Positions 1-64,000 of a stretch of 64,000 nucleotides of DNA are shown here, piece by piece. The notes beneath the pieces are model-generated. The model searched no databases. It had not been told where the DNA came from and was given only the letters and a program-made list of their open reading frames with translations. A program made the translations under genes and the position numbers. The DNA is from Anadara kagoshimensis (Eukaryota; Mollusca; Bivalvia; Arcoida; Arcidae): NCBI GenBank assembly GCA_021292105.1, contig CM037861.1, forward strand, positions 50,157,920 through 50,221,919. Reading direction: 5' to 3'. Positions within the stretch are counted from its first letter, which is position 1. Every line of letters starts with the position of its first letter.

Positions 1-724
1 GGGTATAAAAGAAGTGTTTACAGTCTGTTTTGCTGCAGTGTTACCTCATTTCGGCCGTGTATGACAGTTTTGAACGTACCAGGTATGTTTACTTGTATTT
101 ACTTATCAATATTAATGAAAATTTGGACATTTCAAACCAAAAGCTTGAGTTACCACAATTTCTTCAGTCCTTTTTCGCCATTTTGACGGAAGTGCAAGAT
201 CAAGTGATATATAGATTGTCCAATAGAAAGCTTTTAATCTTATGCATTTGGCGAATATAAACAAGGGAGACTACTTTTTACTGTCATAATTAAAAGATAG
301 CATTTTCTTTCCAGACATCAAGATTACGAGTTTCGTGTACTTTTATGATTTAAAAAGTGTAACAAAATCTTTATTAAGTTGAAATCAATTATTTGAGTAA
401 TAAAATGAACATTCCTTATCACTGCAAACATTTTGTAATATAATTGTCTCCCTTGTTTATATTCGCCAAATGCATAAGATTAAAAGCTTTCTATTGGACA
501 ATCTAAAGATCATGTGATCTTGCACTTCCGTCAAAATGGCGAAGGACTGAAGAAATTGTGGTAACTCAAGCTTTTGGTTTAAAATGTCCAAATTTTCATT
601 AATATTGATAAGTAAATACGAGTAAACAAAGTAAACATACCTGGTACGTTCAAAACTGTCATACACGGCCGAAATGAGGCAACACACTGCAGCAAAACCG
701 ACTGTAAACACTTCTTTTATACCC
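1..724. mobile_element. Fold-back (long inverted repeat) element in PCNA intron 2
   Basis: Bases 1 to about 277 are repeated in inverse orientation at about 443 to 724. Both outer ends read GGGTATAAAAGAAGTGTTTA, and both inner ends carry the motif ATAAACAAGGGAGA. The arms differ by scattered substitutions and small indels, with a spacer of about 165 bp rich in A and T. No transposase is visible. The reading frames inside the arms are mirror images of each other and are not treated as genes. The left end coincides with window position 1, so the element may extend further left. Inferred: a non-autonomous fold-back or MITE-like element inserted in the PCNA gene. Confidence 0.8.
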
Positions 725-859
725 CTCAAGTCTGAATTATATCACGAGGAAATGCAGATTTTTATTATTCACGCGTCGTTGCTTTTGAACGAGATTTGCC
801 TCGCATTCGGGGTGTATATTTACATCACATATGGAATTAGCCTCCCAAATGAGAGGTAA

Positions 860-2672
<1,813 letters not shown>

Positions 2673-2699
2673 TTAAAACTTTAAAACAAAAATAATGAA

Positions 2700-2860
2700 A
2701 TTAAATTATCTATACTGTAAAATAAGTAGTTAAGATCGAAAAATAAGAGATGTCAGGCGATTTTCATAAGCTGCTCACTGCCCCTCTGTTTCTTTGTGCT
2801 CTGTCATCAAATATTATTGTTCTCGCGCCAAATTCTACAATGGCGGGAAATAACATCAAA
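2700..2860 (-). promoter_or_regulatory. PCNA proximal promoter with paired E2F sites
   Basis: Upstream of the PCNA ATG (at 2648), two exact E2F consensus octamers occur within 26 bp. GCGCCAAA at 2825-2832 is TTTGGCGC on the other strand, and GCGGGAAA lies at 2843-2850. They sit about 177-202 bp before the start codon. PCNA is a classic S-phase E2F target in animals, so the position fits. No TATA box was seen. The plus-strand reading frame that crosses this stretch (2750-3013) is not supported as a gene. Confidence 0.7.
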
Positions 2861-3013
2861 CCGATTTGCTCATTGGTCGGTTTTACTCTCTCGAGATTGA
2901 CAGGTTTTTACGAGAGTATGAAATTGAAATCATCTAAACGCTTGAAAAAAAGGGTAAAGTTTAAATCGGGTAAAACATCTAGAACCCCAAAGTATCAAGA
3001 CAACCGACATTGA

Positions 3014-4272
3014 TACCCGAAGTCAGTGGTAAGATCTACGATGATAATTAATTTTAATAGTGCACTTTATCACATGCATTGGATTATAAGGAACCAATAT
3101 GGTCAGTCTAGGATCGGGAACCCGAGGGTCAAATATTGCAAAGAAGGCCTACTGTAGTCTTGACTCTTGACTGAAGCAAACGCAATTTTTAAGTGACCCA
3201 TAATAATAATTTGCATATTTTCCTCACTGAATCGACCAACTTTTTCGGCTGTAACTTTGCGAAATTATGAACTAATATGAATGGAACAAATATATTGATC
3301 TATTGACCCCTAATTATCATTAAATTATGCAAAAGTGAGAAATTAAAGTCACGCACTGCCAAATGTCGCAAAATATATTGCTGTCCGTTTACTCTGCTGG
3401 AGAGAAAGGAATAACGCTAATATTCCAAAGATTTGAATGGTACGGTTAAAAATCAATTCATCATTTACTTACATGAGCCGAGTCGTTGCTAATAATCCTT
3501 ATTTCGATCTAATCCATGCATTATCAGTTGAAAGGCCAGCTTCGATTTTTTCCGTTAAACCCGCGATTTAATCTTCAGGGCCGTTCAAGGGGGGTAATTC
3601 AAATTTGGTCGGCAGATGGCGCTTTGTCGTCACCTCGAAGAATTTGCATTTTAGGGTTGACGCAATAAATCATTAATTAAATGGTGTTTTTAACTTAAAC
3701 TATATATATCTTTGTATCCGTTTGATAGAAAATTGATTTTTCTAGACGATCACAACAATTAAACACTCCTTATAACTAATTAAAATGCTGGAATCATAGA
3801 CATAAACTGCGGTATCGTGAAAGGTCAAAATCAAGTGGGCGGTGCATTCGGAGTTTATGCCCGGTAAATTGAATTGACAGAATCGCATCCCACACCGATT
3901 GGGTTAAAAATTATAGTCGTAATCGGTAGCATTTAGAACACCGGTCATTTTGATACCGGATAGAACCCATCACTCGCACCGGTTATTGCACAGAAAAATT
4001 GTCAAGTTGACCCTGCGTGCCGATGATTTGGAAAACAAAACTTGCTATTTATTGCGTCTAGACATCTTCTAACTTGTTTATTTTTACTCTAGATATTTGT
4101 TGGTGTGTTTTTAATATAACCTTTAAACATTTTGTTTAATTTTAGTTCAATTTTGTAGAAAAAATCCCACGAAAATCAAACATCCAGATCGCCCAGCTGG
4201 CCCCATGTAGTCACTATGTGACTCAGAAATCAGCTGATATTGGATTTTTTTTTACACTTTCATTACATTTAG
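3014..4272. other. Intergenic stretch, no gene seen
   Basis: No exon is recognisable. A short piece at about 3870-3985 shares GACAGAATCGCATCCCACAC and TAGAACCCATCACTCGC with the tandem pair at 6800-7165, so it is a diverged third copy of that repeat. The rest is AT-rich unassigned sequence. Confidence 0.5.
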
Positions 4273-4996
4273 AGTCACAAGAGAGACAGTTTGCTAGAAA
4301 ACCATCTGAACAACAATTATCTGGTGTTGATTTAACTGCTGCAGTGCATGCAAATTTTAAAACTAATTTTAATGTTTCAGATCAGAAGTTGGCAGTTGTA
4401 TCACATATTTACAGGTAGGCAGGCTGACAAAGAGCATAATTATAGTTTGTTAAATTTCAGAAAGTTTGCAGAAGAGGAGAAGTCATGATATGGAAAATTA
4501 CATAAAATGTTTTCAATTACACTTTTCAGACTGAATATAACTTTATTTTTTTTATTTTTTTATTTTTTTTTTTTAGTAATTTGAAAAGTTTTGCCACTTC
4601 AAGGGGTTGAAGATGGATTTTAAATGCCAAAGTTCAGTTTAGTTATTCAGAAACTGGTGATTGTGTTGGCAGATATTGAGGTACAGGTTGCAAATGCACA
4701 AATTGCAAAAATGTTGTAATTAATGCAATTCTAGATCCTTCAGCTATCACCACTGCTACTGTTGCTGATGATTCCACAGCTACAAATACCTATGAATAGG
4801 TTTTTAAAACATTGATGCTAATTTTGAATGTTTTCTCTCCACAGTAACCACAGCAAGTATGGATGTACCAGCAGAAAACATACTTGATAACACAGAAAAT
4901 TCAGAAATGGATCACAAAGATTCTTGTACTACATTTATTAGATTTACTGTTCAAACATTTCATATTTTTAAAGTTGATACATGTACATGTATTTGA
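4273..4996 (+). other. Possible exons of an unassigned plus-strand gene or relic
   Basis: A segment bounded by a plausible acceptor (ACATTTAG) and donor (ACAG|GTAGGC) at 4273-4414 encodes a stop-free peptide beginning SQERQFARKPSEQQLSGVDL. A second segment after CTCCACAG at 4845 runs to a TGA at 4994-4996 and encodes a peptide containing TTASMDVPAENILDN. Between them (about 4626-4795) is a broken frame with a Cys-rich GTGCKCTNCKN word. I recognise no family. It could be a spliced gene, a processed relic or chance; the Cys-rich part contains an in-frame stop. Confidence 0.25.
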
Positions 4997-6799
4997 GCTT
5001 TTTATGAAATTTATCACAATATAACCCATTCACTTTTATTGTGCAAGAATCTATGTAAATATCTTTTACCATATTTTAATTTGAGCCAAACTTTAAATCA
5101 TGGATCATTGCTGCACACATCATGGCTAGTTCTGACAGTCCCACAGTATCATTCTTGTGTGGTGAATGATGTTATACTGGTACTACATTAAATTATTCTG
5201 TTTTAATTAATTTCTTTTTTATTTTCAAGCATGCAGAATATGTGTAGTTTATTTTCATATGATTTTATAATACATTACTAGGTTTCCATAAATTTGAAAT
5301 AATTAGTAGCCAAATTTCCAAAATTTGTGAAAATATGTCCTTTTTAAAGTATCTCTCCACAGATTTGCTAAAATAGGTTACTTTTTGAAAGAATTCCTCA
5401 GAAATTAGTAGCCAATGGCAATTTTGGCTACCAGGAATGAAACATAGACATCATACATGTATAATCATTTCAGTTATTTTCAGATTACCAATACCTATAC
5501 ACTTTATTTTCAGATTATGCATTCCTACAAGTTAATTTTTAGTTCATTTTATTTACAGATAACTTTTTTTATATTTATTGACAGGTGAAATGCATATTTC
5601 AAATTTTATTTACAAATTTGCCAACATGTATTTTCAGATTATTCATAGATAACATTTTTATTTGTAGATTAAATATTATTAATGCTATTGCTATGCTAAA
5701 AACAAGACAGAGACTACAGAATAAACAATGACTATGTTTGTTTGTTTTTTTATTGCAGATAACATTACATGGTCAACACACAGTACAATGTCAATAAAGA
5801 TGTTTTGCTTGCATTTTAAAATTATCATTACTTTAAGGAAAAATAAATGCTTTGACATAATAAATGCATAATTATTTTTGTGCATTACACTGGCACCTGT
5901 CCAACATAACATTTGAAATATTGGTAGGGGCATGGCCTCTTACTGTATAGGTTTGAATCTCATTCAGAAGTTTTTGTGTGAGAAAGTTAGTCAGTTTGTT
6001 GTGGAATGTCGTTGGTTTTCTTTGGGCTCTACAGTTTTCTCCCCATCTCTAAATATGTTTGATAGTGAAAGAATCTTGACTTTTACTCTACTCCTTACCC
6101 TAAAAGACATGAAGCATCCTCTGGACTGAAGGTAGATACATGAACTTGATCCATGTCATTTTGGAGACAGTCAGAATTAGATTAATATTGCATCTGTGCA
6201 TAGTACTTTAGCTGCAAAAAGTCTACCAGCAGCACTTGATCTGTGAAAAAATGAACCACAGATACTAAAGAATTAACTGTTACACCCGGTAAAACTGACC
6301 TGACCATCTTATAGAAAGAGATTTTAATTTCTAGTTATTAACTTGGGGTGTGGAAACAGTATTTCTTCCTGTTCCACTGTCATGGTACTGCTGTTGAATT
6401 TTTATTTAAATACTGCATTCAAAATCAGCACATAGCAACTAGTTGTCATATGCTGATTTTAAATTCATTATTTTAATAAAAATTTAAAATCAGCACATGA
6501 CACCACTGAAAAGAAATTATATAACTTTCTCTTGTGTATCAAATTTGAAGAAATATTTCCCATGGAAAATAATTTTATTTGATTAAGATTAAAATGTTAA
6601 ATGAAGCCAATTTTTTTAGATTTTATTTATTTATTTTTTTTTTATTTTTTTTTTTTAATTTCCCTACATTAAAACAAATATCAATCAATAAGACAGTAAA
6701 ATCACTTTATTTTTATTCGCATACATGCGAGAGACAGTGTAAACAAGGGAGATAATCATCATACGAAAAACAAAACAAAACAGAAGCAACACCTGCTGA
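4997..6799. other. Intergenic, AT-rich, no gene seen
   Basis: No coding exon is recognised. A perfect-core small hairpin lies at about 6421-6463 (AAAATCAGCA ... TGCTGATTTT around an AACTAGTT centre). A further copy of the AAAATCAGCACAT word follows at about 6483. T-rich runs occur at about 6610-6660. Nothing else is assignable. Confidence 0.5.
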
Positions 6800-7165
6800 T
6801 TTCTTAACTGACAGAATCGCATCCCGCATCGATTTCGGACATGTCTTTCATATGAATATGTTCAGAAATGAATATATTTTCAGAATTGAATTATTAGAAC
6901 CTCACTTGTCCTAATATTTAATAATTTGTGTCTGAAGCACGAATGTCGGCCGACAGATGTGAACCAAACCCCGCAAAAGGAGCCACACCTGCCGTTTTCT
7001 CAACTGACAGAATCGCATCCCACACCGATTTCGGACATGTCTTTCATATGGATGTGTTCAGAAATGAATAAATTTTTAGAAAATAATTATTAGAACCCAT
7101 CACTCGCCCTAATATTTTCAAAAAATGTGTCTGAAGCGAGATTGTCGGCCGACAGCTGTGACACA
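6800..7165. repeat. Diverged tandem duplication of ~185 bp
   Basis: Two head-to-tail copies (about 6800-6975 and 6986-7165). They share the words TGACAGAATCGCATCCC, ATTTCGGACATGTCTTTC, GTGTCTGAAGC and TGTCGGCCGACAG in the same order, with substitutions and small indels. A third, more decayed copy is near 3870-3985. No coding content. TGTCGGCCGACA is itself a palindrome. Confidence 0.75.
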
Positions 7166-7447
7166 ACCTCCACTTTCAAGACGTATTACTCGTAATTTTC
7201 TGTATATAATTGGTTCTTTTTTACATAAATTGAAGGAAAAAATATTTATTGTTCAAAATATTTGATGATTTTAAGTAATAACGATCCCATTTAAAAGTAT
7301 ACTTAAATTTTCGAGACCTACTACCATTTCCGATTGCGTACTAAAATTTGAACTGAAAATCACGTGACTAAAGTGATTAAAAATCAGCCATATTGGAAGC
7401 TGGCCTTTCGACTGTTATAACTCCTTTAATGCATCAAAACCTGTTTT

Positions 7448-7809
7448 GGATGGGTGTTTACAATGGTAAAAATTTTGACAAAATGGCAGAGTCTTTCGTG
7501 TGACGTAATGATGACAGAAGAATTTATTATTTACATAGGTTCTCGAGGGGTACAATAAGGGGAAGTTCAAAGGTCGGGTTGAGTTTAAAGTTTGAATTTA
7601 CGTCAATTTTTTTCAAAAGTTTGAAAATGCAGAAAGGTAGTTCACTTTATTACTTTATTAAATCGATTTTGGTCATCCCAGTTACGCAAAAATCAATCCG
7701 TTCTTGAGCTGCACTGACCTACGTAAATAGTCGACTCTTTCGTCATGACTACGTAACATAAAGAATCCCACCATTTCGTAAAAAAGATTACCATTGTAAA
7801 CACCCATCC
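7448..7809. mobile_element. TIR element (MITE), ~360 bp
   Basis: Starts GGATGGGTGTTTACAATGGT and ends with its inverse, ACCATTGTAAACACCCATCC. The match continues inward imperfectly for about 65 bp, including an AAAATGG...GTCTTT segment and a TACGTAA-like segment. Reading frames inside are short and unrecognised. It is consistent with a non-autonomous DNA transposon. Confidence 0.75.
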
Positions 7810-8815
7810 AGTATATTTTGTCGCATAAAATGATATATTAAGCAAGGATGGAACCGAAACAGAAATTTTCAGTTACGACTCTGCTCATGTAAGTAAAAGA
7901 ATCATTGATTTGTACCCGTCATATTGAAATTTATAGAGTATTTTGCTATCTTGCTTTCTCCGAAATAGGATAAATAAACAGAAAAAAAAGGTTGCCCCAT
8001 GTCATGACAGGCATGACATGTTATCGTCGTGTCATATGTTTTCGGCAGACATATGGTTTTGGTGCATGTTTATTTGTCTTGATATCATTAATAGAGCATT
8101 TCCTCAGACAACTTTTTTAAGAGAGAAACTGGACTTTTGTATTGATGAAATCAAAATGTAGAAAGTCTACGGTCATATGGTATTTCCTGTGGTTTCTGTT
8201 ATGCCTGAATTAAGTATCATTGTAAAACAACGTTGCAAATAAAATAAAACAATGCAAATGCTACTGATGTTGACATTTGGCAGCGTGCCCGATGCCATCA
8301 ATATAGTCATGTGACTGCCACATGGTTAGCATGTCTGTACATTATGACATCAAAAGAATAAGGTGGCTCTGTTCTTTTACATTTTCTTTACAAATATTGT
8401 TTGCATTTTATGTATAGTTTATATATAGTTTTACTTGGGTTATTTCACCAAAAGAAAATAATGACTAGAATAAAACAAAGTTGATTAACCAAAACATTAA
8501 GAGATAAAGTGTTTAGTTTTAACTAGCATTCAAGAACTATATTTATTGTGAGCAGTATAGAGCCACCTTATAATCCAGTTCCGCATATGAGTCACTCCTT
8601 CTGTTGACCAATGACATGCGCTGAAAACATATGACGTTCAATAGCATTGTAAACAGACATTCAGACAAAATCATCTCTCCAAACAAATTCCTGCATGAAA
8701 TGAAAAATTTGATGGTTTGATTCGATAAACAAGATTGTCTTTATTTAATATACCAGCTTAATGTCACAAATAATCTCTTATTAAATTTTTTTAAGCGATT
8801 CTGTCTTAAAACGCC

Positions 8816-9457
8816 GAAAACCCATGACGCGAGGATAAATAACCCTCCCTGTGCATTTACCCTGAACACACTGCAAAGGTAGAAATTTTTGCCACTTCAT
8901 CCATAACTAGTGATGTCTGGATATAAATGAATATATTCTTGACAGGGACGTTAAACCCCATTCAATCAATCTTTTTCTCGGTTTCGGTGAGATCACAAGT
9001 GAAGGTGGCAATTTAAGACACCTTGGATCTCCTCATTTGTCATATAATGTTATTGCCAGACAAAATTGAAGTCAAATTGATTGATTTATTTTGTTGGACA
9101 GAATAACTAACGATGAGTTGTCAGTCATATGCTGCTGAAAACCCATGACGCGAGGATAAATAACCCTCCCTGTGCATTTACCCTGAACACACTGCAAAGG
9201 TAGAAATTTTTGCCACTTCATCCATAACTAGTGATGTCTGGATATAAATGAATATATTCTTGACAGGGACGTTAAACCCCATTCAATCAATCTTTTTCTC
9301 GGTTTCGGTGAGATCACAAGTGAAGGTGGCAATTTAAGACACCTTGGATCTCCTCATTTGTCATATAATGTTATTGCCAGACAAAATTGAAGTCAAATTG
9401 ATTGATTTATTTTGTTGGACAGAATAACTAACGATGAGTTGTCAGTCATATGCTGCT
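8816..9457 (+). repeat. Perfect 321-bp tandem duplication containing a SINE tail
   Basis: Bases 8816-9136 are repeated immediately at 9137-9457, and I see no difference by eye. Each copy includes a SINE-tail segment: GTGCATTTACCCTGAACAC, then ATATTCTTGACAGGGACGTT and CCCATTCAATCAATC. It also includes a downstream piece with CAGACAAAATTGAAG. The identity implies a very recent duplication or an assembly duplication. It lies upstream of the first MICU1 coding exon. Confidence 0.9.
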
Positions 9458-9835
9458 GTGTGGATGCATTCATATTGCATTATTGGTTTTGTAAATGTTT
9501 TTTTGGTTTGATCGGTATGATATAATCCTTACACAGTGTTTTTGTGATGTATTATGGTATATAAAGGGGTTATTTGGTTTCTCTAATGGAAAGTATATGT
9601 TACTACAACATCCAGTAGTTTCTCATCTCTCTCCTGTCTCTGTCTCTATGTTGGTTGTTTACATGCATCTATCATAGTTCTTCAGGGTGATTGGTAGGAT
9701 ATAATCATTACACAGCCTGTTTGTGACCTAATATGGTTTATACAGGGTCTGTAAATTTTATATTGGACGAGGGCTTCATATGTCATATGATGAGTAACAG
9801 ACTTGCCTGTATCATGACTCATAGCAGCCCTAGTG

Positions 9836-9998
9836 CAGGGATGAAGCTTAAGCCCCAACTATTTTGAGTCAAGGGTTCAGTTAACTTTTGAACAGAAGTT
9901 GCAATAGCAATACATAGCGGAAATCTTCAATTCTTTTGGGGCCCAGACAAATTTCTTTGGGACATGGGCTACTGGGCCCCTGTTAATCTCCATCCCTG
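9836..9998 (+). mobile_element. CAGGGAT-ended MITE with 5-bp target duplication
   Basis: Begins CAGGGATGAAGCTTAA and ends CTCCATCCCTG. It is flanked directly on both sides by TAGTG, a perfect 5-bp duplication. Internally it has GGGGCCCAGA and GGGCTACTGGGCCCC. Related copies lie at 21928-22070 (same strand) and 1891-2031 (inverted). Non-coding; hAT-like by its terminal bases, by inference only. Confidence 0.75.
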
Positions 9999-10075
9999 TA
10001 GTGTTTATCAACATATATTTTTTTCATCAAAGTATGATGTGTGTTTGAATGATTTGCTTTTGTTTATTATTTCAG

Positions 10076-10475
10076 GTAAATGATGCTGGGTGCCTGACTT
10101 ATATCATTAATGTATACAATTACTAACCATGAGTAGCTTTATCAGAAGATCTTTGGGGCAAGTTGGAGTTCTTAGCAAGAAAAATAATAGTAATTTACTG
10201 CATTATTATACAAGAAGACATTTATTCTTCAACACAGGAAGCAGGTCAAAGAATGTAGCTTTTCCATTATTATTCAAAGCTAAAAAGTCATATGATGCCA
10301 AATATGGGAAAAGATGGAGTAGATGCTATGGTTCTAATCCTCGTTTCAATCCTAAAAGGACACACAAATTAAATAATTATGGTCATTTTGGACACAAGAA
10401 ACATTCTTCTTCACTGATATTTAAGGTTTATCTTACATTTTTGTGTGTGTGTATAGCTGGATGTCTTTTAATTGG
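10076..10475 (+). CDS. MICU1: MICU1 first coding exon: presequence and membrane segment
   Basis: The acceptor TTATTTCAG ends at 10075, so a non-coding 5' exon must lie upstream; I could not locate it. The ATG at 10129 opens a frame with [13 protein letters not shown], rich in Arg, Lys and Ser and poor in acidic residues, as expected of a mitochondrial targeting sequence. It ends in a hydrophobic stretch ([19 protein letters not shown]) before the donor GG|GTAAGT. Residues 1-115 are encoded here. This region is poorly conserved in the family and longer than in vertebrates. Confidence 0.85.
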
Positions 10476-13400
10476 GTAAGTACTATAATTTCAACTTTAT
10501 TTCAGTTTGACCAAATGTAATGTGAGTTTTTAACATATCACAGTTTGACTAAAGGTCATATAAGCTTATGGCATAGCACAGCCTATATATTACCTATGTG
10601 CATGTGTACGTCATTAAAACTAGTTTTTGTATGGCGTTTCATGATAGTGAACGCGTACTTTGCTATCGCTTTCTGCCAAGATCGGGCATCTTTTCTATGA
10701 GATTAGTGCGCATGGAAAAAGTGTGCCTGGTAAATGAACGTGAAGGAAATGTATCTGTTTTATCGTAAGATATGTATTCTGAAACAGGTAACGCATTTTG
10801 TTACATATGCACATTTGGAATAAATTTCCGGCATATATTTCGTAATCTAGTAATATATTGCGACGGGATGCAACCAAAAATTTGTGCAATCTGGCAAACT
10901 GATCTCGTAAATACAATAGAAAGTAGTCCAGGAAGTTTGCGTCATATGATGTAAAATCATAACTTTTTATGAAAAAAACAACTATGGCGGGTGAATTTAC
11001 ATAATTCTTTATAAAATCAGCGGTAATTTAAATCTATTTTGAAGGTTATAATAATGTATTTTGGTGTTGAGACATCCTGTCACATTTTAAAACTGATTTA
11101 TCAGTTAGTTTATACTTCCGTGAAAGGGAGATAAATCGTACAGTGTCGTGAGCTAACTGACACTCATGGAATACAAATGTGGATTTGAAATACTTTACTG
11201 ATTTGGAAGTAAAATTAACATGAAACAGGAATATTGTGAGTGATATTCAGAAGTTTATTAAAAACCAGACTTAACATCAAATGATCCAGTTACATACAAA
11301 TGCCAGAATGAACCCCCTCATAGCGACGGTCGGGTCTGCAAAACTACTTTCTCTCTATCCAAAATGACAAACAACCATCAGGTACACATTTATAAAATTT
11401 TATTAAATTTTAGTTACTAATCATTTGATACATTGTTTCTTTTTCAAAAGCATCATCCGTCAGACTTTGGATCGATTGAACCAACACCCCCCCCCCCCCC
11501 CACCACCATTTTCCCAACTACGCCGTACAACAGCACAGCAGTGCTATAGTGCTATGTTTGAATTCTCTGAAAAAGACAGATTTCATTGATTCTTAATCAA
11601 AAACCTTCAGGCTACAAGGATCTGTGTAATTTTGATTTGTTTACAACATTGCTATGGCTACCAAACCTAAATCAGCTTGACCTTGGGATGCAAAAAATTT
11701 AAAATAACCTTCTGTGATATGATGTATTATTTTGCTTCACTGGGGTGTTTGGTATGTGTTATGTTGTGAAATATGGTAGAAAAATTTTTTGTGTTAAATT
11801 TTGAGAATTTGGTAAACACGACTTTATATCAGTGTGTGCCAAACTTTCAAAATGATTAAGGGAAATACAAATAAATGTATTCTGGCCTTTTAAATTATTA
11901 TTGTGTGCTGCGCCTCCCGACCCGTAAAATTCAAAGCAGTGTGTGCATTTCATTACACATTTCTCCTCGTCAAATTGCAACCATGGTCGCCCCTCCATCC
12001 AATGCTGCTTAAATTTTCTTTCACGTTTTCTTCATAATTTGCGCCTCCTATTGCTTTCCGTTTTATTGGTTTCCCTGGAATAGCTCCTGGAACGTATATT
12101 TTTGTAATAACGGAAGTCGGATGGCAATAATAAAATTTAAATTGGATCGGAACTATAAATCCGAATTTTTGGCGCTCTCTATTTTCAGAACTGGTTACCG
12201 GATATACGGTCCGGAAAAATCTGATTTTTTATTGGACCAGCGGTAATTTTATCGGACTTGTCCGACGGTCCGACGAAGTTTGGCACACACTGTTATTTCT
12301 TGACTATATAACATGGGGCTTTCTGTTTTGACATTTACTTTAACATGTTTAAGGCCAAGTGGTACAAATGGACGCTGACGTTACTTAAGTCGTGTAGAAA
12401 TCTATCATTTAAATGGTATTATTCTAAGTCCTAACTTTAAGTATCTGTAATAATTTTGATAAATAACTTGCAGGGATTAAAATACATAATATCAATCAAT
12501 TAAAAATATTAATGAAAATATACAAGAAAAGTACCATAAATACCATTCACGGATAAATTCAACAGATACCAGTGATTCACTAAAGATTTGCCTTTTTATA
12601 CCTTCAATTGATAATGATGTTTTTTCACAAAATTTAATTGATGATATCTTTTTGTCCCCCACTGCAACGCGGAGCGGGGACATTGAAATGCGTTTGTGTG
12701 TCCGTCCGTCACACTTTTTTGTAAGCGCTCTCATGCCTACAAATTTTGACCGATTTTCATTAAATTTATACCAAATGTTTATACTACTAATACCTTAGTC
12801 AAGTTCGAAAATCAGCATTGGTCGATACTTTTTGTTGGAGTTATGGGTGACCGGCGGGGGACCCAGGAATTCTATTCTTGTTTAATATTGTTTTGATTTT
12901 TAAAATTCTTTCAGATTTTAAAAATTTAAAATTTTCATATTTTTCATACTCTATGATTTTTAGCTCACCTGACCATAGGTCATGTGAGCTTATGGCATAG
13001 CGCAGCGTGTGTATGTGCGTGCGTGCGTGCGTGCGTGTGTGCGTGCGTGCGTGCGTCGTTAACACACATTTTCGACTTCTCCTCTGAAACTACTGGACAG
13101 ATTTCAATGAAACTTAGTAAGAAGTATATATGGGTCGGTGCAATTCAGATTTGTTCGTGGCGTTGCCATGGCTACCATAACTAGGTCAATGTGACCTAGG
13201 GGTGCAAAAATCTTAAAAAATCTTCTTCTCCGAAAGTATTGATTGGAGAAAAAATCTGATGTGATATTTGGCTTCTCTAGGGTCTTAAGCCTATAGTTTG
13301 TTCATGTTTTGAAATTCGGACAAAAAATAGGTTACACGTTTTTGCGTTTAATTTTGAAAAAATCGTAAAATAGCTTCAAATTGTTAAAACTTGACTATTT

Positions 13401-16400
13401 GACCAGATAATGACATGGGGTTTTCAGTTTTGACATATTCTTGTAATTACCTTCAAAATGGTGTCAAGGTCAATTATGAAGGTCATGACCTAATTTTTTA
13501 CCTTTCTAATATTATTTATTATGTGGAAAACTATAAACTTTTTATATAGGCATGTATATTAGAATGTTGTAGGTATTGATACAACGATCATTTTGATGTA
13601 TAGAAAAAGGTCATGGGTCCAAAGGTCAAGGTCACAGTAGCAAAACAATGCCAAAATGGTTAATTATCTCGAAAACTGTAAACTTTTTGTATAGGCATGT
13701 ATATTGGAATGTTGTTGGTTTTAATGTAACGATCATATTGATATATAGATTAAGGTCATTGGTTCAAAGGTCAAGGTCACAGATGCGAAAGAATACTGAA
13801 ATGGTCCATTATCTTGAAAACTATTAACTTTTTGTATAAGCATGTATATTAGAATGTTGTAGGTATTGATACAACGATCATTTTGATGTATAGAAAAAGG
13901 TCATTGGTCCAAAGGTCAAGGTCACAGTAGCAAAACAATACCAAAATGGTTAATTATCTTGAAAACTATAAACTTTTTGTATAGGCATGTATATTGAAAT
14001 GTTGTTGGTTTTGATGTAACGATCATTTTGATATACAGATTTAGGTCATTGGTTTAAAGGTCAAGGTCACAGATGCGAAAGAATACTGAAATGGTTCATT
14101 ATCTTGAAAACTATGAACTTTTTGTATGAGCATGTATATAAGAATGTTGTAGGTATTGACACAACGGTCATTTTGATGTATAGAAAAAGGTCATGGGTCC
14201 AAAGGTCAAGGTCACAGTAGCAAATCAACACCAAAATGGTAAATTATCTTGAAAACTATAAACTTTTTGTATAGGCATGTACATTGTAATATTGTTGGTA
14301 TTGATGTAATGATCATTTTGATATATAGATTAAGGTCATTGGTTCAAAGGTCATGGTCACAGATGCGAAAGAATACTGAAATGGTTAATTATCTTGAAAA
14401 CTATTAACTTTTTGTATAGTCATGTATATTAGAATGTTGTAGGTATTGATACAACGATCATTTTGATGTATAGAAAAAGGTCATGGGTTCAAAGGTCAAG
14501 GTCACAGTAGCAAATCAATACCAAAATGGTTAATTATCTTGAAAACTATAAACTTTTTGTATAGGCATGTATATTGGAATATTGTTGGTATTGATGTAAC
14601 AATCATTTTGATATATAGATTAAGGTCATTTGTTCAAAGGTCAAGGTCACAGATGCGAAAGAATACTGAAATGGTTCATTATCTTGAAAACTATTAACTT
14701 TTTGTATAGGCATGTATATTAGAATGTTGTAGGTATTGATACAACGATCATTTTGATGTACAGAAAAAAGTCATGGGTCCAAAGGTCACGGTCATGGTTG
14801 CAAAGAATACCAAAAAGGTTCATTATCTGGAAAACTATGAACTTTTTGTATAGGCATGTATATTAGAATATTGTTGGTATTGATGCAATGATCATTTTAA
14901 TATATAGATTATGGTCATTGGTTTGACGGTAAAGGTCACAGATGCGAGTAGCAAGTTTCATAAATACCTAAATATCTACATCAGAGTTATTGCTCCTTAA
15001 ATGTAGTATTTATTGTGTTTTTGTGCTGTTAACGGCCCAGGTGAGCGGTACAGGCCCTATTGGGCCTCTTGTTTAAATTTAGTTGCAATGACGTCATGAA
15101 AATTTATACTGAAATACCCAGTGTATTTGCAGAATTGCGCACAGAATTTCTGATTGACGTATTTTCGAGCTTCAGTGGTGGTTTTCAGTCACTTTTTTGG
15201 CAAAGTAAAATGTTTTGAATTATAAAGATTTTTTCACTCCAATCAAGATTTTAGGTCTCAATAGTTCAATATCTTTTTCATGTTTTAAATGTAGCTATTG
15301 ATAATATTTCCCAGACTCTGATCTTGCATTTTCGAAGTATCATCTTTGACTCTTATTTGGGATAATAAGGTCTTGTTCTTCTGCTATTCGAAGTAATAAT
15401 GTTTCTGAATATTATTATATCTATCATAATTATTATTCCATAGTGACTAGGAATATAAAATAATCTAATTTATGAAGAAATTTGCATAAAAATAATAAAA
15501 TTTATATACTTACTATAACATCGAGAAGTACAAACACAACATTCCTAGTGTACGGCACGATAATGTTAATTTTTGCAAGTTTGCCAAAAAAAACTTCAGC
15601 AATATCGTAAAAAATCATGACGTTATTGTTAATTTTGGCCATATTTTTGCATCAGATTACGTCTTTAAAGTTTTATACCGAAAATTCAAGCAAGGGGACA
15701 TATGTATTTCTTTACATTTTCAGTAAATTTAAATTCAGAGCTACATTATGTTAGTTTTTCAAAAACTTGTAGGACAAACTGTTTTTTTTTGCTACACTTT
15801 TCCCTATTTTTCAGAGCCTGAAAAGTTTTTTTGCTACACTTTTCCCTATTTTTCAGAGCCTGAAAAGTTGCGATTTCCTATTAATCCTATGTTAAAATCC
15901 TGACATTTTTTACATTTTTGACGCTTTATAGCTAAAAAAGTAAAAAGGGAACCCCTATATTTTTTTACATTTTCAGATACGCCTCAAAAAGTTTCACAAG
16001 TATGGAAAAAAATCAGAAACTTGTAGGATAGTGCCTATTTGTACCACTTGGCCTTAAGGGGTCAACACTAACACTAGCCCGCTAGCCAGAGGCTAGTAAA
16101 AATTGGTCAGTGCTAGTGAATTTTGTATTACCAGTAGCCCATTGGGCTACAGTGTCAAACCCTGTGAGTGTTCAAATACATGTACCCTCTTCTTAATTTG
16201 ATTGCCATTTACAGTTCCAATTATCTGAAACTTTAGATAAACTAATTTCATTTTCTTGTGGATGTCAAGATATATAAAAAAATGTATATGAACTTCTTTA
16301 TAGCAACAAAGACTTTGAAAAATTCAAAGCTGACAGTGCTGCACCAGAAATAGATACAAAACATGAAGAAAAATCTGTAAAACATTCAGAAGAAGACGAG

Positions 16401-19400
16401 GAATCTGAAGAAGAAGAAGGGGACAAGAAGAAAAAGAAAAAAGTGGGATTTAGGGATAGAAGGGTATATCTTTATTATTTTTGTAATTTTCTGACTGATG
16501 TAAAACCAATAAACAGCTTACCTAAAATAGTAAGACCTTTGAACATCTTGTTATGTGAATAGACAGGCCTAGAAGCTTTTACCTTGGATATAGAAACGGG
16601 GTATTAATTTGGCTGATCTGAAATCTTAGCTTTTATTAAAGGTCACAGGAATCAGCAATATTTTAATCTTTTCTTCATGAACCCAAAGGCATTGGAGTTT
16701 GAAACTTCAGATATAGGCCAGCTGACCTGCATTCAAAATCAACAGTTGACTAAAAGTGTTTAATGCCTCAGTCAAGAATATTTCACTTATATTGAGAAGT
16801 GCAGTGGTTTGTTCAAAATCAAGGTCACGGTGACATGAAGTAGTAAACCGTTAAACATCTCGCTGTCATAAACTTAAAGATCTAGAAATTTTAAACTTCA
16901 TAAAAAGTATAAAACACTACCAAGTTTGCAAAGCCAACTGACCTTAGCCTTTGTTTAAGAGGTCATTCTGATTACTTTGCATATATATTAGGGGTTTATT
17001 ATTAATGTTATTAATTATAAACTTGTCTTATCTTTTGTAGGTTATTGAGTATGAAAATCGTATTAGAGCATATTCAACTCCTGACAAGATCTTTCGATAC
17101 TTTGCAACTTTGCGGATCGCTGGTCACAGTGAGGTTATGATGACCCCAGAAGACTTTGTTCGTTCTATAACTCCTGGGATGAAGCAGCCTGATGGTATGT
17201 AACAATGACTTGGTGTCAAGTCTTGAGATAATTGTTATGTCTCCCTCCCTTTATTGACTTAACTGGAAGGTACTATACTGTAATCTATCTTGTTATTGTA
17301 TTAATTTTTCTACTGCTTTCCTCAGAATCTGCAGACATTTTGTAGCAACAAATTTCAGCTTGCCTACAGGTACTTTACTGTAGTCATAAGCAATGTAACC
17401 TAGCTTTGGCAGACCCAGAGAGTTCTGATGAATGGACTGGTGGTGTGTGTCACTTGTTCAAATTGCAGAATTTTTGGCCACCTTTTGAAAATTTTCTTGA
17501 CCCTTTAGTTTGATGTGCCTGAATGCATTGTCCCACGTCAACCAAAATGGAGCCCCCTTTTTTAAATTGCTGGTTCCGCCACTGCATAGTAATCAGTTTG
17601 TTTTTTGATAATGTTGATTATATATTTCAGGTCTTGGTTTGGACCAGTTTAAAGTTTTTGATCCACAGGTATGTATAACTTTGCAATTATCCATACAAGG
17701 TAAATTATGACGTGTAATTTTGAGATTGAAATTCCACATTGGAATATAATAGACATTTATGTAACATTATACATGTAATGACTTTTTTTATATACATACA
17801 TCTTTACATGAAATTTTACATGTATTTGTTACTTGTTTGTTGTGACAATTATTGCCTCATGTACAAAAATAACTTAATGATTACTCAGTAAAATATATGT
17901 CGTCAAACTTTGGTAATTCGAAGTTAGTTAAAGGGTCTTTATTATTGGTTAAAAAAAATTAAATGAATTTTAGATTTTTAATGCAACTTGCCATGAATGT
18001 TTATTAATTCTAGAAATTATACAGTGTATTGCATGGATATTCTGGTTAAAGGTCAAGGTCATAACATTTAGAAAACAAAATTTTGGGGTTGCTGTTAACA
18101 CTGTCATGTCCTTTTTATAACTCTTAAAAGGTATAAGGATTTTAATCAAACTTGCTAAAATATTTGTCAGTTGATGTGCAAAGGTCAATGCACGGAGGTC
18201 TGGGTCAATGTCACTAGTCATATTCACCGTCTTCAACAGTATATGTATAAAGAAACTTGCCATGAACTTTTGTCGTATTGAGATGTGCAGGACAGAACTT
18301 TTAATATCTTGAGGCTTAGGAAATTCTAACTTCGAAATAACTGCAGTTCGACTATATATATAAATATAAGCCTACATAAGCCAGATCTATTAAATTTGAC
18401 AAAGATAATATATTCATGTCTAACTCAGTAAATGCCTGCTTTGTAGTCTACTGTTTCAATATTGAGTTCTATCTCTGGTTTCGTTTCTGTTTCATTTTGT
18501 TTAGTAGATGTCCAGTTAAAATATGTCAGCGATCTAGATCAGTCCGGTCCAATTATGCCATCTAAAGTTTTAGTTTTAGACATAGCTTCCTGAAAGTCAT
18601 ATGTTACCTGATATCCATTTCATTTGGTTCAAAAGTGAATTTAGAGTTTTATGTTCAGGCCAAACAAAACTTTTAAGTCAGACTTTTGTTCATTCTTCCT
18701 TTGTAAAACCGATGGCTTCATGTTTTCAATTGTTCTTTTATCTTCAATTTGTCGTTGTCTAGCATCAAATACATGTACCAATATCTGACTTTCAAAATTG
18801 CTCTCATTTTGTTATAATACCTGTCTTAACAGAAAATACTTCTATATTACCAGTAATCTAAGTAATACGATTTCTATCCTAATTAAAGGTTAAAAAGTGG
18901 CTTCTTTTTTAATAAGTTCTCAAAAATTAAAAACAAAAAACCTTCAATAATCAATAATCTATGACGTTCGTTTAAACAAAATTTTAAGAATTTGACATGC
19001 AGAAATTCTTTCTGTAGTAGGATTTAGTGTCTAACATATTCAATCTATCATAAACGTTGTGATAGTGTATTTTGTTTTATGATGTTTATGATTTAACCTG
19101 CTGCATTATTTGCACACAGATTAGTTATATATCTCCACTAATTATCCTTTGTTATAATCCTATCACCTAGATGGACTCATTGGTAAGACATTGATGTCAC
19201 CTGCAAGCACCAAAATATTGTTTATTTTTCATTTATTTATTATTGTATTAAGTTGTTTATTACATTATAACAATCTCCTAATTAAATTTTTTCAATCTTT
19301 TCTAGTGGCACTGTAGTCTTACCTGTTTGTGTGTGCCTGTTGGATGTTTCAACAGATGTAACACGGCAGACATTTTACAACTTAAACAAACTATAACTTT

Positions 19401-22400
19401 TTCTCACTATAGTGTGCCACCCACCCGCCTTTTAGATTGGACTCTGATGCACATACATCATTTATGAGACACTTAACACCAATTTTTAAAACTTATATAG
19501 GATTAATAGGATTAAGGGGTTTTAATAGAAATAAGGCAGACAAAAAACTTGGGGGAGGGGGGGGGGGCTTTAAAAACAAACAAAACAAAAAACAAAAACT
19601 TTTTTTTCACCATTTTTCCCAGAATTCGTTTTTGGTCTTCATTTAAAAATTGTTAGGACTTTTATTATGATTGACATTTAGCATGTTGATGGTACATCTT
19701 CACATGTATTTACAATTTTTTTCTGTTTTTATTTTTGTATGTTAATTTCTTGTCAATAACAATGATTGGCTGGGATAGTGTTTTACTCCACAGTCAAGAT
19801 TATTTCCCTTATATTCACATGTTCTGTTCTAGAATAGCGTGACAGGGGGAACCAGAAAACTAACAACCTTTTGCAAGCTGACAATTTGACTTGTAAATTT
19901 TCACAAAACTAGCATCTACCTCATTGGGATTTTAAAATAGGCAGTGAGAGACAATGTGTTAAGCTGAGACTTTAGACATCTTCGACACTGAAGTCCCAAA
20001 TAAGAATGAGAATGAATTATGCATATAGGTAGACTTTTACTTTGCAAAACTATAAGCTCAGTAAATTATATGATTTCTGAAAGAAGATGTTCTTAGCATA
20101 TGTTTAACTTTGCATAATTTGCAATTAAATTGAGCCTAAACTCTAAAGTAGACCTGAACTTGCTATGAAAATTTCTCATTTCTTATATTAAAATGGTTAC
20201 TTAAACTGCCTACCATTAATTACATATTTAAAACTGATCCTATTATAACAGACTCAATAACTGAGAATTATAATTTTACCAATTTTTTATATTTTCCCCC
20301 TCAGAAAATTCCAAGAAAATTGATTTTCAAGAAAAACAACTTTATTACATGCTTTAAATCATAAGTTAAGATATCACTTATATATGACAGTGTACAATAG
20401 AATTAAATGTTGTTAATGATAACTACCAGTAAATACAAAAGTATTGGAAGATTTAATATGGAGATTGTGATGGACTAACTTCACTGTTTGTGTCAGGTCC
20501 TTTAAGGGGACAATGATTGTATACATATGTAGTGTTGATAGTAGATCAAGACCAGTTATGTATAGTTACATTATCAGGACAGAATAATATATACCATTGT
20601 TCTGTGGATTTATTGGCACATGTACATGGAAACTGGGGACATTCGAAAATCAGGGATTTTATGTGATGTACATACATGCCTTAACTCAAAAATGGAAACC
20701 CGAGACATGAGGCAATCCAGAATTTTATGTGAAAATCCAGGACATAATTTTTGCCAGTCAAGAGACATTTTTATCAGAAACATGATGTGTGCATATGCTT
20801 GGGCAGGTGTTTTGGCATGGGGGGTGGGGTGGGGGTAGGGTTTGGTTGGTTTGGCAGTTCACACAAGCATTCTTTATTATCTTACTCTTCCTGTTCATTA
20901 ACAAAGAAATTACCTTTACATCTTCTTATAAACCAATAGCTTAGTGTTTAGAAAAAGTTTTTATTCAAATGGTAACTGATTTTGAAGTCACTAATGAAGG
21001 TTTTGATAGGAATTAATAATTAATTAATTATGTTTTTTATTAAGGTATTTTCAATGTTATTGTATTTTAAACACTATTGAAGTGTTATCCAACCCAAAGA
21101 GAGAGGTTATTGACTAAAAAGATACAAAATGTTGTCTGCGGCCAAAGATGGCTCAAATATATCTTTGATTTGAACCTTGTATGTCATATACGTGTATTTC
21201 TCTTAGTTTCTGCAATACACATAATGTTTAACTCACCTTAACTCACCTTTAAGATATGAGGTGATAACATCTGTGTAACACAAATGACATTAACTTTCTT
21301 TTATAACAACATCTTTACCCATCTGTAAACTATAGTAAAACTTTTCATATAGTTTTAAGTTCTCTTTATTATTGTAGATCATAAGTATAAAACTCAAGAT
21401 GATTAATTTCAACTAACAAATTTAATTGTCTGTCTATCTGTCATTTCATATATTCACTTTTCATTTGGGCTATATCAATATTATGCATCAGATCACAGTG
21501 ATATGCAGCATACAACCAGGGACCACAACTTGGTATTTACAGAGTTAGTGCCCTTTAAATAGCTAGGGAGTATCGGTTCTTTCCAACGATTCTAATTAAG
21601 AAGTACATATAGTGACATATTCTGTACCAGGAAACTGCAATGAATACATTATTGTAAGCTATGTCAAGTACATAGATATTGGATTTCAGAACAAGGCTTA
21701 AAATAATTAAACTTTCTTTCTCTCTTGCTTCAGCTTTTGTTATGCCAAAAGTTTAGGAGTTATAAAAAAGACACTAGTTTATTTTCCAGTAAAAAAAATG
21801 CATTCCATTCCTAATGTAATTCCTAACAATAAAAAGTGTCTTAAGTTTGAGATTGTTGATCTTGTATTTGGCCTTTTCAAGCTAAATTGATTAAATATAA
21901 GTTACCATGGTATTATCTGTCATCTTCATGGATGAAGCTTAACTTTTTTTGAGTAAGGGGTCTAGCTCACTTCAGAAAAGAAGTTGCAATAGTAATAAAT
22001 AGCTAAAATGTGTAAATAATTAGGGGCCCAGAGCCAATGGCTACTGGGCCCCTGCTAATCTTCATCCCTGAATTCTTCCTAACTGTTAGCATCATACATA
22101 TAAACATTTTTAATGGCAATGTTTTTTAAAGTAATGCAATTCTATATTTTTACAAAGGAGAAACAATCGGTGAGTGAGCCAATTGAAATAGCTTCATTAG
22201 TAGCTGTACATGAGCTATTTAGTGTGCACTTAACTGTAGGGATTTATATATACATGTATTTACTTTTCCTCTGTCTGCTGTATAAACTCGCAAATAACAC
22301 GGACAATCTTGGTTATTTCTGAATATTATGTTATATTACATCTATGTATAAATTGAAAATACATGTATATGTACAAAATGTAGAATAGATCTACATGTCT

Positions 22401-25400
22401 TTAAAAAAATTAATAACTAAAAAATTGAAATGTTTGAATAACTGAAAGTTGTGAACTGTTTGAATAACCATATAAAGAAATAATTGATTAACTGAAAGTT
22501 GTGAACTGTTTGAATAACTATAAAATCTTTGTGGTCCATTGTCTGTTGGTGTATAGCTAATTACAACTTAACCCTCAATGTTGGTTTTTATTAATGTCCA
22601 AACTGGACAAATTTGTACTTGCACTACATTAGTTACAAAGTATTTTATACTGACAGTTTGACTTCTGACTTAAGTATTCACTCTTATCATTCATCAATTT
22701 GTTTTAGGTAAGCTTGCCTGTATGAAATACAGTAGAGATTTGCATCAACATTGGCATACAATGTAAAAGCTTTGGTTAAAAATGTGAAGGAATGCTATAC
22801 TGTTTACTGACAGTTCTTGTTGGTTTAATTTATTGATATTCACTGCTGACATTTTTGGCAACCTTATTCATTAAATATATTGTATGTCTCATATTTATTA
22901 GTTTCACTTGTTCTTTTTCCGTGATCCCTTCTAATCGTATACACTGCATACTGTTGACCTTGAAGTTAGAGTAACTTTTTTACTTGCCAACTTTATGCAC
23001 TTGAATGAAAGGATACTGTTTTCTTGGTTACATTTTACTTGAAAATCCTTTAAAAATTATTTCTGGAACAATTCACAAAAATTGCTATTTCATCATGTTC
23101 ATATAATTCTAAAATGCAAAAAAAGCTTTCATTATTAAAGCTAGATATATCTAGATACTGCTAAGTGGTGATATACCATTTATTTACCTTGCATCAGAGT
23201 AGAGAAAGCAAAAAGGGAAATATTTTATAGATATTCAACTGCACAGGTACAAATCATTAGTTCATTTACTTTTATGAACTAAGTCATTGCAAATAATATA
23301 TTCTAGCTACAGTGATTTTGTTTCGGTTTTTAAGAACTACCTTCTATCTGTTAAATTGGGAAAAATTTAATCTGTTTTCATATTGTTATTCGTTTATCAC
23401 TGTCGTTTTGGGAATTCTATTAGTAAAGTTGTGAAATTTTTAGTAATTTTTCCCTAGGGGAAGCTTCGAAAAAACAAAATCACTGGGCGATATCTCTTTT
23501 AAGTGGCAAAATGCTATTTCGTTGGGTGAAATGAATAAATTATTGATTTTTTTACCCAGCCAATTGAACATCCTAAACATTGTAATATATGTCCTTTTTG
23601 CTTTCTTCAATAAGTGTAAATACACAGATATTGGTTAAGTTTGCTAGTCTATTTTTTATTGGGTTTTCTTTACTTCTCTTAGCTCACCTAGGCAGTAGGC
23701 ACTTATGTCTTGGATAAAGGGATTCATTACATTTATGACATTTTGTCAGTACATATTTCTTCTGCAACAAACCTAAATAGACCTATATGAACTATGTAGT
23801 ATTACAATGGGGCCCATGTGGTTACCAAGTATGGTGTAGGGAAAATTTGTTTTCTTAAAAGTCTCAGTACTTCAAAAATAAGTTGAATAGTATTTGGGCT
23901 AGAAGATATTATATGCCTAATAATCTTGAATTCCTGTCTTTCAATAAAGAATCTAAATTGGATTTTAACAGAAAAAGGGTTTGAATTCTTGAAATACTAC
24001 ATGTGTAATATAACATTGTTGTGGGTGAATGTTTAAAATGTTGCTTTATTCACATAACAGTAAATCCTGTCTAAAGTGAACGCCTGTCTTTCCAAAATTT
24101 TTATTCAGTTTAGACAATGTTTGATAAACATTGGATTAATTTAATAAACAATATAAATGTTATTTCTTTAAAAAGTTCAGTTTAGGCAGGTTTTGTGTTT
24201 ACTTGGGGGTTCTGTTTTCACAGGTTGCACTGTAACACAGTTATAGTAAGAACATGCATATTTGTAGAGAAAACTTTGATTTATTTGTAGACAAAACTTT
24301 GTTAGAATTTAAATCACATTAAGTAGCGTCGTTGATTTAAATTATGAAAAAAGGTTTTATTTTGTAAGGTTTTGGGGAATTTTTGCTAAAAATATTAATT
24401 ATATTTGTAAAGTTAGCTTGTTGTCAATTTAAAAACAGATCTATACATATATTGAAATTTGTTTCTGATTTCTATTTTGGCTAATCAACAATTCAAGGAG
24501 AGATTCTGTTGTAGTGATGGACATTTAAATACAAAAGTCACAGCTTTGATAACTCTGGAGGTTTAAGGTAGTTTGATCTTGGCTTCTAGTTTAATAATTA
24601 AAAGTATATCTAACAAAAACTGTGGATACCAAATAATGATTCCGTTAAATTAGTATTTTGGGCTGCTAGAATTATGTACTCTGTTACTACTTCTGAAACC
24701 AGATAGAGAAATCTCAACCCCAAGTTCTAATACTGTATATTTGATCCAGAATGAGGATTATGACTCTTTGAAGTTAAAAATGGCAAATTCTTGTGGGACT
24801 AATTCTCTAAAATTATTGAACAAAAGTTCACAAAACTTGTTAGACAGTATCAAAAGTCAAGATGATTTGATTAATTGTCAGGGTTTGATGTCTACATGTG
24901 GCCCGAATAGGAAAAGCGCATATTCTTAACCCAAATTCTTTGCCAATTTTCCATGGAGTTATGGCCTTTAGAAGTTGTCAATGGGAAATTCTGGAGTGAA
25001 TTTCTAAAACTATTTATCGAAAGTTTGCAAAACCTAATAATATCATTGATAATAGGAGAAGTACAATCTGAGTTTGTTGCTATGTTTTCTTGGAGTTATG
25101 GTCTTTTGGAAATTATTGTTAAGAGTAATTGATATAAAGTAACAGCAATGGGGGGTGTTCATATTATTGAACATAAGTGAAAATATAAAAATATCTATTT
25201 GCAGGGATCATTATTCACTGAATTTGCTTGTTTATTTGGAAATATCATAAACCTACAGCTTTCTGCAACTACATTGTGTACATCTGTATTCAATACATTC
25301 AGTATTTGCATTTTGATTCTGCTTGTTAGCAATACAGAAGAGCTTATGTCATATATACCAAAGTGCTGTCCAAGTTCTTTTGTCAGAGTGTTTTAATGAA

Positions 25401-28400
25401 CAAATGGAAAAGTATTTGGATAACCATAGTCCTGCTGAATTCTTATGTTACCTATGATGATTATTGTAGACGCCAGTAAGTCATCAAACGTCACTCTTTT
25501 GTAAAATTAAATTCAGACAGTGAAAAATGGCAGGTAGTCAGGTACTTATGGATTAGCATCCCACATGCTTTGACCGAATTGGTACAGATCTTTATAATAC
25601 ACTGAATAGGGAGATGGTTGGGCAAGAGAGTTGCTGGAAACATTTTTGGAAAAAATATTTTTAAATAAAATTTATGCAACTAATTTATTAAAACAATATT
25701 TCAAACTAACACCATTTTTTTAGAGCTTTCTAGGGCACTTGCTTCATAAACTTTCACTGATTTCTTAGTTCATCATAGTTTTTAAACTAAAAGAATTCTT
25801 ACATAAATCTCAGAGGCAATTGAATTTGTGGACACTTTCTCAATTTGTACAGTAAAACCTGTCCTTACTTGACTTTAGTTAAGTAAGAGTCTTTGTAACA
25901 TGTGTAATTTATGTCTAGAAAGGTTATGTCTAGATGGTTCACATGCATTTTTGCTAAACTGAAACCTTTTAATTTGAATACCAACATAGTTTCATGTTAT
26001 TAATTTATTGGTGAAAAATTCAGAAGTGAGATTGATAGCAGTATGTAACACTTCAGACTCTTTTTTTGTTATCAAATTTAGGGTCAGCACACTTTAGACT
26101 CTTTGTTGCACACTCAGGCACTTTTTGTTACCAGATTTATGGTCAGCTTTGACTTAAAACATTCTGCTTAAGATTGCATTCTAATATTATTGTAAATGAA
26201 CAGCTTTTTAACAATAAGTAGATGGTTATGTAGAGAACCTAGAAGTGGCACATACATGTACTGATATTTGCTGTTTGTGTGTTGAATTGTTTTTAAAATT
26301 AGTTTGTGGTGTGAATTTAGAATTTGTACTCATGTAGGCACAACAAAACCTGTTTAAACCTACCATCTTTAGGACTAAAGATTTTGTTTGAATTAAATAG
26401 GATTCTGGTCTACATACTTTAATTTGCTAAGGAAGATTATTGGTATGTCCTTGTAACTACATTGTAAGTCCAGTTTAGACAGATTTCTGCTAACTGACAG
26501 TTTGGTTTAAACAGATTGCACTGTTGTCGAAACTTGTTTTTTTTTGTAACTTGTAATTGTTAATCAGTAGTAGCTTATCTTATAGATGCATTAGTATTAA
26601 GTTTGATTGACTGTGAGGTACAAAAACGCTTGTGTTATACACTTGGGCATCAGCATTAACATTGTCAACCAACATTTTTGGTTTAAAGTTTGAAAGACTA
26701 GATCCATCATTATATTTCAGTAAAACTATTATTACGGGAGTATTGGTACATGGGAAGGGGGGGGGGGGGGGGGTAATAGTAATAAAAGTCTAGAGAATTA
26801 ATAGTTCTACTTAAGCTCTAAAATTAATCTATATAGAATTTATACATTTATTGTATCATTTGAAGCTTTCAGTGAGTTCACTATTTCAAAGCTTAGTTGA
26901 ATGCTGTTAATTTAAAGTGATTTACTGTTAGTAATGTAGTATTTTTCACAGAAGTCCACTTTATTTAATGTTTAAAATGAATCACAAATCTAACAAACTT
27001 TTTGAAAAAAAACCCAACTATTTAGCATTGAAGATCCTGTTTTTCATACTGAAAAAGAATAAGTGCTTGTAATGTTGACCCTCGTCTCAAAGCAAAACTT
27101 TCTTCAGTCCAGTCATAGGGATTAGTAATTAATAGTGGTAGTTAAGTTTAATGTATACAACATGTATACTTGGTTTAGATGTGTTTTTTAGAAGAAAATC
27201 TGCTATTACCTTACTATAAAGTTGAATCCGAGTTTAAGCTATTTAGATTGATGTTTTATGTTGAAGTACTGTATATATAGATTTCTGTCTTGTTTTGGTT
27301 ATTTTCTGCACCATGGTGATTTTATTTTTAGTGGAAGGTGTGTTAAAAAGAATTGAAAAAAAGCCAAATTTAAAGTAGATTTCAATGTAGATGGTATATG
27401 TTAAAATGAGAAACATTAGTCAATTACAGTAAAACAGGAATATAACAAACAGGCTTACGATGAATACATGGATAGTACAAAGTCAGACATTGAGCCAATC
27501 TTTCCTCTATATAAGTCTATTCATAACAATTTAACAAAGTCGCTTTACAACAAAGTTAAAAGTAGAGTCTTCAGGGCTTCATTATAAACATGTTTTACTG
27601 TATATTAAATGTTTCCCTTTGTCAAAAAAAAAAAAAAGAAAAAAGAAAAAAAAGAAATTAAAATAAATAAGTTAATTAAAAAAAGGTAGCTTTAAGTTAA
27701 GAGATAATTGACCAATGGTTCTTGTTAAAACATTAACATGTTAGTAAATTAGTTATTTAATTTGAGTGAAGCTTCACTTATTTATTTATGATATGGCTAC
27801 ATACATTTTATCATCTTGTTTGTCAATGCTAATAGAAGGATGATCTCAAAGCTATCAGAGCGTTGGTGAGTTGCTTAATAGAATTGCGATTTTTTTGCAG
27901 ATTTTTTAATTAACACTTTTTTGCCTTTTAATTGTTTGTACTACTAACTGAACTATCCTATACTATATTATTCATGACTGAATTTTTATTACTAATTACT
28001 TACATGAAAATATGTATATTGATGTACAGTATTAAAATTTTATTGTTAAAAGGACATTTTTGTTATGAACAAGACCACAGTATGATTATAATGATGGTGA
28101 CTGTTTTATTTTTGTATGGCATAGTGTAGCAGAGGCGTAACCCTGCTGTCACATTGATTTTGCTGCATGTTCATCTCATCATGAAATAAATATGTATTGG
28201 TAATGTACCCTGGAAATAAATGTGAACGAAAAATATATCTGTTCTATTGTCAGATGTGAATTACCAGGTATAAATATAACAGGAAAGAGAAAAAAAGTGC
28301 AGCGCTGGATCATTGATTGATCCCGGGACCTACTGCACTATAGGCGAGTGCTCTACCACTGAGTTACCCAGACTGCTACATCAAAATTATCAGACATGTA

Positions 28401-29817
28401 ATGGATCTGTTGTCATATAGGCATCATGGATGTTAATACTGAAGGAATCATTAACATGATGCAGGATACACAAACATACCCTCTACTGTCTGGGGGGATG
28501 ACACCCAATAATTAGTAGTGAATTGAAGTTGCACTGATCTGTGATGTCACTTATGTCATATCAATGTTTAATCATGATGTCAGATACTACAAGTCATGAC
28601 AATTTTGACATTTACTATTGTTGATTTTGATTGTCACCAATAGTGGACACTGAATGCTTTCCAGTCAATCTGGACGCAAATGAGGTTGATTAATAAAAAC
28701 ACATCGACCTTGGAACAAGGAAGATTGTGACTGAGAATTATTTCCCTGTGTACATTCAGTTTTACTGTCTTTGTAAATGAAATGTCAAAAAGAAAGTGCC
28801 ATGAACTAGGAAAAATCTTCAAAAAACTATGACAGCTGATAGATATACATGGACATTTTCTTTCCTATGTTATAAAATCAAAACCTATCGAGAAATCACT
28901 CGTTCTCTTAAATGCACCATTTAAGATGTAGAATTTGAAAACTTGTGGGCTGTATTCTACAGATAATTGAAATATTTACAGGGTTTTATTTCTTTTATTT
29001 TTAAATATTTTTATATAAAAAAATTAAATTTCAAATTTTTATTGATGGTTGTATTTGCCACCTAAAAACATACATGTATAAATGTATATGCAACTAGGCC
29101 ATTGATCAGCAAGGCAGTGCTATGTTTATTAATGTTTTTTAACGATATATAACATCACAGAATGCAGATGCCTAATTCTGTCATTATACCAGTTTTAATG
29201 CTTTCCTTAACTTGCTTTGGCCTTGTAACAGACAACCATACAGGCCTTATCACAACTTGCACTTGTCAGTCTTAATACTTAAGTTTTAAAATCTCACAGG
29301 GAAAAACATAAATCAAGACTGTAGGTTAAAAATGAGAATTATAAAGAAATATATTGACAATTATACTGAGTTCTCTTGGAATAACTCAAGATGTGATTGG
29401 GTACATGTGACCTTTAACCCAGGATTGACATCATTCGTTTGTATCCTTTGATGTTGACAAGTGGGCAGTGCTTATTGACAGTGACATCATTGACAGTTCA
29501 ATTTTGAAATTTGACAAAGTTAATTAATCTTATTCATAATTATCTTGTGATTTATTGTTAAAATTTAAAAGATTGCAAAGATAAGAGATTTAACTTTGAT
29601 TCAACTGAATTTATTGGGCGATAACTGACCGCATACAAATTAAGCCTTTCAATTTGTGCATTGCCAACTGAAATAATCATCCCAAAGAAATTCAGTACAT
29701 GTACAATCAAAGTTTAATCCTAAGTTGTAAAATTGAACCTTTATACCTGAAAATTAAACCTTAATACAGTGTACATGTATGTATTGTGAGTTTTGAAGTG
29801 TTCCGAGTTTTATTAAC

Positions 29818-29861
<44 letters not shown>

Positions 29862-32800
29862 TATACAAATGTTAAATATTTTACAAGGTATAGAATTTAC
29901 AATTTTTCCGAAATATTTTTGTATGGACATGAATGGTGCTGATATGGTTACTTTTAATTTTGATATTGTGTGTTTATTTTTTTACTTGTTAGTAATTCTT
30001 AATTAGATTTTACATGTATTTTTTAATTCTTTCCATAGATTATATCAATGTTGTATTTCTTAGTGTTTATTTTTCAATTTTTCAAACCCTTAACATTTTA
30101 ATTAGGTAATTTAGTATGCAATTTTTTTAATATTTGTAACTAAGCCTCTGTGATGAATATTCTTGTCAAAAAATGTCAAATTTAATTAATTTTTACGCAT
30201 GAAGATTTCAACTTCCCACCCTTGGACATTGCCCCTCCCATGCAAGTTTTGAATTTGCATGTTTTGTAATGTATTTTATTAATCAAATTGAACACTAAAA
30301 CAGTGTGTCTTTAAAGATGAATTAATCAATTTTGGATTTGGATTTTTTTTTTTTTTTGTATATTATTTATAATATATAAGAATGTAGCTAGCTAATACAG
30401 TGTCACAGTAAATTAATATATTTATATACAGGAATGGCTGCAAATTAAATAATCTTAACCAAAATATAGTTACATACGTTTTTGTAGTAACATAATAAAA
30501 ATGGGTATGTTTAACAATTCAAAAATAAAAATTAGCAGAATATTACCACAGTGATTGCATTGAATAAGTGGTGATAAATATTGAAACTTTTTAACATAAA
30601 TATCATGTTATATGTAGGTTTAACATATTATATGACTATAAGAGAATTGTGTAATAAATTATCAATTGTTATATCATTTACTAGTATTTTTTTGTCACAT
30701 TCAGCGAGAAAATAATGAGGTCACAATGGGAGAAGATAGCATTTTCAACAAGTTAGGCGAAAGTGGACTTATTAGTTTTTCTGACTACATATTTTTACTG
30801 ACCGTTTTGTCAAGTAAGTAAAATATTTTGTTTATCACTGAATGATCATAAACATATTAATATAAACCTGTCTTAACAAATTTTGATGTTTCTATACATT
30901 TCTTGTAATATTTTAGTCTTGGTCAGAATTTCCCAACTAGGGACATATATGCATTACACATCAATCAACTTAGTTGATAAAACTTGTATTTTTGGACAAG
31001 ATAAATGTTGTCCCAGCTCTTGGTCAGTATTAACAAAATGGCAATACCTGTATCCCAAACATCAATATCATTAGTTTGGTATCCTACCAATACCAGACTT
31101 GGTCTGACCCAAGGCTTGTAAGTTCTTTCACCAAGCTCTCTGCATTGTGAAATGAAAGTCACTGTTCTTTCGGATGCGAACTTAAAATAAATGAGGTCCT
31201 GTGTGACCGTAGGTGTGGCATGATAAAGAACCCTGCTGTATAATGTCATCAGCACAATGCACAGGTAAAATTTCTGCACCTTTACTTATAGGTGGCGATG
31301 TCTTGATATAAGTGAAATATTCTTGACTGGGACATTAAACACTATTTTCTCAACTTAACTCTTCCCAATACACCATACCCAATACACCATACACTAACAC
31401 AGTGATGTTTACTGTGATAAATACTGTAAATGGATAAAATAATGAATTAGATCACATTATAATGATACTAAAATCTTCATAAACTCTAACATATTTTATT
31501 AGTTTTAAAATTTCAGTCAAGAAAATGTCACATGTAGAGTCAAAACCAGCTAAAAACTAGAACTGTCTCTTGAGAGCCAACTACCCCCCCCCCTCCCCAA
31601 TTTAATGTTTTCCCACAACCTTGACCTTTAAGATATGACCTTGGTTTAAGGTCATGACACACCTTCGGACCATGAAGATTTTTCTTGTAAAGTTTTATGA
31701 CTGTCATCGAAAGCAGCTATGGGATATGGTCCGGATGTGATTTTACACGGACAGACAGACAGATATGGTGATTCTTATATTCCCCCTCAAACTAGTTTGG
31801 GGGGTGGGGGGGGGGGGTATAATTATTTACAAAACTTGTCAGGTAGATTATGTAGACAAAAAGAGGCATGATTCATATAACTTGCATGTATAATGAATTG
31901 ATTCTATCAGGAAATTTTTGTGAACTATATAATTATATATATTTTAAATTTTATATTGCAGCTCCTTCCAGAAATTTTCAGATTGCTTTCCAAATGTTTG
32001 ACCTAGATGGTAATGGAACTGTTGACTTTGATGAATTTATGAAGGTGAGTGAGTTAAATAGGGGTTATATATTCCTGGCAGTCATGTTAGATTTTACATA
32101 TATCATACTTGCCTAGCCTTTCTTGAGACTAGGAGTATGTTTAAGTAAATTTTTATCGTAAGTTTTACAAAATTGGTCGTAAGGATTCCCTGTTTGACTT
32201 ATGCTGTATAATACTTGGGTTTGAGTTTTTGATCCCTTTTTTTCATTCCTCATTTTAATTGGCAGCTAAAGATCCTGATTTGCAGTTAAAGATCATCACT
32301 TTCATGACCATGACATTGAAAAGCCATTTCTAAACAAATGTACAACACTGGATCCTCCCAGATTTGTGCTCTTGTACAGTTTAAACCTACCTGTATCATA
32401 TACATAGGAGATTATATCCTTCTACTGGTATAAACATCTGTTTTAATTTATAAGTGTTTTATTAAGATGTGTTGGAAGTTTGCTTGTTTAACTTAATTTG
32501 CAGCTATTTTTGCCAGTTTTCAAAATTTTTACTTTTCTTTTGGAATTGTGATTTTGACATGGCCTGGTTTGTTTATGTTTGATTTGATTGATAAATAGAT
32601 GCACAGACTTGTAGCAGCTTTTTTAGCTCACCTGAGCCGAAAGGCTCAGATGAGCTATTGCTATCTATCACCGTCCGTCGTCCGTCGTCCGTCGTTCGTC
32701 GTGCGTCGTCCGTCGTGCGTAAACTTTACATTTTAATCTTCTCCTCCAAAACTACTGAGCCAAATTTGATGAAACTTGGTAATTATTATGCCTGGGTAAC

Positions 32801-35800
32801 AGACTTTCAAAATTGTGTTCGGGGTGTGACCACGCCCAACAATATGGCTGCCGTTACTATAAATAGCAAAAAGACAAAAAAATCTTCTTCTCTGAAACCA
32901 AAAGGTGCAGGCAAATTTTGATTGGATATTTGGATTCAGGATACCTAGATACACTAAAATTGTGTTTTTCATGAAAATTGAACGAAAAATAGGTTACGCG
33001 TTTTTTGCGTAAAATTATGTAATTTTTAAAATGAGACATTTGTTGTTATAACTTCATAATGGCTGAAGATAATTGTATGGAGTTTTCACTATTGATCTTG
33101 TCTTGCGATTTTCTTCCGATTGATGTCAAGGTCATGTCCCAGTTTTTGACCTTTGATAAAAAATGCTATTTTTTAAACATTTCTGGTGATAATGATGTAG
33201 GATTTTTGGTTAATTGTAGGTATTGACATGACGATCATTTTGATATATCGATTAAGTTCATGGGTTCAAAGGTCAAGGTCACAGATGTACAAGTTTACCA
33301 AAATAGTTAATTATCTGCAAAACTATGAACTTTTTGTATAGGCATGTATATTAGAATATTGTAGGTAATGGCCCAATGGTCATTTTGATATATAAATAAA
33401 GGTCATGAGTTCAAAGGTCAAGGTCACAGATGTAAACAAGTACTGAAATGATTATTTATCTCTAAAACTATAGACTTTTTGTATAGGCATGTATATTAGA
33501 ATATTGTAGGTAATGGCCCAATGGTCATTTTGATATATGAAAAAGGTCATGAGTTCAAAGGTCAAGGTCACAGATGTGCATGAATACCTGAATGGTTAAT
33601 TATCTTGAAAACTGTTAACTTTTTGTATATGCATGTATATTAGAATATTGTAGGTATTAGCCTAACAACCATTTTGATATAGGAATGAAAATTATGGGTT
33701 CAAAGGTCAAGGTCATAGATGTGAACAAGGTCTGAAATGATTATTTATCTCAAAAACTATAAACCTTTTGTATAGGCATGTATATTAGAAAATTAAGGTA
33801 TTATCCTAATGATCATTTTGATATATGAATGAAGTCATGGGTTCAAAGGTCAAGGTCACAGATGTGAATGAATACCTAAATGATTAATTATCTTGAAAAC
33901 TATTAACTTTTTGTATAGGCATGTATATTAGAATATTGTTGGTACTGGCACAGTGGTCATTTTGATATATAAATGAAGAGCATGGGTTCAAATGTCAAGA
34001 TCACAGATACAAACAAGTACTGAGATGATTTTTTATCTCAAAAACTATAAACTTTTTGTATAGGGATGTATATTAGAATATTGGCCGAATTATCATTTTG
34101 ATATTTGAATGAAGCTCATGGGTTCAAAGATCACAGGTGAGCGTTAAGGCCCATGGGCCTCTTGTTTCAAAATATGATGATATGCTTTTCATTATTTAGG
34201 TACAAAATGTTATTCAAAGTCAGACCAGTATGGGCAAACGTCACAGAGACCATTCAACTACTGGCAGTATAGCTAAAGGTGTTGGTTCTGCTCTTTGCAC
34301 TTACTTTTTTGGAGCAGAGAAGAAGAGGAAGCTTACTGTAAAGGAATTCCTTGAATTTCAAGAGCAAGTGATTAGTGAAATTTTGAGGATTGAGGTAAAT
34401 TGCATTCACTTTATAGTAAAACTTTTCACTGCTTTGGACTGAAATACTGACTTTGTGTATTCAAAGGGAAAAGAAAACCCATTCAGACAATACATTTACC
34501 AGTTTCGTTTTAAATTTGGAAATTCCCAATGGGGTTCACTGTTGTTGCACATGATTCCCCTAACATTTACTAATGCGGAAAAGTGATCTCCATTGGACAT
34601 GGAATCATATCAGTTCACGTTTTCCTGTAAAAACCTCATGTTTGCCTTGATTTTGTGACATAAACTTTTTTCGAAAATGTCCTGCACAAAACTTAAGGGG
34701 ACAAGGCCAAACCACATTTGCATAAACTTTTGTGTCATAAATTTCTGAAGTCATATCCATTTACATACATGTATTGTATCAATTTCAGTTGTGGCTGAAA
34801 CGGCTTAAAAATAGGACAAAATTTTGATTAAAAAATATAAATGAAATTATTCAAGTTTGAGCTCATTTCATCTTGTGATCATTGAGGCCTGTTTATATTT
34901 AGAATTTGTCAAGAAAAAATCAAACTTATAAACCATAGTTATAGACAATCTATCTAGGATTTCTTGTTGGACATACATACAAATACTTATTGACAGTTCA
35001 CTTCTATGACACACTATTAAATAAATTAAGAAAATAAGATAAATTGTAAATATCATTAGATATAAATATTGCTGACTTATCAATATTTTACAGTTTGAGA
35101 GGTATGACCCTACTGATGGTAAAATAACAGAGAAAGATTTCGGAGTAATTTTACTAACTTACGCCGGTTATCCAGCCAGCAGAAAAAGTCGCATGTTAAA
35201 ACGAGTACGCAAGAAGTACAAGGAAGAACCACAGGTAAGAAATAACATGAAGCCATGACGACCTGTCATGCCACAGGCAGAACCATATTCCACTAACAAG
35301 CGATATAATATTCTTTCATCACAATCTTGCATTGAGTCACCTTACAATTTTTTTGCAAGCAGGTGAAACAATCACAAAATTCTGACAGGTATATGTGAAC
35401 CCTTGCTTTAGAAATGTAAACAGAGCATTTACCAACTCAATATCAGGAACTTGTCAATGGAGTTCGCCACTGGACCATGTGATAACCTCTACCATTTGTG
35501 CAGAGCACTTACTTCTAATTCATATGGCATCGCATAAAACAACATTATTCTGTAAATTTGCCATCTTAACGTTTTTCAAAACGTTCCGCACAAATGTTAA
35601 GGGTTTTGATCACATGGTACAGTGAGGAACCTCATTGGTTGATAAAATTTAGTAATTGCTGTTATTTTCCTGAATTAGAAAATATCAAATACAAATTCAC
35701 TTGTCCATAGGAACAGATTACAAAGGATTTATTTGTTGAATATTTTTTCACTTGTCTCAGGTTGTCCGACTACTAATAATGTGGAGCCCTGATATGATTT

Positions 35801-38336
35801 AAGAAATCTATCTATTCGAGTGTATTCATTCAGTATTATGGATGAGAGTCAGTAATAATGAATTTTGATTACACTCAAACTTATACATGTATTCACAATC
35901 ATAAAAAATATTGTTAGCATGGCAGAAATGTAAAATTATCGGCACAATAATTTATTTTATCTATTTTAAATATTGAATAAAAAAGTTTTTGTTGCAGGTA
36001 CTCTTTAATTGCATATTTAAATGTTATTGCGTAATCAGAAGTCATGACCCAGAGCATATTCATATATGCTAAAAGAAATAGGTTCACTGAAATCAGGTCA
36101 TTTCCAATTGTAAATGCATGTACAGTTGAATCTCGTTATCTCGAACTCGGATATTTCGAACTACCGGATATCTCGAACTTTTTTAAAAAGTCCGAACAGA
36201 GTTGTTCTTTATTAAACCAAAATTACTCCAGTTATCTCAATTCGGATGTCTCGAATTATCGGATATGTTGAACAATATTTTCGTCCCCTTGAATGAAAAT
36301 CCTAGGAAAATTACACTCGTTAACTCAAACAAAAAATTTAGGAAACTTAAATTTGTTAACTCGAACAAAAAATTTGGAAAATTAAATTTGTTAACTCGAA
36401 CAAAAAATTTTGGAAAATCAAATTAGTCAAAGCCTACAAATTTTTTGGTAGAAAAAAACACATTCCGACATAAAAAAAATATTTGACTGTCGGCCTCGTG
36501 TTGATTTTAAAACGACAACATTACACTGACCTCCCAATTTCCTTAAGCCCTTAATTATTATCCCTTGCATAAGCAATTAAACCCTCAAGGAGATTAACAG
36601 GTGTTATAATTACTGCCAAGCTGAACATGGCTGCCGAAAAGCGTGTGATGAGAACATTACTAAATACAACCGGAAGCTTGGGGTGATTAAAGTACACAAA
36701 GCGAAACTGGTGTGGAGACCAAAGCGGACTCCACTATTTGTCGGCTAATAACAATAGCGCAATCGCTTATTGACAGATTTGAGTAATTAAAGAAAATCTT
36801 ATAAAACAAAATGCATAATTGAATACATACGATATAGGAGAAAACGGCAAAATACAGTTTGACAAGATAAAGCCCGAAGCGACTTCCGGTAGGCGTGTAC
36901 GAGTTACTTTCCTTTTGTTGCCGTTTTTAACATCGGTTATCTCGAACTCCGGATAAGTCGAACTTTTTGCATTTCCCCGTCGAGTTCGAGATAACGAGAG
37001 TCAACTGTATTTAAATGTAGCAGTAATTTTATTCTTGACAGGGTATCACATTTGAAGAATATTTGAATTTCTGGAAGTTTTTGAAGAGCATAAATGATGT
37101 TGATACAGCACTCAGTTTCTATCATTTAGCCGGTGTTTCTATTGATGGAGGTATGTTGATATTGGTTACATATAATATGGGTTTTGACCAAAATACCACA
37201 TGGCACTCCATTACATTTGTACAGAGCTGTTATTTTTATTAGATAAACTGTACAATCATGTCATTTGTCATTGTCTCATAAAAAATTTGGAAATTGTTGG
37301 GAAACATTTTCTATGACCAACAAATACAATTGACAGATTGCCAGCTATGCCCATAATGTTTCGACAAAGACCTGGCATGCTTGAATTATACACAAAAAAA
37401 GAAGAAAACTCGGCCTGAATTTTGCCATTTAATGATGTCACTGACACTAGTACATCCTTAGTTGCCGTGGTACTGCTTTAGTTGCCATGGTACTGCTTTG
37501 GTACCATGATTGTGGCCAGTGTCTGAACATAACAGGCATTGTCGGGGATATGTCGATTATTAATCACAAAAATAAGTGGATACCTCGTTAGGTTACTTGT
37601 AGTAGGTAATAAACAAGTTTTACCTCATTTGTAATCCTGAGTAATGTTACCTCTCTTTGTTTTAGTATCATATATATTAATCACAATGAATACCCTGTTA
37701 GGTTATTTGCTAATTTTTCTTCATTTGTTATCCCTGGTTATGTTACATGTACTTTTTTTTTGTATCATATATACTATATGTTAAGCAAATAAACACAAAT
37801 ACATACATATTATATACACAGTGTGTATGTACAACCCTCTGTATCATGTTGAGTCCTTTTTAGTAGCCGTATCACTACGAGTCGCTCCAGTGATACAGCT
37901 ACTAAAAAAAGGACAAGACCTGATATGAAGAGTTGTACATACACACTGTGTATATGATATTTTTATCTAACATTACCAAATAGGTTGTTCAAGATAATAA
38001 AAAACACTTTATGTAAAAAAAAAATTTTTTTACCACCGAGAGCCACTGAACTATGTGTTGACATATGTTCTTTAGTAATGACTTCATTATTTACATTTGA
38101 CAAATTGGAGATTCCCCAATGACGTCACAATGAAAAATCTAACTAAAAGTGCATGTGAACTTCACCGGGAATGTTGTATCACCACAATGTTGTGATACAA
38201 GATTCTGTATTATACGTGTTCGATAAAACTTGTATATCATCAAATACAATAGAAAAACTAGTCTAATGTTAGATAAACTGTTTTGCCAGTCATGACAATG
38301 AAGGAATAACTTACATTTAGTATTAAATTGATGAGA

Positions 38337-38375
<39 letters not shown>

Positions 38376-41300
38376 GAGCGACCATGAATATACATGTAAT
38401 TGCTCAAATTCTATTATACAAAAAGGGTATGTCTTTATACAGGGAAATTTTGTGTAGAATTACAATACATGTACATATGTAGTTGTTGTACAGTTATGTA
38501 ACATGTTAATTTAGCTCTGTCTTCAAACTTTGAATTCAGCATTAGGTGTAATGATAATATTAATGCTTAAGTTGACTTCAAACTCCTCACACTGTCAATA
38601 AAACCTTACATCATCATCACATTTTCCTACCACTTCAGGGTCTTGTATAAGAACCTTTTCCCATTGCCAAAAAGTGAACATTTTTCCTGGTTTTGTAGAT
38701 GAAAATTCCCAATTTAATTTGCATAAGAATTGAGGGGTAAAACGCCAGAACAAGCTATACAAAAAACTCCATATTTCAGCATAGTATTTATTTTTCTTAA
38801 ACAAATGGTTTTTCCCACAAGTTCATCTAAAGGCCCCTGTCCCAAAGTGACAAGACAAACCCCTGCAATTGTCCTCCTGGTTAATTGCATATTTTTATAG
38901 TAGTGCTCGCTCTCTATGTGGGAGATCCTGTGTTTGAATGCCAGCAATGTCTAATCAAGACTTGAAAAAAAGTAGTGACTGTTCTGTTGCCAAACACTTA
39001 GCATTTAGAAATTGAAAGTCACAGGGTCCTTAGGAAGAGACCTTAAAAACAATGTCCCATGCCACGGCAGGTGTGGCACATGAAAGAACCCTTGATGCAC
39101 TGCAAAGGTCAAAATTTCTGCAACTTCACCTTTAGCTGGTGACATCTGGATAAAAGTAAAATATTCTTGACTGGGATGTAAAACCCCATTCATTCAATCA
39201 ATCAATCAATCGATATAAGTGAAATAGTCTTGACTGGGATGTAAAACCCCATTCAATCAGTCAATCGTGGTTAATTTTTTGGTATATACCTAACAAAAGA
39301 TGATGTATATATACATGTATGTAATTTATATTTCAGAAACACTGAAGCATGTAGCCAAGACTGTAGCACATGTAGAACTTACGGATCATATCATAGATGT
39401 CGTGTTTACTTTGTTTGATGAAAATAGTAAGTACTATTAACGTAGATAAGTTACTTCTTAACAAAAAATTTACAGAAAAGATTTTAAAAGCATACAAAGA
39501 CAAGTAAATTCAGTGAATTAAGATCCCCTGCTGGCAGGTTCTGTTTTTGGTGACTTGTGTTAAAAGAGCAATAACTCTCAGGAAAATGAGCAAACCATCT
39601 TGGGCTAACGATATGCACATCTCCTATAAATGTCGATGCTTTGCTCTGAGTTTCATGAAAAAGTGCTTCATAGTTTTGGAGAGTTTTTGCAGACAAGAAT
39701 TTCTGATGGATGGACAGAAACTCAAGTTAAATAAATAGAATAAATGAAAAATGGTAAGAAAAAGTTTAGAGATAGAATCGAGTTTCTTGTTGGTCAATTA
39801 GCAGTTGAAAGTTATAGCATTGTCCATGTGCATCCATGGATCTTTGTTTAATCAGAGTCTATATATTGATTAATGAAAATTAGTATTTGCAATAAGGCTT
39901 TGTAATGGTCAAAGATCTGTGTTTTTACATCCTTTATTCAGTTAATTTTATAAATTATAATGAAATACAGAAAAGTATAAGACATGTACCTTGCATAAAT
40001 AAATATTTAGAATGCAGTGATTTTGTTAAAAACTACCTCTGCCTTTAAGATTGGGAAATTTGAAGTTCTGAGATCTAGCAAACTGCATTATGATATCCTG
40101 GCAATAGCTAGTATCTTCATTACAAAGACACTATATTGTGGTATTATCTGATATTATGTGGGTATAAGGACAACTATATGTAATTTTTCAGTGCATCACT
40201 GGAATTTTTGTGGACAAAATGGGAAATTCTAACATGACCTGTGTTTTCCTTCATATGAAACATGAAGAAGCCAGCCGTGGTATAACAAACGATATACCCA
40301 TCGCTGCTCCGTTTTAATGACATGCTTATCTTATGATGTCATGCTATGTGTCGCGAACAATGGTTGTGACATAATTTTCATTCATAAAATGATTTATTTC
40401 AATGGAGGTAATTTCAACAGCCGAATTGTTTCAAGGGACTTTTTACAAATGAATAGTAAAATGTACTTCCGAAGAAAGAGTTTATAATGTTTATTTCAAT
40501 TTTTTTTATCTAACTCATGTTAGAATTGAATTGATCAACATTGACTGTGGTATATCGGCCGGAGTTCACATGCGGCGAATATATCACTCGGTGGCAAAGC
40601 GACCTCGTGATATATTCTTCCGCATGTGAACTCCGGTCCTTGTATTATTTGACAATATACCTTGGGTAAATGTTGATTATTTCTTTATTTTAGTCATTTT
40701 TCACTTGGGGAAACTACCTTTAATTTTGGTGGTAATTTAAAGCAAACAAAATCACTGGAATGTTTCCCTTTATATGGCAGCCATTCCTTGGCTTATGTAA
40801 GCCGTTGATTGCTGATGTTGTTGACCTGTGTAAATACAGACTTTTGGAAACCATTCACATTTCATTGATGCCACAATGCATGCATTAGTGGAAGGATTAA
40901 TTTTTTAAATAAATGATATTACATGTACATGTATTATATAGCAATATATGCTTTGCATAGAAATTAAATGATAAATCTGGAGGTGTTAGCGTGCAATAAA
41001 TATTGATATTTGCTTGCAAACTTTGTTTCAGTCCTAGATGTCCGGAATCAATTTTTTCATATTGCATGCTTTGTCACATGACATTGTCATCTATGACGTC
41101 ATACAATTGTTGTAACATGCCTGAAGATGTCATCGCTGTGTTGTTGTCATATTTATGTATGGTGAGACACAATGATATTTTTAGACGAAATACTAGGATG
41201 GAGCAAGCTCGTGCAAATGTTGAGTCAACTCAAGACAGTATTTCACAATGTCAGTTCAATAACCCTATAACATTGTGTAATATATGTAGATTAAACATAG

Positions 41301-41469
41301 ATCATTGTTTCTTTCAGATGATGGACATTTAAGTAATAAAGAGTTTGTATCTGTAATGAAACAGCGTGTAATGAGAGGTCTTGAAAAACCCAAAGATACT
41401 GGATTTGTGAAATTAATGAATGCTTGGTGGAAATGTGCAAAATCTCAGACTTCTGCATTTTTAGAGTGA
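10129..41469 (+). CDS. MICU1: MICU1, EF-hand calcium gatekeeper of the mitochondrial uniporter (spliced, 11 coding exons)
   Basis: Spliced coding sequence join(10129-10475, 16304-16463, 17041-17194, 17631-17668, 30705-30813, 31962-32044, 34200-34394, 35094-35234, 37042-37150, 39337-39426, 41318-41469), 1578 nt, predicted 525 aa. The protein sits at the inner mitochondrial membrane facing the intermembrane space. It senses Ca2+ and gates MCU. Seen: a basic N-terminus and hydrophobic segment (about 96-115), an acidic stretch then a lysine run (157-162), and the MICU1 signature after FRDRR. EF-hand loops lie at 283-294 ([12 protein letters not shown]) and 473-484 ([12 protein letters not shown]). 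The KPKD-containing C-terminal helix and Cys515, aligned with the human cysteine that pairs with MICU2, are also present. It is longer than human MICU1 (476 aa), mostly at the N-terminus. All intron phases agree. MICU2 and MICU3 lack this N-terminal signature. Confidence 0.95.
10535..12390 (+). mobile_element. Decayed copy of the hairpin-capped array element, leader part, interrupted
   Basis: AGCTTATGGCATAGC near 10563 and GCTATGGCTACCAAACCTA near 11651 match, in order, the leader of the element at 12957 (there near 12988 and 13165). TAACATGGGGCTTTCTGTTTTGAC near 12309 matches TGACATGGGG...TTTTGACATATTC near 13409. The relic is split by the hAT-like insertion at about 11828-12293 and by other sequence at about 10600-11620. 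Confidence 0.55.
11828..12293 (-). mobile_element. hAT-like TIR element carrying a TTF-type zinc-finger fragment
   Basis: Ends are TCAGTGTGTGCCAAACTT at the left and AAGTTTGGCACACACTG at the right, a 17-bp inverted pair. On the minus strand an open stretch at about 12010-11830 contains [20 protein letters not shown], then THC, and later a HFESLAH word. That order (W, PWL, DEE, MxCxxC, HxxSxxH) is the TTF-type zinc finger found at the N-terminus of many hAT transposases and their domesticated relatives. Upstream, in another frame, is [15 protein letters not shown]. The rest of the transposase is absent, so this is an internally deleted copy. It is inserted in an older array-element relic. Confidence 0.65.
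12655..12880 (+). repeat. GCGGAGCGGGGACATT repeat fragment
   Basis: A stretch with higher GC than its surroundings, containing CAACGCGGAGCGGGGACATT, a TGTCCGTCCGTC microsatellite-like run and GTTATGGGTGACCGGCGG. It resembles the leader of array-type elements but lacks their hairpin. No coding content was seen. It lies directly before the array element at 12957. Confidence 0.4.
12957..15074 (+). mobile_element. Hairpin-capped array element, copy E1 (divergent subfamily)
   Basis: Begins TTTTTAGCTCACCTGACC, with the hairpin AGCTCACCTGACC / GGTCATGTGAGCT, then a GTGCGTGC microsatellite (about 13003-13055) and a leader with GCCATGGCTACC. About ten ~145-bp tandem units follow (about 13550-14960), each with AACTTTTTGTATAGGCATGT and usually AAAGGTCAAGGTCAC. 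It ends AGGCCCTATTGGGCCT then CTTGTTT. Units alternate between two types, giving a ~290-bp higher-order period. No protein is encoded. It resembles pearl or Helentron-associated non-autonomous elements (inference from the structure). Confidence 0.85.
13003..13055 (+). repeat. (GTGC/GTGT)n microsatellite
   Basis: A run of GTGCGTGC units interspersed with GTGTGT inside the leader of the array element, at the place where the other copies carry a CGTCCGT run. The mirror-image reading frames across it (ThrHisAlaArg repeats) are artefacts. Confidence 0.85.
15787..15869 (+). repeat. Short tandem duplication (~42 bp x 2)
   Basis: TTTGCTACACTTTTCCCTAT followed by TTTTCAGAGCCTGAAAAG occurs twice in direct succession, ending with AAAGTTGCG. 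Non-coding. Confidence 0.8.
16304..16463 (+). CDS. MICU1: MICU1 exon 2: acidic linker and polylysine
   Basis: Acceptor TTTATAG, donor AGG|GTATAT. It encodes residues 116-169: a strongly acidic stretch ([13 protein letters not shown]) directly followed by KKKKKK and the conserved VGFRDRR. In vertebrate MICU1 a polybasic motif at the equivalent place contributes to MCU binding, so the lysine run is likely functional. Confidence 0.9.
16464..17040 (+). other. MICU1 intron 2
   Basis: 577-bp GT-AG intron ending TCTTTTGTAG. At about 16760-16805 it contains a reversed SINE-tail word (CAAGAATATTTCACTTATAT). Nothing else is recognised. Confidence 0.75.
17041..17194 (+). CDS. MICU1: MICU1 exon 3: family signature segment
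   Basis: Encodes [20 protein letters not shown], then [19 protein letters not shown] and [12 protein letters not shown]. This is nearly identical in pattern to vertebrate MICU1 and is the strongest single piece of evidence for the assignment. Donor GATG|GTATGT, phase 1. Confidence 0.97.
17631..17668 (+). CDS. MICU1: MICU1 exon 4 (38 nt)
   Basis: A small exon between TATATTTCAG and CAG|GTATGT. Joined in phase 1 it encodes [13 protein letters not shown], matching the LGLDQ motif of vertebrate MICU1. It falls between exons 3 and 5, where the family needs it. Confidence 0.92.
19551..19567 (+). repeat. G run
   Basis: GGGGGAGGGGGGGGGGG, a near-pure guanine run in intron 4. Possible quadruplex or sequencing-slippage site. 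Confidence 0.9.
21928..22070 (+). repeat. CAGGGAT-family MITE, second copy
   Basis: Reads GGATGAAGCTTAACTTTTTT to AATCTTCATCCCTG. It shares AGAAGTTGCAATAG and GGCTACTGGGCCCCTG with the copy at 9836-9998. The left terminal bases have mutated to CATGG. Confidence 0.7.
24058..24232 (+). mobile_element. CAGTNNAACCTG-type MITE
   Basis: Left end CAGTAAATCCTGTCTAAAG. Right end CAGGTTGCACTG, whose inverse is CAGTGCAACCTG, followed by TA. Its ends match other short elements at 26338, 27427, 41610 and 48227. This terminal pattern is like pogo/Tigger elements. Non-coding. Confidence 0.6.
26338..26524 (+). mobile_element. CAGTNNAACCTG-type MITE, degraded left end
   Basis: Left end CACAACAAAACCTGTTTAAACC. 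The right end GGTTTAAACAGATTGCACTG is inverse to CAGTGCAATCTGTTTAAACC. The TGTTTAAACC core is shared perfectly by both ends. Non-coding. Confidence 0.55.
26757..26773 (+). repeat. 17-base G homopolymer
   Basis: Uninterrupted guanine run in MICU1 intron 4. Its length is uncertain because such runs are error-prone. Confidence 0.9.
27427..27600 (+). mobile_element. CAGTAAAAC-ended MITE with TA duplication
   Basis: Left end CAGTAAAACAGGAATATAAC and right end TTATAAACATGTTTTACTG, flanked by TA on both sides. About 174 bp, non-coding. The form is that of Tc1/mariner/pogo-type non-autonomous elements. Confidence 0.7.
28290..28383 (-). mobile_element. tRNA-derived SINE head
   Basis: On the minus strand it reads CTGGGTAACTCAGTGGTAGA then GCACTCGCC, a good A-box and D-arm region. 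AGGTCCCGGGATCAATC follows, a degraded B-box, and then T-rich sequence. It is not a functional tRNA: acceptor stem pairing and the CCA-proximal region are not maintained. Confidence 0.6.
29822..29857 (+). repeat. (CA)n microsatellite
   Basis: About 18 uninterrupted CA dinucleotides in MICU1 intron 4. Confidence 0.95.
30705..30813 (+). CDS. MICU1: MICU1 exon 5
   Basis: Acceptor TCACATTCAG, donor TCAA|GTAAGT, phase 1. It encodes residues 234-269. A variable start ([17 protein letters not shown]) leads into the conserved [19 protein letters not shown], the segment just before the first EF-hand domain. Confidence 0.95.
30814..31961 (+). other. MICU1 intron 5 with SINE body
   Basis: 1148 bp. A SINE body and tail occupy about 31085-31340. 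Homopolymer-rich tracts of C (about 31584-31598) and G (31797-31818) follow. No exon seen. Confidence 0.7.
31085..31340 (+). mobile_element. SINE body and tail
   Basis: Contains GAAAGTCACTGTTCTTTCGG, GGTGTGGCATGATAAAGAACCC, AAAATTTCTGCACC and AGTGAAATATTCTTGACTGG. The same order of words occurs in the SINE at 38880-39275. The head is not clear here; the tail ends in ATTAAACACTATTTTC. Confidence 0.65.
31962..32044 (+). CDS. MICU1: MICU1 exon 6: first EF-hand
   Basis: Acceptor ATATTGCAG, donor AAG|GTGAGT. It encodes [13 protein letters not shown] and the loop [12 protein letters not shown], followed by FMK. All Ca2+-coordinating positions (1, 3, 5, 9 and 12 of the loop) carry suitable residues, and Gly is at position 6. 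This hand should therefore bind Ca2+. Confidence 0.97.
32045..34199 (+). other. MICU1 intron 6, ~72% a single transposon
   Basis: 2155 bp. About 32505-32590 resembles the 3' end of the reverse-transcriptase element at 46390-46450. The array element E2a fills 32620-34167. Only 32 bp remain between that element and the exon 7 acceptor ATTATTTAG. Confidence 0.8.
32620..34167 (+). mobile_element. Hairpin-capped array element, copy E2a
   Basis: Opens TTTTTTAGCTCACCTGAGCC / GGCTCAGATGAGCT (14-bp stem, one G-T-type mismatch, GAAA loop). A GTCCGTCGTCC run follows, then a leader with GTGTGACCACGCCCAAC and ATGGCTGCC. Six to seven ~143-bp units come next, most with GGGTTCAAAGGTCAAGGTCA. The end is GGTGAGCGTTAAGGCCCATG then GGCCTCTTGTTT. 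It encodes no protein; the 87-aa frame over the leader is not a gene. Confidence 0.88.
34200..34394 (+). CDS. MICU1: MICU1 exon 7
   Basis: 195 nt, phase 0 at both ends, residues 298-362. It contains [36 protein letters not shown] and [15 protein letters not shown], all aligned with vertebrate MICU1. The acceptor lies 32 bp after the end of an array transposon, so its branch point must lie within or next to the transposon end. Confidence 0.97.
34395..35093 (+). other. MICU1 intron 7
   Basis: 699 bp, AT-rich, acceptor ATTTTACAG. Nothing recognised. Confidence 0.7.
35094..35234 (+). CDS. MICU1: MICU1 exon 8
   Basis: 141 nt, phase 0, residues 363-409. [20 protein letters not shown] is followed by [18 protein letters not shown] and a basic stretch RKKYKEEPQ. 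It corresponds to the degenerate central EF-hand region of vertebrate MICU1. Confidence 0.95.
35235..37041 (+). other. MICU1 intron 8 containing a pogo-like TIR element
   Basis: 1807 bp. It includes the TIR element at 36122-37011. A short inverted pair (CCATGTGATAACC near 35476 and GATCACATGGT near 35609) also occurs. Confidence 0.7.
36122..37011 (+). mobile_element. Pogo/Tigger-like TIR element (~890 bp), non-autonomous
   Basis: Left end CAGTTGAATCTCGTTATCTC then GAACTCGG. The right end CGAGATAACGAGAGTCAACTG is its inverse with few mismatches. It is flanked by TA on both sides. The left side holds several sub-repeats of the end motif (TATCTCGAACT, TTAACTCGAACAAAAAATTT). No transposase frame is evident. 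The CAGTTGAATCTCGTTA end is typical of pogo/Tigger elements. Confidence 0.8.
37042..37150 (+). CDS. MICU1: MICU1 exon 9
   Basis: Acceptor TTCTTGACAG, donor GGAG|GTATGT, phase 1. It encodes residues 410-445: [20 protein letters not shown] and [16 protein letters not shown], closely matching vertebrate MICU1 ([12 protein letters not shown]). Confidence 0.97.
37813..37965. repeat. Long imperfect palindrome (~150 bp)
   Basis: Arms ATACACAGTGTGTATGTACA ... TCCTTTTTAGTAGC and their inverse GCTACTAAAAAAAGGA ... TGTACATACACACTGTGTAT flank a short centre near 37885 (GTATCACTACGAGTCGCTCC). It could extrude as a cruciform. Possibly a small MITE. Confidence 0.75.
37965..38280. mobile_element. Possible TIR element with internal palindrome
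   Basis: TATCTAACATTACC at the left is inverse to TCTAATGTTAGATA at the right. Inside, TTGTATCACCACAATGTTGT then GATACAA forms a near-perfect small palindrome (about 38173-38200). Non-coding. Confidence 0.45.
38340..38372 (+). repeat. (CA)n microsatellite
   Basis: About 16 CA units in MICU1 intron 9. Confidence 0.95.
38880..39275 (+). mobile_element. tRNA-derived SINE with (AATC)n tail
   Basis: A truncated tRNA-like head includes an anticodon-arm-like GCTCGCTCTCTATGTGGGAG and the B-box-like GTGTTTGAATGCC. The body has GGTGTGGCACATGAAAGAACCC. The tail AAATATTCTTGACTGGGATG runs to CATTCAATCAATCAATCAATC. The tail is then repeated once more (AGTGAAATAGTCTTGACTGG, about 39217-39265). Related tails are at 8826-8975, 9147-9296 and 31085-31340. 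Confidence 0.75.
39337..39426 (+). CDS. MICU1: MICU1 exon 10
   Basis: Acceptor TATATTTCAG, donor AATA|GTAAGT, phase 1. It encodes residues 446-475: [20 protein letters not shown] and [10 protein letters not shown]. The end is the first part of the second functional EF-hand loop, which is split by the intron. Confidence 0.96.
39427..41317 (+). other. MICU1 intron 10 with a hairpin MITE
   Basis: 1891 bp. Contains a palindromic element around 40557-40638; no exon recognised in the rest. Confidence 0.7.
40557..40638. repeat. Hairpin-forming palindrome
   Basis: CCGGAGTTCACATGCGG ... AATATATCAC is inverse to GTGATATATT ... CCGCATGTGAACTCCGG, around a centre near GGTGGCAAAGCGACC. About 30-35 bp of stem with two small internal bulges. 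The GC-rich stem contrasts with the AT-rich surroundings. Confidence 0.8.
41318..41469 (+). CDS. MICU1: MICU1 last coding exon: second EF-hand and C-terminus
   Basis: Completes the loop [12 protein letters not shown], then [18 protein letters not shown] and [13 protein letters not shown] (Cys515), ending SQTSAFLE with TGA at 41467-41469. The [13 protein letters not shown] helix and the cysteine are family landmarks; the cysteine forms the intermolecular disulfide with MICU2 in mammals. The tail after the cysteine is 10 residues and differs from the vertebrate ending. Confidence 0.97.
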
Positions 41470-41518
41470 TTAGAATCTCCCCTGAGATTTTTGACAACCT
41501 TGGATGTTAAGACACTTT

Positions 41519-41524
41519 AAATAA
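41519..41524 (+). terminator. MICU1 polyadenylation signal
   Basis: AATAAA 50 bp after the stop codon, followed by an AT-rich then TTTGTGATATTGG stretch that could serve as the downstream element. Confidence 0.7.
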
Positions 41525-41609
41525 AACTTTATAAAAACTTTGTGATATTGGCATTATTTGAATGTGATATTTGTATGTAATCTTGAGGCAGTTCTATTGT
41601 TTCTATATA

Positions 41610-41768
41610 CAGTCAAACCTGTCTGTAAAGGCCATCCAAGGGAACAAAAAAAATGGCCTTTATATACAGGTTCAAATATGAATAAAGAACAATTGGGATA
41701 CAAAACTATTGGCCTTTATAAGCAGGTGGCGCTTATATAAAGGTGACCTTTAAGGCAGGTTGGACTGT
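41610..41768 (+). mobile_element. CAGTNNAACCTG-type MITE after MICU1
   Basis: Left CAGTCAAACCTGTCTGTAAA; right AAGGCAGGTTGGACTG, whose inverse is CAGTCCAACCTGCCTT. TA flanks both sides. It carries several GGCCTTTATA words internally. Located less than 150 bp past the MICU1 stop. Confidence 0.75.
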
Positions 41769-41955
41769 AATCATATGTTACAGGAATATCTTGTTTTAAT
41801 TCCACGTTTTACAATTGTTTCTAAAGTGATCATTTAGGAGAAAAAATTTTGGATGTAGCAAAGTAACTATAGCCCAATATAAAGTTTTATGGTACTGTAA
41901 TTGAAATGATTCCAGTTTAATTTTTCGTACCTGTTTTATTTTAGTATTTAAATTG

Positions 41956-42553
41956 TGGTATAGGTAAACAACATTGACATGTCTGCTTGACTATTAATTT
42001 AAATATTTAAAATGGATCAGTTCATTTATGTGTAGGGAACTCGGGCATTCATTTCCTGTACTACATCATGAGTGATACTGACTTTAAAGAGTAGGCAAGT
42101 GCACTGTGTATGTATTAACTTGAATCTTAACACTACCCGTTTATTGAGTGGATCATCTAATAAAAGGTCAAGTGAACAGGTCAATATTGTTTGCCTATAC
42201 ATATGGTAGGATTGATCTCTTTCAAGTTAATGTTTTTTCTACACAGTAATTAGATTGGCTTTCTGATCTTTTCTATATTTATTTATGTAATATTAACCAT
42301 GTATAGGCAAACAACATTGACCTGTCCTCTTGACCTTTGATTAGGAATATTCATTTAGAAGGATCCACCCAGTACATGGGTAATGTTAAGATCCAAGGTA
42401 ATATATACACAATGCACAGGTGCACTCTATGAGGCGAGTGCATCTCATGATGTATTCAAAATAAACACCTGTGTTCCCTTTACACAGATGTACTTGGTCT
42501 GTGATATTTAAATGAAAGGTCAAACAGACAGGTCAAAGTTGTTTGCCTATACT
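41956..42553. mobile_element. Two adjacent ~250-bp TIR elements sharing a GTATAGGCAAACAA end
   Basis: The end motif GTATAGGYAAACAA occurs four times with alternating orientation (about 41958, 42187, 42301 and 42538). This outlines two inverted-repeat elements, 41956-42202 and 42299-42553. Inverted similarity continues inward (ACATTGACCTGT...CTTGACC). The facing halves of the two elements (42090-42208 and 42296-42432) also pair over more than 100 bp. Non-coding. Confidence 0.65.
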
Positions 42554-43580
42554 CACATACATGTATTGTGCCTATCTTATTTCAATTAAAAGTGTGTACA
42601 TAACTACCAATAAATTGCACCCACCCCCTAGGTTTGTGCATGGTTATCATTTTGTGGAATGTATTTTTTTCAATAATACATAATTTATTTTTTATGAAAA
42701 CTTAACTCTGCAATAAAGTGCATGAGTGTAGTTGTATCATTGAAATTTTGTGTTTACTGTAATCATGAAATGTTGATTAGTTTATTGTTAAAATATTAGA
42801 AAACTATCATTATTTCTTAATTCTTTAATCTTAATTTTATTTTCTAAATTAACATCTGGTGTTTCAAATGTTGAAATATTATATGCAGGTTAAGAAAATG
42901 TGTGGCATAAACCTAAATTTATATCTGCTATTAAACATGAACAACAAATTTCAAAGTTTATTTGGTATTGTTGTGGATTAGTGTTTACCGGTACATGAAT
43001 GTTTGAAAAAATATAATAATTCTTAGCCTAATAGTTTGCACACCTATATATGAATCAGATTTCTTATTCTTTGTTCACTGATTATATATATTTATTGTGT
43101 TGTTGATTTGCTGAAAAGTTATTAACTGCTGTAAGCACATTTTTCAAATTTTAAATTGGTATTCATTTTCATAGACCATTTTTTTACAAACAAAGTAGTT
43201 CACAAAATGTCAGTTGATTTTGTGCAAAAAATTTTGTAAAATTAAATTTCAGGACATTAAGATGTAGAAATTTTGGGTTAGAATAAAGAAGTGGTTTAGG
43301 CCCTTGGTTAAAAAGTAGAATTTTGATTTGAAAATAAAAAAGAAATATGAAAATGACTTTTCCTGGGGAATATATTATATTAGATAAGGCTTTTTGAGAT
43401 TTTGTGACTATACAAAAACTTAAAGGTCTTTATTCTGTGTGGTACTACCGTAAGTGTCTTTTTTCTGTGTGGTACTAAGTGTTACTTTCTGTTAGATTTA
43501 TATGATAACTTGTTTCAGTTAATAGTACCTGTATACTACTGTTAATACCTATTAGAGTATGTGTATTTCTGTTTAATAAA

Positions 43581-45316
43581 TTTTTAGCTCACCTGAGCCA
43601 AAGGCTCAGATGAGCTATTGCAATCTATCTTCGTCCGTCGTGCGTCGTGCGTCGTCCGTCGTGCGTCGTGTGTAAACTTTACATTTCAATCTTCTCCTCC
43701 AAAACTACTGGGCCATATTTGATGAAACTTGGTGATTATCATGCCTAGGTAACAGCCTTTCAAAATTGTGTTCGGGGTTTGGCCACGCCCAACAAAATGG
43801 CCGCTGTTACTAAAAATAGCAAAAAGACAAAAAAATCTTCTTCTCTGAAACCAAAAGGTGCAGGCAAATTTTGATTGGATATTTGGATTCAGCATACCTG
43901 GGAACAGTAAAATTGTGTTTTTCATGAAAATTGGACGAAAAATAGGTTACGCGTTTTTTGCATAAAATTACGTAATTTTTAAAATGAGACATTTATTGTT
44001 ATAACTTCATAACGGCTGAAGATAATTGTATGGAGTTTTCACTGTTGATCTTGTCTTGCAATTTTCTTCCAATTGATGTCAAGGTCGAAGGTCAAGGTCA
44101 TGTCCCAGTTTTTGACCTTTGATAAAAATGCTATTTTTTTTAACATTTCTTGTGATAATGGTGTAGGATTTTCAGTTATTTGTAGGTATTGACATGACAA
44201 TCATTTTGATACATAGATCTGGGTCATGGGTTCAAAGGTCAAGGTCACAGATGTCCAAGAATACCAAAATAGTTAATTATCTGCAAAACTATGAATTTTT
44301 TGTATAGGCATGTATATCAGAATATTGTAGGTAATGACACAATGGTCATTTAGGTATATGAATAAAGGTCATGGGTTCAAAGGTCAGGGTCGCAGATGTA
44401 AACAAGTACTGAAATGGTTAATTATCTCAAAAACTATAAACTTTTTGTATAGGCATGTATATTTGAATATTGTAGGTATTGGCCTATCGATCATTTTGAT
44501 ATATGAATGAAGGTCATAGGTTCAAAGGTCAAGGTCATAGATGCAAATGAATACTTAAATGGTTAATTATCTCAAAAACTATAAACTTTTTGTATAGGCA
44601 TGTATATTGGAATATTGTAGGCATTTGCACAACAATCATTTTGATATATGAATGAAGGTCATAGGTTCAAAGGTCAAGGTCATAGATGCAAATGAATGCT
44701 TAAATGGTTAATTATCTCAAAAACTATAATTTTTTTTGTATAGGCATGTATATTAGAATATTGTAGGTATTGGCCTATCGATCATTTTGATATATGAATG
44801 AAGGTCATAGGTTCAAAGGTCAAGGTCATAGATGCAAATGAATGCTAAATGGTTAATTATCTCAAAAACTATAAACTTTTTGTATAGGCATGTATATTGG
44901 AATATTGTAGCCATTTGCACAACAGTCATTTTGATATATGAATGAAGGTCATAGGTTCAAAGGTCAAGGTCATAGATGCAAATGAATGCTTAAATGGTTA
45001 ATTATCTCAAAAACTATAAACTTTTTGTATAGGCATTTATATTGGAATATTGTAGGTATTAGCCTAATGCACATTATAATATACAGATGTTTTAGCTGTT
45101 TATAAATAATATATTGTAGCTAGACTTTAAATATGTTATATATAGCATACTTATATAATAATTATTATAATTGATTTGCAAAAATACTTGCATATTATTG
45201 GCCCTTACTGCTGAAAATTTTGATATTCTCTTTTATTAATGTCATTGACCATTGAACCTCTGCATAAGATATGTGCTCTTCCTCAGGTGAGCGTTAAGGC
45301 CCATGGGCCTCTTGTT
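43581..45316 (+). mobile_element. Hairpin-capped array element, copy E2b (with extra 3' segment)
   Basis: Same opening hairpin, CGTCGTGCGTCG run and leader as E2a, then about six ~145-bp units (44180-45060) with TTCAAAGGTCAAGGTCA. After the array is a ~220-bp non-array segment (45070-45285). The closing sequence is GGTGAGCGTTAAGGCCCATG then GGCCTCTTGTT. The extra 3' segment is also present, inverted, in E4 (about 50155-50330) but not in E2a or E3. Confidence 0.87.
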
Positions 45317-45639
45317 CATATATAAACTCCTATGACATTTTTACTTTATTTAATAAAGGCACTCAACACAAATCTAAATGATAAACTATCTCGATACACA
45401 GTTGTGATGGTTAAGTTAGTAGAATGCCTGATCCCCATTTCACATCATTCCTTAGCTAAGATTTTCCTAAACTTAAATTTGGCAAAACTTTTAATCTTTA
45501 TAATTTTGTTAATTTTCAAGATATTCTGGAATTTAAGGTGTCATTTTTAAGATCACTTCTAGTTTTTGACAAAAAAAATATTCATCAGTAATTCCAAAAA
45601 GATTACCAAAATTTGCTAAATTTAATTTAAGGAGATCTT

Positions 45640-46440
45640 AGTTAAAGAGTTTTTGATAGATAACATATTTGTTGTGTTTGGTAATATAACTTTCCAGCAA
45701 ACAATGGGTACAAACTGTGCACCATTGCTTGCTGATTTGTTTCTTTATTCTTTTGAAGCAAAATTTATGCAGAACCTTGTTAAATCTGGAGAAAAGACCG
45801 TTGCCAAATCATTCAACTCCACATACAGATCTATATATAGATGACATTCTGTCTCAATCCTAAATTTGGAGACAATTTGAATGCCATCTATCCTAGTGAG
45901 CTTGAAATAAAAGATAGGACCGACTCCTCAAGTTCTGTATCATGTTTAGACTTATACCTCAATTATGACACCCACGAAAGGCTACATTTGAAACTTTATA
46001 ACAAACATGACGACTTTAATTTTTCTATTGTCAACTTCTCTTTTCTGTGTAGCAATATACCTGTTTATGGTGCATTTGTTTCCCAATTAATGAGCTATGG
46101 TAGAGCTTGTTCCCACTACGTGAACTTTGTACAAGAAAGCAGGCTGCTTGCAAATAAATTGTTGACTCGGTGATATTACAAGCATAGGTTTACCAAGGCC
46201 CTCCAAAAGTTTTGTTGTAGTCATCACGGTATTGTTGTCTCTGTGTCCAGGATTGCTCTAGATATATTTAATGTCCCATAGTTCCTTTCACCCAATTTTG
46301 GTTACACACATGGGGGGTGTAGCTAACTAAACAGGAGGTGCTTACCCTTCCAGAGCACCCAGTCTCACTTCCTTTGTGGAAGTTCACATGTCAGTGTCAA
46401 AGTTTTTACTTTGCTTTTGGATTGTGAATTGGACATGGAT
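45640..46440 (+). pseudogene. Reverse transcriptase fragment of a retroelement (frameshifted)
   Basis: The frame at 45653 contains QQTMGTNCAPLLADLFLYSF, a reverse-transcriptase core motif. The catalytic YIDD-type motif follows at about 45830, but in another frame, so a frameshift separates them. The next frame (45841-46173) continues with LEIKDRT...CLDLYLNYDTHERLHLKLY and DDFNFSIVNF...CSNIPVYGAF. Then come in-frame disruptions and a 3' tail with AACAGGAGGTGCTTACCCTT. The family resembles RTs common in molluscs; I think Penelope-like, but this is not certain. The N-terminal part is missing. Confidence 0.75.
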
Positions 46441-47784
46441 TAGTATGTTTGTTTTTGACTTCACCTATAGCTGGTGAAATCTAAATGTAAGTGGAATAAT
46501 TTTGTGTTTGGTTATATGAAATGATCCCATTGAACCATTTAAACAATAATTATTGTTATGTACATGGTGTATAAAATTTTGACCTCTATTGGATCATCTT
46601 TAAGTCTTATCTTATCATTTCCAAACTTTATGAAGATTGATATTTTTCACTTGTATCTATAATCTGATCACTTTTTCAGTGAGTAAAACCATTTTTGAAT
46701 GGGTGGTGTCATTCAAACTTAGATAACTTCAATAGACTTGAAAATTCACTTATCTTTTAAAGAACATATTTTTTCAAATTTTGAATATTTAAAAAAAATA
46801 TTTTCAGCTTTTTAAACTTTTCGCCTTAAATGCATATGGATAAATTTTAATAAACATTTTCAAATAAAGTTAGTTGAGAAATAAATATTTTTCGTTTGCA
46901 GTCAATTTTCTATCTACATGCTTAAATTTTTAATATTCACTGTAGTTTTTGAGGATTAAAATTGAGCAATTAATTGAAAGGTAGCTGTCGTCCCGTCGAT
47001 ATATTGATATGGCATATTTTGCATCTTTATTCATACAAGTTATTCAGAACCATGTTCTGATTGGCTGATATGTATTCACGCAATATGGGTAAAGCAGCAC
47101 AAACATCAAAATAAAGAATAAAATCAAATTATTACACTTGTGTTAATACTATTGAAGCCATAGTTTTAGTCTAAACTTCATCAAACTTGGTCAGAATAAT
47201 CCTCTTTGACAGAAGCAAGGTCAAGTTCTTATGTGGATTCTATTAGGTCAATAAGTAGGTAACTAGATTAAAGAAAATCGTTGTTTCAACTTGGTCACAG
47301 TTTGTCCAAACTTCACCAAAATTGCCCAGGTTGTTTCTCTTGACAAAACCAAGACTTGATGGTATATTGATTATGTTGGGTCAATGTAAAGGTCAAGCCA
47401 TAAAAAAAGGTCACTGTCACATAGAATGTTAGTCAAGGTCAACCAGGTTTGCAAACTTGGTAGACCTTTATGACCTGATGTCATATATTAAGTATCAAAC
47501 TGCTTAGCTGTTGGTTGGTTACCTTAGGTCAATGTCACCTTGAATGTTAGTAAAGGTCAACCAGGTTCACAAACTTGGTAGACCTTTTTGTCTTGATGCC
47601 ATATATCAAGTTTCAAGCTGCTAGGCTGTTTGGTTTATAACAAAAATACATAGTAACATTCCAGGTGCAAAAAAATTATATCATTATAAAAATAATGCAG
47701 AGGTTAAATAAATGTGACAAATACTTTATTTCTATGACATTTACATGTATACACAAAATTACGTGACAATTCTTGATAGAAATT
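46441..47784. other. Intergenic, with a ~110-bp tandem pair
   Basis: No gene. At about 47404-47640 a unit containing AATGTTAGTNAAGGTCAACC, ACTTGGTAGACCTTT and a CATATAT...AAGC segment occurs twice. It recalls the AGGTCA-rich arrays but has a different sequence. Confidence 0.55.
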
Positions 47785-48203
47785 GCAGGGGTTAAAAATT
47801 AGGTTTTGTACTGGAAGCTCCAAGACTTTTCAGCTTTGTTTTTCGAAAGGTCCCACATAAAGTGTTGAAAATCCAAAATCATTATTGAAAGGTTTATGAG
47901 GAATATGTTGTTATGTAGAAAAAGAAGTATTATCCTGATAAATAATATAAATCAATAGGTCCTGGACCTAGAACCTGGGGAATTTTGAACGCAGGGGTTA
48001 AAAATTAGGTTTTGTACTGGAAGCTCCAAGACTTTTCAGCTTTGTTTTTCGAAAGGTCCCACATAAAGTGTTGAAAATCCAATATCATTATTGAAAGGTT
48101 TATGAGGAATATGTTATTATGTAGAAAAAGAAGTATTATCCTGATAAATAATATAAATCAATAGGTCCTGGACCTAGAACCTGGGGAATTTTGAACCCCT
48201 GAA
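47785..48203 (+). mobile_element. CAGGGGTT-ended MITE with internal tandem duplication (206 bp x 2)
   Basis: Bases 47785-47990 are repeated at 47991-48196 with only about two differences. The outside ends are CAGGGGTTAAAAATT and AATTTTGAACCCCTG, an inverted pair. The flanks on both sides are AATTG, a 5-bp target duplication. The tandem copy therefore arose within the inserted element. Non-coding. Confidence 0.8.
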
Positions 48204-48226
48204 TTGACAACAATATAATTATGTAC

Positions 48227-48415
48227 AGTAAAACCTTCTTATAATGCCCCTCGATAACTTTGCCACCTCGCTTATCGCCACACTATTTTGAAGTCCCAAA
48301 ATCCATTTTGTTTCTGTTTTTCTTTATGAGCCTCCCTCAATTTATCGCCAAACCCCTTTATAACGCCAAAATTTGACTAAACAAATGGTGGCAATGAATC
48401 AAGGTTTTACTGTAC
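48227..48415 (+). mobile_element. CAGTAAAACCTT-ended MITE
   Basis: Left CAGTAAAACCTTCTTATAAT; right AATCAAGGTTTTACTG. TA flanks both sides; 189 bp. Internal TTATCGCCA words recur. Pogo/Tigger-type ends; non-coding. Confidence 0.75.
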
Positions 48416-48875
48416 ATACAAAACAAAGACAAATATAATGAATAGTAACAAACAAGTCTTGTTGTAATCGATGATGTAGAGAGATTTTTCACACCACTAC
48501 ACAAATGTCACACAATTCATGAAAAACTATTTATTACTAGTACTCCATGTTATTGATCAAAATCATATATAGGAAACAAAATTGTTCTTATACAATATAG
48601 TTCATTCATTATTTGATTTTCACCAAACTTTTGTGCTCTGGAATGTTTACCATCCATTTTCACAAATAACTCACTTTATATCAATAACATTTTAATATGG
48701 ACAGTAATTGTCATACATGTAGATGTGTCTGTTCATACAACCATGAATTTTATCGTTTTCCAATAGCACAATTACACAATAGAAAAAGAAGGTTGACTGT
48801 GTAAAATCTTTATTTTGTAAGATTACAAAGTCATCTCAGAATGCTGTTTAATTAGGATTACCCATGGCATTATAT

Positions 48876-49510
48876 CAGGGGTTGAAATTCTTCAAGCCCG
48901 AATCCTGGGACTAGAAATTTGGCAAGCAGGACTTTTTACTGAAAAGCCTGTCGGGCTTAAACTCTCAGAAGACCAATGAATTTTATTTTCGACTGTAGCC
49001 TGGTGTCTTGGAAAAAATCTTGAAAAACCATCCATAGTCATGTTACCCTGTTGTTGTTTACATTCATTCCTGATCCTTACGGTGCTTGTAATAAATGCTT
49101 GTCATTAGGTAGGCAACTTAGGCGTTTTGCTGATAAAGAAAAATTAAAATAGTTATTGCGCTTGTAATCGCTTCCAATGTTCAGTCTTGTCCGATGATGT
49201 AGTTGTTTAATTTAAATTTCACACCAAAAAGCAGGCTACACTGGCAAGAAAAGAAACTCGCATGAAAATAAAGACACCAAATATGATCGGAGAAGTGTGT
49301 GTGATTGTTTCAACAGCCGCCACATGGCTTGTAAATACTGCCAAAAATACCATTAAATTGCTGATAGAAATAATACATATTGATTTCTGGTTTTTACCTT
49401 TGGTTTTCTCATTAACCAAACTCAGGACTTGATAAAAAAATTGTGGGCTTTTAATTTTCTGTATCAAAAAGTCCGGGGCTTTAGCTCATCTGAAAAAATT
49501 TTCAACCCCC
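48876..49510. mobile_element. Possible CAGGGGTTGAAATT-ended element
   Basis: Left CAGGGGTTGAAATTCTTC. The right end AAAATTTTCAACCCCCG is inverse with a mutated last base. GCCCG/CGGGC words lie near both ends. A 635-bp interior shows no recognisable protein. Low to moderate support. Confidence 0.4.
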
Positions 49511-50092
49511 GATTATTGTTCATTCTTCCTCCCCCACACATACCCAATGTTACCCCCACCCATACCTCTGTTCATTCCTCCACCCATGTCCCCTCCCAGA
49601 CCAATCCTCACATGCCTCAAGCACCCATACCCCCACTAATGTTGTTGACACCGTAACCTTCCACTTCTTATGTAGATCATGTTGCCTGAAAAAGAAAAAC
49701 CATGACAAATTAAAAAGCTGTAACTAAGTAAATCAAAGTACCATATGTGTCCAATGAACAGAGGGTGAGAACAAAATGCAAGTCATAATTCCATGATGGT
49801 GTTAAACTTGCAACTAGAACTTGTTCTAACCTAATACTGTAAACCAACTTTTATTAATGGATATTTCCTTTCACAATTCTCTTACCAAACCATGAGGTGA
49901 AGCAGGAGTAGCATGCAAAAGAGCCATCCCTGTACATTACCCTGAGCATATTACAAAGGTTAAACACTTATTTAACTATTTTTGAATTTGTTTGTCTTTT
50001 AAACAGCAAGCACATTCTAGGAACCAGGATCCCCTGCTAGCAGGCTTTGCACTAATGTTCAAAAGGCAAAGAGTCACTGTTACTATAAATAG
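49511..50092. other. Intergenic, C-rich then AT-rich
   Basis: A CCCAC-rich stretch (49530-49640) gives proline-rich frames without a family match. A SINE-body-like piece (CATCCCTGTACATTACCCTG) lies at about 49926-49946. No gene. Confidence 0.5.
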
Positions 50093-50803
50093 CAACAAGG
50101 GGCCCATGGGCCTTAACACTCAACTGAGGTGTGTACATATCTCATACGGTTCAATGGTCAATTACATTAATTAAAGAGAATGTACAAATTTTCAGCAGTT
50201 AGGACCAATATGCAAAATTTTTGCTAATTAATTATAACTTGTTCTAAGAATACTATAAATAAAATATCTGAAGTCTTTTATCTAACGGTACATCTTAAAT
50301 AGTAAAAGCAAAACTACAAACATACAAAAACTAGGCCATTTTGGTATTTGTTTGCATCTGTGACCTTGACATTTGAACCTATCACCTTTATAATTATATC
50401 AAAATGATCATTATGCCAATACCTACAATATCCTAATGTACATCCCTACAGAAAATGTTTATAGTTTTCAAGATAATTAACAATTTCAGTATTTATTTAC
50501 AGTATAACCTCCAGAAACTGAATCCTTTGAAAACTAAATTCCTGTCGAAACCGTCCGGATCCGTCGGTCCCAATTTTTTACCCTTTATTCTATATGTTAA
50601 AAACCTTAATAAAACCGAACCCTGTGGATTCTGAATATAATTTTTTCAGGAAAAACCCGTTTGGTATGCAATATTTGACCTGTGAAAACCGATCGTTTTT
50701 TTTTTTCAAGTTGCATCATTAAAAATGAAAAGTTATGCAATAATTTTATGTTCGATTAATCAAACGGATAAAAATAAAAAATACATTAAAGGTTTATTTT
50801 TAT

Positions 50804-52620
50804 AACAAGAGGCCCATGGGCCTTAACGCTCACCTGTGACCTTTGAACCCATGAGCTTCATTCAAATATCAAAATGATAATTAGGCCAATATTCTAATAT
50901 ACATCCCTATACAAGAATTTTATAGTTTTTGAGATAAATAATCATCTCAGTACTTGTTTGTGTCTGTGATCTTGACATTTGAACCCATGCCCTTCATTCA
51001 TATATCAAAATTACCACTGTGCCAGTACCAACAATATTCTAATATACATGCCTATACAAAAAGTTAATAGTTAACCATTTAGGTATTCATTTGCATCTGT
51101 GACCTTGACCTTTGAACCCACGACCTTCATTCATATATCAAAATGATCATTAGAATAATACCTAAATATTCTAATATACATGCCTATATAAAAGGTTTAT
51201 AGTTTTTGAGATAAATAATCATTTCAGAACTTGTTCACATCTGTGACCTTGACCTTTGAACCCATAACCTTCATTCATATATCAAAATGGTTGTTAGGCT
51301 AATACCTACAATATTCTAATATACATGCATATACAAAAAGTTAACAGTTTTCAAGATAATTAAAAATTCAGGTATTCATTCACATCTGTGATCTTGACCT
51401 TTGAACCCATGACCTTCATTCATATATCAAAATGATCGTTGGGATAATACCTACAATATTCTAATATACATGCATATGCAAAAAGTTAACAGTTTTCAAG
51501 ATAATTAAAAATTCAGGTATTCATTCACATCTGTGACCTTGACCTTTGGACCCATGTCCTTCATTCATATATCAAAATGATCGTTAGGATAATACCTAAA
51601 ATATTCTAATATACATGCCTATACAAAAAGTCTATAGTTTTCGAGATAAATAATCATTTCAGTACTTGTTTACATCTGTGACCTTGACCTTTGAACTCAT
51701 GACCTTTATTCATATATCAAAATGACCATTGGGCCATTACCTACAATATTCTAATATACATGCCTATACAAAAAGTCTATAGTTTTTGAGATAAATAATC
51801 ATTTCAGAACCTGTTTACATCTGTGACCTTGACCTTTGAACTCATGACCTTTATTTATATATCAAAATGACCATTGGGCCATTACCTACAATATTCTAAT
51901 ATACATGCCTATACAAAAAGTTCATAGTTTTGCAGATAATTAACTTTTTTGGTAAACTTGTACATTTGTGACCTTGACCTTTAGACCCATGACATTATTC
52001 GATATATCAAAATGATCGTCATGTCAATACCTACAATTAACCAATAATCCTACGTCATTATCACCAGAAATGTTTAAAAAATAGCATTTTTTATCAAAGG
52101 TCAAAAATTGGGACATGACCTTGACCTTGACATCAATCGGAAGAAAATCGCAAGACAAGATCAACAGTGAAAACTCCATACAATTATCTTCAGCCATTAT
52201 GAAGTTATAACAATAAATGTCTCATTTTAAAAATTACATAATTTTACACAAAAAACGTGTAACCTATTTTTCGTTTAATTTTCATGAAAAACACAATTTT
52301 AATGTATCTAGGTATCCTGAATCCAAAAATCTAATCAAAATTTGTCTGCACCTTTTAGTTTCAGAGAAGAAGATTTTTTTGTCTTTTGGCTATTTATAGT
52401 AACGGCAGCCATATTGTTGGGTGTGGTTACACCCCGAACACAATTGTGAAAGCCTGTTACCCAGGCATAATAATCACAAAGTTTCATCAAATTTGGCTCA
52501 GTAGTTTTGGAGAAGATTAAAATGTAAAGTTTATGCATGACAGACAATGGACGACTGACCACGGACAGTGATAGATAGCAATAGCTCATCTGAGCCTTTT
52601 GGCTCAGGTGAGCTAAAAAT
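50804..52620 (-). mobile_element. Hairpin-capped array element, copy E3 (nested)
   Basis: Minus-strand copy. The terminal hairpin is at 52582-52613 (AGCTCACCTGAGCC / GGCTCAGATGAGCT on its own strand). The leader runs about 52060-52560, followed by about eight units (50830-52050) with TGACCTTGACCTTTGAACCC on the plus strand. The closing GGCCCATGGGCC is at about 50810. Closely similar to E2a and E2b and so relatively young. Lies wholly inside the 50499-57867 element. Confidence 0.87.
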
Positions 52621-53164
52621 GTACTGTGAAAAATTACACACATCAAGAAGAGATCCATTTTGTAAAAATTCAAATAATAACATGCTTCTAATCGATACAG
52701 TACAATAGTTTATAAAGTTTTAACAATAATCTATTTTCTCGTTGTATTTTTGTTTGTGTATTTTGTTTTAAGCTACCTGACTGTCAGACAAGGCGTTTAA
52801 TCAAAACAAACAATAGCAATCTTAATTACCAATCAAGAAACAATACTGCTCAACTTTTTGTCGGACAGGTGTCAGTAACACTCGGAAAATGGGAACCGGT
52901 TAAATTTTGTTTATTCAGGTCAGGTGTGCATTTGGTTGTATATCTAAAACATTTGAAAGATCAAAGGCACGCTTGAGGCTTTGTTACAACATATCACTTC
53001 GCAACAAACTGTATCTCCATTTCATAAAGAAAATCACATTTTTGTGCAAACAATGCGAATTTATTATTTAGAAAACCGAAAAGGACTATAAATGATAAAG
53101 AAACAGATCGGCCGAACAGATATCCCAACCTGCATAGACACATCTTGAAAATGCTAATTTTTCA

Positions 53165-53800
53165 CTCGAACAAAGTCACTGTGTATTGAAGCGACATATC
53201 GATTCCCCATGGATTTTTATTGCAAGTTTGAAGTACTGACAGGTGTCACATTTACAAATACCATTAATTTGACCATTAATTTCTCCCGAAGAAAACCATC
53301 ACTGTGGTACAGCGTACACATATTAAAGCATAAAATGAGCAAAACATCCAGTGTAAACAACACCAGCGGAGTCGAAAGCCGATTTTTGACTTATCTGTTC
53401 ATTTTAACATGTGATGGTGTATTGGGGCATCAATCGGACACATAAACGTTTCTATTGAAATAGTTAACTGCATCTGATACACTGTTTAAACTTTAAAACA
53501 AATTGATAAAGCGCAAGTGCTCACCTGTGATTTTGCCGTGGCCGGGAGTTTGTTCAATATTTCAATTTTCACTTCTTGATTAAAAATTCTGAAGCGTACA
53601 ATTCCTCTAGGATGCTAAGAACTACATGTCGACCAAATTTCAGCTCAATGTATTGCGAAATAAAGGAGCAGGAGACGTTGAAAGATCGACGTGGTGTACT
53701 GGGAATTGATTCTCATCACCGGTTTAGTGTACTGGGAATTGCAAAATTACGGTTACCGGGAATCGTGTATAACATTATTTTCAAGTCCCAATTTTTAAAG
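53165..53800 (+). repeat. Left arm of a ~0.6-kb inverted repeat
   Basis: Pairs with 57066-57712 in inverse orientation. Shared words include AAATGAGCAAAAC, GTGATGGTGTATTGGGGCAT, ACTGCATCTGATACACTGTT, TTGATAAAGCGCAAGTGCTC, ACATGTCGACCAAATTTCAG and AAAGGAGCAGGAGACGTTG. At the inner end are three spaced copies of a TACTGGGAATTG motif (about 53698, 53729 and 53756). The frame at 53209 and others are not conserved between arms and are not called genes. Confidence 0.8.
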
Positions 53801-55009
53801 AAATTGGGGATTGCGAATGTATGATACAGTTTGTATGCATGGTGCATACAATAATAAATAAGTTTCACTGTGCAAGTTTATATTAGGTGTTCATAGTAAA
53901 GGCTCTAACCTTGATTTCAAAATTGAATTAGGTAGATCGCCAATATTAAGAGACATAGAGTGATTCCATAGTTTCATTAAAATGTTTAACACTTAAGGAT
54001 ACCCAAACTAATATGGTATCCACACTAGGAAAATATGACCTTCGAATTTAAAAGTAAAAATGTGGGTTGTGGGATTTAAACGCAACAGAAAGGCCCTTGT
54101 TCTAGAAGGTCTGTCATTGATGCAACCCCAGAAAAGGTCAATAAAGTTTATATTGTTACGACTGACAAGCGAGGTACAGAATGGTATGTAGCTAGTTGGC
54201 ATTTCACAGGGAATACATGTATTACATTTAATTCTGACAGAAAATCTTGCAATGAGAAATGCTTTCAGTTGGGTACCAACTTACCAAGGCATCTGACAAT
54301 TGGTCAGAAGCACATCAAGTGCACTTTGTTGTGTGCTTTTTTAGAGATAAGCTATGTATTAAACGTGGGTTTATCAATTCACCCCAGTGGCCAAAGTTTA
54401 CACTTGGTCACCCTGAAAAAAGACCAATACTGTTACATCAGCTGGAGAGGGTATGACCTCGGCTTCCAGTGATGCTGATCATAATCTGGTGGTAGGTTAG
54501 CTCCAAAAAGGACAAACAATCAATGACACATACTATTCATCACTTATGATGCAGTTACGGAAAATTATTAAATTCAAAAAATGACGGAAAGCTCAGTAAA
54601 GATGTGCTGTTCCGCTAAAAGTAGCCTATTTAAATCAGACAAATCTTAGGAAATAATAGTGAAACTGCAGCCAGTTGGTGCTTGGTATATGTGTAATACC
54701 TTATTTTTATTATTATTAGTACTTGTTATTGTCTATAGAATGATTAAAAATTGTCGATTCAAGGTAAAATATATCACGTTTTAAACAGCATCACTTATGA
54801 GTGGTCGGAATTGTGCACCGGTAACGTTATCAGTATGTAGGTTGCATTTACATAGAACATACTGGCTTCAATAAACAAGCTGTTCTTATTTAGAGGTGGT
54901 CTTTACGTTAATGCCACTAGACTCAAAAAGACAATATAGGCATTATAGAAACATGTATGTAGAATGTGTAGAGTTTTTTATATCTCATTTTACGAGCGAC
55001 CATCCTAGT
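53801..55009 (+). other. Interior of the inverted-arm element, unassigned
   Basis: About 1.2 kb with short frames only (for example 54259-54456). No family recognised. It may hold a decayed gene of the element. Confidence 0.4.
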
Positions 55010-55019
55010 ATCCCATTTC

Positions 55020-55270
55020 AGATTGAGAGGCCGCGGTTGCCTAATGAATAAGACATCAGTCTACAAAACAAACCCAGGGTTTCTCACCGCTGTGTGTTCG
55101 AGTTCCACTCAGACCACATGCGGGAAAGTGATTTTTCCTTGCCATTGGCCTTTACTGGTTTACCTGGTATCAGTATAATGTGCCTGGGGAGTGGTACGCT
55201 TGTCTGCGGCATACTGACTCTGTGAGCTGGCACGTTAAAGTCGCCATGAGTGCGCCCTAGTACAAAACAG
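55020..55270 (+). mobile_element. tRNA-derived SINE
   Basis: The head GGCCGCGGTTGCCTAATG ... TAAGACATCAGTC and a good B-box GTGTTCGAGTTCC resemble a tRNA with a long variable arm. The body follows with TTTACTGGTTTACCTGGTAT, CTCTGTGAGCTGGCACG and TTAAAGTCGCC. Inserted in the interior of the 50499-57867 element. Confidence 0.7.
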
Positions 55271-55894
55271 ACCATAAAACACACTCGTACTTCACATGCA
55301 TACACGCACGAACTTGTTCATAGATTAATAAAATTAATAGTTCTCGTCGCGAATAGCTGGAAAATTGCTGATGCGACGTTAACCAACCCCAACCATTTCC
55401 GATTGTCCGACACGGCCCTTATTTTTGCGCCTTGTTTCAATACATGTTTTATACCCGGATACAACATTACACGCGTATCGAGGTGTCAGTATAGTTTTAG
55501 GCACTTTTTTGCAGAGCGTAACGGGATACATATTTTTGAGTTGCACATCCAATATTAAGGAATTAAAAAAAATGTATATAATATTTTAGTGCATTATTTC
55601 TGAAATGTTATGGTTATGATAAACTAACAGGCCAAAAATGACAGCGTCTAAAAACTGGAAATTTTGAATACATGTAGATGAAATTTGAGCTTTCATCGTG
55701 GATTTGCAGAAAATCGAATCGGTTGACATTAGGATTTTTTCTATATTATTTGATAAAACTATATTTGCTTTCTGAACACATTAATTTAAAAAAAATCTAT
55801 TGAGCGGATTTTTGAGAACCAAAGCATCAGTATACGGCGCCTTGTTGAAGCATTTATGTCAAAAGATGATTTTCTTTTGCGCCTAAAGACAATA

Positions 55895-56390
55895 AAGCAC
55901 AGAGTCGTCAGTGGATAGGGCCTGGGTCCCCTAGGCCAAAGAAGGTTAAAAAGCATTAGTCTACTGGGAAGGTGATGACCACAGTATTTTGGGACGCAAA
56001 AGGTGTTATTGTGTGTGACTTTTAACCAAAGAGAAGTACAATGATAACTGGAATGCACTATGCAAACTTGCTAGACCACAAGAGAACTGATATCTGTGAA
56101 ACCGCCGCAACAGGACAAAGCAAGAGTACACAGTTGCAAAGTTACAATGAAGGCTGTGGGGCGAAATACCACCATCTGCCTAGCTAGTAGCGACTTCTTC
56201 TTTTCCCAAAATTGAAAAATGATACCTGAGGGCATCATTTCAGGTCTGACCAAGAAGTCATGAAGACAGTTGAGGAGTGTGTCAATGGAAATGACCCTTT
56301 CTTTTTCAGATCTGGGGTGATGGATAAGTGCATCACACTAGAGGGCACTGAATTACATCAAGTTAAAAAGAAGAGGTGGATCTAATCCGG
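55895..56390 (+). pseudogene. Mariner-family transposase relic (C-terminal part)
   Basis: Broken plus-strand frames contain, in order: GPGSPRPKKVKKH, STGKVMTTVFWDAKGVIVCD, HYANLLDHKRTDI, SDFFFSQN and DKCITLEGTELHQV. These match the order of motifs in mariner transposases, where the VFWDAxG aspartate is a catalytic residue and KCITLEGxY closes the protein. Stops and frameshifts are frequent and the HTH N-terminus is not found. Non-functional. Confidence 0.75.
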
Positions 56391-57065
56391 AAAAGAGGTT
56401 AAGCTGGTTTCTTATTGATTGGCCCTCGTAAATAAAAATTCAAAATAAACATATGACACTATGAACTATGTTTAACATGTTAAAAATGAAAAAATGTGTT
56501 ATATTGTTAAAACTTTTTATTTATAAATCAGTTTCAAGACGTTTGATTTTACTCTCGTCTCATTTGTGGATCTGTTTAACACCAGATACCTCCTTTCGAC
56601 GACTGTCTCATCTTGACCTTTGATATAAATAAGTCATATTTTAGCTGGTCGATTCGATCTAATGACATTAGGTTAAATATTTTAAAAGATTTCTCAAATT
56701 GTAATCTTCATTTTCCTGCACAGTTCCAAACTACAAAGTTTTTTTCTTTACTTTCACTAGTTGCACTTGCTATGACACCGTCAAACTTAAACAATTTAAG
56801 AACGGATTATGTTTTGACATTACACATAGGCCTTTGTAATGGTTTAGTAAACACTTGGATCTCTCTCAATCTACATATATCGGGGGAAATGTGTGTTAAA
56901 GATGTGGTCTATGTATGTTTCATCCACATCTCGTCTATATTGCATTATTAATAATTACAGATGTTGAAGATTTTCACTAGATAATTAATTGTTTTGTTTG
57001 TCATTGAAAAACAAGTATAAATTCTATATAAATTCATTAAAACATGAAAATCGCACAGCTGGCAA

Positions 57066-57712
57066 GATATTTGAATCCTCAATTCCCAGTACACCTACTT
57101 CCTCCTTAATTGCCAATACCCAGTACACCTTTTTGCAATTCCCAGTACACCGCATGTTATCATCCAACGTCTCCTGCTCCTTTATTTCTCAATACATTGA
57201 GCTGAAATTTGGTCGACATGTAGTTCTTAACATCCTAGAGGAATTGTAAGCCTCAGAATTTTTATTTATCAGGTGAAATTTGAAATATTGCAAAGAAACT
57301 CCCGGCGACGGCAAAATCACAGGTGAGCACTTGCGCTTTATCAATTTGTTTTAAAGTTTAAACAGTGTATCAGATGCAGTTAACTATTTCAATAGAATCA
57401 TTTATGTGTCCGATTGATGCCCCAATACACCATCACATGTTAAAATGAACATATAAGTCAAAAATCGGCTTTCGACTCCAGCTGGTGTTGTTTACACTAG
57501 CTGTTTTGCTCATTTTATGCTTTAATATCCCGTGTACGCTGTACCACAGTGACCATGTGCATCAAGGCATGTGGATGATGCAATTGTGCCGTAACAGCTC
57601 GACACAACTTTTATTTCACTTTATTTAAAATTACATTTTCAAAATAAAATGTCAAGTTCATTTACAACTGTCAATTTCATTAATACACAGAGTGGCTTTG
57701 GTCACTACATAC
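57066..57712 (-). repeat. Right arm of the ~0.6-kb inverted repeat
   Basis: Inverse of 53165-53800. At the inner end are three copies of CAATNCCCAGTACACC (about 57080, 57110 and 57136), the mirror of the TACTGGGAATTG motifs in the left arm. The outer end carries TAATACACAGAGTGGCTTTG against CAAAGTCACTGTGTATTG in the left arm. Confidence 0.8.
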
Positions 57713-57956
57713 GGCAATAATACATCCCAAGGGCGCTAATTTCCATTGATTCCTCCATAGTCATTAGGGGCAAATAACTCTTGGTTAAACCTTTGTACAC
57801 CAAAACCTGTCAAAACCGAATGTTTTTCCCGGTCCGGAGGACCATAGGTTTTTGGAGGTTATACTGTACATCTGTGACTTTGACCTTTGAACCCATAACT
57901 TTCATTCATATTACAAAATGACTGTTAGGCCAATACCTACAATATTCTACTATATT

Positions 57957-58345
57957 GTACTTTGTACAACGAAGTAGGCTGCTTGCAAATAAATTGTTGA
58001 CCCAGGGATATTGCAAGCCTAGGCTTATCAAGGCCCTCAAAAAGTTTTATGGCCGTCATCACAGTATTGTTGATAAGTTTGATGTCTCTGTGTCCAGGAT
58101 TGCCTTGGATATATTTGACGTCTCATAGTTCCATGTTCCTTTCACACAATTTTGATTACACACGTGACGGGTGTAGCTAGCTAAACAGGAGGTGCTTACC
58201 CTTCCGGAGCACCCGGCCTCACTTCCCTGGTGGAAGTTCACGTGTCTAACCTAACTTGTCAGTTCCAAAGTTTTTACTTTGCTTCTGGATTGTGATTCGG
58301 AAATGGATAAGTATGTTTGTTTTTGAATATATTTCTAAACAAACA
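57957..58345 (+). pseudogene. 3' end of a reverse-transcriptase element inside E4
   Basis: The frame reads RLLANKLLTQGYCKPRLIKA, then LKKFYGRHHSIVDKFDVSVS and RIALDIFDVS before a stop at about 58125. The following AACAGGAGGTGCTTACCCTT tail matches the 3' part of the relic at 46124-46440. Here the C-terminal frame is intact, but only the last part is present. It is inserted between two array units of E4. Confidence 0.75.
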
Positions 58346-59572
58346 ATTTTTAGTTTTTTAGGCAATTACCCATTTCAGTATTCATTTTCATCTAAGACCT
58401 TAACCTTTGAATTCATGACCTTTATTCATATATCGAAATGATCATTAGGCCAATAGCTACAATATTCTAGTATACATGGCTATATAAAGAATTAATAGTT
58501 TCGCAGATATATAATAACGATTTTGGTATACTTGTGCATCTGTGACCTTGACTTTTGAACCCATGACCTTGATCTATGTATCAAAATGATCATCATGTCA
58601 ATACCTACAATAAACTGACAATCCCTACAGTAAACTAACAATCCCATGCTATAATCACCTGAAATGTTAAAAAACTGTGACATGACTATTACCTTTGATC
58701 AATTGGAAGAAAATAGCAAGACAAGATCAACAATGAATATATATACAGTTATCTTCAGCCCTTGTTGAGTTATATCAATAAATATCTCATTTTACAATCA
58801 CAAAATTTTATGCAAAAAAACCCTGCATAACCTAGTTTTTGTTCAATTTTCATCAAAAAACACAATTTTAATGATCTTGAGGTATCTTGAATCCAAAAAT
58901 CTAATCGAAATTTGCCTGCATGTTATGGTTTTAAGAGATTTTTTGTCTATTGGTAATTTTTAGTCACAGCAGCCATCTTAGGTGTGGCCAAACCTTGAAC
59001 ACAATTTTCAAAGCCTGTTACCCAGGCATGATAATCCGCCAGTTTCATCAAATTTGACCAGGTGTTTTGGAGGAGATGATTAAAGGTAAAGTTTACCCAA
59101 GATGCACGATGGACCACACATGATGGACAGTGATAGATTGCAATAGCTCAACTGAGCCTTTGGCACGGTGAGCTAAAAACCTGTAAATGGCCACAACAAC
59201 CTTATATGTACAAATGCCATAAGAATTTTAAATAAAGAAAAAAAAAACTCTGGGTATTAAACATATGTAACATGTTTTTCCATAATTATAGTTTCTGTAA
59301 TATTTATACAATATGAAAATAAGGTGTATTTCAGCCTAAATCTTCTCTGAAAGTACTTGGTCAATTGAAACAAAAATTGGCTTGGAAGATCCTTGGGTGG
59401 TAATAAAATGGCAGCAAATGACAATCCAAGCAAACAAGACAACACTAAAATTTCGAAATAAATAAGTGTGCTTATAAATTTTCTGGACAGACATTGTATG
59501 TAGTAAATGCCCATTGGTGTGGTTTTAGACCTATTAAATGGCCCTACGACCCCAATTATTTTAATTTCACTG

Positions 59573-59573
<1 letters not shown>

Positions 59574-59603
<30 letters not shown>
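59574..59603 (+). repeat. (GT)n microsatellite
   Basis: About 15 GT units; mirror-image frames encode Cys-Val or His-Thr repeats only. Confidence 0.95.
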
Positions 59604-60372
59604 CCTTTACCTTCATGAGCATCAATATTGTCGTTGCTTCAAGATTTGTCACCATTATTTTTTACCGTGTTTTCACTATCTGTACTACTTTCATCCATCA
59701 AGGACAACTTAATTGGGTGAGTAACTGAAAATATACAACACATTTAGAGCTAAACTAAGCTTGATGATTTTAAATACATGTATAAAATACAGAAAATCAT
59801 GTTTATAACAAAGCCCTGGGTACTCTTTTTTGAGCTTCGTTATTGAGCGACTTCATTATATTGTTATCAATAGACATATATAGAGGACAGTCGGGCCCAA
59901 TATTTGACTTCGTACTATGCATGTATTCGTTGTAAGCATGTTCATTATATTCATGTTTTACTGTACAGCACATTTGTTTGGGAAGGACAAAACTGTTTAC
60001 CACTCCATTCCTATAAGTCAGGGTTTCTTTCTTTTGAATTTCTCTTAACTTTTCACACAGAAACAGGAAATACAGTCATTGGCCAAAATTGAGTTTGCAA
60101 AATTTCTGACAAAAAACCAATTTTTACGAACAGGGAAGTGACTTCCCTGGAAGTAATGGTATAGGGCTTGAAAAATCTGAGATCGATTCACTGAAGAACT
60201 ACTTTGACTTTTATCTGTTCCAGAAATAAATAGTTTGTTAGATGCTTTAATGTCTAGATAAAAGTTAATTGTGTTAACTGCAAGGAGTATTTCAGTGTTC
60301 AAGTGGTAAGATAGGTCCTCGTTGGTATAGGTCGATGTATGTTTATATTTTTTCTATTGCAAGTATTTATCA

Positions 60373-60390
60373 GTGCAGTGCAGTGCAGTA
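60373..60390 (+). repeat. (GCAGT)n short tandem repeat
   Basis: CAGTGCAGTGCAGTGCAG, about 3.6 copies of a pentamer. Confidence 0.85.
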
Positions 60391-61029
60391 ATATTTTGCA
60401 AACATCAACATGTTTGAGATATCCAAACCTGGTTCATTGATATTTTTTACATGATAAGTCACGAGGATTCTCCCACTTTCATTGGGTAAAATCATTCCCG
60501 TCAATTTTCCCATAGCGAATGTATGACAATAAGTTAATTCAAAAGAAAGGTAATACAAAATTAATTTAAAAAGAAGTTTAATTATATAAACCAATAAATC
60601 TGGAATAGTGTGCTAGAATTATTTTTAATTCTTTCAAAATAATAATGGCCATTTGGATATACTGTACTATGTAATAGATTCCACCTTACTTCTTAATGTA
60701 ATTATCAGAAGAATTACCATGAGTTTTCCAGAAATAAGATGAAATTTATAAAAATATTTATCACATTTTATAGAAATTGCTGCAATCCTGAAACATTTTA
60801 AGATCTGTATTTTATCATTAGAATATGAACTCTTAAATTGTAAACCAAGTCAAATACAGCCTACTTGATTGGTTTTCTTTACGTTTCCTTATTTTTTTAC
60901 TTCCACATAGTCTATTTCCTATGTTATTTGTGCTATGTCAAGTTGATTTTAAAATTTTTAAAGAAGCAATATAATCAACTTTACATGTCAAAATTGTACT
61001 AAACTAATAGTTAAAGCAGCATAGCATTA

Positions 61030-62216
61030 TTCAACTGTTTTACAGAAAAAAATAGTGAAAGCACAGTACTTGGGTTCAAAGCTGCATACATTTTACAAAA
61101 ACAAGCATCCAAAGAAGATAATGTATTTGAACTTACTCCTAAAGAACGTGGCGGGCCTAAACTGTTAGGCGATGAACTGGATTCTGACCTTATGGGATAT
61201 ACGAGAGATTTGAGATATGCAGGTGGCGTAATAAATAGCAATATAGTTCTAAGTATCGGCGGAGGTGTTGTCTTGGTGTTGCCATGTTATCCAAGAATGG
61301 GGGCCACATTAGTCTTACTAGGGAATGGGCAAGATCTATCCTTGATGGTATGAATTTTACTAAGCATTCGACAACGAAAGGAATTAAGCATATTCCCGAG
61401 GATTTTGATATAAAGAAAAGTGAATTTCTAAAACATATAGAAAATGTCATTACTGAAAATGAAATTACATCAAATTTAGTTATAAACTGAGATCAGACTG
61501 GGTTAAATATGGTTCCACAATGTTCATGGACAATGGAACAACAGGGTTCTAAACAAAAAACATTTGTTGAATCTGGAGACAAGCCTCAAATAACAGCACT
61601 CCTCAGTTGTACGTTGTCTGGTAAACTGTTACCCCCTTAGCTCATATACCAGGGTATTACAAACCAATGCCATCCTAAAATAACATTTCCGACTGAGTGG
61701 GACATTATTCATTCTCCTTATCACTGGAGCATTGAGGACACTATGATGGATTTCTTGGACAATGTTATTATACCATACGTTGAAAGTGAGCATGAAAATC
61801 TCCCAATTGCTAAAAGTGATCAAGCAGGTTTAGCCATTTTTGATGTGTTTGCCGCACATCGTAGTGAGAAAGTTTAAGACAAACTTAAAACATCCAATAT
61901 CCGTGTTGTGTTTGTTCCAGCAGGCTGCACTGACAAACTTCAACCATTGAACCAGACTATTAACAAAAAAATTAAAGACGAAATAAAATCTGAATTCCTC
62001 AATTGGCACTCAATTAAGGACAAACTTTGTCAGAAAAAGAGTGGTTGGACCAAAAATGTTCATCTATCTGAAATAGATATGTCAACTTCACATATGAAAC
62101 CTTTATATGCGAGATGGGTTATTAAAACACATCAAAAATTTGAAAAAGATCATGATTTTGTGATCAAAGCTTTCCACACAGCTGGCATTAAACACCCAGC
62201 GGACAATTAAAGTTGT
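61030..62216 (+). pseudogene. Pogo/Tigger (JRK-like) DDE transposase pseudogene
   Basis: The N-terminal piece STVLGFKAAYILQKQAS leads to LTPKERGGPKLLGDELDSDL and RYAGGVINSNIVLSIGG. After a frameshift at about 61270 the main frame holds NGGHISLTREWARSILDGMN, then DQTGLNMVPQCSWTMEQQGS, QITALLSCTLSGKLLPP and ITFPTEWDIIHSPYHWSIED. LAIFDVFAAHR, VVFVPAGCTDKLQPLNQTIN and MKPLYARWVI follow, ending ADN*. Both catalytic-aspartate motifs (DQTG and IFD) are visible. Three in-frame stops occur (before DQTG, after LLPP, and near 61876), so it is dead. The HTH/CENP-B-like N-terminus is missing. The MITEs with CAGT...AACCTG ends could have been mobilised by a relative. Confidence 0.85.
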
Positions 62217-64000
62217 TTCTTTAAAGCCGGGCCAGCAGTATAAAAGGAAATGGGAGGAGCCTAATTTGAAAATGTTGCAGTTTCTTGCACCTTTCATGAC
62301 AGGGCAAGATTTTTTTCAGTAACTTTTGTCAAAAATTTTTCATAGTTTCAATTTTTGGCATGCAAACTCATCTGAATGTGTTGCACATCATGACAAAAAA
62401 TTACTTTTGAAAATTCTGTAATTAAAATGTAATCACACTGTAAACATTTGAAGCAGGAGATGATTCAAATAAACCCATTCCATATATGGGATATGTGAAC
62501 TTTCAACTAGGTCATGTGAACAAAACAACACCATGTGCTTTCTAGACAATAACTGATTGACTAAAAACAGAATCAATACACTAAATTTATAATACAAATA
62601 TATGTATATAAACAACTCACCAATGAGAAATCCAAATTTTATGTATAGATCCATTTATGATTATTATTTATATAATTTATGATAGTAAACCGTTGTCATC
62701 CTTGCAGTGATATCAACAATGGTTTGTGTTTTGCACAATTAAGTTAGAATTTGATTAAGATGTGATTTTTCAATACAAATTCCTGGACATCACACATTCA
62801 AATTACCTGTTTTTAGACTGTCCAGTACCTTAGCAGCATAAAAACATTGCTTTTTTAATTGTATATTCAATGACTATTGTGACAAAGTTCCACTGTCTGA
62901 GTATACAATAACTTGACTTCTTTAATATTGTTTTTGTCATCTACATCATCCCTAAACATTCCTATAGTATATTATCACTGGATTATGGTAAGGCATTAAG
63001 TTTCACAAATCTATATCTTGTAGAACATATCAAATTCTGTTCGATCGCACAATTTTAATTTCTAAATGATTAAATTCCAATCCTGACACTGAATTATTTA
63101 ACAACAAATGGTACATTAAAAAATTACATAACTTATTGAATAAGTTAGTTTCCTTTCTTATCTTCTGTTTCTAAAGTCTATATAATCCATTATTTTTTTT
63201 AAATAAATGACAAATAAACTTTACAAATACACACTGGACAATTCAATAGTTTTCCCGCCTAAAATGGATGTTGACCTGGTCAGCTGGTGTTACCCATACA
63301 ATGAGGACATAAATCATTCTTACTGCTATTTACAAAGTTTAGAAAGTGGTTTTACCTAGGGAAATGAATTTCTAAAAGATTACAATTGGTACTGAAATAA
63401 ACAGTTGGAATGAAAACAGAAATGAAATCCTCTTAATTGTTATTACCAACAAATTAAAGATTATAATATGTGATCTATCTGTTTCTGAATAATGAATTCA
63501 GCAAAAATGTAGGGTAGAAGCAATTGAGAAAATCAGAATATAATTATTAATAGTATGAAGGAAATATATTCTGGTAAACATTTTTATCAAAATGACACTA
63601 GAAAATATGCATTATATCAAGCTGAACTTAAAAATGTGACATCTTCTGAAAATAAACTTAACATTTGAAATGATAAAAATAAAACAGTTTGGACTTTCAT
63701 GCAAATTATTTATTTATTTATTTATTTATCTTAAAAAATTCCAATGTATACAATCCACAGCTAGAAGGCAAAACTTTTCATTAAATAGGTAACATGTTTT
63801 ATTTATTTTATGGATATAAATCACTTCAATTAGTGCAATTAAAATAAATTGAATTTGAAAACTTATTTTTATTTTGCTTCAAAAGTTTTAATTTCACTGT
63901 TTTATTTTATCATGCCATATAATAAGACCATTCACAGTACTTGCTCTGTATCTGAATACCCCTTTATATTGGTCTGTGTACCCATGTGCTTAATGTTTAC
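62217..64000. other. Right-edge intergenic stretch, no gene seen
   Basis: AT-rich. Short unassigned frames only, with a TATTTATTTATTTATT run at about 63707-63728. Nothing recognisable. Confidence 0.5.

Follow-up and report, generated by a model that had tools for sequence, protein, structure and literature searches.

We analyzed a window of 64,000 nucleotides of the Anadara kagoshimensis genome (the whole stretch of DNA; G+C 32.6%), which contains MICU1. Its coding exons, located with a human MICU1 query, span 16362..41442 on the plus strand, with the N-terminal exon outside the matched set; when searched against the PDB, the exon at 34203-34394 matched MICU1 chains (E 4.8e-18). In and around this gene lie 39 units or fragments of a tandem repeat with a period of 145 bp, carried by elements that we number E1 to E5 and by a sixth, partial element. 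E1 (12957..15073, plus strand), upstream of the first matchable MICU1 exon and likely inside a MICU1 intron, consists of a AGCTCACCTGACC hairpin, a GTGC microsatellite, a left module, an array of 11 units or fragments (13463..14979, plus) with a 290-bp higher order in addition to the 145-bp period, and then CAGGTGAGCG, a palindrome and CTCTTGTT. E2 (32620..34166, plus) sits between MICU1 exons, its 3' end ~30 bp before the exon that starts near 34200, and has an array of seven units or fragments (33209..34148, plus) whose order is largely common to E4. E3 (43581..45316, plus) lies ~2.1 kb beyond the final MICU1 coding exon that was matched and also has seven units or fragments (44178..45089, plus), and E4 (50804..52619, minus) has nine (50822..52041, minus). 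The preliminary description counted five array elements, two of them in introns of MICU1 and one just downstream. The arrays of E1 to E4 and the positions of E2 and E3 bear this out, whereas the intronic position of E1 is only likely, E5 (57857..59178, minus) is a degraded, interrupted element in which three units, partial or diverged, remain (57857-57948, 58335-58615), with a diverged 5' end and no recognized 3' end, and a sixth element, represented by its 3' part, in which two fragments of units lie, is to be added at 50095..50510 (minus).

E1 to E5 are HINEs (non-autonomous Helentrons), a kind already known in bivalves, here with ~145-bp tandem units. The four complete ones have, in order, TTTTTAGCTCACCTGA with a hairpin, a GTCG/GTGC microsatellite whose runs align, a ~500-bp left module, the array, CAGGTGAGCG, the palindrome GGCCC..GGGCC and CTCTTGTT. 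A 5' subterminal inverted repeat with its complement, forming the hairpin, was recognized at 17 of 26 arrays, small variants included, with arms AGCTCACCTGAGC..GCTCAGATGAGCT in subfamily A and AGCTCACCTGACC..GGTCATGTGAGCT in subfamily B; the 5' end of E2 folds at -14 kcal/mol, which none of 200 shuffles equaled. On the 3' side, E1 to E4 have a subterminal repeat complementary to the 5' one together with the palindrome (CAGGTGAGCG, GGCCCATGGGCC, CTCTTGTT; GGCCCTATTGGGCC is the palindrome variant of E1), and the 3' segment of E2 folded no better than shuffles (40 of 200 as good). In filled sites, E1 to E4 have TTTTT on the 5' side and TT on the 3' side.

Two subfamilies are present in the window, A (E2, E3 and E4) and B (E1), with left modules 57% identical (nine A and five B elements) and a 145-bp unit of the same kind. 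GTCAAGGTC is one of several left-module islands common to both. Copies of the site discussed below also occur in left modules: TCAAGGTCA in E2 (33126..33134, plus), with the first array copy 147 bp further on; a copy with one mismatch to the 16-mer TCAAAGGTCAAGGTCA in E3 (44085..44100, plus); and TCAAGGTCAAGGTCA in E4 (52116..52130, minus), with the nearest array copy 147 bp away. By eye, the order of distinct units is common to E2, E4 and three elements elsewhere, some units being missing. Because unit order is shared among elements, arrays travel as whole modules, and copies are therefore not independent.

The elements are abundant. TCAAAGGTCAAGGTCA has 74,309 exact copies in 1,115,223,567 bases (~67 per Mb; reversed control, 0), a second 16-mer of the unit has 64,202, and there are 9,083 exact 3' ends. 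The window, with 17 exact copies of TCAAAGGTCAAGGTCA (13 on the plus and 4 on the minus strand), is denser than the genome average. Allowing up to 3 mismatches it holds 47 copies, against 0.91 expected in shuffles, and TCAAGGTCA occurs exactly 35 times against 0.76 expected. That nearly every unit carries the site is true of close variants and not of exact copies: among 62 units with complete core columns in the window and genome sample, 36 have TCAAAGGTCAAGGTCA and 47 have TCAAGGTCA exactly. Clumping is ordinary: 3 of 20 regularly spaced 10-kb samples hold units, one of them (L024) with four arrays, and the first 2.5 Mb of contig C1 contain at least five clusters within 64 kb among the matches listed. 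A scan of viral contigs for two unit patterns gave 0 matches, and a 19-mer scan of genome contigs found 4 bacterial contigs, about the number due to chance. We rejected a strong general excess of AGGTCA, as hexamer rank 107 of 4096 was all that remained with the elements masked (169 observed versus 95 expected, first order, 232 kb). In other repeats, AGGTCA is fairly often found in close pairs (rank 18 of 2860), an observation on which our reading does not depend.

For conservation we assembled 193 units or fragments from 26 arrays, drawn from the window, a 200-kb sample and loci picked for containing the motif. The unit search was seeded with the 21 window units that have an exact core; for degraded units to be included, the analysis relies on contiguity of the window arrays. 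Plain divergence in 67 units of window and sample was 0.039 in the core versus 0.131, a comparison that homogenization inflates; we therefore counted parsimony changes per column on a tree of the units, taking columns with the same base as the reference. These trees rest on 144 columns with recombination and are rough.

Within the unit, CAAAGGTCAAGGTCA is the most conserved 15-column stretch, and its rate of change is lower than that of comparable element sequence by a factor of two to three. In the main test (58 units, window and sample), it had 1.27 changes per column against a base-matched null of 3.71, with 0 of 10,000 draws as low; in this test unit ends were filled with adjoining bases without gaps, a procedure that may create spurious changes beyond the core and thereby raise the null. 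Its rank of 1 among 144 is weak by itself, because the motif was nominated from window copies and a unit holds only ~10 independent windows. With ends filled, 168 units gave 2.8 versus 6.36, and the stretch ranked 1 and 2 of 141 in a rotated frame. Without end filling, the rates were 1.33 versus 2.98 (57 units) and, in the rotated frame, 1.60 versus 3.67 (61 units), with formal p values of 0.0009 and 0.0002 that, like the others given here, are weakened by tree noise, recombination, ungapped filling where used and the few independent windows. The cleanest result is that of the sample units, because the earlier reader never saw them: 26 units gave 0.67 versus 2.23 (p 0.0001, rank 4 of 144). The 32 window units gave 0.80 versus 2.23 and the 110 units of motif-picked loci 1.60 versus 3.62 (p 0.002, rank 4). 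The depletion persisted with CpG-affected columns removed (1.27 versus 3.39) and was found on internal (0.2 versus 1.01) and terminal branches (1.07 versus 2.39); G/C columns of the unit change faster than A/T columns, and the G+C-richer CAAAGGTCAAGGTCA stretch still changes least. The impression, gained by eye in the preliminary description, that the core is better kept than the surrounding unit thus survives a per-base comparison corrected for homogenization and base composition, in which the core was slowest-changing, and it is replicated outside the window.

Other signals were less secure. A second block, TATAGGCATGTATATTAGAATATTGTAGG, at first appeared as conserved as the core, and the unit seam lay there; its conservation is mostly an artifact because local alignments trim mismatched ends at the seam, a flaw that also distorted the ranks first obtained for the core (such as 12 of 144). 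In the rotated frame TATAGGCATGTATATTAGAATATTGTAGG showed no clear conservation (p 0.24 and 0.12, or, once ends were filled, 0.12 and 0.046), and in the first frame with ends filled p was 0.996 and 0.86, values to which ungapped filling may itself have contributed false changes. The stretch ATCATTTTGATATAT was somewhat conserved (p 0.012 to 0.028 in four tests with ends filled). We discarded singleton states as evidence, since the core shows no depletion of them and older variation skews their number. Nearest units in different elements are the best proxy for change after insertion, and their differences were lower in the core, not significantly, in one set (5/180 versus 67/1304, p 0.20) and in a second (4/360 versus 66/2627, p 0.13), with which an earlier version of the test agrees; constraint after insertion is therefore unsupported. 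At least five elements contain propagated copies of a unit whose core is broken (TCAAATGTCAAGATCA or a sequence one base different).

Arrays reached by handles other than the core also carry it. Four arrays were selected through a different block of the unit; of their 19 units whose core is ungapped, 15 keep the 15-mer, and in two further units the core has a gap. Six elements were picked by their 3' end, with no core among the listed matches beside them; five have arrays with AGGTCAAGGTCA, and the sixth, a remnant of ~200 bp, has both ends intact and hardly any array. A subfamily lacking the core, suspected from the listed matches of the second 16-mer versus those of TCAAAGGTCAAGGTCA, was dropped when the fetched arrays proved to carry the core.

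Read as binding DNA, the kept footprint is a candidate composite site, CAAAGGTCAAGGTCA: a 5' CAA extension followed by a direct repeat of the AGGTCA half-site without a spacer (DR0). The preliminary description had read it as a DR1 of the HNF4/RXR type overlapping an ERR/NR5A extended half-site. The half-site stands, being present far beyond chance and slowest-changing; the DR1 does not: the rate for GGGTTC, its 5' half, is close to that of ordinary columns (3.17 versus 3.80, p 0.25, 58 units; 6.17 versus 6.51, p 0.41, 168 units). The upstream half-site AAGGTCATGG is likewise about ordinary (3.5 versus 3.7). By sequence, then, the footprint has two marks of a response element, a match beyond chance and tighter constraint than its surroundings. 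NR5A and ERR receptors read TCAAGGTCA, the extended half-site consensus. NR6A1 binds a DR0 of AGGTCA and, in the available part of the source, is described as a repressor in germ cells (PMC10909835). The footprint would fit NR5/ERR and perhaps NR6-type receptors.

Candidate readers are encoded in the genome. There are 109 zf-C4 matches genome-wide, of which we fetched 20 exons and classed them, with no tree, by their best match to receptor domains: ERR (93.9% over 33 aa), HNF4 (91.8%), COUP-TF (92%), RXR (80.7%) and two NR5-like exons, L055 (NR5A, 76.6% over 47 aa) and L047 (60.9%). ERR, NR5-like and HNF4 receptors, the cognates of the sites considered, are thus all among the fetched exons. 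At a further, NR5/NR6-like receptor, L052/L053, a nearby exon continues as KAVREDRMPGGRNSGAVYNLYKV with an MPGGRN extension; joined at a guessed exon junction, it was nearest in the PDB to NR5A2 (86 bits), with NR6A1 at 78 bits. Such a tail is a feature of insect HR4 (NR6 group). With an NR6A1 query no clear NR6 gene was found, the HNF4 locus matching best (55%), and the same query gave 57% over 51 residues with the L052/L053 exon. Oyster is reported to be without NR6 (PMC4070562).

We judge this to be a known kind of element with an unusual, probably selected array of receptor-type sites. As the leading mechanism, it is a realistic, if not quite even, prospect that the 15-mer is conserved because being bound by a host receptor of the NR5, ERR or HR4/NR6-like type favors the element. 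Each ~145-bp unit would then carry one composite site (CAAAGGTCAAGGTCA) bound by such a receptor, selection would act on the element, and the ~5-10 sites of an array might open chromatin or aid the element's transcription or mobilization where the receptors are expressed, the germ line and the early embryo being possible settings. Any influence on host genes, MICU1 included, would be a by-product. Counting against this reading, non-autonomous elements can move without transcription of their own. Bolder, and rather unlikely, is the proposal that the Helentron family made its array into a receptor-docking enhancer, in which selection on the element maintains ~100,000 DR0 or extended half-sites (an estimate from the 74,309 exact copies). 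These would attract a receptor of the NR5/NR6 type in the germ line and thereby titrate or rewire its network genome-wide.

Conservation says only that something reads the 15-mer, and the reader may be of another kind: Helentron replication proteins, a different DNA-binding protein or nucleosome placement, with the likeness to receptor sites incidental. The somewhat conserved ATCATTTTGATATAT and the left-module islands conserved between subfamilies would suit this explanation, as would a ~145-bp unit length close to that of a nucleosome. We nevertheless consider it doubtful. The unit has no obvious requirement in replication, because the remnant with intact ends has almost no array; receptors of fitting classes are present in the genome; and the site is an exact match both to the well-known extended half-site of one protein family and to a DR0 as given in the available part of the NR6A1 source (PMC10909835).

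Alternatively, the array may have no function, having spread from a founder with the HINEs, and the low rate of the 15-mer may reflect biased mutation or gene conversion, or noise in alignments or trees. Such an account draws on the spread of arrays as modules with shared unit order, on recent differences between copies that show no significant depletion, on the roughness of the trees and on the one apparent conserved block that was an alignment artifact. We judge it improbable to a similar degree: the depletion recurs in three disjoint sets of units, base matching, CpG removal and both branch classes all keep it, and the faster change of G/C columns would predict the opposite of a G+C-richer stretch that is slowest. 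Very improbable is the proposal that the arrays are host regulatory clusters tuning MICU1 and other mitochondrial genes via ERR, PPAR or HNF4-type receptors: the positions of E1, E2 and E3 and the intact ERR-type sites suit it, and a special role at MICU1, which the preliminary description raised as one possibility, has no support beyond position, because the elements, at ~67 exact sites per Mb, are spread genome-wide (74,309 sites, 9,083 3' ends) and clumped elsewhere too, while the DR1 part is unconserved and constraint after insertion unsupported.

If the conserved 15-mer is a receptor site, a single family of elements has seeded a genome with docking sites, in the tens of thousands, for one class of host regulator, which would give a concrete reason for the persistence of some satellite-like units. 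HINE arrays are abundant in oyster genomes, where the available part of the description calls them satellite-like repeats (PMC7492417). An oyster ATAC-seq study, as far as its available text goes, discarded peaks overlapping repeats ahead of its analysis (PMC8149454), and pertinent data may thus be available already.

Literature searches, which had most subscription literature outside their reach, gave, among the matches listed, nothing on point for the site in bivalve satellites (two matches were PCR primers) or for receptor sites in molluscan transposons. A related precedent is ISX, a Helitron. This transposable element of Drosophila miranda spread binding sites of a host chromatin complex, and those sites are reported functional in the part of the account available, whereas the HINE array is known by sequence constraint (PMC4384637). 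The arthropod DINE-1/HINE elements, likened here by description, have Helentron-type ends, a microsatellite, central repeats and TT insertion, and the accessible text on them makes no mention of receptor sites (PMC4067079). Pearl, DTC84 and MgE of bivalves, also likened by description from the available text, have the same architecture, Pearl with ~160-bp central repeats (PMC7492417). The fullest likeness is to Cg_HINE of Crassostrea gigas, one of architecture and not of sequence: a 5' subterminal inverted repeat with an internal inverted repeat, a GTC-type microsatellite, satellite-like units of ~140-180 bp in fixed orientation, a 3' subterminal inverted repeat and palindrome, T-rich insertion sites, and modules shared or exchanged (PMC7492417). 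The available part of that description contains no receptor-type sites and credits the monomers with "two relatively conserved sequence segments" (PMC7492417). The site itself has counterparts of another sort: AGGTCAAGGTCA is a DR0 like those of NR6A1/GCNF, which in the accessible part of the source lie near host genes (PMC10909835), and TCAAGGTCA matches the extended half-sites of NR5A and ERR. Those sites, too, lie near host genes, whereas here the candidate sites are arrayed in a transposon.

At L033, a locus of the same genome outside the window, the non-autonomous Helentron (HINE) has an A-type 5' end joined to a mostly different left module, a combination which suggests exchange of modules; its variant 5' end is also present in another such locus, L070. 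At a third, L012, HINE flanks recur at a period of ~4.7 kb, and three near-identical left modules lie within 10 kb, the third cut by the locus end. Within the window, E2, the HINE between MICU1 coding exons, stops only ~30 bp short of the start of a MICU1 exon (34166-34200).

The element at L016:8540-9300 (local coordinates) is HINE-like but apparently belongs to an unrelated family; its ends (TATACCACC..) and GTCTC..GAGAC palindrome were read by eye, and its units are 151 bp long. Half-sites are clustered here too (e.g., TTTCAAAGGTCAGGAGGTCA), possibly through convergence. A recurrent dispersed repeat bears paired copies of AGGTCA separated by 7 bp (GAAAGGTCAAG..ACAGGTCAA; window 42165, 42318 and 42517; L010 8793; L011 4585; L023 492).

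The window also contains an open frame matching DDE_1 (61878-62207; PF03184, E 1.2e-6), probably a piece of a DNA transposon, and two recent tandem duplications, of 321 bp (8816-9458; 100% identity) and 206 bp (47785-48196; 99% identity).

At loci L052, L053 and L063, two receptor DNA-binding exons that share a contig are near-identical, and an exon adjoining one of these two encodes an HR4/NR6-like tail; NR6 is reported as missing from oyster (PMC4070562).
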